Shown here: positions 1 through 53,094 of the stretch, piece after piece | Layout of the letters: every line of letters begins with the position of its first letter | How positions within the stretch are numbered: position 1 is the first letter of the stretch | From: Chloroflexota bacterium | GTDB lineage: Bacteria; Chloroflexota; Anaerolineae; Aggregatilineales; J027 | Assembly: GCA_010092845.1 (NCBI GenBank) | Contig: JAADYW010000202.1 | Span: 1 to 53,094 of the forward strand | Direction of reading: 5' to 3' | DNA: 53,094 nucleotides | Position numbers and translations under genes: made by a program | Notes under the pieces: generated by a model | What the model was told of the DNA's origin: nothing | Database searches by the model: none | Seen by the model: only the letters and a program-made list of their open reading frames with translations

Positions 1-1
1 C

Positions 2-1084
2 CTAACCGAGTGTGCGTTGCAAAATGTTGATCGCCGCGTTTACGTCTCGATCAACTGTAAGACCACAATCAGGACATCGGTGAACACGAACATGCAACCC
101 TTTTTTGACCATCACACCACAACCACTGCACATCTGCGATGTGTGACGTGGGTTCACTACGGCAATCTCGACCCCGGCCTCAATTGCCTTGTAGTCGAGG
201 ATTTCGTAGAACAGGCCCAACGCTACATCATGCGTCGATCTGGACAAGTGGCCGTTACGCAGCATAAACGTCAAATTCAGGTCTTCCAGCGCGATACCGC
301 CGTAGGTGTTGACCAGCCAATGCACCACTTTGTGCCACCAGTCGCGGCGCTGGTTGGCGATATGTTCGCTGTATGTCGCCAGTTGGTGCAGCGCCTTCGC
401 TCGACGGCGACTGCCTTTCTTCCTGCGAGCGACCGCACGCTGCAAGACGCGCAGCTTCTTCAGAGACTCGCGCAGAAAACCCGGTGCATCAATCACCGTG
501 CCATCGCTCAATGCCAGCGCGTGCAGGATGCCCACGTCAATGCCGACCAGCGGCTTATCCGACGGTTGAATTGCCACGTTGGGCCATTCGACTTGCAGCA
601 GCACGTACCAGCCGGAAGGCTTGCGCTTGATGATGATGTTCTTCAGTTTGCCATCAGGCATTTGTCGATGCCATTTCACCGTCACCAACCCGACATTCTG
701 GACATACAGCTTGCCGTCTTTCAGTCCCGCCCCGTCGCCCGGTTTGTAGTTCAAGCTGTTGAAATAGTGACGCCCCTTGAAACGCGGTCTGCCGCGCTTG
801 CCTTTCAGAAATTCACGATAGGCTTTGTCCAGACGGCGCAAAATTTGCTGCCCTGCGCTCATGTTGAGCAGACGCAAAGGGTTATCGTCCGGGCATTCAT
901 TGCGCCAATCGCGCCACATCGCCGATTGCTCGTTGTAAGTCACACCAATGCGCGACTCGTACCAGCGTTTGCGACGATACGCGAGCGCGTGGTTGTACAG
1001 CCAGCGAGCCATGTCGATGATTTCATTCAGCGCGGCTTGTTGCTCCTGGGTAGGATACATGCGATAGCGATAGGTGCGGAGCAC
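2..1084 (-). CDS. tnpB: TnpB RNA-guided endonuclease of the IS200/IS605 element
   Basis: The 360-aa protein has the usual TnpB length and order. An N-terminal helix-turn-helix-like region (1-110) is followed by a beta-rich part, a split RuvC nuclease and a four-cysteine zinc finger. Visible catalytic acids are D183 (VGIDVG), E267 (ALEDLN) and the DRD of 345-347 (VDRDVNAAINI). The zinc finger uses C319/C322 and C337/C340. Known TnpB proteins use an RNA from the 3' end of the element to cut the donor site and favour transposon retention; that RNA would lie left of the window. The gene starts 3 bases after the tnpA stop, so the two are probably co-transcribed. Nothing is truncated. Confidence 0.93.
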   Translation of the reverse strand: MLRTYRYRMYPTQEQQAALNEIIDMARWLYNHALAYRRKRWYESRIGVTYNEQSAMWRDWRNECPDDNPLRLLNMSAGQQILRRLDKAYREFLKGKRGRPRFKGRHYFNSLNYKPGDGAGLKDGKLYVQNVGLVTVKWHRQMPDGKLKNIIIKRKPSGWYVLLQVEWPNVAIQPSDKPLVGIDVGILHALALSDGTVIDAPGFLRESLKKLRVLQRAVARRKKGSRRRAKALHQLATYSEHIANQRRDWWHKVVHWLVNTYGGIALEDLNLTFMLRNGHLSRSTHDVALGLFYEILDYKAIEAGVEIAVVNPRHTSQMCSGCGVMVKKGLHVRVHRCPDCGLTVDRDVNAAINILQRTLG

Positions 1085-1087
1085 CGG

Positions 1088-1477
1088 CTATTTTCCTTTT
1101 TGAGCATCAATGTAGCGCTGGATTGTCTCCGCACTCATTTCGCCCGCTGTGCCAGCATAGTAAGAACGTGTCCACAAAGAAGGCAGACGGCTTTTCAATT
1201 GCGGAAATTCTTCGCGCAATTGGTGGCTTGTTTTCCCTTTCAGGCGAAACATGATTTGCGCGACAGAAAGCGTAGGCGGGAACGATGCAACCAGATGAAC
1301 GTGATCCGACTGGACCGTGAGGTTAATTACCTCTCCGCCCAAATTCACGACCACATCGGGAAGCAATTCGGCAAGGCGCTTGCCAACATCACCTTGCAGC
1401 ACCGGGCGTCGATATTTGGGACACCAAACAAGGTGGTAGTTGATGTTATAGTGCGCGTGTCGGGTTCGTTTTGTCAT
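1088..1477 (-). CDS. tnpA: IS200-type Y1 transposase TnpA
   Basis: The 129-aa protein is a single-domain HUH transposase. It has the HUH motif H59-V-H61-L and the catalytic tyrosine Y122 in the TIQRYIDAQ context, with Q126 as the usual partner residue. It begins with the family-typical run in which histidines and NINYHLVWCPKYRR recur near the N-terminus. Such enzymes move single-stranded DNA by recognising subterminal hairpins; one lies upstream at 1517-1558. The length equals that of known family members, so the gene looks intact. Confidence 0.94.
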   Translation of the reverse strand: MTKRTRHAHYNINYHLVWCPKYRRPVLQGDVGKRLAELLPDVVVNLGGEVINLTVQSDHVHLVASFPPTLSVAQIMFRLKGKTSHQLREEFPQLKSRLPSLWTRSYYAGTAGEMSAETIQRYIDAQKGK

Positions 1478-1516
1478 AGTAATCTAATTGTACAAAAGTT
1501 CCAAAAAAGGAGGCAA

Positions 1517-1558
1517 GCGGCATTCCCCGCCCCGCTAAAGCAGGGCGTCCCCTGCCGC
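1517..1558 (-). repeat. Imperfect palindrome, candidate left-end hairpin of the IS
   Basis: An outer stem of six bases (GCGGCA at 1517-1522 with TGCCGC at 1553-1558) encloses an inner hairpin, GCCC-C-GC, loop TAAA, GC-A-GGGC, at about 1528-1545. The position, about 40 bases upstream of the tnpA start, fits the TnpA-recognised left end of IS200/IS605 elements. The function is inferred from position. Confidence 0.65.
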
Positions 1559-1611
1559 AAATTCTATGGGAGGCACCTGAGCACAGTTGAGGGTGTTTAC
1601 AAGGGTATTTC

Positions 1612-1630
1612 CCACTGGTGTCGCCAGTGG
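1612..1630 (-). terminator. Short perfect hairpin 3' of the ferritin-like gene
   Basis: CCACTGG at 1612-1618 and CCAGTGG at 1624-1630 form a 7-bp stem around a 5-base loop, 10 bases past the stop of the gene at 1640-1960. There is no convincing run of T after it on the minus strand, so a terminator role is only possible. It could also be a feature of the site into which the IS inserted. Confidence 0.35.
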
Positions 1631-1639
1631 CCTTGGCAC

Positions 1640-1960
1640 CTAATCGTGGATCGCTTCGTCTTCAGCGTCCTCAGCCGCTTCAAGAATATCACCCTGAGTG
1701 AAGAGGACTTTCTGCGCTAGTTTCCGCCAGGTGGGTTTGCGCCGTAACAGCCACTCAAGGTCCATTACAAAGTGCTTGAACTCTTCCTTTTGTGCGTTAC
1801 CCATAATGGCCTTGGCATCGGCATCTTGCTCAACCGCTAGACGTTGCTCGTACCAGTTGATCGCATCGGCTTCTTCAATCAGAGAAACGATGATGCGCGC
1901 GAAGGAACGTGTATCCTGGGAAAGCTCTGCAGGGGGCTCATGATACTGATCGGTTGGCAT
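1640..1960 (-). CDS. Encapsulated-ferritin-like (EncFtn family) iron protein, without visible cargo peptide
   Basis: The 106-aa all-helical protein matches my memory of EncFtn proteins, half-size ferritin-like proteins that oxidise and pass iron inside encapsulin shells. The metal-site pattern is present: E29 and E30 with D32, W36 and Y37 in IEEADAINWYEQR, then E60 and H63 in KEEFKH, followed by the family-typical LEWLLRR. Start ATG 1960 has a good Shine-Dalgarno (AAGGAAG, 3-5 bases upstream). The tail ends in an acidic stretch (EDAEDEAIHD) and lacks the LxxGxLxI-type targeting peptide that sends cargo into encapsulins. No shell gene lies within reach on the right; on the left an IS begins about 70 bases away. 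It may be a non-encapsulated member, or its shell partner may lie beyond the IS. Confidence 0.75.
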   Translation of the reverse strand: MPTDQYHEPPAELSQDTRSFARIIVSLIEEADAINWYEQRLAVEQDADAKAIMGNAQKEEFKHFVMDLEWLLRRKPTWRKLAQKVLFTQGDILEAAEDAEDEAIHD

Positions 1961-2126
1961 GTTCTTCCTTTCTTGTCTTACCAGATGATCTCATTCTAAT
2001 CAGTACGACTGCATGCCGACACAGCAGAGTGACCAAATCCGTATGGGCCAGTCTACCCAAAATGAACGTATGCGGACGCGCGAGATTCGACGTGTATACA
2101 ATGGGGGGATTCGTCGCGTGAATGGG

Positions 2127-3896
2127 TCATCTAGCTGGATAGGTGATCCCATGACCCAGTTCATACCAACCTTCGAGCGCCATCGGCAATCTGCCGCGAG
2201 CCGGGACCGCACCCGCGAGCACACGGCAGAGCGCCACTTGCGCTTCCTCACGGGTAGAGTAGGCGGCCACAAATCCAGGCGTGTCAGGGTCAATCGCAGC
2301 GACAGCCTCCCACTCATAGGGCTTCCACAGCGAAACGTAGATCATCTTCTCGGTGGGCAATCCGGCCACGAAATTGGCCTGTTCGATGTTCCAGCCGATA
2401 TTCTCAGCAATGACAACCACCGTGTCCGCCTGGTTAGCAGCAGCCCGCGCGGCGCCAAACTCCCAGTCATAAGGCTCAAAACTGTATCCCTGGAAGACAG
2501 CCTCAGGTAGATACTGGCTGCACACCTCTTGAATGGCTGGTTTCCCGACAGGATAGATAATTGCCACGTCATCATCGGGCAACAGGGGCAACATCTTCTC
2601 GTCATCACGAACCACTGTGATACCTGCTTCAAACATCGCGGTGATTGCTTCATGCGACGTGTCGCGCGCAATCCGCGCCGCAGCAGTCTCTGGCTCCAGC
2701 GGGGTCCATGCCATCAATCCGTAGGCAATCTTGATCCGCAGCACGCGCCGCACCGATTCATCAACGCGCGCAATCGGCAGGCTGCCATTCTGGGCCGCAA
2801 GGTAAACATAGTCCATCGCACGTTGCTGGTCCTCAAAGTTGGCATTGGGCCCCATCGCGACGATATCAACACCTGCTTGGAGCGCCATCAGGGCTGCATG
2901 CGGGAAGCTATAAGCTGTCACGATGCCGCCCATCTCAAGCGCATCCGTCATAACGATGCCTTCGAAACCCAACTCATCTCGCAGAATACTGATCATCACG
3001 GGGGAAAGACTGGCTGGCAGATTCTCGACAGGTTCGATTGCTGGATAATACAAATGCCCAACCATTACTGCCTGAGCTCCCCCCTCAATCGCGACCGCAA
3101 ACGCGCGGAGATTGGTCGAGCGCCAGGTTGCTTCATCGAGATTTACCGCCGCCACCTGGGCATGGCTATCGTCCGCGGTAGGGCTGTGCCCGGGATAATG
3201 CTTAAGCACACTGACCACCCCAGCATTCGCCATCCCCTGCGTCATCCCCCCGGCTAATTCGCCGACGATCTGAGGATCCTGGCTCAAGGTACGGTGATTG
3301 AGGACACGATAGGGGTTCAGCATATCCGCGCGGGTATGCAGATCGACCACCGGGGCCAGGTTCATATTGAAGCCGACCGCATTGATCTCGCTGGCCATAG
3401 CGTCACCGATGCGCACAGCAATCTGGGGATCGGCGGTCGCGCCCAGAATCGAAGGCTCTGGAAAAGCGGTGAATCCCTCCTCCAACCGGCGCACGCGGCC
3501 GCCCTCCTGATCGACAGCAATCAAGAGAGGGATCGAGGTGTTGTTGAGACTGGTCACCTGGAGTTCATTGGTAAAACGCGTGATCGACTCGGGCGAGCGA
3601 CCCTGAAGGTTCTGCAAAGACAGCACAATTGCACCCGGTTGGTATGTACTCAAGAAGGCAAGCTGCTGCTCGGTTAGCTGCGATCCACCAATACTGACCA
3701 TAAACAGCTGCCCGACCTTCTGACGGAGGCTCATCTGTGCTAGCAGCGCATCAACCTGTTCTTCGACTGATTGGCCACTAGGATCAATAGCACTTGAGGG
3801 TCGGGTCGGCGAAACCAGGGCCAAGGTAGCCAGCAGGCTGAGGACCATGATAAGCCGGATAGCAGAGTCGCGTGTCGTTGTTAGCATCTTCACCAT
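2127..3896 (-). CDS. Secreted glycoside hydrolase family 3 (beta-N-acetylhexosaminidase-like)
   Basis: The protein has a hydrophobic N-terminal segment (signal peptide or anchor), the GH3 TIM barrel and a C-terminal alpha/beta domain. Landmarks are AVDQEGGRVRRL, LAPVVDL, the KHYPGH motif followed by D-S-H (the NagZ-type acid/base dyad region), and VMTDALEMGGI with the nucleophile Asp. The KHYPGH and DSH motifs favour N-acetylglucosaminidase-type activity, such as peptidoglycan recycling, over beta-glucosidase. An open frame extends to 3944, but ATG 3896 gives a signal peptide with a positively charged start followed at once by the hydrophobic core, so I prefer it (589 aa). Neither start has a clear Shine-Dalgarno. 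It lies downstream of glgC with a gap of about 120 bases. Confidence 0.85.
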   Translation of the reverse strand: MVKMLTTTRDSAIRLIMVLSLLATLALVSPTRPSSAIDPSGQSVEEQVDALLAQMSLRQKVGQLFMVSIGGSQLTEQQLAFLSTYQPGAIVLSLQNLQGRSPESITRFTNELQVTSLNNTSIPLLIAVDQEGGRVRRLEEGFTAFPEPSILGATADPQIAVRIGDAMASEINAVGFNMNLAPVVDLHTRADMLNPYRVLNHRTLSQDPQIVGELAGGMTQGMANAGVVSVLKHYPGHSPTADDSHAQVAAVNLDEATWRSTNLRAFAVAIEGGAQAVMVGHLYYPAIEPVENLPASLSPVMISILRDELGFEGIVMTDALEMGGIVTAYSFPHAALMALQAGVDIVAMGPNANFEDQQRAMDYVYLAAQNGSLPIARVDESVRRVLRIKIAYGLMAWTPLEPETAAARIARDTSHEAITAMFEAGITVVRDDEKMLPLLPDDDVAIIYPVGKPAIQEVCSQYLPEAVFQGYSFEPYDWEFGAARAAANQADTVVVIAENIGWNIEQANFVAGLPTEKMIYVSLWKPYEWEAVAAIDPDTPGFVAAYSTREEAQVALCRVLAGAVPARGRLPMALEGWYELGHGITYPAR

Positions 3897-4019
3897 GCTT
3901 GTAGATGGGGGAACCTGAGTAGCCCAACAGTCTAAACTTATCATACGATCGGGTATGCATGCGGCCAGAACGACCTAAGGTCACTCTGACCGCCAGGGCA
4001 ACAGATCAAACCTCGGCTA

Positions 4020-5285
4020 CTAGGGGCCGGTGTACGCAACTCGTTCTGAATCTGGCACAGATCGATCAGTATATCTCTCGACAAAGAAGCTCTCTTCAGT
4101 CTCGCTGGCAATCACTACATCGGCGCCAACCTTAAACTCCGGCGGAATACGTGTGCTCTTACCGATCGTGGTTAGGTGCGGGAACTCGGCGCCTTCAACA
4201 ATCCGGCCGACATGGGCATTCTGGCCGATAACCACCTGCTTGTCGATAATGCAGTGTTCGACCACCGCCCCGGCCTCGATATAGGTATCTGTCAAAACAA
4301 TGCTTTCACGCACGACTGCGCCTGGGCCGACATAGACCCCTGGTGAGAGGACGCTGCGCTCAACCGTCGCGCCCTGAGCAACGATTGACCCATCGGTAAT
4401 GAGGCTGTCAATAATGTTGGTACCACCCTCCAGCTTGACAGGTGGCCGTTCCTCCGAGCGCGTGTGAATGACCCACGTCCGGTCGTTCAAGTCCAGCGGT
4501 GGGGGCACCTGCAACAGATCCATATGCGCTTCCCAGTACGCGCGCAGCGTTCCAACGTCGACCCAGTACCCCTCAAAGGGATAAGCCACAACACGCCGTC
4601 CATCAGCAATCATCTTGGGGATGATGTCCTTGCCAAAGTCATGATTGGAGTCGTCGTCTTTGCCATCGCGTTCAAGATAGAAGTCAAGAACGCTCGTTTT
4701 GAAGATATAGACGCCCATATTGGCGAGCGTTCCCGGCGGGTCCTTGGGTTTCTCATAAAACTCTATGATGTTCATGTTCTCATCAGTGAACATGATTCCG
4801 TAGCGGCTCGCTTCGTGCAAGGGAACATCAATCACGCAGATGGTCACATCTGCATTGTGCTCCTCGTGGTAATTAATCAGGTCGGTATAGTCCATCTGGT
4901 AGATATGATCACCCGAAAGAATCAGCGCGTTCTCAGGCGAACCGCGCCGCACAAAGTTGAAATTTTGCGTAACCGCATCCGCTGTGCCCCGATACCAGTC
5001 GGTCGCCCAACGCCCTTTATAGGGCTGCAGAAGCTGCACACCACCCGAAAAGGACCGGTCCAGGTCCCACGGACGGCCGCGAGCAATATGTTCATTAAGT
5101 GAGTGGGGACGATATTGGGTTAAGACCAGGACATCGAATAAGCCAGAATTCACGCAATTGGAGAGTACAAAATCGATAATTCGATACTTGCCAGCAAAAG
5201 GCACAGCCGGTTTGGCGCGCTTCGCTGTCAGGACGCCGAGCCGCGTTCCTTCACCACCAGCAAGCACGACCGCTCGAGTAGCCAT
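4020..5285 (-). CDS. glgC: Glucose-1-phosphate adenylyltransferase
   Basis: The 421-aa enzyme makes ADP-glucose from ATP and glucose-1-phosphate, the committed step of bacterial glycogen synthesis. Residues 8-16 hold the nucleotide-binding signature (LAGGEGTRL), 25-39 the [15 protein letters not shown] motif, and later WYRGTADAV and [11 protein letters not shown] of the active site. The C-terminal third is a left-handed beta-helix with hexapeptide-like repeats, normal for the family. Its ATG is preceded by an AGGGGAAG Shine-Dalgarno overlapping the region just after the stop of the upstream phosphatase-like gene (12-base gap), so the two are probably co-transcribed. The partner glucan phosphorylase is at 13450-16035; no glycogen synthase is in the window. 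Confidence 0.95.
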
Positions 5286-5297
5286 AGGTTTCTTCCC

Positions 5298-6173
5298 CTA
5301 AAACTGTAATGTCACATAGACAGGACGATGATCCGAACCACTGATGTGGCGATGCTGTTGGACATGGGCCGATTCCGGAACCACGTACTGCGCCAGCGTT
5401 GGCGAAAGCAGCAGATAATCAATCTGGCTGTACTGGTCCTCCTTCTTCCAGTGATAGGTCCAGCGGTCAGCCTGTGGTAAAGCCTGTAACACATCAACCA
5501 GTTGAAGCTGAGGATTCTGGAGCAAAGGACGCAATGGCGCTGAATCCGGTGTGTCATTCAAATCACCGGCGACGATGTAAAGCGCGTTCGGGTTCGGAAA
5601 ACGCGCGCGAACAATGCTCGCAATCATATGAGCCTGTTGCCAGCGCAAGCGCTCAGCCCGATCACGAGCAGCCGCTTCATCAGCAGCATTGAGCGAAGGG
5701 TCAACCCACTTACTCTTGAGGTGCGACACGAAAATAGTGAAGAGACGTTGCCCGGGGCTTTCGGGATGCAGGACCTCAACCTCAAGTAAATCACGTGAGA
5801 AAAGCTTCTGACCCGTCTCTAAATCGCGAATAAACTGATACGATACGATTTGACCTAGCGGCAGGGTGCTGGCAACAGCAACATCAATATTACGCGGATC
5901 GTTCGCTGGAATCAGCGCCAGATCCCGAAAATGACGCCCAAGCTGAGACACATTAAACTCGTACAGTACCCCTTTGCCCTCGACCTCCTGAAAAGCTATG
6001 ACATCTGGCTCATCTTCACGAAGCCGCTGCCCAATATGGAATATTTCATCCAGGCTTTTGGGCTTGGTACTACGTTTGTTCCAGCGATCGTCGCTCCAAC
6101 TGTAGGGATCATCAAAACGATCAAAGAGGTTATTGACGTTGTAGGTGCCGACTTTGATTTCTAAGCCTGCCAC
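5298..6173 (-). CDS. Endonuclease/exonuclease/phosphatase family protein
   Basis: The 291-aa protein has the EEP fold of DNase I and sphingomyelinase-type enzymes. Visible motifs in order are [10 protein letters not shown] near the N-terminus, [10 protein letters not shown] with catalytic Glu near residue 63, [19 protein letters not shown] (Asp/Asn pair), SQIDYLLLS and the C-terminal SGSDHRPV with the catalytic His. I chose the GTG at 6173, because AGGAG lies 7 bases upstream and the conserved domain starts immediately after. The longer frame from 6230 would add an Arg/Cys-rich tail (MCLLATRASCCGHGRRRDR) not expected in this family. No signal peptide is seen, so it is probably cytoplasmic. 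The substrate cannot be told from sequence. Confidence 0.88.
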
Positions 6174-6292
6174 CCTGTCTCTCCTTCTACCATGCCCGCA
6201 ACACGAAGCGCGGGTCGCCAGCAAACACACATCCTAAGTATGGCGACTGAGCACCGTTTTAGCAAGGCATTTGAAGACTCTAAGGCTACCCA

Positions 6293-6338
6293 CCTGGCTG
6301 GACCTGGCCTTTCTAGCCAGGAAACACGGTGATAGAAT
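6293..6338 (+). promoter_or_regulatory. Extended -10 with an upstream inverted repeat, candidate promoter/operator
   Basis: TAGAAT at 6333-6338 preceded by TGA gives an extended -10. CCTGGCT at 6293-6299 and AGCCAGG at 6315-6321 form an inverted repeat with a 15-base loop just upstream, where a -35 would lie; no good -35 hexamer is visible. If this is the promoter, the downstream gene must start at ATG 6377 rather than GTG 6329. Confidence 0.35.
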
Positions 6339-7480
6339 ACCTACATTGGGACCGGTCACAGAGCAATTACCGCCGCATGCGCAAATACTGGAATCAAATG
6401 CTGCTCGGGATGGCATTCGTCGCCACCGTGTTGATCGCTGTCGTAATTGTCGGCGACGCACGGTCGCTGGCTAAGCGGCTGGAGTCGTTTCCCGTCTGGT
6501 ACTTTCTGCCCATTATTGTGCTTAAAGTCATGAACTGGTTGTTCAGCTACCTGGAATGGCACTATTTTCTGCACGTCATAGGCGTGAATCCAGTTCTAAA
6601 GGGACCAACAGCGCCCGCCCCGCATCCAGATCAACCTGCAACGATACGGGTACAGGACAGCCTCATCCTATGGATGGCCAGCCTTCCCTTTATCTTGTCC
6701 CCCGGCAAAATCGCTGAGATAATCAAGGCCCTCGCGCTCAAGAACTTGACGGGCACACCCATCACCCGAAGCGCGCCGATCATCTTCGCAGAGCGCCTCG
6801 TTGACGGCATCGCCGTTGTCTTGTTGGTGGGTGCTTCTGCTGGAATTGCTAGCGATGCCATTTTTACTCCCGGGGACGTCAGTCCCTCATATCTGCGCGG
6901 TGTACTCATCGGCATCAGCCTGTTCATGCTGGGACTGATCGTCCTCATACAGTTCCGTGGCATCATTCAACGCATCATTACTGTCGCAGGGCAGTTGCCG
7001 ATCGTCCAGCATTTGGAGAATCCACTACGAACGCTGTACGATAGCAGCTATGACCTGGTCAAGTTACGGCATCTCATGCCGACAACCGTCTTTGGCATGG
7101 GAGCCTACTTCACAGATTGCGTTGGCTTCTACTTTATGCTCGTCGGGTTAGGGGCTAACCCATCCGGAGAGCTATTTGTGCAGGCGACGTTCATTCTTGG
7201 CTTCTCGATTGTTGTGTCTGCAATCAGCGCTATGCCTGGCGGCGCCGGCGGACGCGAAATCACCATCGCCGTGCTACTCAGTAGCATCGTTGGCATGGGA
7301 GGAGCGGCTAACAGCGCCGCCGTACTGATGATCGGGATATTTCAGGTGTGGTTTGGCGCCTTGGTAGGGATCATCATCGCAATAGTCTTCCGACACCGGC
7401 TATTTCCCGCTAGCCTCGAGCGGGAGCTCAGTGCGCTTGAAGAACAGCACAACGATGACCCAGCAACCGCTGCAGTGTGA
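6329..7480 (+). CDS. Lysylphosphatidylglycerol synthase TM-region (UPF0104) family membrane protein, flippase-like
   Basis: The protein of up to 383 aa has about eight hydrophobic segments and the GGAGGREI stretch typical of the LPG_synthase_TM/UPF0104 family. Members include the flippase half of MprF and many proteins of unknown lipid or polyprenyl-lipid handling. There is no C-terminal synthase domain, so aminoacyl transfer to lipid is not expected. Two starts compete: GTG 6329 has AGGA six bases upstream, while ATG 6377 (MRKYWNQ) fits if the -10-like TAGAAT at 6333 is used. It is divergent from the gene at 5298-6173. A related protein, also without a synthase domain, heads the glycan operon (45333-46418). 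Confidence 0.8.
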   Translation: MIEYLHWDRSQSNYRRMRKYWNQMLLGMAFVATVLIAVVIVGDARSLAKRLESFPVWYFLPIIVLKVMNWLFSYLEWHYFLHVIGVNPVLKGPTAPAPHPDQPATIRVQDSLILWMASLPFILSPGKIAEIIKALALKNLTGTPITRSAPIIFAERLVDGIAVVLLVGASAGIASDAIFTPGDVSPSYLRGVLIGISLFMLGLIVLIQFRGIIQRIITVAGQLPIVQHLENPLRTLYDSSYDLVKLRHLMPTTVFGMGAYFTDCVGFYFMLVGLGANPSGELFVQATFILGFSIVVSAISAMPGGAGGREITIAVLLSSIVGMGGAANSAAVLMIGIFQVWFGALVGIIIAIVFRHRLFPASLERELSALEEQHNDDPATAAV

Positions 7481-7501
7481 CCGTCTTCGCGGAAAACGCC
7501 C

Positions 7502-7530
7502 TTGTCAGCCAGCAATGAGCGTGCTAGAAT
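7502..7530 (+). promoter_or_regulatory. Sigma-70-type promoter of tRNA-Gln
   Basis: TTGTCA at 7502-7507 and TAGAAT at 7525-7530 are separated by 17 bases. The predicted start lies just before the mature tRNA 5' end at 7542. This is one of the clearest promoters in the window. Confidence 0.8.
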
Positions 7531-7541
7531 GCACTCCACTA

Positions 7542-7613
7542 TGCGGGATAGTTTAATTGGCAGAACAGCGGACTCTGGATCCGTCAGTCCTGGTTCGAGT
7601 CCAGGTCCCGCAG
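7542..7613 (+). tRNA. trnQ: tRNA-Gln, anticodon CUG
   Basis: A full cloverleaf folds by eye. The acceptor stem TGCGGGA pairs with TCCCGCA. The D-arm GTTT pairs with GAAC (one G-U). The anticodon stem GCGGA pairs with TCCGT around loop CTCTGGA, so the anticodon is CTG (reads CAG). The variable loop is 4 bases, and the T-arm is CCTGG-TTCGAGT-CCAGG. The discriminator base is G73. CCA is not encoded; the next bases are CAG. A promoter lies directly upstream and a strong terminator directly downstream, so it is a single-gene unit. Confidence 0.96.
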
Positions 7614-7622
7614 CAGAGACGC

Positions 7623-7648
7623 CCCCATCATCCGCGATGGGGTTTTTT
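7623..7648 (+). terminator. Rho-independent terminator of tRNA-Gln
   Basis: CCCCATC (7623-7629) pairs with GATGGGG (7636-7642) around a 6-base loop and is followed by six T (7643-7648). It points along the plus strand, protecting the convergent gene at 7653-8282. Confidence 0.92.
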
Positions 7649-7652
7649 GTGT

Positions 7653-8282
7653 CTAGCGCCCTAGAAGGTTGCCGATAAAACCGCTGCGTTCCAGGCCTTC
7701 ACCACCATCAAAGTCAATCAAACGCATCGTCGCCCAAACCAGGAACAAGACACTTCCGGCCCCAAACAGGCAGATAAGTGCGCCAGATCCCAGCATGATG
7801 GTTGCCAGGCCATCTTGCTCAGTTTCAGCGAAAACGAAGATCGAGCCGATTAGCAGCGCCACGCCTCCCAGGTTGAGGAGCACCGTCCGCAGGCACGCGC
7901 GGCTGGGCAAGCATCCCCCTCTATCGGACCCACCGCGCATGGCCGCGAAGAACAGTAATCCCATAAAAACCCAGTCCATCCGATCCATCCCTGGGACACC
8001 GAAGCACCCACGCGGAGATGAGCCGTTGTCCGGTTCGTCTTCCGGGTCGCGATCATCGTAGTCATAGCCTGACCGCTGATGCTGTTCTATTTCGCGATAG
8101 GATTCAGTCTTGCGTCGCAAATCAGGAGCTCGCGGGGGACGTAACCCCGATCCAGGACCCTGGCCACTATACGGATCCTCGTAGGGCGGCTCACGCCGCG
8201 GGTCTCGGGGGGGATAATCCTGATTTGGAGGAGGACCTTGCGGGGGATAGCGCCCCCCACCCTGGCGATCATCATACGACAT
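7653..8282 (-). CDS. Uncharacterised membrane protein with proline-rich, disordered N-terminus
   Basis: The 209-aa protein has a hydrophilic N-terminal 100 residues rich in Pro, Tyr, Asp and Arg (repeated PP, YP and RDPRR-like pieces). This is followed by a short hydrophobic stretch (about 103-115) and two clear membrane helices (about 133-152 and 157-185). I do not recognise a family. Cysteines at 93, 124 and 130 flank the first helices. The start ATG 8282 has GGAG seven bases upstream. It is transcribed in the same direction as the malic enzyme gene, 102 bases downstream of it, and converges on the tRNA. The low-complexity tail suggests protein-protein contact or a flexible tether. Confidence 0.8.
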   Translation of the reverse strand: MSYDDRQGGGRYPPQGPPPNQDYPPRDPRREPPYEDPYSGQGPGSGLRPPRAPDLRRKTESYREIEQHQRSGYDYDDRDPEDEPDNGSSPRGCFGVPGMDRMDWVFMGLLFFAAMRGGSDRGGCLPSRACLRTVLLNLGGVALLIGSIFVFAETEQDGLATIMLGSGALICLFGAGSVLFLVWATMRLIDFDGGEGLERSGFIGNLLGR

Positions 8283-8384
8283 AAGGGCACTCCGCTGGAA
8301 CTATAACGTTCAAGGGCCGCCGTTAGGGAGAGCCCTACACGGCGACCGCTTGTTGGCAATGTAGTGATTATTGTACAGCGTTTG

Positions 8385-10637
8385 CTAGGCTTTGTCGCGC
8401 TGCTGGGCATCCATCGCCGCGACGGCTGCCATCGCCACGATGTTCTCCACGGATGTACCCTGTGGTAGCACATGGACGGGCGCGCCCATGCCCAACAGAA
8501 TTGGTCCGATTGTCTCAGCACCGCTGATCTCATTCAAGAGTTTGTATGCGATATTGGCTGAGCCAAGATCAGGGAAGACCAGCACGTTCGCATCACGAAT
8601 TTCCGCAAATGGATAATGCTCATCAAGCAGAGCGCCATTCACCGCGAAATCGGCCTGGACTTCGCCATCAATGCAAATGTCAGGTCGGCGTTCACGCACG
8701 ATCTCCAGAGCATGTTGGACCTTCTCGGAATCGGCATGGGGAGTAGCCCCGAAGTTACTGAAAGATAGCAACGCCACAACCGGGTCCATCTCTATCGTAC
8801 GCGCGAAGTCATTCGCCAGAATAGCAATCTCGGCAAGCTTGTCTGCGTCGGTATCCAGATTGACGGTCGCATCCGTGAAGACAAAGACCCGCTCCCGCGC
8901 CAGAACAAGGTAGACACCACTGGCGAACCGAACCCCGGGCCGGGTGTGGAAGAGCTGAAGCGCTGGACGGATCACATTGGCATAGGGAACGGAAAGCCCA
9001 GCCACATAGGCATCCGCATCTCCCATATAGACCATCATTGGGCCGAGAGTAAACGGATGATGGACACTCACGCGGGCATCGTGCAGGGTCATGCCCTTGC
9101 GCTTGCGCAGATCATAGTACGCCTGAGCGTAGTCTTCCTCACGCTCGTAGTGCTTGCGGTTCACGATCTCGGGCTTGAGATCCAGGTTGAGCTCTTCAAT
9201 CAGTTCCTCGATCCGCTCCGGAGCACCGATCAATATTGGCTGGCCAATACCTTCATCGATAATCTGAGCAGCCGCCCGGATGATCTTTGGCTCTTCGCCT
9301 TCGCCAAAGACAATGCGCTTGGGAGATTGGCGGGCTTTGTTAATGAAGAACCGTTTAACCTGGCGACCAAGCCCCTGGCGGCGCGTTAAGGTATCTCGAT
9401 ACTCTTCAATATCAATGTCAAGGCTAGCCACACCTGACTTAATGGCGGCCTCTGCTACGGCCGGCGCTTCCCAGAGCAGGACACGCGGGTCCAACGGCTT
9501 GGGAATAAGATATTCCTGACCAAAGGAGATTGGCTCACCACCATAGGCAGCGATCACACTATCTGGCACGTCCTCTTTTGCCAACGCTGCCAATGCATGC
9601 GCGGCGGCCAGTTTCATCTCTTCATTGATCGCGCTGGCTGCGACATCAAGCGCACCGCGGAAAATGAAGGGGAAACCGAGCACGTTGTTGATCTGGTTGG
9701 GGAAGTCGCTCCGACCCGTCCCAATGAAGGCGTCTGGCCGTGCTTCGCGTGCATCGGGATAGGGAATCTCAGGATCAGGATTAGCCATCGCAAAGATCAT
9801 CGGATCCTTGGCCATCGTTTTTACCATATCCTTGGAGACCATGTCCTTGACAGACAGCCCCAGGAAGACATCGGCATCGACCATTGCATCGGCCAATGTA
9901 CGCGCATCGGTCTCGACCGCGAACTCTTCCTTGTAGGGGTTCATGCCGGCCTCGCGTCCCTTGTAGATTACACCCCGGCTATCAACCATGAGGATGTTCT
10001 CTTTCTTGAGGCCAAGGGTAACATATAGCTTGGCGCAGGCCATCGCGCTGGCGCCAGCACCAGAGACGACCATCTTCAGGTCTTCGGCCTTCTTGCCATT
10101 GAGCTCAAGAGCATTGATCAGTGCAGCCGCCGAGATAATCGCCGTACCGTGCTGATCATCGTGGAAGACAGGAATAGGTAGCAGTTCTTTGAGTTTCTCT
10201 TCAATATAGAAGCATTCTGGCGCCTTGATGTCCTCCAGGTTAATCCCCCCGAAGGTGGGGGCAATCGCCCGGACGACATTGATCAGCTCGTCAGGGTCGT
10301 GGGTATCTACTTCGATGTCAAACACATCGACATCGGCGAATGTTTTGAAGAGAACCCCCTTGCCCTCCATAACCGGCTTGGAAGCAAGTGCACCGCGATC
10401 CCCAAGGCCCAGGATCGCTGTCCCGTTGGATACCACAGCCACCAGATTGCTCTTGGCAGTATATTGGTAGGAAGTCAGCGGATCACGCTCGACTTCTAGC
10501 ACAGCTTCTGCAACGCCTGGCGAGTATGCAAGCGAAAGATGACGCTGCGTCGTCAGAGGCTTGGTTGCAATAACCTCGATCTTACCTGGGCGACCGAGGG
10601 TATGGTACTCTAACACATCCTGTTTTGTGATCTTCAT
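8385..10637 (-). CDS. maeB: NADP-dependent malic enzyme with C-terminal phosphotransacetylase domain
   Basis: The 750-aa two-domain protein is the MaeB type that decarboxylates malate to pyruvate and carries a phosphate acetyltransferase-like domain, often regulatory, at its C-terminus. Malic-enzyme landmarks are Y38 in [13 protein letters not shown]93 in EGKGVLFK, the metal ligands around NLEDIKAPE (131-141) and FHDDQHGTA (159-166), and a GAGASA nucleotide-binding loop near 193-198. The second domain begins near residue 430 ([16 protein letters not shown]) and runs to the end, including [14 protein letters not shown]. The ATG has AGGG seven bases upstream. A long intergenic region with repeats (10638-10953) separates it from the divergent histidine kinase. 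It is full length. Confidence 0.94.
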
Positions 10638-10953
10638 GAAATTTCCCTTTGACTGAAAACAACAGCAGGTTGTCGTTGCGCTTATGTGGAACAGCGCTCA
10701 CCTCTTAACCGTATGACAATTTCAACTATAACACATGCCACACGGGCCGTTCGGTCTCTTTTTGCACCTATTTCAACTAGCAAAAAGCACAGTTTGAGGT
10801 ATCTTCTGTTACATGAAACGGGTCCGGCGCGGCTGAAAGCTGCACTAGGCATTAAGCAAACGTTGCCGGTTCGGCTTGCATTTCACGAAGAGTTATCGCA
10901 TGATTTATTAAGGCACTGACGTTCTAATCCATAGTGTGAGGGATCCCAGTCCC
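10638..10953. other. Divergent intergenic region with repeats, no convincing gene
   Basis: This region holds the 5' ends of maeB (minus) and the histidine kinase (plus). A 77-codon open frame at 10686-10919 has no Shine-Dalgarno and no recognisable content, so I do not call it. Repeats are listed separately. A GGCC-GTTC-GGTC mini-hairpin at 10745-10756 followed by TCTTTTT resembles a weak plus-strand terminator. No strong promoter hexamers stand out; TTGCAT about 17 bases before CATGAT near the kinase start is weak. Confidence 0.6.
10719..10787. repeat. Direct repeat ATTTCAACTA (twice) plus an 8-bp inverted repeat
   Basis: ATTTCAACTA occurs at 10719-10728 and again at 10770-10779, 51 bases start to start, close to five helical turns. 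The second copy lies in the loop of a perfect 8-bp inverted repeat, CTTTTTGC at 10758-10765 and GCAAAAAG at 10780-10787. Their place between two divergent genes suggests a regulator binding region. Confidence 0.55.
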
Positions 10954-13362
10954 ATGAACCCAAAAGATGATTATTCCCTCATCTCGTTCGAAGAAGAGCT
11001 TACCGGGCCCCTCCCCACGTGGGACCATGTCACCAATACAGGTCCGCCCCGGCGCTTCGTCTCACTTCGCTGGCGACTGGTGCTACCGCTAACCGTCATC
11101 ATTCTGATCATTGTCACTGTCGGCACCTATCTGGTATCCGCTGAGCTAACCCGACCCTATGACGAAGATGATGTCTCGTCCCTGCTGCAGGCAAGCGAGG
11201 ATATCGCAGCCGGGATGGATCTCCTCAGTGAGCATCACCACCGGGAGATCTTTCGCATCGCCAATACCGGCGGCGTCCCCGAGAACATCGCGGCTCAGAA
11301 TGGAGTAGCCCTGCAACAGCTTATCGAGCCCAACGCTATGCTGGCGGAGCTTGATCTGGTTGTTATCACCGGCAACAGTGGGCAAGAGGTCATTGGGCTG
11401 CAACGGACGATTGTGAATCAAGATACCAACCCCACGATCGACTATACCGTCGCCGACAGGACTAATCTCACTAGCCTCGAGGCACTCACCAGCGTATTTT
11501 CCGGCGAGGCCAGTACCGCGAGTAGTGTCGTTCATACGGGACAAGGTGTAATGTTACTCACTGCCGAGTCCATCCTGAGCCCCGACCAGCAATACATGGG
11601 TACCGTCATTGTCGGCAGTCGCCTGGATCGCGTCCTGGCGGATTGGCACGCTGACGTAGATGCCCATCTGGTAGTGTTTGCTCCCGACGGCAGCCCACTG
11701 CATACAACCTTCCCGGGCAACTCCGGAACTCTGGCGGCCATAGAAATCGACCGAGCAACTGTCGCGCAGGCAATCAATACACCCGGCCAGATACCAACCG
11801 AGGCCATGGACATCGACGGGAATCGCTACCACGCAGGTTACCTGCCGCTGGTCCTTGATACAACAGCTATTGGGGCTGTAGGTATTTATCAAGAGTCAAC
11901 CGCCCCCTTTGCTACTGAGGCCGCTCGCCAACTCTTCATTCTGATGGTCACGGTTTTCTCAGCCGCTGTGATCGTCACCGCCTATACCGGGATTAGCTAT
12001 GTACTCCAACGACTTGGCCGCGTCCAGGCAACAGCAACCGCACTTGCCAGCGGCGATGAATATGCCCGCACAAACATGCGCCCGACGGACGAAATTGGCG
12101 AACTCGCAGCCGCTCTGGATCAATATGCGGATCACGTACAGTACCGGACGGACTACCTGACGCATAACCTGCAACGCCAGAGACGTGAAAGCGCACGCCT
12201 AGCCGCCGTCCTCGAGAGTTCGCCAGACGGTATGGTGATTCTGGATCTCGACGGGCGTGTTCTGATGATGAACGACCCCGCTCGAGAGCTCGTGGGTGGC
12301 ATCAGTGCCTGGCGCACCGCAAACTTCCACCAACTGACCGCTGCGATGACCGAAACACTGGGGCCCGCCCTGGCACCGGGCATCTTTTCCATCGGCGAAC
12401 CAGTACGCCTTCCACATAACGAACGCATTCTTCAAGCTCAGACAGCGGCTATCGTCGCTGCGAGCGGCAAACGCCTGGGATTACTGGTCACGTTGCGCGA
12501 TGTGACAGTGGATGTCGAGCGAGAACAGCGGTATGAGACGCTTTTTGAAGCACTCGCCGAAGATGTTCACTTACCGATCGCCCATGTGGCCCAGGACGCG
12601 GCCCTAACTGCGATCGAGCAACGCACCCCCCAGAAGCGTGACGCACTCCTGGCTTTCGCCCGCGATATCGCCCGCAATGCACGCTCCATGCAGCGTATAA
12701 TCACCGAGCTGCGCGAGCTCAGCATGTTTGATCCACAAGACGTTGAACGCGGCCAGCGACCGATCCTGTTGAGCGACTTGATCTGGCAACTCGCCGCGCA
12801 GTGGAAGCCAATCGCCACCGGGGCAGATATTTGGTTGGCGATTCACACCACCAGTGAGCAGGACTACATTCTCGGTGATGAACGGCGCCTGTATTGGGCA
12901 ATTGGCAATCTAATCGACAATGCCATCAAGTATTCGTTGCCAGGTGCCACCGTCACACTCGATGGTGAGGTCAATGCTGAGGGCACGCTCGCTCACATCC
13001 TGGTTAGCGATGCGGGCGTAGGCATTCTTCCTGAAGATCTGCCACAGGTCTTCGAGTGGTTTTTCCGGGGCAAGCCCACCCGGCCAGATGGTAGCATTAT
13101 CACCCAACCAGGAACGGGCCAGGGGCTCCACCTGGCACAACGTGTGATCGAGGCCCACGGCGGTGAGATCGTTATCGAAAGCGGCCCCGGTATCGGTACG
13201 CAGGCCCACGTGTGGTTGCCGTTAACGGCGTCTGTAGCGCTTGAGCTTCCATCCCCCAACAGCGACGACGCAACGGCCCCCTTACCCGTAAGCGACAACG
13301 CGGCGGCTGATGCAAACAGCATCCGCGTTCAGAAGCAAGGGCCGCACCAGCCTGAAGCATAA
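10954..13362 (+). CDS. Membrane sensor histidine kinase with HAMP and PAS domains and an atypical H-box
   Basis: The 802-aa protein starts at ATG 10954 with AGGGA upstream; a GTG six codons earlier is open. Order: cytosolic tail, TM1 (about 41-62), a large extracytoplasmic sensor region (63-325), TM2 (about 326-350), HAMP (350-400, PTDEIGELAAALDQ), PAS (about 412-520, LESSPDGMVILDLDG), helical DHp-like region (535-605), and HATPase (about 640-775). The ATPase core is canonical: NLIDNAIKYS, VSDAGVGILPEDLPQVFEWF and GTGQGLHLAQ. The phosphoacceptor box is not. Where HELRTP is expected there is E536-D-V-H539-L-P541, so the normal His position holds Glu and a His is three residues later. No response regulator gene is adjacent; the nearest receiver protein is at 46599. 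Confidence 0.9.
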   Translation: MNPKDDYSLISFEEELTGPLPTWDHVTNTGPPRRFVSLRWRLVLPLTVIILIIVTVGTYLVSAELTRPYDEDDVSSLLQASEDIAAGMDLLSEHHHREIFRIANTGGVPENIAAQNGVALQQLIEPNAMLAELDLVVITGNSGQEVIGLQRTIVNQDTNPTIDYTVADRTNLTSLEALTSVFSGEASTASSVVHTGQGVMLLTAESILSPDQQYMGTVIVGSRLDRVLADWHADVDAHLVVFAPDGSPLHTTFPGNSGTLAAIEIDRATVAQAINTPGQIPTEAMDIDGNRYHAGYLPLVLDTTAIGAVGIYQESTAPFATEAARQLFILMVTVFSAAVIVTAYTGISYVLQRLGRVQATATALASGDEYARTNMRPTDEIGELAAALDQYADHVQYRTDYLTHNLQRQRRESARLAAVLESSPDGMVILDLDGRVLMMNDPARELVGGISAWRTANFHQLTAAMTETLGPALAPGIFSIGEPVRLPHNERILQAQTAAIVAASGKRLGLLVTLRDVTVDVEREQRYETLFEALAEDVHLPIAHVAQDAALTAIEQRTPQKRDALLAFARDIARNARSMQRIITELRELSMFDPQDVERGQRPILLSDLIWQLAAQWKPIATGADIWLAIHTTSEQDYILGDERRLYWAIGNLIDNAIKYSLPGATVTLDGEVNAEGTLAHILVSDAGVGILPEDLPQVFEWFFRGKPTRPDGSIITQPGTGQGLHLAQRVIEAHGGEIVIESGPGIGTQAHVWLPLTASVALELPSPNSDDATAPLPVSDNAAADANSIRVQKQGPHQPEA

Positions 13363-13388
13363 CGAGAACGCAGACCCACGTAGAGTGA

Positions 13389-13417
13389 ACGAGCCAGGGA
13401 ACATCAGCCTGGCTCGT
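13389..13417. terminator. Bidirectional terminator-like hairpin between convergent genes
   Basis: ACGAGCCAGG (13389-13398) pairs perfectly with CCTGGCTCGT (13408-13417) around a 9-base loop. It is followed by TTTGTGTG on the plus strand and TTCACTC on the minus strand, and lies between the 3' ends of the histidine kinase and glgP genes. The T-tract is short. Confidence 0.75.
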
Positions 13418-13449
13418 TTGTGTGCACTTCCGTAACTGACAGGCGTCAA

Positions 13450-16035
13450 TCACGCATTGTCGACAACATCTGGCTCGGCCCAGCGGATAAGATTTGTGAG
13501 GATTGGGTCGGCGAGATTCTCGTTCTGCGGAAGGATACGCACCGAAATCCCGCGCTCCCCCGTTGTATCGAAATCAACATCTGCTACGAATTTGTGGAGC
13601 TTCGCCTGTTTGCCTTCCACGCTCATGGGGACGGCATAACCATTCACCAGATTGCCCTCAGTATCAATTGAGCCACAGTAGAGCTGAACCGAAACATCAT
13701 CCGGTTTCAAGGCACCCAGATTGACCAGCGCTTCCACATGGAAGGTCTGGCCGACAGTCACCGCTTCTTCCGACACTTCTACCGACTCAACTTGAACATC
13801 GTCCCATGCTTCCTGAACAGAGATCATCCAGTCGGCAAAGGCTTTGCCGGCTTTGATATTCTTGCCGATCAGGCCTTCGAAGCGCTCCCTGGAAGGAACA
13901 TAGAAGTGCGAGGTGTATTCTTTCGCCATACGCGAGGTGGTGAAGTACGGCGCCAGGGACTTCATGTTATTTTTGACCTTCTGGATCCACCGGCGGGGCG
14001 CACCATCCCGGGCACGTTCATAGAATAGCGGAACGACATCATTCTCGAGCAGATTATAGAGCGCCTGGCTTTCGATGAAGTCCTGAAGCTCTTCTTCCTC
14101 CGGGCTGTAAATCTCACCGCTGCCAATCGCCCAGCCCAGTTCCTGATGATACGCCTCGTCCCACCAGCCATCGAGAATACTCAGGTTCAGGCCCCCATTA
14201 TAGATCACTTTCATACCGCTCGTTCCGCTGGCTTCTTTGGGCCGCCGAGGAGTGTTCAACCAGATATCGACGCCTTGCACCATATAGCGGGCAATTGTCA
14301 TATCATAGTTCTCCAGGAACACAATGGAGTCGCGGAATTCAGGCATCCGGCTATAGTGGACAATCTGCCGGATAAGCTCCTTGCCAGGCTGGTCATGGGG
14401 ATGCGCCTTGCCGGAGAAGATGAACTGTACCGGAAAGTCAGGATTATTGATGATCCGCTGGAGACGCTCCGGATCTCGGAAGAGGAGCGTGGCGCGCTTA
14501 TACGTGGCAAAGCGCCGGGCAAAACCGATCGTCAGCGCCTCTGGATTCAAGACATCTTCAGCGGCCTCGACCTCGTTAGGCGGTGCGCCACGCCGGGAAA
14601 GCTGCTCACGCAGCCGGGTCCGTGTAAAAGCGACCAGACGCGCGCGGCGACGCTCATGATTACGCCAAAGCTCAGTATCCGGGATACGATCCACATCCTG
14701 CCAGACCGCTTCCTGCGAGGCATCCCACCGCCAGGAGGGGTTAAGGTAGCGATCATACAACGATGCCATATCAGGGCTGACCCAGCTATTCACGTGAATC
14801 CCGTTAGTGATCGAATGGATGGGGACCTCTTCTTCCGGTACTTCAGGGAACATCCACTGCCACATCCGGCGGGAGACCTCGCCATGCAGCTTACTAACGG
14901 CGTTGGTGATGGCCCGCATCCCCATTGCCATGACAGGCAACGAGAACAAATCATAACCGCCCATCGGCTCACGTCCCAGATCGTGGAACTCTTCCCGTGT
15001 TAAACCCAGTTCCTTCCACAGCCAGGGCATGTGCTCGTCGATTAAGTCATAGCCAAAGCGCTCAAGACCGGCAGGTACGGGGGTATGGATGGTGTATACA
15101 CTGCTGACACCCAGAATATTGCGGGCCTGCTCGAAGTTCAGATCGGGGTATTTCTTCATGAACAAGCGAATGCGCTCCAGTGCACTGAGCGCGCTGTGCC
15201 CCTCATTCATATGCACGACTGTCGGTGACATATCCAGCGCCTCGAGGACACGGATCCCACCGATCCCCAACAGGATCTCCTGGCGGATCCGGGTGCGACG
15301 ATCGCCACCATAGAGGCGGTCGGTTAGATCATACAGCTCGGGCGGATTAGACGGATGATTTGCATCCAATAGATAAAGCGACACACGGCCAATAGCCACC
15401 TTCCACACCCACGCCCTGAGCGTCTTGTCGGCAATGGGAATGGTGATGACTAGCCGATTGCCGTCCTTGTCATTGACCGGTTGTACCGGCTGGTTTGAGA
15501 AATCGTTCAGGGGATAGCGTTCCTGCTGGTAGCCATCCTGATTGAGGTATTGCTGGAAGTATCCTTCCTGATACATGACTCCAATACCTACGAGCGGCAA
15601 ACCGAGATCAGAGGCACTCTTCATATGATCACCGGCCAGCACGCCAAGGCCTCCGGAATAGGTCTGCAGGCAGGTTGTCAGGCCAAACTCCATACTGAAA
15701 TAGGCAACATAGGGTTTTTCGAAGTCGCCATAATTGACCCGATACCAGGTATCCTCAGCGTTGATATAGGCGTCAAAGCTATCGCACACCCGGTTGAAGT
15801 GCGCCATGAAAGCCGTATCGTTTACGGCATCCTGGAGAGCTTCCTGCCGAATATTGCCCAGCAGCAGTACTGGATTGTAATTCGTCCGCACCCAGAGATC
15901 ATTGTCCAAACGGCGGAAAAGCTCCAGTGTCTCGTGGTCCCACGTCCAGCGTAGATTGTAGGCCAGTTCCAGCAGTCGGTTTAGCTCCGGCGGGAGTTTG
16001 GGCGAAACATCAATCGTTGTTACGGGTCGGATCAT
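13450..16035 (-). CDS. glgP: Alpha-glucan (glycogen/maltodextrin) phosphorylase
   Basis: The 861-aa enzyme releases glucose-1-phosphate from glycogen or maltodextrin. It begins with a DUF3417-like N-terminal domain (LNRLLELAYNLRWTWDHETLELF), which marks the alpha-glucan phosphorylase subfamily of about 850 aa rather than the classical GlgP. The pyridoxal-phosphate lysine lies near residue 608 in GTSGMK, followed by NGGLNLSILDGWWDEAY. Other landmarks are YFSMEFGLT, VHMNEGHSAL, and GFARRFATYKRA. The C-terminal 130 residues look like a small beta domain. The ATG at 16035 has no Shine-Dalgarno, and an in-frame stop lies about 35 bases upstream with no other start codon between. It works on the polymer that glgC (4020-5285) helps to make. 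Confidence 0.94.
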   Translation of the reverse strand: MIRPVTTIDVSPKLPPELNRLLELAYNLRWTWDHETLELFRRLDNDLWVRTNYNPVLLLGNIRQEALQDAVNDTAFMAHFNRVCDSFDAYINAEDTWYRVNYGDFEKPYVAYFSMEFGLTTCLQTYSGGLGVLAGDHMKSASDLGLPLVGIGVMYQEGYFQQYLNQDGYQQERYPLNDFSNQPVQPVNDKDGNRLVITIPIADKTLRAWVWKVAIGRVSLYLLDANHPSNPPELYDLTDRLYGGDRRTRIRQEILLGIGGIRVLEALDMSPTVVHMNEGHSALSALERIRLFMKKYPDLNFEQARNILGVSSVYTIHTPVPAGLERFGYDLIDEHMPWLWKELGLTREEFHDLGREPMGGYDLFSLPVMAMGMRAITNAVSKLHGEVSRRMWQWMFPEVPEEEVPIHSITNGIHVNSWVSPDMASLYDRYLNPSWRWDASQEAVWQDVDRIPDTELWRNHERRRARLVAFTRTRLREQLSRRGAPPNEVEAAEDVLNPEALTIGFARRFATYKRATLLFRDPERLQRIINNPDFPVQFIFSGKAHPHDQPGKELIRQIVHYSRMPEFRDSIVFLENYDMTIARYMVQGVDIWLNTPRRPKEASGTSGMKVIYNGGLNLSILDGWWDEAYHQELGWAIGSGEIYSPEEEELQDFIESQALYNLLENDVVPLFYERARDGAPRRWIQKVKNNMKSLAPYFTTSRMAKEYTSHFYVPSRERFEGLIGKNIKAGKAFADWMISVQEAWDDVQVESVEVSEEAVTVGQTFHVEALVNLGALKPDDVSVQLYCGSIDTEGNLVNGYAVPMSVEGKQAKLHKFVADVDFDTTGERGISVRILPQNENLADPILTNLIRWAEPDVVDNA

Positions 16036-16367
16036 ACAGAATCGTGCGGCACAGCCTGGATAGATTAATCAGGTTGGCGCCGCATCTCCTTTCTACGGGT
16101 TTTTTGACAGGTGATGAGCAACAAACGGGAGATTTCAGGAAGACAGGTCCTCCCATTAACCTGAGATATACCCAGAAGCGAATGTGCAATTTTCCGGTCA
16201 TAACAGCATGCTAGCGAACGTAGCCTGGCAATTCCGAGGCACAACTGCTTGCCACCCAGCGCTATTTAACACTCCAAAAACCAGCATAACGACTGATGCA
16301 AAAATGTGCCAATCCTCAGAACAAGCAGATTGCACAAATCGCGCATTGCATTAGTCTACCTGCTGCG
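16036..16367. other. Intergenic region between glgP and the next upstream gene, no gene seen
   Basis: This should hold the glgP leader and promoter and the 3' end of the 590-aa membrane protein transcript. I see no strong promoter. A GAAAGGAG directly abuts an ATG at 16085 (minus) that opens a 6-codon frame ending TAA at 16065; the zero spacing makes translation doubtful. A small GCAT-N8-ATGC stem near 16288-16303 followed by TGGTTTTT on the minus strand could be a weak terminator. Confidence 0.5.
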
Positions 16368-18134
16368 TCAAGGTGTCGCAGCGCGCACTTCATCCACCGG
16401 GAGTTGCAGCGCATCATCCACAACCTCAAAATGATCACTGGTGACCGCCAATCGCTCCCACGACTGCCCGGACGGCACCCAGAAACCAATCGCGAAACTG
16501 GTTATGGCATAGTGCTTCGGCCAGCGGAGCGGATAGACATCCACAATCGTCTGGCCAGGCTCAAATTCACTCATAAGACGATGCCCTAGCCCCGGGTGTG
16601 TGTCACGCTGCTCTAGAATCCACACCGGGTTCCCGCGGGCGTGGATGAAGATCTGATAGTCACGCTCCAGAGACCGCCTTACTTCCCATTCGAACTGCAT
16701 ATACAACCACCGATCGTCGTGTCCCCAGACAATATCGCGCAGCAACAACGCCCCATCCCCAAACTCGGCCAGGACATCATTCGGTTGAGATTCGAAAACG
16801 GGCTGCGGGGGGCGGTAAGCGGGGACAATCAGCAAGCCCAGCATCAGGATGGGCACAGTAGCCCAGGCACCGAGAAACAGGCCGCGCAGACTGACGGGTA
16901 CAGATGATGCAAGGATAAGAACGATAGGAAACAAGGCAGGAAACATCAGACGGCCCAATGGCGCCTCAACGCGCAGCATCCAGCGCGTCAATAGCACCGC
17001 GACGACGAGAACCTGCCCAATGGACATCAAAATTAGCGTGCGCCTGGCGTGATCCCAGGTGCGCCAGCGACGCGGAAGCTGCCACAGAAAGCCAAGCAGA
17101 AGCAAAGCCATCACGCCCCCGGCGAGCGTATAAACCAGGAGCGATGGGTTAATCTCTCCCCACCCAAACGAAGCCCAAAATGAATTGATGACTTGCCCCC
17201 AATCGCGGATCAAACCCTCCACTGACTGCTCGGGCTTATCATCCGTGAAGATCTCCAGGTGAATATCCGTAGCTGTTGGTTCGCCATATAGACGCCAGTT
17301 GCGCCAGTACCACCAACCGCTGATAACGCCCACCGTGCCGCCAAATAGACCCAATTGACGCGCTCGGGATTTCCAGCCTAGGTTGGCCGCAAAAAGAAAT
17401 ACCAGGCCGGCAACCAAACCAATACTCAACCCGCTGACTTTGCTCAACGCGGCAAGAGCAACCGGGATCGCCAGAAGAATAGCCCGTGCTGGGGCCGCTG
17501 GTCTGCGCAGCCACCAGAGGACCGCGGCCATCGACCAGGTGACCGCGGCTACGGTCGAAACATCATTGCTGACTGACGAAGCGATATGCAAGAACTGCGG
17601 ATTGAAAGCCATCGCGCCAACAACGAGAAGCAGCAATCCTTGCGCTTCTGGGAAAGCCAATTGCATTGTGACCGCCGCTCCGATAAGCGCTAGTAAGCCA
17701 AAAGCAATCCCCAGCCCGCGGCCGATATAGGCTGCTGTTGAAGTTCGCCGGCATGCTGACGAACAGTCGCCCCGTAGAAACTGGTTCTCATTGTCAGGCC
17801 AGGGAGTCGCATCGAAATCGTAGTTCGGATTCAGTCGCGTGAGCTCGGCGAAGCCAGCGGATGGATCATCTACGCCAGTCACGCGCCACAGGCCGGCCAG
17901 AACAGCATAGTAGAATGGCGGCTGGCTCCCCTGTTGTGCCGCCTGGTGCGCCAGGTCCCCTTCCTCCTGAACCGGCAGCTCACCTGTATCAAATACGTGC
18001 ATGGCAAAAGCAAAATGCAGATACTCGTCCGGTTTCTCGAACACCGGTGTCGCAGCGGCGTAGAAAACAGCAAAGACGAGGTAGATGGCGAGTAGAATCC
18101 AGATGGTGCGCGGCAAAAACGAGACATTGTTCAT
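16368..18134 (-). CDS. Polytopic membrane glycosyltransferase-like protein (GT-C fold, DUF2142-like)
   Basis: The protein of about 588 aa has roughly a dozen membrane segments. After the first helix an acidic motif, FEKPDEYLHFAFAMH, sits in the first outer loop, where GT-C enzymes keep a catalytic Asp. QPPFYYAVLAGLW follows, as in DUF2142 and ArnT-like proteins. The C-terminal 110 residues are hydrophilic and probably extracytoplasmic. The likely role is sugar transfer from a polyprenyl-phosphate donor onto a lipid, glycan or protein outside the membrane; the acceptor is unknown. A TTG two codons earlier is open, but ATG 18134 is the better start. It is separate from the big glycan operon but resembles its members in layout. 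Confidence 0.78.
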   Translation of the reverse strand: MNNVSFLPRTIWILLAIYLVFAVFYAAATPVFEKPDEYLHFAFAMHVFDTGELPVQEEGDLAHQAAQQGSQPPFYYAVLAGLWRVTGVDDPSAGFAELTRLNPNYDFDATPWPDNENQFLRGDCSSACRRTSTAAYIGRGLGIAFGLLALIGAAVTMQLAFPEAQGLLLLVVGAMAFNPQFLHIASSVSNDVSTVAAVTWSMAAVLWWLRRPAAPARAILLAIPVALAALSKVSGLSIGLVAGLVFLFAANLGWKSRARQLGLFGGTVGVISGWWYWRNWRLYGEPTATDIHLEIFTDDKPEQSVEGLIRDWGQVINSFWASFGWGEINPSLLVYTLAGGVMALLLLGFLWQLPRRWRTWDHARRTLILMSIGQVLVVAVLLTRWMLRVEAPLGRLMFPALFPIVLILASSVPVSLRGLFLGAWATVPILMLGLLIVPAYRPPQPVFESQPNDVLAEFGDGALLLRDIVWGHDDRWLYMQFEWEVRRSLERDYQIFIHARGNPVWILEQRDTHPGLGHRLMSEFEPGQTIVDVYPLRWPKHYAITSFAIGFWVPSGQSWERLAVTSDHFEVVDDALQLPVDEVRAATP

Positions 18135-18154
18135 CGGCAAATGGAAATCTCTCT

Positions 18155-18182
18155 ATCGTATAGCTGTATGTCGCCGGTCCAA
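18155..18182 (-). promoter_or_regulatory. Candidate promoter of the GT-C-like gene
   Basis: On the minus strand TTGGAC (18177-18182) and TACGAT (18155-18160) are spaced by 16 bases, with the -10 about 20 bases before ATG 18134. Match to consensus is moderate. Confidence 0.4.
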
Positions 18183-18243
18183 TTGTAGCGGTTTCCCCAC
18201 CCAGGGCCAGAGCTAACATCAGATGAGGAGACAATGACCGGGG

Positions 18244-18271
18244 CCGACAATACCTGTGGGACTGTTATAAT
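18244..18271 (+). promoter_or_regulatory. Promoter of the small membrane protein / methyltransferase pair
   Basis: A perfect -10, TATAAT, lies at 18266-18271, with CCGACA at 18244-18249 as a partial -35 (16-base spacer). The ATG at 18308 follows after a leader of about 30 bases. Confidence 0.6.
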
Positions 18272-18307
18272 AGGCTACGGATCAGTACTGAATTGGAACG
18301 AGACCAG

Positions 18308-18607
18308 ATGAACTCCGAAGAAAAACAGGACGTCCCCCAATTACTAACAGCTGAGGCCCTACGCAAAGCAAACTTCATTGGCCTCGGGATCCTCGTATCA
18401 TTTGCGATCAGTGCAGGGATCGTCTACCTTCTCACTGGCCTAATAGGATGGGATAGCACTGCGGCACGTATCATCGTCGCATTACTGGTGGGGCCACTGG
18501 TTATCATGGTAGGGTTCGGGTTGTGGTGGCTTGCTGGCCGCGCTGCTGAGGATGAGCTTCCACCGCGCCCAGAACACGGCACCAAGGAAGGACAACACGA
18601 TGAGTAG
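18308..18607 (+). CDS. Small two-helix membrane protein of unknown function
   Basis: The 99-aa protein has two membrane segments (about 24-45 and 52-75) between a polar N-terminus and an acidic, Pro/His-containing C-terminal tail (ELPPRPEHGTKEGQHDE). The hairpin size recalls AtpI/AtpZ-like proteins, but no ATP synthase genes are near and I do not assign that. A TTG five codons upstream is open; ATG 18308 suits the promoter at 18244-18271. Its last 8 bases overlap the next gene (ATG at 18600), which points to translational coupling with the methyltransferase-like protein. Confidence 0.75.
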   Translation: MNSEEKQDVPQLLTAEALRKANFIGLGILVSFAISAGIVYLLTGLIGWDSTAARIIVALLVGPLVIMVGFGLWWLAGRAAEDELPPRPEHGTKEGQHDE

Positions 18608-19502
18608 TAACAATGGTTCATCTCCGCCGCTACAAACCCGTTTACGCACCCGCGGCTTCAAATATGAGACCGTCCTGCGCTGCCCGCTCACGCAGAGTCC
18701 ATTGCGGCTTGACGGAGATGTCTTAGTCAGCGTGGATGACCCTAACCAACGCTATCATTTTGAGACTGGCCTACTACAGCTTTGCCAACCCCAGTTGTGC
18801 ACTGAGTTGGAAACGATCAGCGCTGAGCGCCGCATCAAATTGCAGAACAAAGGGTGGGCCGCCCCGGATATCGAGAGTTTCCGGCGCCTCCCCCAAACTG
18901 GCATCCCCGGCTGGCCACTGGGCTATTGGCAGCGACGCGCCTCCGGTACAGCCGAGCTATGGCGTATCATCGAAGCAGCCCGGCGCGAAGCAGACCAATT
19001 GCCAATCGGGCCAATGGGTATTGCCCTCGATCTGAGCGATGGCATGGGCTGGTTGGGCTATGGTCTTGACGCATCAGGTTATATCACAGTCGTGGTGAGC
19101 GAAGATGCCGGTTCGGACTACGGCCTCGGGGTTTTTCCCTATTCACGTTACCTGCGTGTCCAGGCTAGTATCACCAATCCGCCACTCAGCCCGCAGGCTT
19201 TCGACCTGGTAGTGTTCAGCTATAGCCTGGAATCGTGCGCCTCTCCGCAAGAGGCTCTAGAAAATGCGAGCCGCCTGGTGAAGCCGGCTGGACACCTCAT
19301 CGTTATGTCCGATCGCACGGATGAGCAAGCCACCTCCGTGAATGCGCATCAAACCGAAACGACGCTGCGGAAACTTGGTCTGAATGCCTGGCAACAGCGG
19401 ATCGGTGCGATGGGGAGTCGCTGGTCGCGCACGATGAAGAATCTGCTGGGACAGGCCCCTGACATGCCGCCGATGGTAATTGGCCGTCGTCCGAAGCCAT
19501 AA
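18600..19502 (+). CDS. Class I SAM-dependent methyltransferase-like protein
   Basis: The 300-aa protein begins with a small beta region (LRCPLTQSPLRLDGD...RYHFETGLLQL, residues 26-61). This resembles the Trm112-like zinc-ribbon lead-in seen in many bacterial methyltransferases, but here it keeps only one of the usual cysteines. A Rossmann-like domain follows: IALDLSDGMGWLGYGL (141-156) in the place of motif I, and FDLVVFSYSLESCASPQEALENASRLVKPAGHLIVMSD as the later motifs. Motif I lacks the standard E/D-x-G-x-G spacing, so SAM binding is not certain. ATG 18600 has AAGGAAGGA about 7 bases upstream and overlaps the previous gene by 8 bases. The open frame reaches back to 18531 but that part lies over the preceding gene. 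Confidence 0.75.
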   Translation: MSSNNGSSPPLQTRLRTRGFKYETVLRCPLTQSPLRLDGDVLVSVDDPNQRYHFETGLLQLCQPQLCTELETISAERRIKLQNKGWAAPDIESFRRLPQTGIPGWPLGYWQRRASGTAELWRIIEAARREADQLPIGPMGIALDLSDGMGWLGYGLDASGYITVVVSEDAGSDYGLGVFPYSRYLRVQASITNPPLSPQAFDLVVFSYSLESCASPQEALENASRLVKPAGHLIVMSDRTDEQATSVNAHQTETTLRKLGLNAWQQRIGAMGSRWSRTMKNLLGQAPDMPPMVIGRRPKP

Positions 19503-19679
19503 TCCAGGACAATGTTATCGCACCTACATCCCGATTTGAACAGGCCCATGAGCAGGCCCCAATTGCATCGCACGACGCGTAATGGGATGAGACCACCTCC
19601 CAGGCATCGTCAGCAAGCTGTCACACGCGCCGCCGTCTGTAGTTGAGGGAAACACGCGCGAAATGAAGCTCTCGGTGGT

Positions 19680-19708
19680 TTGACGTACAGGGGCAGGCCG
19701 GCTACGAT
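19680..19708 (+). promoter_or_regulatory. Sigma-70-type promoter of the TIR-FHA gene
   Basis: TTGACG at 19680-19685 and TACGAT at 19703-19708 have a 17-base spacer. This places the transcription start near 19715 and supports ATG 19758, not the longer frame from 19680, as the translation start. Confidence 0.65.
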
Positions 19709-19757
19709 TGCAACAGATTTCTGGAAAGCCGAACGACAAGGGCGAGGAATAAGCCTG

Positions 19758-20915
19758 ATGAGCACGGTTCGGATATTCGTTGTCTGTGCCCCTGTTGATT
19801 ACGACTGGACACGGAGCCTGGTCAATCGCCTGGAAGTGGATGGCTATCCGATCTACCTCCCGCCAGATGACGATGAGCCTGACCCAAAGGTTCAGCGGCG
19901 GACAGCAATTGGCCTCCAAAGGGCGACGATAATGCTAGCGGTTATCTCGCCGGATAGCGCCGTCGGTGCGAGCGCCCCAGCTTTCGAGGCCTGGTGGCGG
20001 CCCTTCATGGAAAGCGGACGGCCCGTGATTGGCTGCATCGTGCCTTCGGCACCACCCGGGGTTGAGAACTGGATGCCATTTGACCTGTACCGCCACTCAC
20101 CGCTGGACTTCGGACAAACCGACGCCTACCAGCAACTACGCGATCGATTGCCCCCACCCCCTCCGAAACGTCCAATGCCCCCGCTGGAGGCCAGCACGCC
20201 AGGCGATAGCACCAAACCAGAGTCACCTCCGGAATCGCCAGCGAACGATTCAGAACCAGCGCCACTCCTGGCCTTGCCCGCCCCTGCACAAAGCCCAGAT
20301 CCCCCTCTGGAAACCACCCGCGAGAAGGACAAACCACGCCTTGCACGGAGGATCATTAACTGGGCGAGTATCGTTCTGGGAATGATTGTAGTACCAGGCA
20401 TCTGGATCGTGGTGCGACAGGCGACCAAGACCAGCGACATCCCGGCGGGAATCTGGTTCCTGGTAGTAATTAGCACAGCGGCAGGATTGTATGCCGCCAG
20501 TCGATGGGTCAGCAGTCAGGTTGCCCGACGCCAGATGCTTCGCGAACGGCGCGCCGCCGCGCAATACGCGGAAACCAGGGCGCGGCCCCCTGTCTACCTG
20601 GAGATTATTGAGAGCAAGCAGCCAGCCGAAATCGGTGCCATCTGGGCAATCGATAACACAGAGCTCACCATTGGGCACGGCCCCAGGGCACACGTCCCGC
20701 TCCGTGACCGGCGGATCAAACCTACCCATTGCGTGATATTCTATGACACGTCAAACCAGCAATATTATCTGGAGAATACCGGCGGCGGCCCGACGACACT
20801 CGTTGGTCAGCCACTGGCCAGCGGAGATACCGCGCCATTGCAGAATGGTGACCTTATTGCGGTGGGCAAAGACACAGTGCTGCAATTCCGGTACAACGCA
20901 TCGAGCCCTGAATGA
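19758..20915 (+). CDS. TIR-domain membrane protein with C-terminal FHA domain
   Basis: The 385-aa protein has four parts. A TIR-like domain (1-133) starts with VRIFVVCAPVDYDW, continues with DGYPIYLPPDDDEPDP, and includes ATIMLAVISPDSA and AFEAWWRPF (E77 a possible NADase glutamate). A long Pro/Ser linker (131-185) follows, then two membrane helices (about 200-219 and 231-248). Last is an FHA fold (292-378: ELTIGHGPRAHVPLRD..THCVIFYD..YYLENTGGGPTTLVGQ..LQNGDLIAVG). The FHA pocket is altered: the usual GR is G-H306, the SR is K321-P322, and the NGT-like turn is GPT. Phosphothreonine binding is therefore doubtful. TIR domains signal or consume NAD; a membrane-tethered TIR-FHA is an unusual combination to me. 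It has its own promoter at 19680. Confidence 0.82.
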   Translation: MSTVRIFVVCAPVDYDWTRSLVNRLEVDGYPIYLPPDDDEPDPKVQRRTAIGLQRATIMLAVISPDSAVGASAPAFEAWWRPFMESGRPVIGCIVPSAPPGVENWMPFDLYRHSPLDFGQTDAYQQLRDRLPPPPPKRPMPPLEASTPGDSTKPESPPESPANDSEPAPLLALPAPAQSPDPPLETTREKDKPRLARRIINWASIVLGMIVVPGIWIVVRQATKTSDIPAGIWFLVVISTAAGLYAASRWVSSQVARRQMLRERRAAAQYAETRARPPVYLEIIESKQPAEIGAIWAIDNTELTIGHGPRAHVPLRDRRIKPTHCVIFYDTSNQQYYLENTGGGPTTLVGQPLASGDTAPLQNGDLIAVGKDTVLQFRYNASSPE

Positions 20916-21018
20916 AGTCAGATCTCACACACCGCGCGCTATACTAACGGGTGCAAGGAAGTGGAAGCCGCAAAGCCCGGGACGCTGCTATGGCAGCACC
21001 AGGCAATGCGACAGAATG

Positions 21019-21336
21019 TCAACTATCGTTGGAGGAGGTGCTAGAAGCAGGTTTTTCGCTGGATTTGTCAGTGCCGCTGGTGGCACTACCGTTGCTGTCC
21101 TCTTTGGCCTGGGACTTGGAAGCGCCGTTACTTTTCAGGGAACTACTGTTTGCCGACCGGCTATCCGTGATATACCAACCCGATCCCTTAAAAACCACAC
21201 CCGCAGGCTGGATAACACGAAAGACGGCATCGTGCGCGCCGCAGATAGCACAGTCAGTCAAAGGATCGTCGCTAAAGCGCTGTTTGACCTCAAAATTGTT
21301 GCCGCATTCACGACACTGGTAGGCGTAAGTTGGCAT
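21019..21336 (-). CDS. FmdB/Zn-ribbon regulatory-type small protein
   Basis: The 105-aa protein begins with MPTYAYQC, the hallmark of the FmdB family, with four zinc-binding cysteines at C8, C11, C29 and C32 and the conserved VVFKGSGWYITD end of the domain at 47-58. A Ser/Lys/Ala/Asn-rich low-complexity tail follows (60-105). FmdB was named as a putative regulator of formamidase or amidase genes, but its function is poorly known. ATG 21336 has GGGAG eight bases upstream; a GTG three codons earlier would overlap that Shine-Dalgarno and is rejected. It converges on the TIR-FHA gene. Confidence 0.9.
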   Translation of the reverse strand: MPTYAYQCRECGNNFEVKQRFSDDPLTDCAICGAHDAVFRVIQPAGVVFKGSGWYITDSRSANSSSLKSNGASKSQAKEDSNGSATSGTDKSSEKPASSTSSNDS

Positions 21337-21440
21337 GACGGACACTCCCGATTATAAAGACTCTGTACCACATAATACCATACAGATCAATCAACGCAGG
21401 TTCAAGTGTGCGTGAGAATTTTATCGAAATTCTGATGCAT

Positions 21441-21466
21441 TGACCCGCCCGCAGAGGGGCGGGTCA
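21441..21466 (-). terminator. Strong hairpin after the 1640-aa gene
   Basis: TGACCCGCCC (21441-21450) pairs perfectly with GGGCGGGTCA (21457-21466) around a 6-base loop, 24 bases past the stop at 21490. A T-run does not follow directly on the minus strand; a T-rich stretch starts about 15 bases on. It probably ends the glycan operon transcript. Confidence 0.65.
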
Positions 21467-21489
21467 GCAACTTCGAGGGTTCGAAGGGA

Positions 21490-24400
21490 CTAGCCGCCAC
21501 CTGGCCTGAAGATGTCCGGTGACGCGGTTGGGTTCCGGCAAATCCTCCAGACATCAGCACGCTTTACCAATGGCAACTCACCATAGTTCGCCGCCGCTGC
21601 CCGGCTCTCGCGCTCCGTTCCCGGCGCGAAAACCAACGCCCCACCCCAACGGACAACGGCTGTATCATCCTGTACCTCTGGCTGCACCAGCAGATCGCGC
21701 AAACTGGCGCCGACATACGGCGAGGCGACAGTGTTGAGGAACGCCGCCTCGGTCTGGGGGAAGTCCGCAGCTTCCAGGTCTTCAGCGCAGAAAAGGGACT
21801 GGTACAAACGATAATCACCGCGTGATAGCGCTTGCCAGTAGGCGAAGCCCACGGTTTCAACCGCATTTACGTCATCGGCATCCCCACCTGTCCCACCGAT
21901 AGCCTCGGCTCCGTATGCTGGATCAGGGACAGGCATCAGATTGCCGCTCAACCCCAGCGGCGGGAAGACCACTATCCGCGAGGTCGCGGCATCGGCGACA
22001 TAAATGCGCCCGTCAGGACCGAAGGCGATTCCACCCACCGCCTCGACACCCAAGGGTCCAGCATCGCCCGTGGTCAAGATCATCGGGGCATTGAAGCTGA
22101 TAATTGCATTGCCAGCAAGATCATATGCCACCACCCGGGGGCCATTGTTCGAGTCGCTGGCGTCCATATCAGAGACCAGGATCAATGTACCGTCAGGCGA
22201 AATCGCGATGAAGGGGCGGTGGACAGAATTGCGCGTTCCGGCCCACATATTCACGTCCCAGGCATTGGCGAAGGTACCATCGCGCCGGAACACAGACACT
22301 TGCTGGTTCCAGGTTTCGGCAATATAGACTTCGCCAGATATTGGGTGAACCTGTACTCCGACAGGTTCAGGCTCGTTCTGGAGCCCCTGCCCATCGGCAG
22401 CGATATCACGCAGGAACTGGAAGTCTGGCCCGAAGACCCGGATCCGGTGACCGCCGGTATCAGCAACATAGACATTGCCTTCCCGATCCACATCAACATC
22501 CCGCGGGCCATACATGGCGTTTGGTACGCCATCCGTCGGCCGCCCGAACTGACCAAAGGCGGTCACCATCTCACCCTCAGGCGTGAAGACAACCACCCGA
22601 TGGTTCCAGGTGTCAGCCACATACACATTGCCGTCCACCGGGCTGATGGCAATGCCCCACGGCTCATTCAGCATGCCGCTGCCAATCTCACGTAGCACCG
22701 TTCCATCAGGGGTGAAAACCAGCACCCGATTCTGGCCCGTATCTGCGACATACAGATTACCGGCCGCATCCGTAGCCAGGTCCCGCGGATTGGTCAGGGT
22801 ACCAGACCCAAAGGACTGCAAGGCGGTCAGTTCCGCCTGCACCTGGTCTTCAGGATCAGGAATAAGACGCTGTGCGACGGATTGACCCTCAAGCCCAACA
22901 TCCCAGATCTGGGCAGCAAAATCCTTGCGAACGTAGAAATAGATCTCATCTGAAACCGGCCAGCGCTCGAGATTGAAGCGATCAGCACTCTGCTCGCACT
23001 CGCGGACCACACGCTGAACACAGGCCTGGTCCAGGTCACGCTCTTCCGGTGGTAGCGAAAGCTGCTCAGGCGCATAGCATTCGCCTCCCTGGGTGTTATT
23101 GGGATTCGTGTTCGAGGGGATAACCCGCTCTTCAACACACATCGCCTGGGCATAGGTATTGTAGTCGCGCGACCACCAGATATTCCAGATACCCTCGCGA
23201 TAGAGACTGGCCGGTGGATTTTCCATATCCGGCTCGAAGATCCGGGTAATACGGCCGTAATTCAGGTTGAAGTACTCCTGCATGGGCCACCAGAGGCGAA
23301 AGCCCTCAATGCGGTAGTAATCATTACCGAGCAGGCGCTCGATTTCGGCGTTTTTCTTGTTGCCGACAATTACAGCCAGAGCACCCTCAATCTGGCCCGC
23401 CTGTTCCGCGACCTGGTCAGCTTCGCCATAGATATAGCGTTTGTCCTCAAAGTCCCGGAGGTACCAAAGCATCGGCCAACTGGATTGATCGTCATAGACG
23501 ATATGCACATTGTCGCCTTCGGGGTGGCGAGCGGCAAAATCTTGCAGGTCAACCAGAATATCCTTCACAACGGGACCGCTGTGCGCGTAGACACCGAATT
23601 CAGTGGGATGATCATAGTTAATAAAGGAGAACATCCAGGCCGCACGCGCCGTCAGGCCAGCCAGCAGGATCACCGCCGCCACGAAATATAGCCGCCGGGC
23701 CTGGGCCCAGCCAACCTCCAGGCTCAAGCGCAAGAGGAAATAGCCCGTCACCACGACGGCAAACGCTGCCGCGATCCAGCGCCCAGTCGCAGTCAATTGG
23801 TGCTGTTGCTGACCCTGGAATGGAAGGTCACTGCCGGTAAGGTACGGTAGCATTGCCTCCGCCAGCGCGATGAAGAACACTGGAAGCACAAACAGAAGCA
23901 AAATCCAACCGCTCCGCCGTATGGCCTGCCAGTTCAGTCTCTCAATGACCTGACCTGTATACCAACCGCCCACGAGGATCATTGGTACCGTCAGATGGGT
24001 CGTCAACCACGGCATTTTTTCCCCGGCGATACTAAGACCCACTAGAATCATAATCGTCCAATAGCCGAGCAATTGCAGAAAAGGCACTCCACCCAAGTAC
24101 TCAAAGGGGGCGCGTTCCGCACGCGACCTCTCTTCCTCGGGATCAGATGGTTGGGCCCACACTGGCAATACCATCGCTGAGTCGTAGCCCCAGCCCCTGG
24201 CAAGCTCATCTGAGTCATCCAGGTACTCATCTTCAACATATGTTGAGGAAACGGTATAGGGGACCACATCAGGCGCGTCGTCCGCTACCTGCTCTGTGTC
24301 TGGCGAATCCGGAAGCCCATCCTGTTGCAGTGCTTCAAAGCGCTCATCCGTACCCTGAGCATGATGAGGCTGGCTGAGCCGGTCAACACGTGCTAATCGA

Positions 24401-26412
24401 CTTGCGTGACGATGGTCGTAGAAACGAGATAGACCCACAAAGCCGGCCAATCCAGCCAGAATCATGGGTAGGAATTCGTATACCGGGAGCTGAACTAACA
24501 AATAATAGTATTGAGGTTGGCTCCCACGACGTACATCCTGCTGCTCAAGCCAATACCCGAGTGAGCCAATCAGGCCAGTACCAACACCATCACCGTTGGT
24601 GAAAAACGTGGTGAAGAAGACCACAAACAAGCCACCGAACACAGCCACAGCCAGCGGCCAGATCCGCCAGTTCCAGGACAGTCCCACGACAATACTGACC
24701 ATTAAGAAGGGGATCGCCGCAACTATCGCAGCTTGTATCGTTTCACGTGGTAAGGGCGCCTCGTCGAGCACGTACCCGGCCCAGAAGAGCGGAAAAGCCG
24801 CCAACCAGGGGAAGATCAACGTCCCCATGACAATCAGCATGTCAAAAATTGGTTGACGGTTCATGAACTCCCAGATATTGGTCATCAAACGCGTCACCAG
24901 CACGCCGGCTGTCACGATGCCGCAGAACAACCAGGCAAGCCATATGAAGGTATTATCTTCTTCACTGGCCGCAGCATCGGCATCGTCCGCGGCGGGGTCG
25001 GCGGCAAACGTCTGGCCGGCAATACCCTCGTCCGGTGGATGACTGTGGCGTTCAAAATAGACCAGAACACCAGCGACCATGGTCGCGATAAGCAGAAACG
25101 CCACCACATCCTGCCAACTTGCGCGCTTAACGGCGGCGAGAAGCGCAACCACAAAGACAAGGAGGCCAATAGGGACGAATGCCCACTGGATGAAGTGCAT
25201 CAACTCTGTCTCATTGAGGGTGATCACACCTGTCGGCTGGCCGAACTGGCTCTCAACAACGAAAATCGTTCCCGGTTTTATCAGGTAGAGGACACTCATG
25301 AACCAGAGTGCTATCACACCCCCCAGGATAGCCCCGACGCTCACCAGCATCAGCGTCGAACGCATATTGGCATAGAGCGCATGGGCAACCATGCCCGGCA
25401 GACCGCGTTCCGGACGTCCAGCAGCGGAAAAAGTCCGGACAAAGCCAATGCTTTGCAGGAGCAAGCCAAAAACAATAATGAAGATAAGTTGGAAGACCCG
25501 TACGGAGATATCGTCGGGCAGAAATCCCGCGTCGGTACGGTAGAACTCGTAGTAGATCGCCCCGGTAAGATACCCAAGCACCACCGAAGCGCCCAGCGTG
25601 AATATCTGCCCTACTCCCCATAGCCACAATGGGGCACCGCCAGCAAAAGCCGGACCGGCGAGTGCTTCAGTGCCCGGTGTGACCACATCGTGGTCATCTG
25701 GCTGGTCCGACAATTGCACCTGTCTCTCAACGCGGAACCAGTCCCAATCCTGGATCATGCGCAAAATCCAGTAGAGTGTCAAAAAACTACCGAAGATGGC
25801 AATGTAGATAAAGCCGACCTCTTTGGACGCCAGCATCAAAAGCATTGCGCCGGCCAAGACGGCAATCCACACTGGCCGGCGGGGACGTTCGCCATCAACA
25901 TACTGCAACAGCGCATAGAGCATGATCATTGCAAACAGGATCGTCGGGATATCGTGGCGAATATACCGGCTGTAATAGAGCAACATCGGTGAAATCAGCA
26001 AGCCAACAGATGCCACCAGTGCCCCGGCCCGGCCCAACCAGCGGCGGAACAAAATGGGAAACATCACGATGGCGATGCCTAATAGCGCCGGGTAAAGTCT
26101 TGCGCTAAAGTCATTCGGGCCAAAGAGAAAATAGGAGAACGCGACCGCATGAAAGAGCAGTGGCCCATGCATCAATGGCGTATGATCAAATTGCCCGGAG
26201 TCATAGAGTTCCCAGGAATAGTACGTATGCAGGCTCTCGTCATGACTCATTACCCGCGTACCAAGATCCCAAAACCGAGTCAATATCGCGGCGACGAAGA
26301 TCACCACATATAGGGCGACTTCCCAGTTCAGCGTATATACTCGCGTGAGCACGCGCTCTAGCGGATTATCTTCTTGGGTTGTGGTCGGAACAGTTCGCTC
26401 TATCGTTGCCAT
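21490..26412 (-). CDS. Agl23-like (TIGR03663) membrane glycosyltransferase fused to an NHL beta-propeller and an NTF2-like domain
   Basis: The 1640-aa protein has three parts. The first (about 1-1000) is polytopic and matches the flippase-activity-associated Agl23 family, with the acidic first-loop motif MSHDESLHTYYSWELY and the ISPMLLYYSRYIRHDIP stretch. An internal hydrophilic insert (about 690-770) is acidic. The region from about 1200 to 1475 carries NHL repeats, several times in the form NVYVADTGxHRIRVF or LYVADTGQNRVLVF, so a beta-propeller. The end (about 1510-1635) looks NTF2/SnoaL-like. NHL propellers usually bind proteins or sugars, and here the part after the last helix is probably extracytoplasmic. 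It is the last gene of the large minus-strand cluster, 68 bases after the anti-sigma-like gene. The enzyme activity is inferred from GT-C features. Confidence 0.85.
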   Translation of the reverse strand: MATIERTVPTTTQEDNPLERVLTRVYTLNWEVALYVVIFVAAILTRFWDLGTRVMSHDESLHTYYSWELYDSGQFDHTPLMHGPLLFHAVAFSYFLFGPNDFSARLYPALLGIAIVMFPILFRRWLGRAGALVASVGLLISPMLLYYSRYIRHDIPTILFAMIMLYALLQYVDGERPRRPVWIAVLAGAMLLMLASKEVGFIYIAIFGSFLTLYWILRMIQDWDWFRVERQVQLSDQPDDHDVVTPGTEALAGPAFAGGAPLWLWGVGQIFTLGASVVLGYLTGAIYYEFYRTDAGFLPDDISVRVFQLIFIIVFGLLLQSIGFVRTFSAAGRPERGLPGMVAHALYANMRSTLMLVSVGAILGGVIALWFMSVLYLIKPGTIFVVESQFGQPTGVITLNETELMHFIQWAFVPIGLLVFVVALLAAVKRASWQDVVAFLLIATMVAGVLVYFERHSHPPDEGIAGQTFAADPAADDADAAASEEDNTFIWLAWLFCGIVTAGVLVTRLMTNIWEFMNRQPIFDMLIVMGTLIFPWLAAFPLFWAGYVLDEAPLPRETIQAAIVAAIPFLMVSIVVGLSWNWRIWPLAVAVFGGLFVVFFTTFFTNGDGVGTGLIGSLGYWLEQQDVRRGSQPQYYYLLVQLPVYEFLPMILAGLAGFVGLSRFYDHRHASRLARVDRLSQPHHAQGTDERFEALQQDGLPDSPDTEQVADDAPDVVPYTVSSTYVEDEYLDDSDELARGWGYDSAMVLPVWAQPSDPEEERSRAERAPFEYLGGVPFLQLLGYWTIMILVGLSIAGEKMPWLTTHLTVPMILVGGWYTGQVIERLNWQAIRRSGWILLLFVLPVFFIALAEAMLPYLTGSDLPFQGQQQHQLTATGRWIAAAFAVVVTGYFLLRLSLEVGWAQARRLYFVAAVILLAGLTARAAWMFSFINYDHPTEFGVYAHSGPVVKDILVDLQDFAARHPEGDNVHIVYDDQSSWPMLWYLRDFEDKRYIYGEADQVAEQAGQIEGALAVIVGNKKNAEIERLLGNDYYRIEGFRLWWPMQEYFNLNYGRITRIFEPDMENPPASLYREGIWNIWWSRDYNTYAQAMCVEERVIPSNTNPNNTQGGECYAPEQLSLPPEERDLDQACVQRVVRECEQSADRFNLERWPVSDEIYFYVRKDFAAQIWDVGLEGQSVAQRLIPDPEDQVQAELTALQSFGSGTLTNPRDLATDAAGNLYVADTGQNRVLVFTPDGTVLREIGSGMLNEPWGIAISPVDGNVYVADTWNHRVVVFTPEGEMVTAFGQFGRPTDGVPNAMYGPRDVDVDREGNVYVADTGGHRIRVFGPDFQFLRDIAADGQGLQNEPEPVGVQVHPISGEVYIAETWNQQVSVFRRDGTFANAWDVNMWAGTRNSVHRPFIAISPDGTLILVSDMDASDSNNGPRVVAYDLAGNAIISFNAPMILTTGDAGPLGVEAVGGIAFGPDGRIYVADAATSRIVVFPPLGLSGNLMPVPDPAYGAEAIGGTGGDADDVNAVETVGFAYWQALSRGDYRLYQSLFCAEDLEAADFPQTEAAFLNTVASPYVGASLRDLLVQPEVQDDTAVVRWGGALVFAPGTERESRAAAANYGELPLVKRADVWRICRNPTASPDIFRPGGG

Positions 26413-26480
26413 CTTGTGTCTAACTCTACTGCCTCATCCGGACTATGAAGTCAATAAACCAGCAAAGAAAAAACGTGTCA

Positions 26481-27086
26481 TCAACGCCATCGCGGGACCT
26501 CTCGGCTAGGCTCCGCCGTCGCCCCCGGCATGGGAACGGGGCTGGCCTCCCACCGAGCTGAGATAGGGGATGCTTGACGCAAGGGAATAGACCCTCCACG
26601 ATCCGTCACCAGCTGGACATGAAGGCGTGACGGCTCTTCAGTCGCAACAGCCTCAAGCGCAACGAGTTGCCCTTCGATCGTGTTTTCATCGTGCAGGGAA
26701 AGCGTCGGCGTGCTCTCGGGAACGTTGGGTTGCCAGTTCCCCACCGCATCCACAGCAGAGGTATGCAACACCAGCGGCGCCAACAATATCATGATCAACA
26801 CACCAGAAACCAGCACAAACGTCGGAAGCCCACTCCAGCGCGGTGAACAGCCTGGTTTACCCCGGGCGGCCTGGTTCAGAATATCCGGCAACAACGCTTC
26901 AAGTTGCCCGCGCTCCGGACGCCCCAACAGCCGCATTTCAGTCCTGAGCTGCATCTGGACCCCGCGCAGGGCTTCCAGTTCGCGCTGCCATTCGGGGGAT
27001 GACTGCAGCCGGGTTAACACTTGCTGACGCTCCTTCCGCGAGAGCGTCCCTTCCAGATACGCTAGTAGCTGTTCGCGCGCATCCAT
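26481..27086 (-). CDS. Anti-sigma-factor-like membrane protein
   Basis: The 201-aa protein has an N-terminal helical domain (REQLLAYLEGTLSRKERQQV..., 1-60) like the anti-sigma domains paired with ECF sigma factors. One membrane helix (about 88-108) and an extracytoplasmic tail of about 90 residues, rich in Pro, Ser and Thr, follow. The HxxxCxxC zinc motif common in this group is absent. The start codon follows the sigma factor stop codon without any gap, the standard layout of a sigma/anti-sigma pair. It should hold the sigma factor at the membrane until an outside signal releases it; the signal is unknown. Confidence 0.8.
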   Translation of the reverse strand: MDAREQLLAYLEGTLSRKERQQVLTRLQSSPEWQRELEALRGVQMQLRTEMRLLGRPERGQLEALLPDILNQAARGKPGCSPRWSGLPTFVLVSGVLIMILLAPLVLHTSAVDAVGNWQPNVPESTPTLSLHDENTIEGQLVALEAVATEEPSRLHVQLVTDRGGSIPLRQASPISARWEASPVPMPGATAEPSREVPRWR

Positions 27087-27689
27087 TTAACCCAATACCT
27101 CCTCCAGCAACGGGGCGACATTGGCTTCGTCCATCACCTTACGCAGCGCCTGGTGAGCCAATCGGACCCGAGACTCCGCAGTTTTGGGTGGAACATTCAG
27201 CACATCGGCCATCTCGCGGTAAATCAACCCTTGCCCATAACGAAGTGCGATCGCCTCACGCAGACGCGGGGACAGTGACTTTAACGCTTCGCCGAGTAGC
27301 TGATGAGCGGCGCTCCGCATACTGCTCAGCTCCGGATTCTCGCTTTCGGGCGCTGGTGGATCCATTCCGTTGGCCAGCATTTCGCTCAGAGCAACCATTG
27401 GTAGGCGTTTGCGGCGCCGCGCATTCCGGCAGCGGCTAATCGTTATCGTATATAACCAGGTTCGGAAGGCGCCGCGGTTAGGATCGTAGCGTGCCAGATT
27501 GCGGAACACATAGACGAATACCTCCTGCACCACATCCTCGGCGTCCTGCTTGTGCAACAGTACACTATAGGCCAGACGATAGACATCTGGAGCAAAGGCC
27601 TCATACAGGTCTGTATAGGCAATCTGATCCCCGTTCAAGCTCCGCTTGACCAGGGCCATCAATTGGGAGTCGTCAAATGGCGTCTTCAT
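27087..27689 (-). CDS. ECF-type RNA polymerase sigma factor
   Basis: The 200-aa protein has sigma region 2 at 22-95 (AYTDLYEAFAPDVYRLAYSV, DAEDVVQEVFVYVFRNL, FRTWLYTITISRCRN) and region 4 at 130-185 (LKSLSPRLREAIALRYGQGLIYREMADVLNVPPKTAESRVRLA). Regions 1 and 3 are missing, as in all ECF sigmas. An ECF factor directs RNA polymerase to a small set of promoters. It lies inside the glycan gene run, 25 bases after the previous gene and directly against its anti-sigma partner, so self-regulation of this operon is a reasonable guess. No start-proximal Shine-Dalgarno is visible. Confidence 0.94.
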   Translation of the reverse strand: MKTPFDDSQLMALVKRSLNGDQIAYTDLYEAFAPDVYRLAYSVLLHKQDAEDVVQEVFVYVFRNLARYDPNRGAFRTWLYTITISRCRNARRRKRLPMVALSEMLANGMDPPAPESENPELSSMRSAAHQLLGEALKSLSPRLREAIALRYGQGLIYREMADVLNVPPKTAESRVRLAHQALRKVMDEANVAPLLEEVLG

Positions 27690-27714
27690 GATTCAATCTA
27701 CACGGTGGCACGGC

Positions 27715-30024
27715 TCACTGCGTACCCGGCACCTCGCGCACACCGTAAACATCCTTTCGAACCCATAAGGTGACATGCTCATCAAAGTCTGGCTCAAACC
27801 GCGTCTCACGTAGCGTGAGCCAGGAAATCGTATCCGTCCACCGCAACTGAGACAATGACCAGGTTTCACCCAGGACAAAATCCTGACCAATGTAATCGGC
27901 ACCGAGAATCGGCGGGATCTCCGGATCATAAGGTGCAATCACTGCACCAGAATCAACTTCAATCCCCAGACCATCCACGTACTGCACATTGTCAAAACCA
28001 CGCAATGCCCAGGCTAAGGCGCCATCTTCTGGCCCCTGCACCGTTATATCCAACTGGGTGCGGATACCCGCATCCAGATAGGACATCTCCTCGATCTCCC
28101 CGACGAGCAGATCTAGATTGGTCGTAGCGGGGCCAGTCTGCCATAGTTCGCGCGGGTCATCAGCAAATGTCACGCTGGCTTGCCACCCCAACCCGACACC
28201 ATAGATGACGAAGTAGATCAACACCCCAAAGCCCAGGCCCCGCCACGCGGCACGTGCGCCCCAGATGCTACCCGCCAGAAAATAGACAATGACCAGCAAC
28301 ATGATCAAGAAAAACGTAACGAGGATCTGGTAGGTTGGCGTCAACTGGTTGTTGGCCACAATCCGGACGAACGTAATTGCCGAAGTGGCATCAAGCTGAT
28401 AGCCCGGCCATAAATCGCTACCAAACAAGCCGTTCGCTGCCACGTCACCATCAAAAGTCAGAAATGCAAACTGGCCCCGTTGGATGGTATTGTCCGCCTG
28501 CCGCACTTTGGCCAGATAAACTCCGGGACGATCAAATTGAAGAGTTTGGACCAGACCACGCTCACTGTCCGGATATGAATAGGGACCAAATACACCGACT
28601 TGCTCCTCGCCCTCAAGCCGCACAACCTGTAGCACCGGATCGATCGTCGAGTCCAGGCGTTTGATCTGGATGGTTACCGGCTGGGCTGCACCGACAGTCA
28701 GTTCAAACGTGTTTTCACCGGCACTCTGGTCAATCGTTCCGATGCGGGCAGCCGAGGTCAGGTCCTCAGCTGCGATGCGGTGATAGTAGACTGGTAAAGT
28801 TTCACGCTGAACTACACGCCCCAAACGAGTGGCGCTCAGGGCGATGGCTGCCAGGAAAACCGCGGTTGCTACGGCATGCAAGAAGATACCCCAATCCGGA
28901 ACAACCCAATAGCCAATACTCGCGCTGCGCAGCATACGTGCCACAAGCGTTGCCGTTAACCCGGCGGCGGGAACGGTTAGCCACAGTGCAGCACTGGCGG
29001 TGGCACCCACATAGAGCAAACCCATCACTACGCCCCAAACAAACCAACCCGCCAGAAACCGGCTGACGAAATCCCCCTCGGACAGGGCAAAATAGAGCCC
29101 GACCAACCCAAGCAGTATCAATCCCAGATCGTAGCGAACCGCGACAGCCAGAGCAAACGCGCTGGTAGCTCCGGGCTGTCGCTCGCCGATTCCTTGAGCG
29201 AACTCATAGAGACTGTTGCCAACCGCCGACAGACCATCAGGCGTGGAGAAGAAGCCAGTTCCGATCACAAGCACCGCAACGAACGCTGCCAACAGACCAT
29301 CACGCCAGGGCCAATCCTTGAGTGTCTCGCCCAGAATCGTCACGGGATGTGACTCATGATCGTCATCGCGATTGCTGCGCCATAGCGCCATCATTAGCCC
29401 CGCCAACAGACCAGCCACAGTGATCACGCCCGTAGGCTCGACCAGCACCAACAACATGACGAGAACAACTGTTGCTGCGATGCCATCGCTTTGCTGACGG
29501 CGTTCAACGAAGCGCATGACCAACCAGACTGCAATAAAAACCAGTACCATGGTCCATGTCACCGCACCCATGGTGCGGGCGGATGCCAGCGCCACTGACG
29601 AAACACCAAGCAGGATAGCCATCACCAATGCGGTGGACGCTCCCAGGTAACGCCGCCAGAGAAGTGGCCCCCAAACCATACTGGCTCCCACTACCGCAGT
29701 CGGCAGCCGGGCCAGAGTATCACTTGTACCTGCCAGAAAGAAGAGAAACTGATTCGCAAAGGCCATCAGCGGATTGTTGGCGATGAGAGGTTCGTCACTA
29801 CTGATACTATCATCAACCCGCTGCAAAGCCGCCAATGCTTCGTGAGCCTGCCGGTCATCCAGTGGAACGGCATCTAAGGCCAATACACGCAAGATCAGCG
29901 CCAGCACAAACAGGCCGATGTATGCAAGGACTTCCAGCGAAACCCGGAAGTTGATTTCGGCCAATGGTGCTACTGGCGAATCTGATTGCTGGGCAGAGGT
30001 CTCTGACTGGTACGGAATCTCCAT
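27715..30024 (-). CDS. Polytopic membrane protein, GT39/GT-C-like, with extracytoplasmic beta domain
   Basis: The protein of about 769 aa has some 12 membrane helices. After the first helix comes LDAVPLDDRQAHEALAAL, an acidic first-loop motif like that of GT-C transferases. Later there is a predicted beta domain (SAGENTFELTVGAAQPVTIQIKRLDS..., about 450-560) between helices, probably outside the membrane. The C-terminal 130 residues are also outside. I chose ATG 30024 (MEIPYQSETS), because the longer frame from 30084 runs into the end of the previous gene. The gap to that gene is 14 bases. The sugar donor and acceptor are unknown. Confidence 0.8.
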   Translation of the reverse strand: MEIPYQSETSAQQSDSPVAPLAEINFRVSLEVLAYIGLFVLALILRVLALDAVPLDDRQAHEALAALQRVDDSISSDEPLIANNPLMAFANQFLFFLAGTSDTLARLPTAVVGASMVWGPLLWRRYLGASTALVMAILLGVSSVALASARTMGAVTWTMVLVFIAVWLVMRFVERRQQSDGIAATVVLVMLLVLVEPTGVITVAGLLAGLMMALWRSNRDDDHESHPVTILGETLKDWPWRDGLLAAFVAVLVIGTGFFSTPDGLSAVGNSLYEFAQGIGERQPGATSAFALAVAVRYDLGLILLGLVGLYFALSEGDFVSRFLAGWFVWGVVMGLLYVGATASAALWLTVPAAGLTATLVARMLRSASIGYWVVPDWGIFLHAVATAVFLAAIALSATRLGRVVQRETLPVYYHRIAAEDLTSAARIGTIDQSAGENTFELTVGAAQPVTIQIKRLDSTIDPVLQVVRLEGEEQVGVFGPYSYPDSERGLVQTLQFDRPGVYLAKVRQADNTIQRGQFAFLTFDGDVAANGLFGSDLWPGYQLDATSAITFVRIVANNQLTPTYQILVTFFLIMLLVIVYFLAGSIWGARAAWRGLGFGVLIYFVIYGVGLGWQASVTFADDPRELWQTGPATTNLDLLVGEIEEMSYLDAGIRTQLDITVQGPEDGALAWALRGFDNVQYVDGLGIEVDSGAVIAPYDPEIPPILGADYIGQDFVLGETWSLSQLRWTDTISWLTLRETRFEPDFDEHVTLWVRKDVYGVREVPGTQ

Positions 30025-30038
30025 CACGTATGTGCGCC

Positions 30039-33000
30039 TCACTCTGGGCTTACCCGATAGACCGCCACGTTGCCCTCCTGGCAAACGGGGTCAAGCAGTT
30101 GATCGAATTTCGCCAAATTGGGCGTAAGACTCGCCCCTTCCGTCGAATAACGCCGGATCTCAGCCTCACCGACAACGATGTAGTCGATACCATACTTCCG
30201 AATGATACGCTCTGTTTCCGACCACTGATCTGGCAGGAGGCTGTATAGTCGTTCCACATCCGCGATGCGGGCATTGCCGTCAATCGTCTGGAAAAAGCCC
30301 TCCAAGCCGCGCCACTGCCGCTCATGATTGTCCCAGCCGAGCACGGTTGGAATCCCCGTATACATACTGAAACGGCCCAATTCAGGCGTATAGCCCCCGC
30401 CAGTCGCCTCAACCAGGATCGCATCTGACTTGCGCGGCTCCTTCTCGGCCAGGCATTGCATCACGGCATATTCTGCGGGCGTGATACTCCAATTGCGGCC
30501 AGCCCAGACGAGTGTATCAGAGCCGTCAAGGGTGAGAGGGCGCTCCTCGTCGCATTCCTCTTCACCGCGGTCTTCGCAGGCACGAACGCGCGAACGGTCT
30601 GTCTCATGAATAGCACGCTGGGGAACAGCGAAAAACGGATAGAGCAACCCGCCTGTCAGCAAGACCACACCCCCGACAGCATAGAGCCACCGCCCCACCA
30701 GGGCCGATGGTGCTGCCAGGCGCGGGCGCTCAGCATAGCGCGTGTTTGGCCCGCTCAGAATGCTATAGAACGCATAGGCTGAACCAATGCTCAGTAGAAC
30801 CCAGGCCTGATAGTAGAGCTTGAACACAGTATTGATCCGTGTACTGAAGTTATCACGCAGATACACAACATCAGGCATAATTGCCGCGACAAGACCAGCT
30901 GCGATGATAAGCAGCGCTACGCCGGTGGCCGGACTGAAATTCAGCGGCTCACGGCTGTCCCCTTGACTCTCGCGCGGGGGACGGGCAAAGAAACGCATCG
31001 TTATGATGCCAATTGCCAGCAACGCCAACAACTGTGTCGGCAGGGCAGTGAAACGCCGCACCAGCACCTCGCCTGCCAGCGCCGTCACGTTACTATTATC
31101 ATAGTTCCCAAACAGGGACCCACGCGCCTGGCAAGACCATTCGTTCCACGAGTCAACCTGCCCCCAGTTCTCGCCGCCTTCGAGCGGGCACTGCCAGTTG
31201 ATGAATATCGCAGACAACACGGGGATGGTCAGTATAATAAAGAGGGCAACAAACACGATCGTCCAGACCAGCACCCAGTTGATCCGGCTGCCACCTCGCA
31301 GCGCTTCCCGGATGATAAGCGGCGCAATGAGCAAGCCGAAAATGCCGAATTGCAGAAAGAACTGCTGGTACTTTGTCGGGTGGATGATATTGGGGTAGAA
31401 CCCGCTGGCCTGACTGGAGAAGCTCTCCAGCCACGGGAGGTAGAACAAATAGAATACGACCAACAAGCCGATTGCCAGACGGGCAATACCAGCCCAGTCG
31501 CTGTCATCCAGCAACCAGTTGACGATGAGCGTCGCCGGGACTGCCACCACGGCCGCTATAGCAATTTGCAGCAGGAGATCGAGCGGCCAGAAACCGCTGT
31601 TGATGTCACCAACCCCCAGCAATAAAATCAGCACGAGTACCGCCAGGAACACCGGTCCCGCCAGCAAGATATTCTGCTCGACACGGGTCTGCAGACTGAC
31701 TACTCGGATCAGACGGTCCCAGCCCGTTAGCTTACCGGTCCCATTCCTTACCAAACGGCGCAGGGCCTCGGCCGCGACGATGACGACCAGATACACTGCA
31801 TCCCAGGCGTTAGCAAAAATCATGCCCCCGACAAGAATGCCGTACACAATGATCTCCCATAACTGCAGCGGGTCTCGGCGCAGGGCCAGGCCGATCGCAA
31901 GGCCGATCATCAGCAGAGTAAATGGTAAGCCCAGCACATGGGGGTGATTGTCCGTCAGGATGAAGCTGAAGGATGGAACCTCGGCGATGGGAGTCGGCTC
32001 AGCATGTTGGCCAGCCAGATCGCGATCGCGTATGACGCGGCTATAGCGGAACCACCACCAGAATCCGGCATCGTCTCGCAATGAAAAACGGTCGTCATTC
32101 CAGTTCGGGATATTGTCACTGTCACGGTCGGGCAAACGCACATAGCCAAGATTGTCCAGCTGCTGCGGATCAAACGGCATCGTCTCGCCTGTATCCAGCA
32201 GGCGCACCGTGCGCCCCCCCGTAGCCGCCACCGGCTCATAGAAACGGCTGCGCAACACGACATCCCAGTAGTCAAAATACTCGCGGTCCACTACGCTGTC
32301 CAGTACGGGCGTATCTGAGGTGTAGCCGTTATAGGGCAACTCAATCAGCACAGTCCCCAGATTGCCGGAGAGCACGACAAACGTCGCCGCCAGCAGGCCT
32401 GTCCCGAGTGCGGCATGCTGATTGCCCGTTCGCCACCGTTTAAGCGGACCAGATCCCCGCACCAGGTTATAGCCGACGCCAAAGGCTCCCGTAGCGGTCA
32501 GGGCGAACAGGAGCGCCGTGACCAGATTGAAGGCCATACCCGTCGGCACCGCACTCAGATCAGCCAGTGACGCGGTCATCACATAGCCGAAATAGTAGTA
32601 GCTGATAGCATAACCCGATAGCCAGGGATCCTGAGGAGGGAACGTGGCTGAGTTTCGAACCCCATTGATAAACGCCATTTCCATGGGTTTTTCAGTTGAA
32701 TGAATCTCGGGGTTATGGGCTTGAACATAAGCCCAGGCGACGAAAGCGACCAGAAATAGCACTTCAGTAACGACGATCAGTGGCGTTTGCTCACGGAGCC
32801 AGCCTGCTACCTCAGCCCAGGACGGCCGGTCCGTCCAATTGGTCCAGGCGAGGATACTCGCCATCAGGACCAGCATCCAGGCAAGTGCCATTGATTCGGG
32901 TGCATTTTGCAGGAGGCCGATGCTGGCCAGGAACCAGAACACAACGCCAACCAGCAACAATCCAGCCGTCCGCGCCAGCGAGTAGCCGCGATCGGGTAGC

Positions 33001-33236
33001 GCCGGGAGCAAACGGAATAGCAGTGGAAAAACCGCCACCCCTGCCAGCGTCACCAATAGCCACCAGGAGAACACTTCCGCGCCTTCATCTGCCAACCACT
33101 TGCGGGCAGCCTCCTGGCTGGACAACGTACTGACCAGGAAGCCGAAGAAGACAACAGGCAGCAGCCAGATTGCCCACAGGCCAGGGATCGGTTTCGCCGG
33201 TTGAGAATTCGTTTCTGCCCGCATCGGTTCATTCAC
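30039..33236 (-). CDS. Chlor_Arch_YYY (DUF2298) membrane protein
   Basis: The 1065-aa protein has about 18 hydrophobic segments and the family signature: FINGVRNSATFPPQDPWLSGYAISYYYFGYVMTASLADLS. It ends with a hydrophilic extracytoplasmic region (TPAEYAVMQCL ... GIPTVLGWDNHERQWRGL ... YGIDYIVVGEAE). DUF2298 proteins are thought to be GT-C-type sugar transferases or flippase-associated proteins but none is well studied. It is clearly related to residues 1330-2383 of the upstream neighbour, sharing LPDRG(F/Y), FPPxDPW, YYY(W/F)GYV and GLPTVLGW. It starts at GTG 33236 (ATG 33224 is an alternative), 3 bases after the neighbour's stop. Confidence 0.88.
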   Translation of the reverse strand: MNEPMRAETNSQPAKPIPGLWAIWLLPVVFFGFLVSTLSSQEAARKWLADEGAEVFSWWLLVTLAGVAVFPLLFRLLPALPDRGYSLARTAGLLLVGVVFWFLASIGLLQNAPESMALAWMLVLMASILAWTNWTDRPSWAEVAGWLREQTPLIVVTEVLFLVAFVAWAYVQAHNPEIHSTEKPMEMAFINGVRNSATFPPQDPWLSGYAISYYYFGYVMTASLADLSAVPTGMAFNLVTALLFALTATGAFGVGYNLVRGSGPLKRWRTGNQHAALGTGLLAATFVVLSGNLGTVLIELPYNGYTSDTPVLDSVVDREYFDYWDVVLRSRFYEPVAATGGRTVRLLDTGETMPFDPQQLDNLGYVRLPDRDSDNIPNWNDDRFSLRDDAGFWWWFRYSRVIRDRDLAGQHAEPTPIAEVPSFSFILTDNHPHVLGLPFTLLMIGLAIGLALRRDPLQLWEIIVYGILVGGMIFANAWDAVYLVVIVAAEALRRLVRNGTGKLTGWDRLIRVVSLQTRVEQNILLAGPVFLAVLVLILLLGVGDINSGFWPLDLLLQIAIAAVVAVPATLIVNWLLDDSDWAGIARLAIGLLVVFYLFYLPWLESFSSQASGFYPNIIHPTKYQQFFLQFGIFGLLIAPLIIREALRGGSRINWVLVWTIVFVALFIILTIPVLSAIFINWQCPLEGGENWGQVDSWNEWSCQARGSLFGNYDNSNVTALAGEVLVRRFTALPTQLLALLAIGIITMRFFARPPRESQGDSREPLNFSPATGVALLIIAAGLVAAIMPDVVYLRDNFSTRINTVFKLYYQAWVLLSIGSAYAFYSILSGPNTRYAERPRLAAPSALVGRWLYAVGGVVLLTGGLLYPFFAVPQRAIHETDRSRVRACEDRGEEECDEERPLTLDGSDTLVWAGRNWSITPAEYAVMQCLAEKEPRKSDAILVEATGGGYTPELGRFSMYTGIPTVLGWDNHERQWRGLEGFFQTIDGNARIADVERLYSLLPDQWSETERIIRKYGIDYIVVGEAEIRRYSTEGASLTPNLAKFDQLLDPVCQEGNVAVYRVSPE

Positions 33237-33239
33237 CCA

Positions 33240-36200
33240 CTAAGGTGCAAGATTCGCTGTTTGTATCGATGGATCATACTCGGCTTCCGGCACCACCCGG
33301 TAGACGATGTCCGTGCTGATGTGATCCGCCGGACAGTCCTCGACGGTCCATATATCGCGGTCAACACAGACCGGTTGCTGGTAGACTTTCTCTAGAAGGC
33401 CTAGCTCAACCATCGTCTCGAACTTGGTGATTCCAGGCTGCAGGTCATGTCGCATCCCTGCCTCGGGCGCCATTGGATCGGGATTCTTGATATCCTCATA
33501 GATAATACGCTCGAATGTACCCACAATGACATATTCAATATCGTAGAACTGGATGATATTCCAGGCCACATCGATATCAGCCAGAGTATAGAAGGCACGC
33601 ACATTGTCCAGCCGTGTGTTGAGCAGACTGTCGAAATGCTCCAGATTGCGTTGCTGACTCTGGTGATGGCGCCAGCCCAGAACAGTAGGCAAACCGGTAT
33701 GGATCGCTACGCGCGACGCCCAACTATACTCCACGTGTTGTCCCTCAATGATGGTGGGCGTTCCTGAGATGTTATCCTGCATCCAGCGGATAAGATGGTA
33801 ATCTCCGCGGAGATTGAACCACACGCCGGGTTTGGGGCCACGCCCATCGGGATCTGCGCCATGCGGCGCATATAGCATGAACTCCATGCCGTCAAGCGTC
33901 AAGGGCGTCGCCGCTTCATTGAAGCGATCACGGAAGCGGCCTTGAGTTGCTGTGATGGGATACAGCAGCGCAATACTGAGCAAGACCGCCAGGGTCATCT
34001 GCCACACACCACTCAACCAGGGCTGCCAGCGCTCAACCCGAACGATGAGCCAGGCCAGCCCAATACCTGAAGCGATGCTGAACAGCAACCAGACTTGAAT
34101 GTAAAACTTGAAGACCGTGTTCTGGCGGCCAATATCGCCCTCCAGCACCACCATCTCGACGCCCATCGATAGACCCAGCGCCAGGCCCATTAATATATAC
34201 ACCCAACGTTCGGTATGGCTTTGCCCCGGCAACAAGAATAGCACCATCGCCCATACAAGCAAGGGCAGCGCAACCAGAAAAACGGGATACGTACTCAGCC
34301 CCAGCGCCAAGGCCGCGACAATCGTAAGTGGTGCAATCGCCATCACCGCCAGCACCGGCACACCTAGCCCACGCAGATCCTTAACCCGGTGTTGACCTAA
34401 CCAGCGCCCTGTTTGCCACAGCAACAGACTCACCAGTATGAAGAGGAAGATCCCGTGAATAACCAGATAGGCCCACAGCGGCGTCTTATCCAGCCGCCAG
34501 GGTTTGATTTCGCCGTACGCCGTGGCGAAATTACGCATATAGGGCCAATTGGCGACGACACTGCTTACCAGGAAGGCACCCAGAGCCGCAATCCATACCA
34601 GTATCCCATCCCGGTTGAAGCGGTGTCCGAGCAGAACCAGGCCCGCCATATAGGCAACGCCGACCAGAGCCAGCGCGCCCGCGCCCCAGACCAGCATCGT
34701 ACGCGCCTCAAATACCGGCTCTATGTTGCCTTCACAATCTGGTGGCAAGGTAACCGGATCATAGTCACGCGGATTGATTTCCTGGCAATAGGAGGGTATC
34801 TGGCCCTGCTCGAGGCGGTTTTCGTAGTCATTGCGTTCGACGAAATGGTAACCGCCGTAGAGCATCATGCCAAACGGAATCGCCAGCAACAGCGGCCAGA
34901 GCTGAACCACGTAACGCAAGTCCAGGAACCGACGCAATCGGTCAAAAAGCGGAATAGTCGGTAGGTGTCCTCGCAAACGTCCCTGAGCCACCCAGGCAGC
35001 AAAGGTGATCCCCACCACGCCGAGCAGAAGGTAGGTTGGCCAATCCCAGGTGTTGGTTGGCCGCAAGATACCGACCGTCAGCCCCGCCAAGCCCAGCACC
35101 AGCCCTACCGAGAGCCAACTCCGGCGCATGCGTCCAGCCGCCAGGATCTCATGTGTCATGATCAGAATTACCAGCAGTGTGAGCGGCATGGCCATCATGT
35201 GCGCATGCAGGTCACCATAGAGGAAGGTGAAATACGGCATCTCGTTGATCGCGTTGTGACCACGGCTGTCAGGCAGCTCAGCGATAATGCGGGTTGGGCC
35301 CCAATACCAGCGATTGGATGGAATACTGAGAGGTTCTTCGCCAGTAACCACACCCGAAAACCCATCGCCAAAGGAATCGGCCCATTCCCGCGTTGACTCC
35401 AGCCAGGACCACCCTTCCTCTTTCCGGATTTCCTCAACTTCACCCGGGTCCGGAGGGCGACCGTTCTCGGCTTCGAAGTTAATGATGGCCTGGTTGATGC
35501 GTTCCTGCTCAATAATCTGCTTAGCCGACCAACCACCGATATTGGCAATACCATCCCCGAAAACCCGCACCGTTCCCAGATTTCCCAACACCACAGCCAG
35601 CATCAACGCTGCAATGCCCGCCAGATAGGCGCTGGCAGGGGGTGCCAGTTGTTCACGCTCCGTTGGCACTGAGGAAAGCGCGTCCTCGTCGTGAGTTGAT
35701 GCGACCGCCGTCTGGCGCTCCACACGGCGCTGGCGATTCCACGCCACCAGGTTATAGGCGACACTGAAAACACCCATGCCAGTGAAGGCAAATAGCGTTG
35801 GTAGAATGAGATTGTAGGCGATAGAAGGGACCATCCCAAGCACCTTGGTAGGCGCGCCAACCAGAACATAGCCCCAGTAGTAGTAGTTGATGTAGCCGCC
35901 AGCAAACCATGGATCAATTGGCGGGAAGATGGTGCTCCGCAACACACCATTGAAATAGGCGAAATTCATTGGCTTTTCGCCACCAAACGACCCATGCCAG
36001 AGATCGGGGTTCCCCAGACGCACCCCCACGAAAGCCAGGAAAAGCAACGTCGTCAGACCTTCGATGATCAATAGGTGCCGCCAGTGTTGGCTAACAAAGC
36101 TCCTCAAGCGCCGCCCACGCACGATTGCGATAACCAGGTTAACCACGCCGAACGCGACCAGTAACGCAATTAGACCGCTCTGCGACCATAGTTTGATGCC

Positions 36201-39200
36201 AACGCTACTGGCAAACCAGGCCACCCAGGCCACGAGCAACCAACCGACCAGCTTGGCCAGTGCAAAACCACGATCTGGCAAAGCGGTGAATATCAGATCC
36301 ATTAACGGCAGCGTGATCCAACCCACAGCCAGCATCAGCAGCCACCAGATCGCTACACTTGCTACCTGGTTGTCATTGATTAACGCCCCACGGTCAAACA
36401 ATTGGGACCAAGTGCCGTTCTCCTCCTGGGTCGCGCGCTGGTCTTCGGTGAACTGAAGGGCAGTCGGGCTTTTAGAGGCTGGCACCGCACTCCAGGCGTT
36501 AATCCGGTTCACCGGCTGGGTATCCAAGCGGAAGGGGTCTGCCTGCTGCACCGCCCGAATATTGACAGCGTTCAGTATCGCCTCAGCTTTTTCAGGAGAG
36601 TAGGCCTCGGTTTTGCGGAAGATGAACACCGCCGGAGAATCATAGACGTGGAAAGCCTCTTCAGCCTCGAATTCATTCAGCCAATCCGGCAAGTCATCCG
36701 AAGGCAGGACCTGGTTCTTCCATTCGACGGGACCAAGCTCAGGATAGGAAGTGAAGGTTTCGACCAGCTCAAAGCCCAACTCGCCCGAGAAAAGCGCCTC
36801 ATAGTACCGGTTGCTCATCGGCCAGCGTGCCGGAATGCGGTTGAAGGAATCGTAGAACCGGTTACTGCCGATCACGATGTAGTCGGTCTGGTACAGAACG
36901 TCGAGGATATTCTGGCGCTTCTCGGGAACATCATCCCAGGACATGTTGAACTGCAAGCCAATGTAGTAACCGCTATAGAGATTCATCCCTGGCGTCTCAA
37001 GTGTACAGAGGCCCGAGGACAAGTCGTCGCTATAGAACATGCCATCCGGCACAGGGCAGACCTTGGTCGGCATCGGGTCATCCCACTCACCCTCCCAGGC
37101 GACGGCATACCCGGCAATACCCAGGAGATCCTCTGGCGCAACCGTAATGGTATACTGTCGTCCAGCCTCAACCGGGAACGGCTCATCCAGCTCGATATAC
37201 GCAGCTGGGCCGAACAGCAGATGCCCATCATTCGCAGTATTGAAATCGCCAGTGACCTGGCCTTCAACCGAGCGCATCGTCGAGTCGGCATAGCGGTTAT
37301 CGCGTAGTATCAAGCGCAACGTCTCAGAATCGGCATCACCCAGCGGATCACTGAGATGGGGAATGACGATGCGCCGGATTTCACCATCCATATTCGCCCG
37401 GAAGTCGAAGTCGGTCAGTGTGCCGGGGTTGAAATAGGCGACATCACGATAGCCTCGCGGTAGCTCAACATTGCGCTCCTCGAAGGATGGCGCATTCCCG
37501 TTATTAGGATCCTGATAATACACGGTGAGGTGGCTTGGGTTTGGGGGCAAGACCGGGTCGCTGACATTGCGAGAAAGGGCAACTGGTCCCCCCTCCAGAA
37601 CTTCAAGTTCCAGGTAGAAGCTACGCTGCATGCCAGGCTGGTTCGTGACCAACAACGGAATCGCCGGATTAAACGAGAGGGTATATTCTGCACCAAAATC
37701 GCTGGTAACGGCGGCCAGATCGGTTTCCAGGGTCTGCGCACCCAATAGGATGTCACCATCGACAGGATCTTCGGCCCAGACGCGTACCTGCAGACGCTCT
37801 ACCGCCTCGTCCTTCGCGGGATCGCCAAGGCGGTGCAATGTGACGCTTTGGAGGTTGAGCGAGGTCGTGGGGGCGATATTGACGCGCAACGGATCGCCAT
37901 GCGTCAATTGCACGATTTCAGGATTCAACCCCGACGACCAGACAATCGCGCTGACCATGCGCTCACGACCATCGCCTGCTTCGATGAAAAGCCCCATGTC
38001 ACCAGGTACGAATTCCTGCATATAGCGGCTGGCGGCCACGCGGGTCAGCTGTTGGCCATAGACATTGGTTGTCCCCAGACCATAGGCCACCGTATGGCCG
38101 ATGACCAGCAGCATCAGGAGGCCGGATGCTGCCAGCCCAACGCGCCGCGTCATGACACGGGGTTTGCTTCGCCAGAGCCGGTAGGTCGTACGTAGCGTCT
38201 CGACCAATGCCCAGGCTGCGAAAACTGCTAACATACCATACAGGGGCAGGAAGTATCGCATCGTGGTCACCCACCGCATCCCTAACCAGCCAAAGTAGAC
38301 CAGGATCCAGGCGGCCGGAATGGCTAGACGTGTCCAGCCAGGCCCGGCGCGTGCGATTCGCACAAGCGCCCAGGCAAATGCCAGCCAGGCAACGAGCCCC
38401 AGCGGCAACCCGAGACCATATAGGACGATATTCTGGAGAGGGAACATCCAGGGGATTCGATCCGTCCATTGCCAGTTGGGTGGAATTCCAACCTCCCCTG
38501 AGGTTAGCCGGCGGGCTTCGTTGATATCGGCAGTCCAGCCCTCGTTAATCTCAAGCCCGAGCACTGACGGTCCCACGAACGCATGGGGTTGCAGAAAGCG
38601 AAAAGCCAGCAATGCAGCAACCCCTGCCAGGAATACACCAGCGACCAGCCGGGTGTATTGGAAGTTGCGCTCGAAGCGGAAGACACGCCAATCAAATAGT
38701 GGCAGGGTCCGCAGGAGCAATGCCAGCAGCAACACACCGACTAGTGGCGCCAGATTTACGCGGCTGGCCATCGCGGCCCCAAATGCCAACCCGAAGCCGA
38801 CTTCATCATGCAGACCAAAATAGGCCGGGCCACCAAGCAGCGCCGCCAATCCGATCGCAACGACCAAACCCCACAGCGACACGGTACCGATCGCAAACGC
38901 CAGGGCCGCCCAGAAAAAGAGCGCAGGGAGGGCCGCGATAGTGAGCCAACCGAGCGTAGACAAGCGGTCAGCACGATAGCGGAGGGCGGAGGCCAACAGA
39001 CCCACACCCGTGAAGCCCAGCAGATAAGCCATCAAGGGACTGAGGTCCGGGCCGGTGTTATAATTGGCCAGCGAATCGTAGATCCACAGCCCAAATGGCG
39101 CCACAAGCCAGTGAAACGTCCCTGCATAGGCGGCGTACTGATCCCAGCCGGCGAACCAGAAGCCCAGCAAGATCACCGCCGCCACACCCGCCACCAGCAG

Positions 39201-40391
39201 TCCCAGACCGCTGACTGCACCAAAAATCGTGCCGGCAGCCAAACCGACAAACGCCAGCAGCAGACTCCCCAGTGCCACCGGCAACGACTTCTGTTCAGAT
39301 GCCAATGTTATCAGGGCGCCGATTACCAGAAAGAACAGCAAATAAGCGGCAATCGACTCCAGATAGGCGGCGTCGGTACGTTCCAGATCCCACAGCCATA
39401 TGACAAGGGCGGCTGTGACCCAGGGTAAGGGGTTAAAGCGCTGTGTGAATCGCCCGGCTCCATCCAACACCCGAACCGCGAAGTAGATGGCGAGCACCGT
39501 CCAGAAAGCGCTATAGGCGTCGGCTGTCCAGAAATGGCTCTGCTGGATAGGGAATACCGCGAAGGCGTATAAGGCCGCCGCCAGCAAGCCAGGCCAACGG
39601 CCTACCAAGCGCGCACCTATCAGAAAGACGAGCAGAATCGTCAGAGTGTCGGCCACCGAACTCATGGTCCGGCCTACCAGACGAATGCTGGAGTAGCAGG
39701 TCCACGTCGGATTATCTAGCTGGGCGTACGTCTCGGCGAGAACTCGGACAGTGAATACTGGGAATTCACCATAAACAAAAATCGTCGATTTGACGTTGTT
39801 CGGGTTCAGGTCAGAGCACCGCGCGTCGAAATAACCCCCTTTGCCTGCGCTTCGGAGTGCCCGCGAGCGCTCTTCATCCGACATCGCGTTCAGCTCTTCT
39901 TGCGAGGGCAGGGGATACTCAGCATTACAATATGCCGCTTGCTCCTCTGCGGATGCCCACGGTCGGCCTGTAAAGGGCATAGCGCTACCAGGGGAGTTGA
40001 CCAGGCTGGCAACCTCTGTCAAGAAACGCTCATCAGGATGCAGGTGGGTATAGTCGTCCCAATTACGGCCGTAGGCCCGCAGCCCATAGCCAATCCCAAC
40101 CAGCGCCAGCAGAATCACGGCGGTGATGACGTCACGCCAGGGAGGCCTGAAGCGACGCCAGTCCTGCATCAACCAGCCCAGACTTGGCCGTGGCGGCCCA
40201 GCAGATGACGTGTCCGTCTCGCCAGCGAAAGCGGAACGCACGACCAGCGGCGGCGTGGCCTGCTCCTCGCGCGGGGGCAGGTCAGTGGCATCCGAAGTTG
40301 GATCGTCAGGATGATACGTCGCCGCACCCGGTTCTAGATTTGACGCGTTCTCATCAGATGATGGCTGATTGTCGAAGCGGAAATCACTCAT
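33240..40391 (-). CDS. Giant two-module membrane protein: GT39/GT-C half fused to a Chlor_Arch_YYY (DUF2298) half
   Basis: This single uninterrupted 2383-aa frame falls into two halves. Residues 1-95 are acidic and cytosolic. About 100-750 form a GT-C-like core with the acidic loop motif [16 protein letters not shown]. About 770-1290 are a large hydrophilic, mostly beta extracytoplasmic region. From about 1330 a second polytopic module begins, with [14 protein letters not shown] and then [33 protein letters not shown], the DUF2298 signature. The end ([26 protein letters not shown]) parallels the separate 1065-aa gene just downstream. I read it as a tandem duplication of a YYY gene in which one copy fused to an upstream GT39-like gene. 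The role is likely sugar transfer to a surface glycan; substrate unknown. Confidence 0.87.
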   Translation of the reverse strand: [2383 protein letters not shown]

Positions 40392-40439
40392 TATCCACGA
40401 TCACTCAAATAGCGACTAATTGAAATTGACCTGAATGTA

Positions 40440-43265
40440 TCAACGTGGCCCCGGCACGCAATTGGTTATACACCCCAACTCTGCCGTTTCCGTAGTAGCC
40501 CAACTAGCCAGCCAATTCCACCCTGCTGGCGCTTCGTAGACCACGAAATTCTCGTCATCAGGCACGACAATATGACGGAATTGACCGCCCGGGAAGTTGG
40601 TCTCCAGGAAATTCTGTGAATACAGATCCGTTTCATAAACATAGAAGAGTAGCGGCTTCTCAGGATCATAGGCGTAAGCCGTGCCTTCGTTTTGCATAAT
40701 GAACTGGTAGACATGATCGACTTCGACCAGCCCATTCGGCCAGTTGAAATCGCCCGCTACGCTGCCCAGGATGCGGTGGTCCAGCCAGTGCACCCGGTGC
40801 ACATAGAAGGCATTGCCGAAACTGCCCCGCCCCTCAGCAAAGTCCTTGAGCGGCGCCGCAATCTGGCGATACGGACGCCAGGTATAGGCATATCCTTCCT
40901 GGTAGGTCTCAAAATAGGCATCATAGTTGGGACGCGCAGCATCATATACAAAGAATGCAACCATCAGGGTTGCAATGCCAAAATACGCCCGCTGCCCATA
41001 ACCAGCCTCAACGATTTGCCGCGCCAGCATGCCAAGTGGAAACGCTGCCATCAAGAAGACGAATACCAGGGTCCCACTGATACGGGTGAAGGATGGATTC
41101 TCGTCCAGATAAGGGGCAATCGCCAGTGCACTGGGGAGGATCATGACCAATAAGCCCACGGGAATCACAGCCAGTGCAATGTCACGCCGTTTCGCCAATA
41201 AGAGCAACCATCCCAGCAGACCCAGCAGATAGAGTGCTGCAGTGCGGGAATCGAGCGCCGGGTAACCGCCCCCGTTCGTAATCCACTGGCCATCACCTTC
41301 CCATATGTAGCTGGTAAAGGCATCCCAATAGTTCGCGCGAATGGCTTCATAGCCTGTCATATCCGTATCAGGACCGTAGCCTGACTCGGTCAGTAGATCG
41401 AGGACTTCGGGAATCGAGGGAGGGCAGAATTCGCCTGGGTCATCTGGACAGTTCGTATCGACCTTGTCGCCGAACATGCGTCCATAGGTACGATTCCAGA
41501 ACTCGCGGGGAAACTCTTGCGAGTAGCGATACATTGGCAGATAGACGACGATGGCAATCACCCCTGTCATCAGGAGATGAGTGCTATAACGCCACACGGG
41601 ATAGGGGCGCCAGCGTGTCTTGAACACAATGGCCAGGCCAATCCCGATGACGACCACAATCGGTAGCATGCGGTTCGCCTGGTAGAAATAAGTTCCTGCA
41701 CCGAGCACCAGCCCTAACCAGATGAAATCGGCGCGCCGGTTGTAACGTATGGCCCGCACCAGAAAATAAACAACCAGCAAAACCGTCAGCGGCGTCAGAA
41801 CAATCCGCAAACCCAGGCGTGAGAGCAAGGTGTGCCAGGAACTGATCGCCATAAGAGCCGCCATTGACAGCCCAACCCAATCCCCCAATCGATCGTCTTC
41901 CTCTGTCTCGCGACCAACGACCTCTTTAGCGACCCAATACGACAAGAAGACCGTCAGCAGTCCTTCGATAATTGTTGCGTATTTGAGGGCGTCGAAATTG
42001 AAACCCACCCCCATCCAATCAGCGATCGCCGCCACGACGTACATCTGGAAGGCTTCGCGTCCACCATTATTGGGGAAGAAAACCGCGTAGTTTCCGTTAT
42101 CGACCTTAACCGCATCAATAAGTTTCTCGATATGATCACTGGTCATCTCTGGTGGCACCTCAGAGAAGCTGTCGGTCCGAAAATAGAAGGCCACCAGCAT
42201 GACTGCCAGCAGAGCCAGGTATGTCCAGCGCCATCGGAAGCGTGGCATCTGGATCTCCAGCGCTGCGTCTACAGATTGCCGTTCAATGAACAAGCGGCGA
42301 TAAAGCTGGTTGAGATCTAGCGCGAAGATGATTCCCCATAGCGCAATCGCGATGAACCACGCGAAAACACCGGCCGTGGTGAGTTCAATGCCTGCGACTT
42401 CGCCGCTGACATCCGTCCTGACATTGCGGTCATACGCTAGCCAGGAGAGCAATAGCGCCACCGGCACCAGAAACAGATTCATCGAGTGGTTTTCCGCCCA
42501 GGCAAAGACGGATCGCGTTGTCAACGAGAAACCACCCCGCTGCGTAGCGGGGGCGCTTGTCTCCGCCGTGACATCCTGTTCACCCGGAGACGTATCGAGT
42601 ACATCACCGGACGGGTCGCCCAGCAGCCGTTCCATCTGACGGGACCACCATTCGCGTGAGCGAATGTACATATAGGAGACAAACGTCAGCCCGGCCAACA
42701 CCAGCCAGAACTCACTCCCATCCAGGTTGTTCTGCTCGCGCTTGACGGGGTCAAGCGCAGCATCACGAAGGATATTGGCCCCAACCAGTGCAAATATGAT
42801 CGCAAACAGCAATAGCAGCGCCAGGCCAGCCTTCTCACGATCGAACCGTATGTAGCGGGCGAAAGCGGCGCTCAGCGCGCGTCCAGCGCCCCAGCTATTG
42901 TCATAGGTGGCATCGCCCGTTACAGTTGTTCGCTGGTATACGCCTCTGCCGTCGTACTCTGCGTCAGGGGTCGTATCCTCATCCCAATCCGATCCACCCT
43001 GTGATTTGGTCTTGTCATCTCCGAATGGCTCAAGTTCGCGGTCGGCATTGATGATGATTCGGAACAGCTCCCGCGATACGCGCCCGGGCCGGTAGATCAA
43101 TAGCCCCACTGCCTGCGCGAGTGTCAAGTCTTCGAATACGAAGTCACGCTCTGCAGCGCTATGTTGGTTGGCAGCAGACTCATCAGCTCCTATGTCCCCT
43201 TCAAAGGTCGACGACTCGTCCCTGAAGGGTTCTTCTTCAAATGCATCCGACGGATATTCGTTCAT
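40440..43265 (-). CDS. GT39-like polytopic membrane glycosyltransferase
   Basis: The 941-aa protein has a long, acidic N-terminal cytosolic region (1-150), two helices, another polar stretch (about 215-265), and then a GT-C-like core of about 12 helices. The core opens with FYFRTDSFSEVPPEMTSDHIEKLIDA, which places acidic residues in the first outer loop. A later outer loop contains VLDLLTESGYGPDTDMTGYEAIRANYWDAFTSYIWEGDGQWIT. The last 170 residues are extracytoplasmic. It lies 11 bases after the methyltransferase gene and 48 bases before the giant fusion gene. It probably transfers a sugar from a polyprenyl-phosphate donor; no substrate can be named. Confidence 0.82.
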   Translation of the reverse strand: MNEYPSDAFEEEPFRDESSTFEGDIGADESAANQHSAAERDFVFEDLTLAQAVGLLIYRPGRVSRELFRIIINADRELEPFGDDKTKSQGGSDWDEDTTPDAEYDGRGVYQRTTVTGDATYDNSWGAGRALSAAFARYIRFDREKAGLALLLLFAIIFALVGANILRDAALDPVKREQNNLDGSEFWLVLAGLTFVSYMYIRSREWWSRQMERLLGDPSGDVLDTSPGEQDVTAETSAPATQRGGFSLTTRSVFAWAENHSMNLFLVPVALLLSWLAYDRNVRTDVSGEVAGIELTTAGVFAWFIAIALWGIIFALDLNQLYRRLFIERQSVDAALEIQMPRFRWRWTYLALLAVMLVAFYFRTDSFSEVPPEMTSDHIEKLIDAVKVDNGNYAVFFPNNGGREAFQMYVVAAIADWMGVGFNFDALKYATIIEGLLTVFLSYWVAKEVVGRETEEDDRLGDWVGLSMAALMAISSWHTLLSRLGLRIVLTPLTVLLVVYFLVRAIRYNRRADFIWLGLVLGAGTYFYQANRMLPIVVVIGIGLAIVFKTRWRPYPVWRYSTHLLMTGVIAIVVYLPMYRYSQEFPREFWNRTYGRMFGDKVDTNCPDDPGEFCPPSIPEVLDLLTESGYGPDTDMTGYEAIRANYWDAFTSYIWEGDGQWITNGGGYPALDSRTAALYLLGLLGWLLLLAKRRDIALAVIPVGLLVMILPSALAIAPYLDENPSFTRISGTLVFVFLMAAFPLGMLARQIVEAGYGQRAYFGIATLMVAFFVYDAARPNYDAYFETYQEGYAYTWRPYRQIAAPLKDFAEGRGSFGNAFYVHRVHWLDHRILGSVAGDFNWPNGLVEVDHVYQFIMQNEGTAYAYDPEKPLLFYVYETDLYSQNFLETNFPGGQFRHIVVPDDENFVVYEAPAGWNWLASWATTETAELGCITNCVPGPR

Positions 43266-43276
43266 ACAGCCAGACT

Positions 43277-44140
43277 CTAAGTAGCAGGTTTACGAGCTTT
43301 GACACACAAGTTTACCGTACTCCGGTCAAGGGGTTCATCCATTCGATTGGGCTTATCGAACAGATTCAGAATCGCCAGCCCCAGATTGATCGGATTCAGC
43401 AAGCTGCCCGAGTTCTTATCAAACGTAGTACGATCCGCGGCATTTGCCATCTTCGCAGGCAGGAAACCGCCTTCCAGCAGGGGTTTACCCAGGCCATAGA
43501 CCAGGTTATGGATAAACGGAAAACTCCAATGGGTAAATGCGCGTTCGGCTTCGATCACCAATCCAGCCCTGGTAACCGGCATCCGGAGGTCCGGCCAAGT
43601 ATACAAGCGGACATGATTGGCCCATATGCCGGCCAATGGCCCAGAGCGAATCTTGCGATTGAATAGCGTTTCCAGCGCTTTGTTGATTGGATCCCACAAG
43701 AAAGGATAGTTGGCATTGGGAACCGTGATCGCCACTACACCACCTGGCTTCAGGACCCGGTATACCTCGCGCAGGGCCTGATCATCATCATCGACATGCT
43801 CCAGGATTTCGCTCAGGATCACGCCATGGAAAAAACCATCCGGGAACGGCAGGTGGTACAAATTGCCACGGACGATCGTCACATCGGGAAGATGCCCAAC
43901 ATTGGCATATGCCTTGTGAGCAATGGGTGCATCCAATTCCAGGCCAACCAACTTGACATTGCTCACATAGCGGTAATAGTTGAGGTAGAAGCCACGCCCG
44001 CAGCCACCGTCCAGGATCACCGCCTCGGTGTCGTCTGGTGGAGGGATCCACTCGAATATCGTGCGCACACGTCGTTTGAAAGCCATATCGGCTTCATTGC
44101 GCGTCAGGTGAGCGATGGTCGTTTCATCAACGGCTGCCAT
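43277..44140 (-). CDS. Class I SAM-dependent methyltransferase
   Basis: The 287-aa protein has motif I VILDGGCGRGFYLNYY (41-56), then LVGLELDAPIAHKAY, GVILSEILEHVDDDDQALREVYRVLKPGGVVAITVPNANYP (methyltransf_11-type). A C-terminal part probably specific to its acceptor follows. ATG 44140 is preceded by GGAGAGGG about 5 bases upstream and overlaps the end of the glycosyltransferase gene by 14 bases, so the two are translationally coupled. The open frame reaches 44356, but that extra part is read in another frame over the GT4 gene. In glycan clusters such enzymes often methylate sugars or lipid heads; that is inference here. Confidence 0.88.
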   Translation of the reverse strand: MAAVDETTIAHLTRNEADMAFKRRVRTIFEWIPPPDDTEAVILDGGCGRGFYLNYYRYVSNVKLVGLELDAPIAHKAYANVGHLPDVTIVRGNLYHLPFPDGFFHGVILSEILEHVDDDDQALREVYRVLKPGGVVAITVPNANYPFLWDPINKALETLFNRKIRSGPLAGIWANHVRLYTWPDLRMPVTRAGLVIEAERAFTHWSFPFIHNLVYGLGKPLLEGGFLPAKMANAADRTTFDKNSGSLLNPINLGLAILNLFDKPNRMDEPLDRSTVNLCVKARKPAT

Positions 44141-45329
44141 GTGGCCCTCTCCAATGCCGTGATGCAACCGCTGCCGCGCGGAAGTGTTTTTCGTAGCGCT
44201 GAACTGTCTGATCAAAACTGAAGATCTGGCCGATTTCCTCAGCAGAGCGATGGTAGTCCTCCGGGGTTTGCAAGACATCGATAACCGCCTGCCCGATCGC
44301 CTGCCAGTCGCCACGCGGCACAATCTTGCCCATGCCTGTCTCACGAACGGGCACACGTCCGCCGGGGGTGTCGGTCATCACGACCGGGGTTCCGCATAGC
44401 ATCGCCTCAACCTGCACCAGCGCGAAACACTCCGTATCGCTAGGCAATACCAATACATCGCACGCAGCGTAGAAATTGGCCATGGCCTGCGCGCTGCTGA
44501 TCAGCCCCAGGAAGATCAATTGCTCGTTGAAGCGCTGCACTAACGGTTGGTTTTTCTCCCAGGTATCCTCGTACTGGATGTCGTACTCCCCGGCGAAGAC
44601 GATGCGCGCGTTAGGATAACGCTCGTTAATCTTCTCGAGCGAACGGATCAGTAGATCTGGGCGTTTTTCCGCGACAAAGCGACCTGCGTAGCCGATGATG
44701 GGTCCGTCTTCATGTTGCCAGCGCGCCCGCAATTCAGCGACCCGCTCTGGCTCAGGGTCAGGGATCTGGATCGGCGGATAAATGATCGATACTTTATCGC
44801 GGAAGGGCTTCAAGTAGTAACTATGGTTGGCATAGTCATGACTATAGCCGATGACCCGGTGTGCATAGCGCGCCATATAGGCATAGAGGCGGAACACAAA
44901 CCACTCGATGAAGCGGTTGAAAGCCCCCGCCGGCAACACGAGGTCGCCGTGATGCGTTGCCACCAGGCCACGCCCTGTTAACCGGGCCAAAACGGCCGTG
45001 AGCGCCGTTTCCAGCATGGGAAGATGCAACCACACTGCATCATGTTGACGGAGCAACCCCCACATCGACCAGGGATAGGCTGGCGCGACCATCCCGCGGC
45101 TCACGCGGATAGGCGCCCACAAGCGGACAATACGCACACCGTTAATCACTTCATCGCGTGGCAGATCAATCCGGTGCCGAGCCGTCAAAACGGTAACCTG
45201 GTGCCCCAGCGCGACGAGACCTTCGGCCACGCGCTGCACATAAAGCGAATAGCCGGTGCGGTGGGGCAAGTAGTATTGAAGCGCGATAAGCAGACGCAAG
45301 GGTTGCGGAGACGTGTCTTTAGCGTTCAC
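44127..45329 (-). CDS. Glycosyltransferase family 4 protein
   Basis: The 400-aa protein is a GT-B-fold retaining transferase. The N-terminal half has LLIALQYYLPHRTGYSLYVQRVAEGLVALGHQVTVLTARH. The C-terminal half has IIGYAGRFVAEKRPDLLIRSL, the usual nucleotide-sugar binding region, and DTECFALVQVEAMLCGTPVVMTD with the E-x7-E motif. No membrane segment is seen, so it works at the cytoplasmic face, building a lipid-linked or other precursor that the large membrane proteins could use later. It starts at GTG 45329, three bases after the flippase-like gene's stop, and overlaps the next gene by 14 bases. Confidence 0.92.
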   Translation of the reverse strand: MNAKDTSPQPLRLLIALQYYLPHRTGYSLYVQRVAEGLVALGHQVTVLTARHRIDLPRDEVINGVRIVRLWAPIRVSRGMVAPAYPWSMWGLLRQHDAVWLHLPMLETALTAVLARLTGRGLVATHHGDLVLPAGAFNRFIEWFVFRLYAYMARYAHRVIGYSHDYANHSYYLKPFRDKVSIIYPPIQIPDPEPERVAELRARWQHEDGPIIGYAGRFVAEKRPDLLIRSLEKINERYPNARIVFAGEYDIQYEDTWEKNQPLVQRFNEQLIFLGLISSAQAMANFYAACDVLVLPSDTECFALVQVEAMLCGTPVVMTDTPGGRVPVRETGMGKIVPRGDWQAIGQAVIDVLQTPEDYHRSAEEIGQIFSFDQTVQRYEKHFRAAAVASRHWRGPHGSR

Positions 45330-45332
45330 AGT

Positions 45333-46418
45333 TTACGAAACACTTTCCTGTGCAATTGAACGTGGCTGAGCTGAGGCCTCAGTTGACGACTCTTCGGCAA
45401 ACGACTTGGCCCCGTGGGTAATTTGACGCACCGATGCGTGTTCAACCACCAGGCCAACCAGTCCAAGCGTAATATATATGGCAAGTGTCAGGGCATGCAA
45501 CACGACCCCAAGCGCCACCGCCGGGGCGTTTTCTGGTGGTGAGGCAGAAGCGACCATGCCGCCAATCCACAGCCCGCCAACCACCGCGCCTTCAAACGGG
45601 CCGAGGTTACCGGGGACCGCAGGTAATGCCACCGAGAGTGTCGCCAGAACGATCAGAGAGACTGTTGCCGCCAATGTGGGGCTGTCGAATAGCATGAACA
45701 GTATAATGTAGCCAGCGGCCAACGAAAACGCCCAGGAAACAACTGTCCACAACAATGCCCCTACAGCAATTCTCGGCTGGCCCATAGGCTGGACACCTTC
45801 AATGAAATGCTGTAACCGGGCCTGATGATCAAAGCGCTCGAGAAGTGGGAAGCGCTGAAGCATCCAACGTAGGACGGTGAGCGCCCAGGCCGGCTTCAGG
45901 GCGAGCGCCGCCAGCGCTAAACTCGCCAACAGCGCCATCATCGAGACCACGGCGCCAGCCGAGGTCACTTCGCTAGGCACATCCAGTAGCAATAACATCA
46001 ACCCAATCATCGCAATCAACGCCAGCAGATCAAGGAGGCGCTCGATGACAATCGTACTGATCGCCGTAAAAGCCGCAACTGGGGGCTCGAGTCGGGTTGT
46101 CATATAAGCGCGCGCGACATCGCCCAGACGCAAGGGAACCAGACTGCTCAGGAAGTAGCCAACGTTCAAGATGTGAAAGCTATGCCAGATACTCAGCCGC
46201 TGGTCCGTCAGGACATGCCAGCGCATGGCCCGTGTCAGAAGACCGGCAACCAGCAATCCCCCTGCCGGCAGCAGGTAGACATAGCGCGCTTGGGTTAGCT
46301 CATCGTGTACTGCCCCCAGGTCATCGCCGATCAAAACATAGATGATGGCAACACTGATAGCTGGCCCGAGAGCCAGGGTTAGCCATTTTTTCATAGCGAA
46401 GAAAACCCGTTTCTCCAT
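45333..46418 (-). CDS. LPG-synthase-TM/UPF0104 family membrane protein, flippase-like
   Basis: The protein of about 361 aa has some eight helices. Family features are AMRWHVLTDQRLSIWHSFHILNVGYFLSSLVPLRLGDVARAY near the N-terminus and LPAVPGNLGPFEGAVVGGLW near the C-terminus, as in UPF0104 proteins including AglD of archaeal glycosylation. As the first gene of the glycan run it may help to move or handle a lipid-linked sugar. The start is uncertain: the frame is open to 46466, but a promoter -10 (46435-46440) overlaps that part, leaving ATG 46418 or ATG 46394 as candidates; neither has a strong Shine-Dalgarno. A related protein is at 6329-7480. Confidence 0.82.
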   Translation of the reverse strand: MEKRVFFAMKKWLTLALGPAISVAIIYVLIGDDLGAVHDELTQARYVYLLPAGGLLVAGLLTRAMRWHVLTDQRLSIWHSFHILNVGYFLSSLVPLRLGDVARAYMTTRLEPPVAAFTAISTIVIERLLDLLALIAMIGLMLLLLDVPSEVTSAGAVVSMMALLASLALAALALKPAWALTVLRWMLQRFPLLERFDHQARLQHFIEGVQPMGQPRIAVGALLWTVVSWAFSLAAGYIILFMLFDSPTLAATVSLIVLATLSVALPAVPGNLGPFEGAVVGGLWIGGMVASASPPENAPAVALGVVLHALTLAIYITLGLVGLVVEHASVRQITHGAKSFAEESSTEASAQPRSIAQESVS

Positions 46419-46434
46419 CAAGAATCGACGCGCC

Positions 46435-46462
46435 ATTATAGCAGAGCCTAATCCTATGTACA
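46435..46462 (-). promoter_or_regulatory. Candidate promoter of the ten-gene glycan operon
   Basis: On the minus strand a perfect TATAAT (46435-46440) follows TGTACA (46457-46462) after 16 bases. The -35 matches four of six consensus bases. It lies just before the first gene of the run. Confidence 0.55.
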
Positions 46463-46598
46463 CCATGCGGCTACCAAATGCTGACTCTACGGCACCAGTG
46501 ATGGCCTAGAGCAATCAGGCTATCGGAGCCGGGCCAAACACAATTGGCAAGATGGGGAAATCACCACTTGTCGCAGGGGAATAACCCGTAGGCGCAGG

Positions 46599-46958
46599 CT
46601 AGACGCGAAATTCATCCAACACAGCGACCAGGTCTTCAATCGCGACTGGCTTGACGATATGGTACTGAGTTCCAATTTCGGCGCTTCGATGTCGATACTC
46701 GTCGAAATCATACGCGGTTATCGCGATGATCGGCGTTTGCAGGCCATTGTCACGCAGATAGGCCGCAAACTCAAGCCCGTCCATGACATCTGGCCCCAAG
46801 GCGATGTCAACAATAATCAGATCGAAGGGGTCGATCTGAAGCTCCGCCAGGGCATCATCCGGAGTTTCAACTGTGACAAGCTCATCACCATGCATATGAG
46901 CGACACGGCCGATCAGTGCCAGATTGTCCTGATCATCTTCAAGATAGAGAATACGCAT
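46599..46958 (-). CDS. Single-domain response regulator (receiver only)
   Basis: The 119-aa protein is a complete CheY-like receiver without output domain. It has the acidic cluster E7-D8-D9, the phosphorylated D51 (LIIVDIALGP), T81 (IIAITAYDF) and K103 (HIVKPV). With no DNA-binding part it would act by protein contact or in a phosphorelay. It begins 13 bases after the stop of the Lrp-type domain gene, so the two are co-transcribed. No histidine kinase lies beside it; the only kinase in the window, at 10954-13362, has an abnormal phosphoacceptor box. Confidence 0.93.
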   Translation of the reverse strand: MRILYLEDDQDNLALIGRVAHMHGDELVTVETPDDALAELQIDPFDLIIVDIALGPDVMDGLEFAAYLRDNGLQTPIIAITAYDFDEYRHRSAEIGTQYHIVKPVAIEDLVAVLDEFRV

Positions 46959-46971
46959 CGTTGTTGTCGCC

Positions 46972-47268
46972 CTATTCGCTCAGGATCTCTTCGTTACCAA
47001 TGCTAAATGCAGCATCGACATCAGACTTGGCGTAGGCCTTGAAGGCGATGAGGGTCTCGGTATGGGTGATGCCCTCTACTCCCATAATGGCCTCGGTTAC
47101 AATATCAGCGATTCTCTCATTGGAGTTCGTGCGCAGGATAGCCGCCAGATCGTAACGCCCGGCAATCGAGAAGACATCCGTGACACCTTCAATATCGATG
47201 ATATGCTGAGCAACCTGGTTCACGGCGCCTCGTTCCACATTGATCAAGACGATGGCGTTTACTTGCAT
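46972..47268 (-). CDS. Stand-alone Lrp/AsnC ligand-binding (RAM) domain protein
   Basis: The 98-aa protein has only the alpha/beta ligand-binding domain of Lrp/AsnC regulators: VNAIVLINVERGAVNQVAQHIIDIEGVTDVFSIAGRYDLAAILRTNS. The helix-turn-helix is missing. Such stand-alone domains form oligomers and bind amino acids in some bacteria and archaea. ATG 47268 has GAGG six bases upstream; a start four codons earlier would overlap that Shine-Dalgarno. It is the first gene of a pair with the receiver protein and is divergent from the secreted protein at 47383. Confidence 0.92.
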   Translation of the reverse strand: MQVNAIVLINVERGAVNQVAQHIIDIEGVTDVFSIAGRYDLAAILRTNSNERIADIVTEAIMGVEGITHTETLIAFKAYAKSDVDAAFSIGNEEILSE

Positions 47269-47382
47269 ACTTTGCCTCATTTTGCATACAAAAGACTAAG
47301 CAACGATGTTCAGTTATAATAATACTGCTGAGAACAAAGCAACGCTATACCCGATTGACGGAGCAAGGAAATAAACCAGTTA

Positions 47383-48993
47383 ATGAAATTGGCACAAAGA
47401 GCCTGGCAACGACTTGGCCTGTTCTGCGCAGTGACGACGGCTGTCGCGACGTTGTCGATGGGAGCTGCAGCCCCGCTGCCGTCCAACGCACAATCATCCA
47501 CCGGGCAATTGGCGCCTTTCCAGGCAGTATCTGGGGAGTTGGCACCCAGCCCGGGGCTGGCAGATGAGTGGCAATTCCCTGGCGCGCCAGGCCAGATGAT
47601 CTCACTGGTGGCTCAGACCACCAGTGGTGATCTTGATCCGGTACTGGAGCTGTATGGCCCATCGGGAGATCTTCTAGCCGCGAACGACAACGCCAGCTTC
47701 GGTACCACCGACGCCCGTATTGAGGGGGTGTGGCTCAATGACACCGGACTCTATCGAGTCCGCGTCTATCGTGAAGGGCTGCAACGCGGGCCAACTGCAG
47801 GGACCTATATCCTGACCCTGCTCCGGGGCTATGCCAACTGGCCAGCAGCATCTGCTCAGGATCAGAACCTGACGCCGGATCCACGTAGCGGCTGGGCCGC
47901 GCAAGAGCTGGGCAGTCTGCCAGCAAATGGATTCTTCGTGACCAGCGGGTTTCAGGGTCCTGGTCACGAAGACTACGAACTAAGCTGGGAATTCAATAAT
48001 GACACCTTCAAATGGCGCTTCTGGCATAATCAAATGGGGACGTGGGCCCTAAGCCTCACCGACGCCGAGGGAAACAGGATCGCACGGCAGCAAGGCCGTG
48101 CTGAGGCCTTACGTGGTCTCGCTGCGGCACCTGATGCAAGGCTGAGTCTCCACTATAATCTTGGTACATTGACAGCTATTCTGAACCAGCAGCCTATAGT
48201 TAGCGTTCAAATCCCCACAGAAATTGCCGCTACCATTGACGCCCAGGAGGACTTGATGGCCACCGTTAGCCTGCAAATCGCAGGCAATCAAGGCGCGCCT
48301 CCGGGGGTAGATATTGATGGCTCTGATGCCCCACCAGGCAATAACCCACCATTCAGCTTGTCACCGCTCTACATCACGACACCTTTCTACGCCGAGTCCC
48401 CGCTCGATAGTGGGGCGGTTGGCCCCACGCCACCGAGTGGCCGTCTCTACGGCGAAACATCAGAAGAAACCATCGGCGAATTGCGGACCCTGGGGTATAT
48501 CAGCCGACCTGGCACCGGCATCCAGGGCGAGATATCTGAGGGCTTCATCCTTAATGATGTGGCTGGTTACTGGAGCCTGACGCTCATCCAGCGGCCTTTC
48601 CAGGATATTGTTCTGGGCTTCACAGCTTCGGTGCTGCAAGGCCCACCCGAAACGGCCTGCGGCGTTCTGTTTCGCCAGTTAAGCGCCAGCGATTTTGCCA
48701 CGATGCTGTTTACCCCACAACAGGGCATCTATTTCTACCAGTATCAGGGCGGTGTACCTACCGAAACCCAGATTGCCCGCTTTAGCCCATCGCTTCTACC
48801 CGGGGTGGGGAGCACTAATCGCTTTGTGATTGTCGCCATGGGTGATACGGCACACCTGTTTATCAATGGCCGGTTGGAAGCGAGCATGCCGGTGGCTACG
48901 GCCGCCGGATCCATCGCCTCCCACCTGGTAATTCGTGAGCCAGGGCGGGCCTACTGTCAGTTCCAGGATATCTGGCTGTGGTCGGCGGACTGA
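47383..48993 (+). CDS. Secreted beta-rich protein with PPC-like domain
   Basis: The 536-aa protein has a signal peptide (about 1-37, ending AAAPLPSNAQ) and a pre-peptidase C-terminal-like domain (about 45-145: DEWQFPGAPGQMISLVAQTTSGDLDPVLELYGPSGDLLAANDNA ... GLYRVRVYREG). Two further beta-sandwich regions follow (about 175-290 and 395-536). The last resembles laminin-G/LamG-like or DUF1080-like folds (IVLGFTASVLQGPPETACGVLFRQ ... FVIVAMGDTAHLFINGRLEA). A Pro/Gly-rich stretch links them. No catalytic motif is recognised, so it may bind a surface ligand. A TATAAT lies at 47315-47320, but no good -35 is seen. Its stop is only 3 bases from the stop of the convergent GAF gene. Confidence 0.8.
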   Translation: MKLAQRAWQRLGLFCAVTTAVATLSMGAAAPLPSNAQSSTGQLAPFQAVSGELAPSPGLADEWQFPGAPGQMISLVAQTTSGDLDPVLELYGPSGDLLAANDNASFGTTDARIEGVWLNDTGLYRVRVYREGLQRGPTAGTYILTLLRGYANWPAASAQDQNLTPDPRSGWAAQELGSLPANGFFVTSGFQGPGHEDYELSWEFNNDTFKWRFWHNQMGTWALSLTDAEGNRIARQQGRAEALRGLAAAPDARLSLHYNLGTLTAILNQQPIVSVQIPTEIAATIDAQEDLMATVSLQIAGNQGAPPGVDIDGSDAPPGNNPPFSLSPLYITTPFYAESPLDSGAVGPTPPSGRLYGETSEETIGELRTLGYISRPGTGIQGEISEGFILNDVAGYWSLTLIQRPFQDIVLGFTASVLQGPPETACGVLFRQLSASDFATMLFTPQQGIYFYQYQGGVPTETQIARFSPSLLPGVGSTNRFVIVAMGDTAHLFINGRLEASMPVATAAGSIASHLVIREPGRAYCQFQDIWLWSAD

Positions 48994-48996
48994 GCG

Positions 48997-49893
48997 CTAA
49001 TCGCCGCGGTCATGCCACTCCCGGTCAGGATGATCGTAGACATCCTGCCAATCCGCCTCGCCGCCGGCAACAACAGCATCTGCCGGTTCATGGGGATGTT
49101 GGGCCCGCTGTAAACGGTTTGTGTGATGAACAGCAATCGCTGCGTGATGGGCGACAATACGCAGCAAGCGGACCGCACGGGAAGTGAAGCCCTCGGCGTG
49201 ATTGAAGAGGGCCACTACCCCAAGACTTCGTTCTTCAAACTGCAGCCCTAATGCCAAGATGTTGTGGGCACGTTTCTCGACCAGCGTAGCGGTAGTGCTG
49301 TTTGCCAGCGTATGGAGCCAGAGAATCTGTCCGCTTTCGGCGACTGGCCGTAGAATCCCACCACGCAACTCCTTGGGAGGACGTCGTCCATACGGTGTCT
49401 GCCCACTAACGCCTGCCAGCCGGCAAACATCATCCGTCTCCCGGATATAAGCCACAGCGCCAGCTCCACCGACCTGGTCTAGCATCTCTCGGAGCAACAG
49501 CTCTGACAACTCCCCAGACGTACGGACATTACCAAATAGGCGACTGACACGGAAGTGGAGGCGGCCTTCCAATTGTGCAGCGAGCCGTTCATCCTCATCT
49601 GCTTTGCGCTGGGTTTCGCTCTGCGAGAGCGTCGTCAGGAGATGGGCAATCGCTTCACCAACAAGCTGAATACCCGGTGTGTCCTTGGCTGCAATAAGCA
49701 CGCCCTCGCCCTGGTCAGTCTTCAGCGGCCAGCGCACCCCCTCGACAAGAGGTGGCGCGGCCTGGCTACCCGACCGTAGGACAACTTCCTCATCATGAGC
49801 GATGATCCACCAGGTGGTCGTGGCGCCTGCTGCTGCAAAGAGCGGACGCAGTATCGTCTCAAGCTCGTACTCACGAAAAATCTGCTTCAGCAC
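48997..49893 (-). CDS. GAF-domain-like sensory protein
   Basis: The 298-aa protein begins with a region that looks like a degenerate first sensor domain (1-95). A coiled-coil-like stretch (about 90-115: SQSETQRKADEDERLAAQLEGRL) leads into a GAF domain (about 118-262: LLLREMLDQVGGAGAVAYIRETDD...GILRPVAESGQILWL...LGLQFEERSLGVVALFNHAEGFTSRAVRLLRIVAHHAAIAV). No kinase, cyclase or DNA-binding output is attached. The start is GTG 49893 without a visible Shine-Dalgarno. It is divergent from the kinase-PDZ gene, which suggests a signalling link, but the ligand and partner are unknown. Confidence 0.8.
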   Translation of the reverse strand: MLKQIFREYELETILRPLFAAAGATTTWWIIAHDEEVVLRSGSQAAPPLVEGVRWPLKTDQGEGVLIAAKDTPGIQLVGEAIAHLLTTLSQSETQRKADEDERLAAQLEGRLHFRVSRLFGNVRTSGELSELLLREMLDQVGGAGAVAYIRETDDVCRLAGVSGQTPYGRRPPKELRGGILRPVAESGQILWLHTLANSTTATLVEKRAHNILALGLQFEERSLGVVALFNHAEGFTSRAVRLLRIVAHHAAIAVHHTNRLQRAQHPHEPADAVVAGGEADWQDVYDHPDREWHDRGD

Positions 49894-50091
49894 TGTATAT
49901 TAACTACTTCGCTTCCTGATCAAGCCGGCGAGCTTGCACCTATGTTTTAGGAGTGTAGCACAGACTAAAAAAACGCACCTAGCAGCACCAGACCCTCAGG
50001 GCTCGATAGCGGTATTTAATCAATGGCAACGGAAAACCTATGCTGGTACACTGTCAAGCAATGCAACCACCGCGACGCGAAGGCAACGGCA

Positions 50092-51522
50092 ATGACCAAC
50101 GAACACGCAATCCCAGAGCGTTTCAGCCACTACCAGATTCTTAGCCAGATCGGCACCGGGGGCATGGCGCGCGTCTATCGTGCCAAGCAGCTCAATATCG
50201 AACGCGATGTCGCCATCAAGATTATGTCCCCCACCCTCTCCGATCAAGAAGAGTTCCAGATTCGTTTTAAGCAGGAGGCGGATTTGTTTGCCCGGCTGGA
50301 GCATCCATGTATCCTGCCGATCTACGACTATGGCGAACATGATCAATTCTTGTACTTAGTCCTGCGGCTCATGGAAGGCGGCACTCTCGAGAAGCTGATG
50401 CGGGGCAAACAGGTCGCGCTTGAAGACCTGGATCGGCTGATGGGCCAGGTAGCGCAGGCACTGGACTATGCTCATGAGAACGGGATTGTGCATCGCGATC
50501 TGAAGCCCAGCAACGTATTGCTGGATCGTTTCGGCAACGCCTATCTCATGGATTTCGGCATTGCCAAGATAGTCTCCGAGGCACAGTCGACCACGATGAG
50601 CACCATGATGGGTACGCCTGCCTACATGGCACCGGAGCAATGGAAACTGGAGCAAGTCGATCACCGCAGTGATATTTATAGCCTCGGGGTGATGACATAC
50701 GAAATGGTCACCGGCCAGATGCCCTTTAGAGGCGAGACGCCGTATCATCTAATGTATGCCCATCTACACGAAGAACCGAGCCCACCGGGCGAGGTTGCCC
50801 CCGGCCTTTCAGCGCAGCTCGATACGGTAGTATTGCAGGCACTGGCGAAAGACCCGGCAGAGCGGTACGCGACCGCGCGGGAATTCGCCGAGGCTTTGTC
50901 GAAGGCGATTCAACATCAGCAGCGTGATACTCGCAGCAATGCAACACGACTCCGGGCAGGTCTGGAAGACATTGATCCAACGGACAACACCAGCGACACC
51001 CGACCCGACGTCCTGGGAAGCATTCTAATTGCGCTCGATCGTCCTCAACGCCGCATGTATGCGGTGCCCAAAGTCGAGGATTTTGCTGACGTCATCAAAA
51101 AAGATGTGCCCAGCGCTGCCCGCCGCTTTGAGTCCTGGAGCCTCGATGATATCCTGCATGAGCTGGAGAGTGCTCCACGCCAGGCTATAGATACTTATGG
51201 GTTGCAGTCCATCCTGTCCTCCAGCCAGCAACCCCAGACCTATCTGGGTGTTCAGACTTACCCTGTGCGTCTGCCATCTAATCTAGCCCGCAAAGTCGAT
51301 CATACTCATGGGTTGTTGGTTGCCGAAGTTGAGCCTGGCAGCGTCGCCGAACGGGCCAACTTGATGTTGGGTGATACGCTCACCCGCATCGATAACGAAC
51401 CCTTGCGCAACCAGGACGATTTATTTACAGTACTAACTGGTGAGCGTGCTGGCAGGACCGTAGTGATCGAATTCATCCGTGCTGGCCAACTCCACAGACA
51501 GCAGATCAACTTGAAGGAATAG
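50092..51522 (+). CDS. Hanks-type Ser/Thr protein kinase with C-terminal PDZ domain, no membrane helix
   Basis: The 476-aa protein has a full kinase domain (14-275): glycine loop IGTGGMARVY, K43 in VAIKIM, HRDLKPSN (134-141), DFG (154-156), APE (180-182). A linker (about 276-380) includes a helical piece, FESWSLDDILHELES. A PDZ-like domain closes it (about 383-474: YLGVQTYPVRL ... HGLLVAEVEPGSVAERANLMLGDTLTRIDNEPLRNQDDL). Unlike PknB-type kinases it has no transmembrane segment, so both parts are cytosolic, where PDZ domains are uncommon in bacteria. I start at ATG 50092 with AAGG eight bases upstream; the frame is open to an ATG at 50023. It lies 165 bases before a paralogous kinase. Confidence 0.92.
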   Translation: MTNEHAIPERFSHYQILSQIGTGGMARVYRAKQLNIERDVAIKIMSPTLSDQEEFQIRFKQEADLFARLEHPCILPIYDYGEHDQFLYLVLRLMEGGTLEKLMRGKQVALEDLDRLMGQVAQALDYAHENGIVHRDLKPSNVLLDRFGNAYLMDFGIAKIVSEAQSTTMSTMMGTPAYMAPEQWKLEQVDHRSDIYSLGVMTYEMVTGQMPFRGETPYHLMYAHLHEEPSPPGEVAPGLSAQLDTVVLQALAKDPAERYATAREFAEALSKAIQHQQRDTRSNATRLRAGLEDIDPTDNTSDTRPDVLGSILIALDRPQRRMYAVPKVEDFADVIKKDVPSAARRFESWSLDDILHELESAPRQAIDTYGLQSILSSSQQPQTYLGVQTYPVRLPSNLARKVDHTHGLLVAEVEPGSVAERANLMLGDTLTRIDNEPLRNQDDLFTVLTGERAGRTVVIEFIRAGQLHRQQINLKE

Positions 51523-51687
51523 CCCCATACCAAAGAGCGCCAGAGCCGCCAGATTGCCACGACGGCAGCCCAGGCCACTGGAACAGCAACTATTTTTCTA
51601 CGCTAGAAACACTCATCTAGGATTGCCGCGCCCAAAACCGATATACTATTGCGTGGCCGTATAGTGGAATGAGCAGGCAGGCTGTAT

Positions 51688-53094
51688 ATGTATCCGAACT
51701 TTGCTGGACAGCGTTTTGGTCAATACGAGATTCGCGAGGTCATCGGCCGGGGCGGAATGGCGGTTGTCTACCGCGCCCGGCAAGGTACCCTCAATCGTGA
51801 CGTTGCGGTAAAAATCATGGCTGTTAGCGCCAGCGGACAGGCTGGCCTCGTGGAACGTTTCAAGCGCGAGGCCGCCTTAATTGCCACACTGGAAGCGCAC
51901 CCGAATATCCTGCCCATCTACGACTATGGCCAACACGAGGATTATCTATATCTCGTTGTCCGCCTGATGGAAGGCGGCAGTCTCGACCAGCGGATTCAGG
52001 GCAAGGCTGTACCCTTGCCCGATATTGACCGCCTGATCAACCAGATCGCCAGTGCTCTCGACTACGCTCATAACGAGGGCATCGTCCATCGCGATCTCAA
52101 GCCGAACAACGTACTTCTGGACAAGTTTGGCAACGCTTATCTCATGGACTTCGGCATCGCTAAGATCCTCAGTGGCACGCAAATCACCGCCACCAACACC
52201 TTGATGGGAACGCCTGCGTACATGGCGCCCGAGCAGTGGAAACTGGAGAAGGTTGACCACCGAACAGACATCTATAGCCTGGGAGTCATACTCTATGAGA
52301 TGGTAACAGGTCAGGTGCCTTTCGAGGCCCCGACGCCCCACCAGCTTATGTATGCCCATCTTCACAAAGAAACCCCCCGCCCCAGCGAGATTATCCAGGG
52401 CTTGTTGCCAGCTATCGATCAGGTAATCATCAAAGCCACCGCCAAAAACCCCGAAGAACGCTATCAAACTGCCGGAGAGATGGCAGCTAAGCTGACGGAT
52501 ACCATTAAGCAGCAAGAGACCGATGTTCGCGGGGATCTGACGCCACTAACGTTGCGCCCGGTTTCGATCGTGCGCCCTGAACTCACGACGGACCGCGAAG
52601 GTGAACCACCGACCCAGCAACCTGCTCAGACTCCTTCGGGAAAAGAGAGCCTGCCAACCTACCAGATGCTTGAGTCGGCAGCCGGTCAGCCTCCCCCGGT
52701 CCAATCCACCGGCGCCGGTGCCCAACCCCTGCCGACGCCAGCCAGCGCATCGGGCAGCCGCGGCCGCGGCTTGATCACGATTGGCGCTGTCGCCGCAGTC
52801 TTCATCCTGATGGCCATCGTCGGTGCGATCATCTTTAGCACAATGGATTCTGATAACGGCGATGATGGGGAGAGTTCAGGCAACGACAATACCGCTGTTG
52901 CCGCCGAGGGCACGGAAGCAACAGTAACGCCCGATGCCAGCAATGGGGCTGGCGGTTCAACTGACAGCGGCACCCCCACAGCGCAGCCGACCGAAACAGA
53001 AGTCTCACCTTCACCGCAGCAAGCAAGTGCCAGCCCAACTGCAACGACAACGCCGACGATGTCTGTTTCCGTGACATCCACGGTCACAAATACA
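51688..53094 (+). CDS. Hanks-type Ser/Thr protein kinase, membrane-anchored, 3' end outside the window
   Basis: The visible 469 codons start at ATG 51688 (AGG six bases upstream) and run off the right edge with no stop. The kinase domain (13-275) is intact: IGRGGMAVVY, K42, HRDLKPNN (134-141), DFG (154-156), APE (180-182). It matches the previous kinase closely along its whole length, including EGGTL/EGGSL and FGNAYLMDFGIAKI. A Pro/Gln-rich linker (285-360), one membrane helix (about 362-384) and a Ser/Thr/Pro-rich outside region follow. The layout is that of PknB-type receptors, but no PASTA repeats are seen before the edge. TATACT about 40 bases upstream may be a -10. Confidence 0.93.
   Translation, partial: MYPNFAGQRFGQYEIREVIGRGGMAVVYRARQGTLNRDVAVKIMAVSASGQAGLVERFKREAALIATLEAHPNILPIYDYGQHEDYLYLVVRLMEGGSLDQRIQGKAVPLPDIDRLINQIASALDYAHNEGIVHRDLKPNNVLLDKFGNAYLMDFGIAKILSGTQITATNTLMGTPAYMAPEQWKLEKVDHRTDIYSLGVILYEMVTGQVPFEAPTPHQLMYAHLHKETPRPSEIIQGLLPAIDQVIIKATAKNPEERYQTAGEMAAKLTDTIKQQETDVRGDLTPLTLRPVSIVRPELTTDREGEPPTQQPAQTPSGKESLPTYQMLESAAGQPPPVQSTGAGAQPLPTPASASGSRGRGLITIGAVAAVFILMAIVGAIIFSTMDSDNGDDGESSGNDNTAVAAEGTEATVTPDASNGAGGSTDSGTPTAQPTETEVSPSPQQASASPTATTTPTMSVSVTSTVTNT

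Follow-up and report, generated by a model that had tools for sequence, protein, structure and literature searches.

The window, a 53,094-nucleotide stretch of a Chloroflexota genome (contig JAADYW010000202.1), contains ten densely packed open reading frames (ORFs) at positions 21490-46466, all on the minus strand and read in the order g10-g9-g8-g7-g6-g5-g4-g3 (sigma)-g2 (anti-sigma)-g1 (Table 1). Families were assigned to the ten genes by domain searches, including Pfam and NCBIfam, with curated cut-offs. The intergenic gaps across the cluster are 0-68 bases, and g4 and g5 overlap by 46 bases only if g4 is given its TTG start. The ORF of g8 opens at 44356, and a start at 44140, which produces a 14-base overlap, is favoured; the real start of g10 is probably 46394 or 46418.

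Table 1. Genes of the cluster, promoter sites and nearby genes in the window.
Feature	Position	Strand	Basis or remark
g10, flippase-like LPG_synthase_TM / TIGR00374 protein	45333-46466	-	PF03706 E 1.5e-37; TIGR00374 71.6 bits vs cut-off 43.2
g9, GT4 glycosyltransferase	44127-45329	-	PF00534 E 9.5e-30
g8, class I SAM methyltransferase	43277-44140	-	PF08241 E 1.1e-19
g7, 941-aa GT-C-like membrane protein, no family	40440-43265	-	no NCBIfam match; PMT_2 weak only
g6, 2383-aa fusion of N-terminal GT-C-like half and C-terminal YYY/DUF2298	33240-40391	-	TIGR03662 464 bits; PF10060 E 1.5e-101
g5, 1065-aa YYY/DUF2298 protein, predicted GT-C-like fold	30039-33236	-	TIGR03662 395 bits
g4, 789-aa short TIGR03663-like membrane protein	27715-30084	-	71 bits, under cut-off 126
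g3, ECF sigma factor	27087-27689	-	PF04542 E 4.9e-21; PF08281 E 1.3e-10
g2, membrane anti-sigma factor, one TM helix	26481-27086	-	weak family matches: zf-HC2 E 0.013, PRK13920 E 3e-6
g1, 1640-aa Agl23-type TIGR03663 protein with NHL propeller	21490-26412	-	TIGR03663 231 bits; NHL E 2.8e-34
Housekeeping-like extended -10, TGCTATAAT	46435-46443	-	before g10; read in sequence
P_g10, weak candidate site	46455-46486	-	10.9 bits, under 12.3 (99% background level)
P_g6, ECF-type site ACTACGGAAAC-GGCAGAGTTGG-GGTGTATAAC	40465-40496	-	before g6, in g7 3' end; 17.5 bits
Sigma-proximal promoter remnant	27695-27726	-	-10 GTGTAG kept, -35 lost; 6.2 bits
Malic enzyme fused to phosphate acetyl/butyryl transferase domain	8385-10637	-	
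DUF2142-like membrane protein	16368-18140	-	under cut-off; adjoins DUF3417/phosphorylase gene
TIR and FHA domain protein	19680-20915	+	just downstream of cluster, opposite strand
Single-domain response regulator	46599-46958	-	upstream of cluster
GAF-domain protein	48997-49893	-	upstream of cluster
Ser/Thr kinase with PDZ domain	50023-51522	+	upstream of cluster

The sigma pair and the membrane proteins

The sigma factor (200 aa) matches regions 2 and 4 above the cut-offs, with no match to region 3, and the solved chains closest to it include SigW and SigE. Its partner, g2, falls below the PF13490 cut-off and is placed as an ortholog of anti-sigma relatives through position and similarity. Outside the window's family (f1), all five anti-sigma orthologs tested (from families f2, f3, f4, f5, and f8) pass PF13490, and the H-x3-C-x2-C zinc motif is found in 11 of the 11 listed; it is absent from the window's anti-sigma factor and the other f1 proteins shown. 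Judging from these proteins, family f1 has lost its anti-sigma zinc ligands. About half of class I anti-sigma factors (ASDI) carry this motif, which is not obligatory, and zinc-free members are known (PMC7406223). Each of the listed anti-sigma factors has one helix and a tail of 62-105 aa composed of 28-39% Pro/Ser/Thr, and none of the tails that were scanned matched a Pfam domain.

The pair resembles ECF sigma factors of the SigW/RsiW type with their ASDI partners in that the sigma factor has regions 2 and 4 only, the anti-sigma gene is adjacent, the orthologs in the cluster have H-x3-C-x2-C and one TM helix, and, in most genomes compared from the order, an ECF-like promoter motif lies ahead of the sigma factor's own gene. 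It differs from them in its predicted targets, which form a YYY/Agl23-type glycan cluster, in the short anti-sigma tail, which is rich in Pro/Ser/Thr and has no known sensor domain, and, within the window's family, in lacking the zinc ligands. Literature searches on this sigma group returned nothing relevant.

Among the putative glycan enzymes, the YYY/DUF2298 and TIGR03663 families consist of very large, conserved membrane proteins, for whose bacterial members almost no functional data were found in the literature. Against cut-offs of 300.25 bits for TIGR03662/DUF2298 and 126.25 bits for TIGR03663, g5 and g6 both pass the former, and g1 passes the latter while g4 stays under it. The original prediction regarded both groups as having no well-established function. 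This stands for DUF2298, for which literature searches found nothing relevant, but only in part for TIGR03663, which NCBIfam names 'flippase activity-associated protein Agl23': Agl23 of Haloarcula hispanica rescues a yeast rft1 deletion and has in-vitro flipping activity on lipid-linked oligosaccharide (PMC11182771), so TIGR03663 is not wholly without function. The link between g1 and that protein goes through the NCBI naming, and the published flipping activity belongs to the archaeal protein only (PMC11182771), whereas g1 is bacterial and has an extra NHL propeller and an NTF2-like end.

PDB sequence searches with g5 and g7 yielded nothing usable. In Foldseek, the AlphaFold model of g7 (mean pLDDT 75) matched only GT-C enzymes at E ≤ 0.001, and the result for the g5 model (pLDDT 77) was weak. 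With VIA-align, rows 1-27 for the g5 model were GT-C enzymes or domains thereof (Z 7.7-13.4; next row 5.4), the partners being STT3, AftA, DPY19, ArnT, AglB, and PglB, and the C-terminal globular domain of g5 aligned with that of AglB (3vu0) at Z 11.0 and an rmsd of 2.9 Å over 119 residues. The g5 and g7 models thus share the fold of the GT-C glycosyltransferases (STT3/AglB/PglB, AftA, ArnT, Pmt), but identity is only ~10-14%, similarity in fold does not demonstrate activity, and the family of g5 and g6 has no assigned function in the records searched. The predicted folds suggest that the YYY/DUF2298 proteins and g7 are GT-C-like, and that DUF2298 proteins are GT-C enzymes is a testable prediction. 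There is a conserved TSDH..E motif in g7, and an HPDE motif was read by eye in the N-terminal half of g6. Invariant acidic motifs are candidates for a part in sugar transfer from a polyprenyl-phosphate donor. It is on these families and predicted folds that the proposed glycan role of the cluster rests.

Conservation of gene order and of an ECF-type motif

Searches covered 41 genomes, 34 of which supplied merged regions for comparison with the window. Within the limits of the contigs, families f1-f5 of the order share the arrangement g10-g9-g8-g7-g6-g5-g4-sigma-anti-g1 (34 regions and the window), with g10 homologs at the head of the cluster in f1, f2, f4, and f5. Being conserved across families, the arrangement of the ten genes is not due to chance. 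In family f8 the sigma-anti-g1 block stands alone and the YYY genes lie at other loci, which makes g1 the most constant neighbour of the sigma pair; blocks of the cluster are also found at separate loci in G021 and other genomes. A second sample comprised 80 further named Anaerolineae loci, partly from the same genomes. There, a g1 homolog comes after sigma in 77/77 readable loci, and a g4 homolog lies ahead of sigma in 66 of 75. Elsewhere in Anaerolineae, in families f42 and f60 of other orders, sigma adjoins a long TIGR03663 gene, and one genome (G300) retains g10-g9-g7-g6-g5-g4-sigma.

Upstream of sigma lies an ECF-type motif, TGAGGA(A/T) followed by GTGTA 14-16 bases past TGAGGA, in which the TGA is often the stop codon of g4. 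A two-block matrix was trained on 20 strict sites, all of them upstream of sigma and none elsewhere, and used with a threshold of 17 bits; random 280-bp pieces gave 16.9 bits at the 99.9% level and 12.3 at the 99% level. Intact or near-intact sites of at least 17 bits precede sigma in 29 of 35 genomes (training sites included) and in 50 of 60 held-out loci absent from training. Without refitting, the same sigma-trained matrix also marks the upstreams of g6 (11/19) and g10 (3/6); the g5 and g4 upstreams have one match each, and no site was found upstream of g9, g8, g7, anti-sigma, or g1. When the sigma upstreams are excluded, the operon strand has 21 matches of at least 17 bits and the opposite strand has 2, and reversed sequence gave none. 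A whole-genome pattern scan returned 50 matches versus 7 for the reversed-pattern control.

Away from the cluster, the recurring matches precede separate homologs of g10 (G026, G028, G029, and G031) and separate g6 genes (G037 and G036); several other non-cluster matches fall inside coding frames and were counted as chance. The g6 site is present in G036, and no sigma gene was found in its 84% complete assembly. Two sigma-less genomes, G038 and G244 (two only), retain the cluster without canonical motif sites, G244 having one 17.7-bit match inside g6 with an unusual spacer. Outside the order, no such motif was seen before sigma in Anaerolineae. Single matches occur upstream of argF-like, ABC transporter, and DedA-like genes (L185, G019:C13; L174, G035:C42; L182, G015:C390), which may be chance or further regulon members, and G022 has an additional match ~575 bases past the sigma start, in or after sigma and 35 bases before the anti-sigma ORF.

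In family f1 the strict TGAGGA pattern was not found before sigma: one genus of the family has TGAGGGA, and the window's genus is without the -35. The sigma gene of the window's genus is intact, although the promoter site next to it has decayed in both genomes (9.2 bits in G001). P_g6, scored by a matrix trained only on the sigma sites of other genomes, is the only strong site in the window, P_g10 scoring less than the 99% background level; the 3.86-Mb genome contains a single GGAAAC-N11..13-GTGTATA, the one at P_g6.

Probable control of the cluster by its sigma factor

We consider it highly likely that the locus is a membrane-coupled surface-glycan assembly pathway with its own ECF sigma/class I anti-sigma switch, and this surface-sugar machinery is very probably turned on by the switch. 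Much of the original prediction was borne out: all ten packed ORFs are present in conserved order, with the ECF sigma gene abutting that of a one-helix anti-sigma factor, the gene-order comparison did not meet the sigma pair elsewhere in most genomes, and the proposed shared promoter motif was found before sigma, g6, and g10. Since the sigma pair stays with the cluster and the ECF-type motif is shared, self-regulation of the glycan-assembly cluster is well supported for the order, as predicted from sequence; the accompanying notion of a single 25-kb transcript was not supported as stated, since the motif marks three starts. On the same evidence, with the motif marking g6 and g10 even when they lie apart and no canonical sites in the two sigma-less genomes, the cluster is a three-unit regulon (g10-g9-g8-g7, g6-g5-g4, and sigma-anti-g1) rather than just a single 25-kb transcript.

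In the proposed mechanism, the N-terminal domain of the anti-sigma factor would hold sigma at the membrane until an extracytoplasmic condition led to loss of the anti-sigma factor; release by an outside signal, as originally suggested, is an inference. The freed sigma factor would then guide RNA polymerase to TGAGGA-N14..16-GTGTA promoters, raising sigma, anti-sigma, and the Agl23-type g1, the giant YYY/GT-C proteins g6-g5-g4, and g10-g9-g8-g7, whose products would take sugars off lipid-phosphate donors on the outer side of the membrane and attach them to a surface polymer or glycoprotein. With the sigma-proximal promoter decayed, control in the window's genus probably runs mainly via the g6 promoter; sigma is probably produced there by transcription that reads through from P_g6, and in the window's organism g10-g7 may be expressed constitutively.

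The dense packing of the genes, the extended -10 before g10, and the likely read-through into sigma in the window's genus would all suit a constitutive 25-kb operon, in which a housekeeping promoter before g10 drives the ten genes, with the sigma pair as a passenger. We regard this as quite unlikely, because, throughout the order, g10, g6, and sigma have motif sites of their own and because the blocks lie apart from one another in f8, G021, and others. The single ~25-kb transcript of the original prediction was likewise rejected as a full account, because other genomes, f8 among them, have the three blocks apart and each block retains the motif. It is very unlikely that the sigma pair has only inherited its place beside the cluster and acts on distant genes, for example a general envelope-stress regulon: sigma factors often have wider regulons and a few off-cluster intergenic matches do precede unrelated genes, but the recurring ones precede g10 and g6 homologs, and g6 and g10 are picked out by a motif derived from sigma sites.

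The motif itself could be read as a translation or mRNA element, TGAGGA looking like a stop codon plus a Shine-Dalgarno-like GAGGA, or as a housekeeping promoter, its -10 being sometimes GTGTATAAT. However, in most genomes it sits tens of bases upstream of the start codon, the distance from TGAGGA to GTGTA is fixed at 14-16 bases, the invariant part is GTGTA and not TATAAT, and the motif is limited to three of ten gene starts and lacking in sigma-less genomes, all of which makes either reading exceedingly improbable compared with an ECF promoter.

A sigma factor with a readable motif indicates which genes act together (flippase-like, GT4, methyltransferase, GT-C, YYY, and Agl23-type) and offers a single handle for switching the entire pathway. 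As a speculative extension, which we think improbable though conceivable, the anti-sigma factor might sense the output of the pathway: its Pro/Ser/Thr-rich extracytoplasmic tail would be glycosylated or occupied by products of the operon, and upon a shortfall in glycosylation the bare tail would be cut and sigma freed. If true, this reading of the tail would place a YYY/Agl23-type glycosylation system under feedback from its own product.

At E ≤ 1e-45, sigma orthologs were found, among 301 sampled genomes of the phylum, only in the window's genome and in one from its own order, and nearly all Anaerolineae have TIGR03663 (265 of 298 sampled genomes). This distribution fits, without proving, a sigma switch that was a later addition to an older pathway. 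In two genomes (G015:C157 and G213:C32), two long TIGR03663 genes, not one, lie by the sigma pair.
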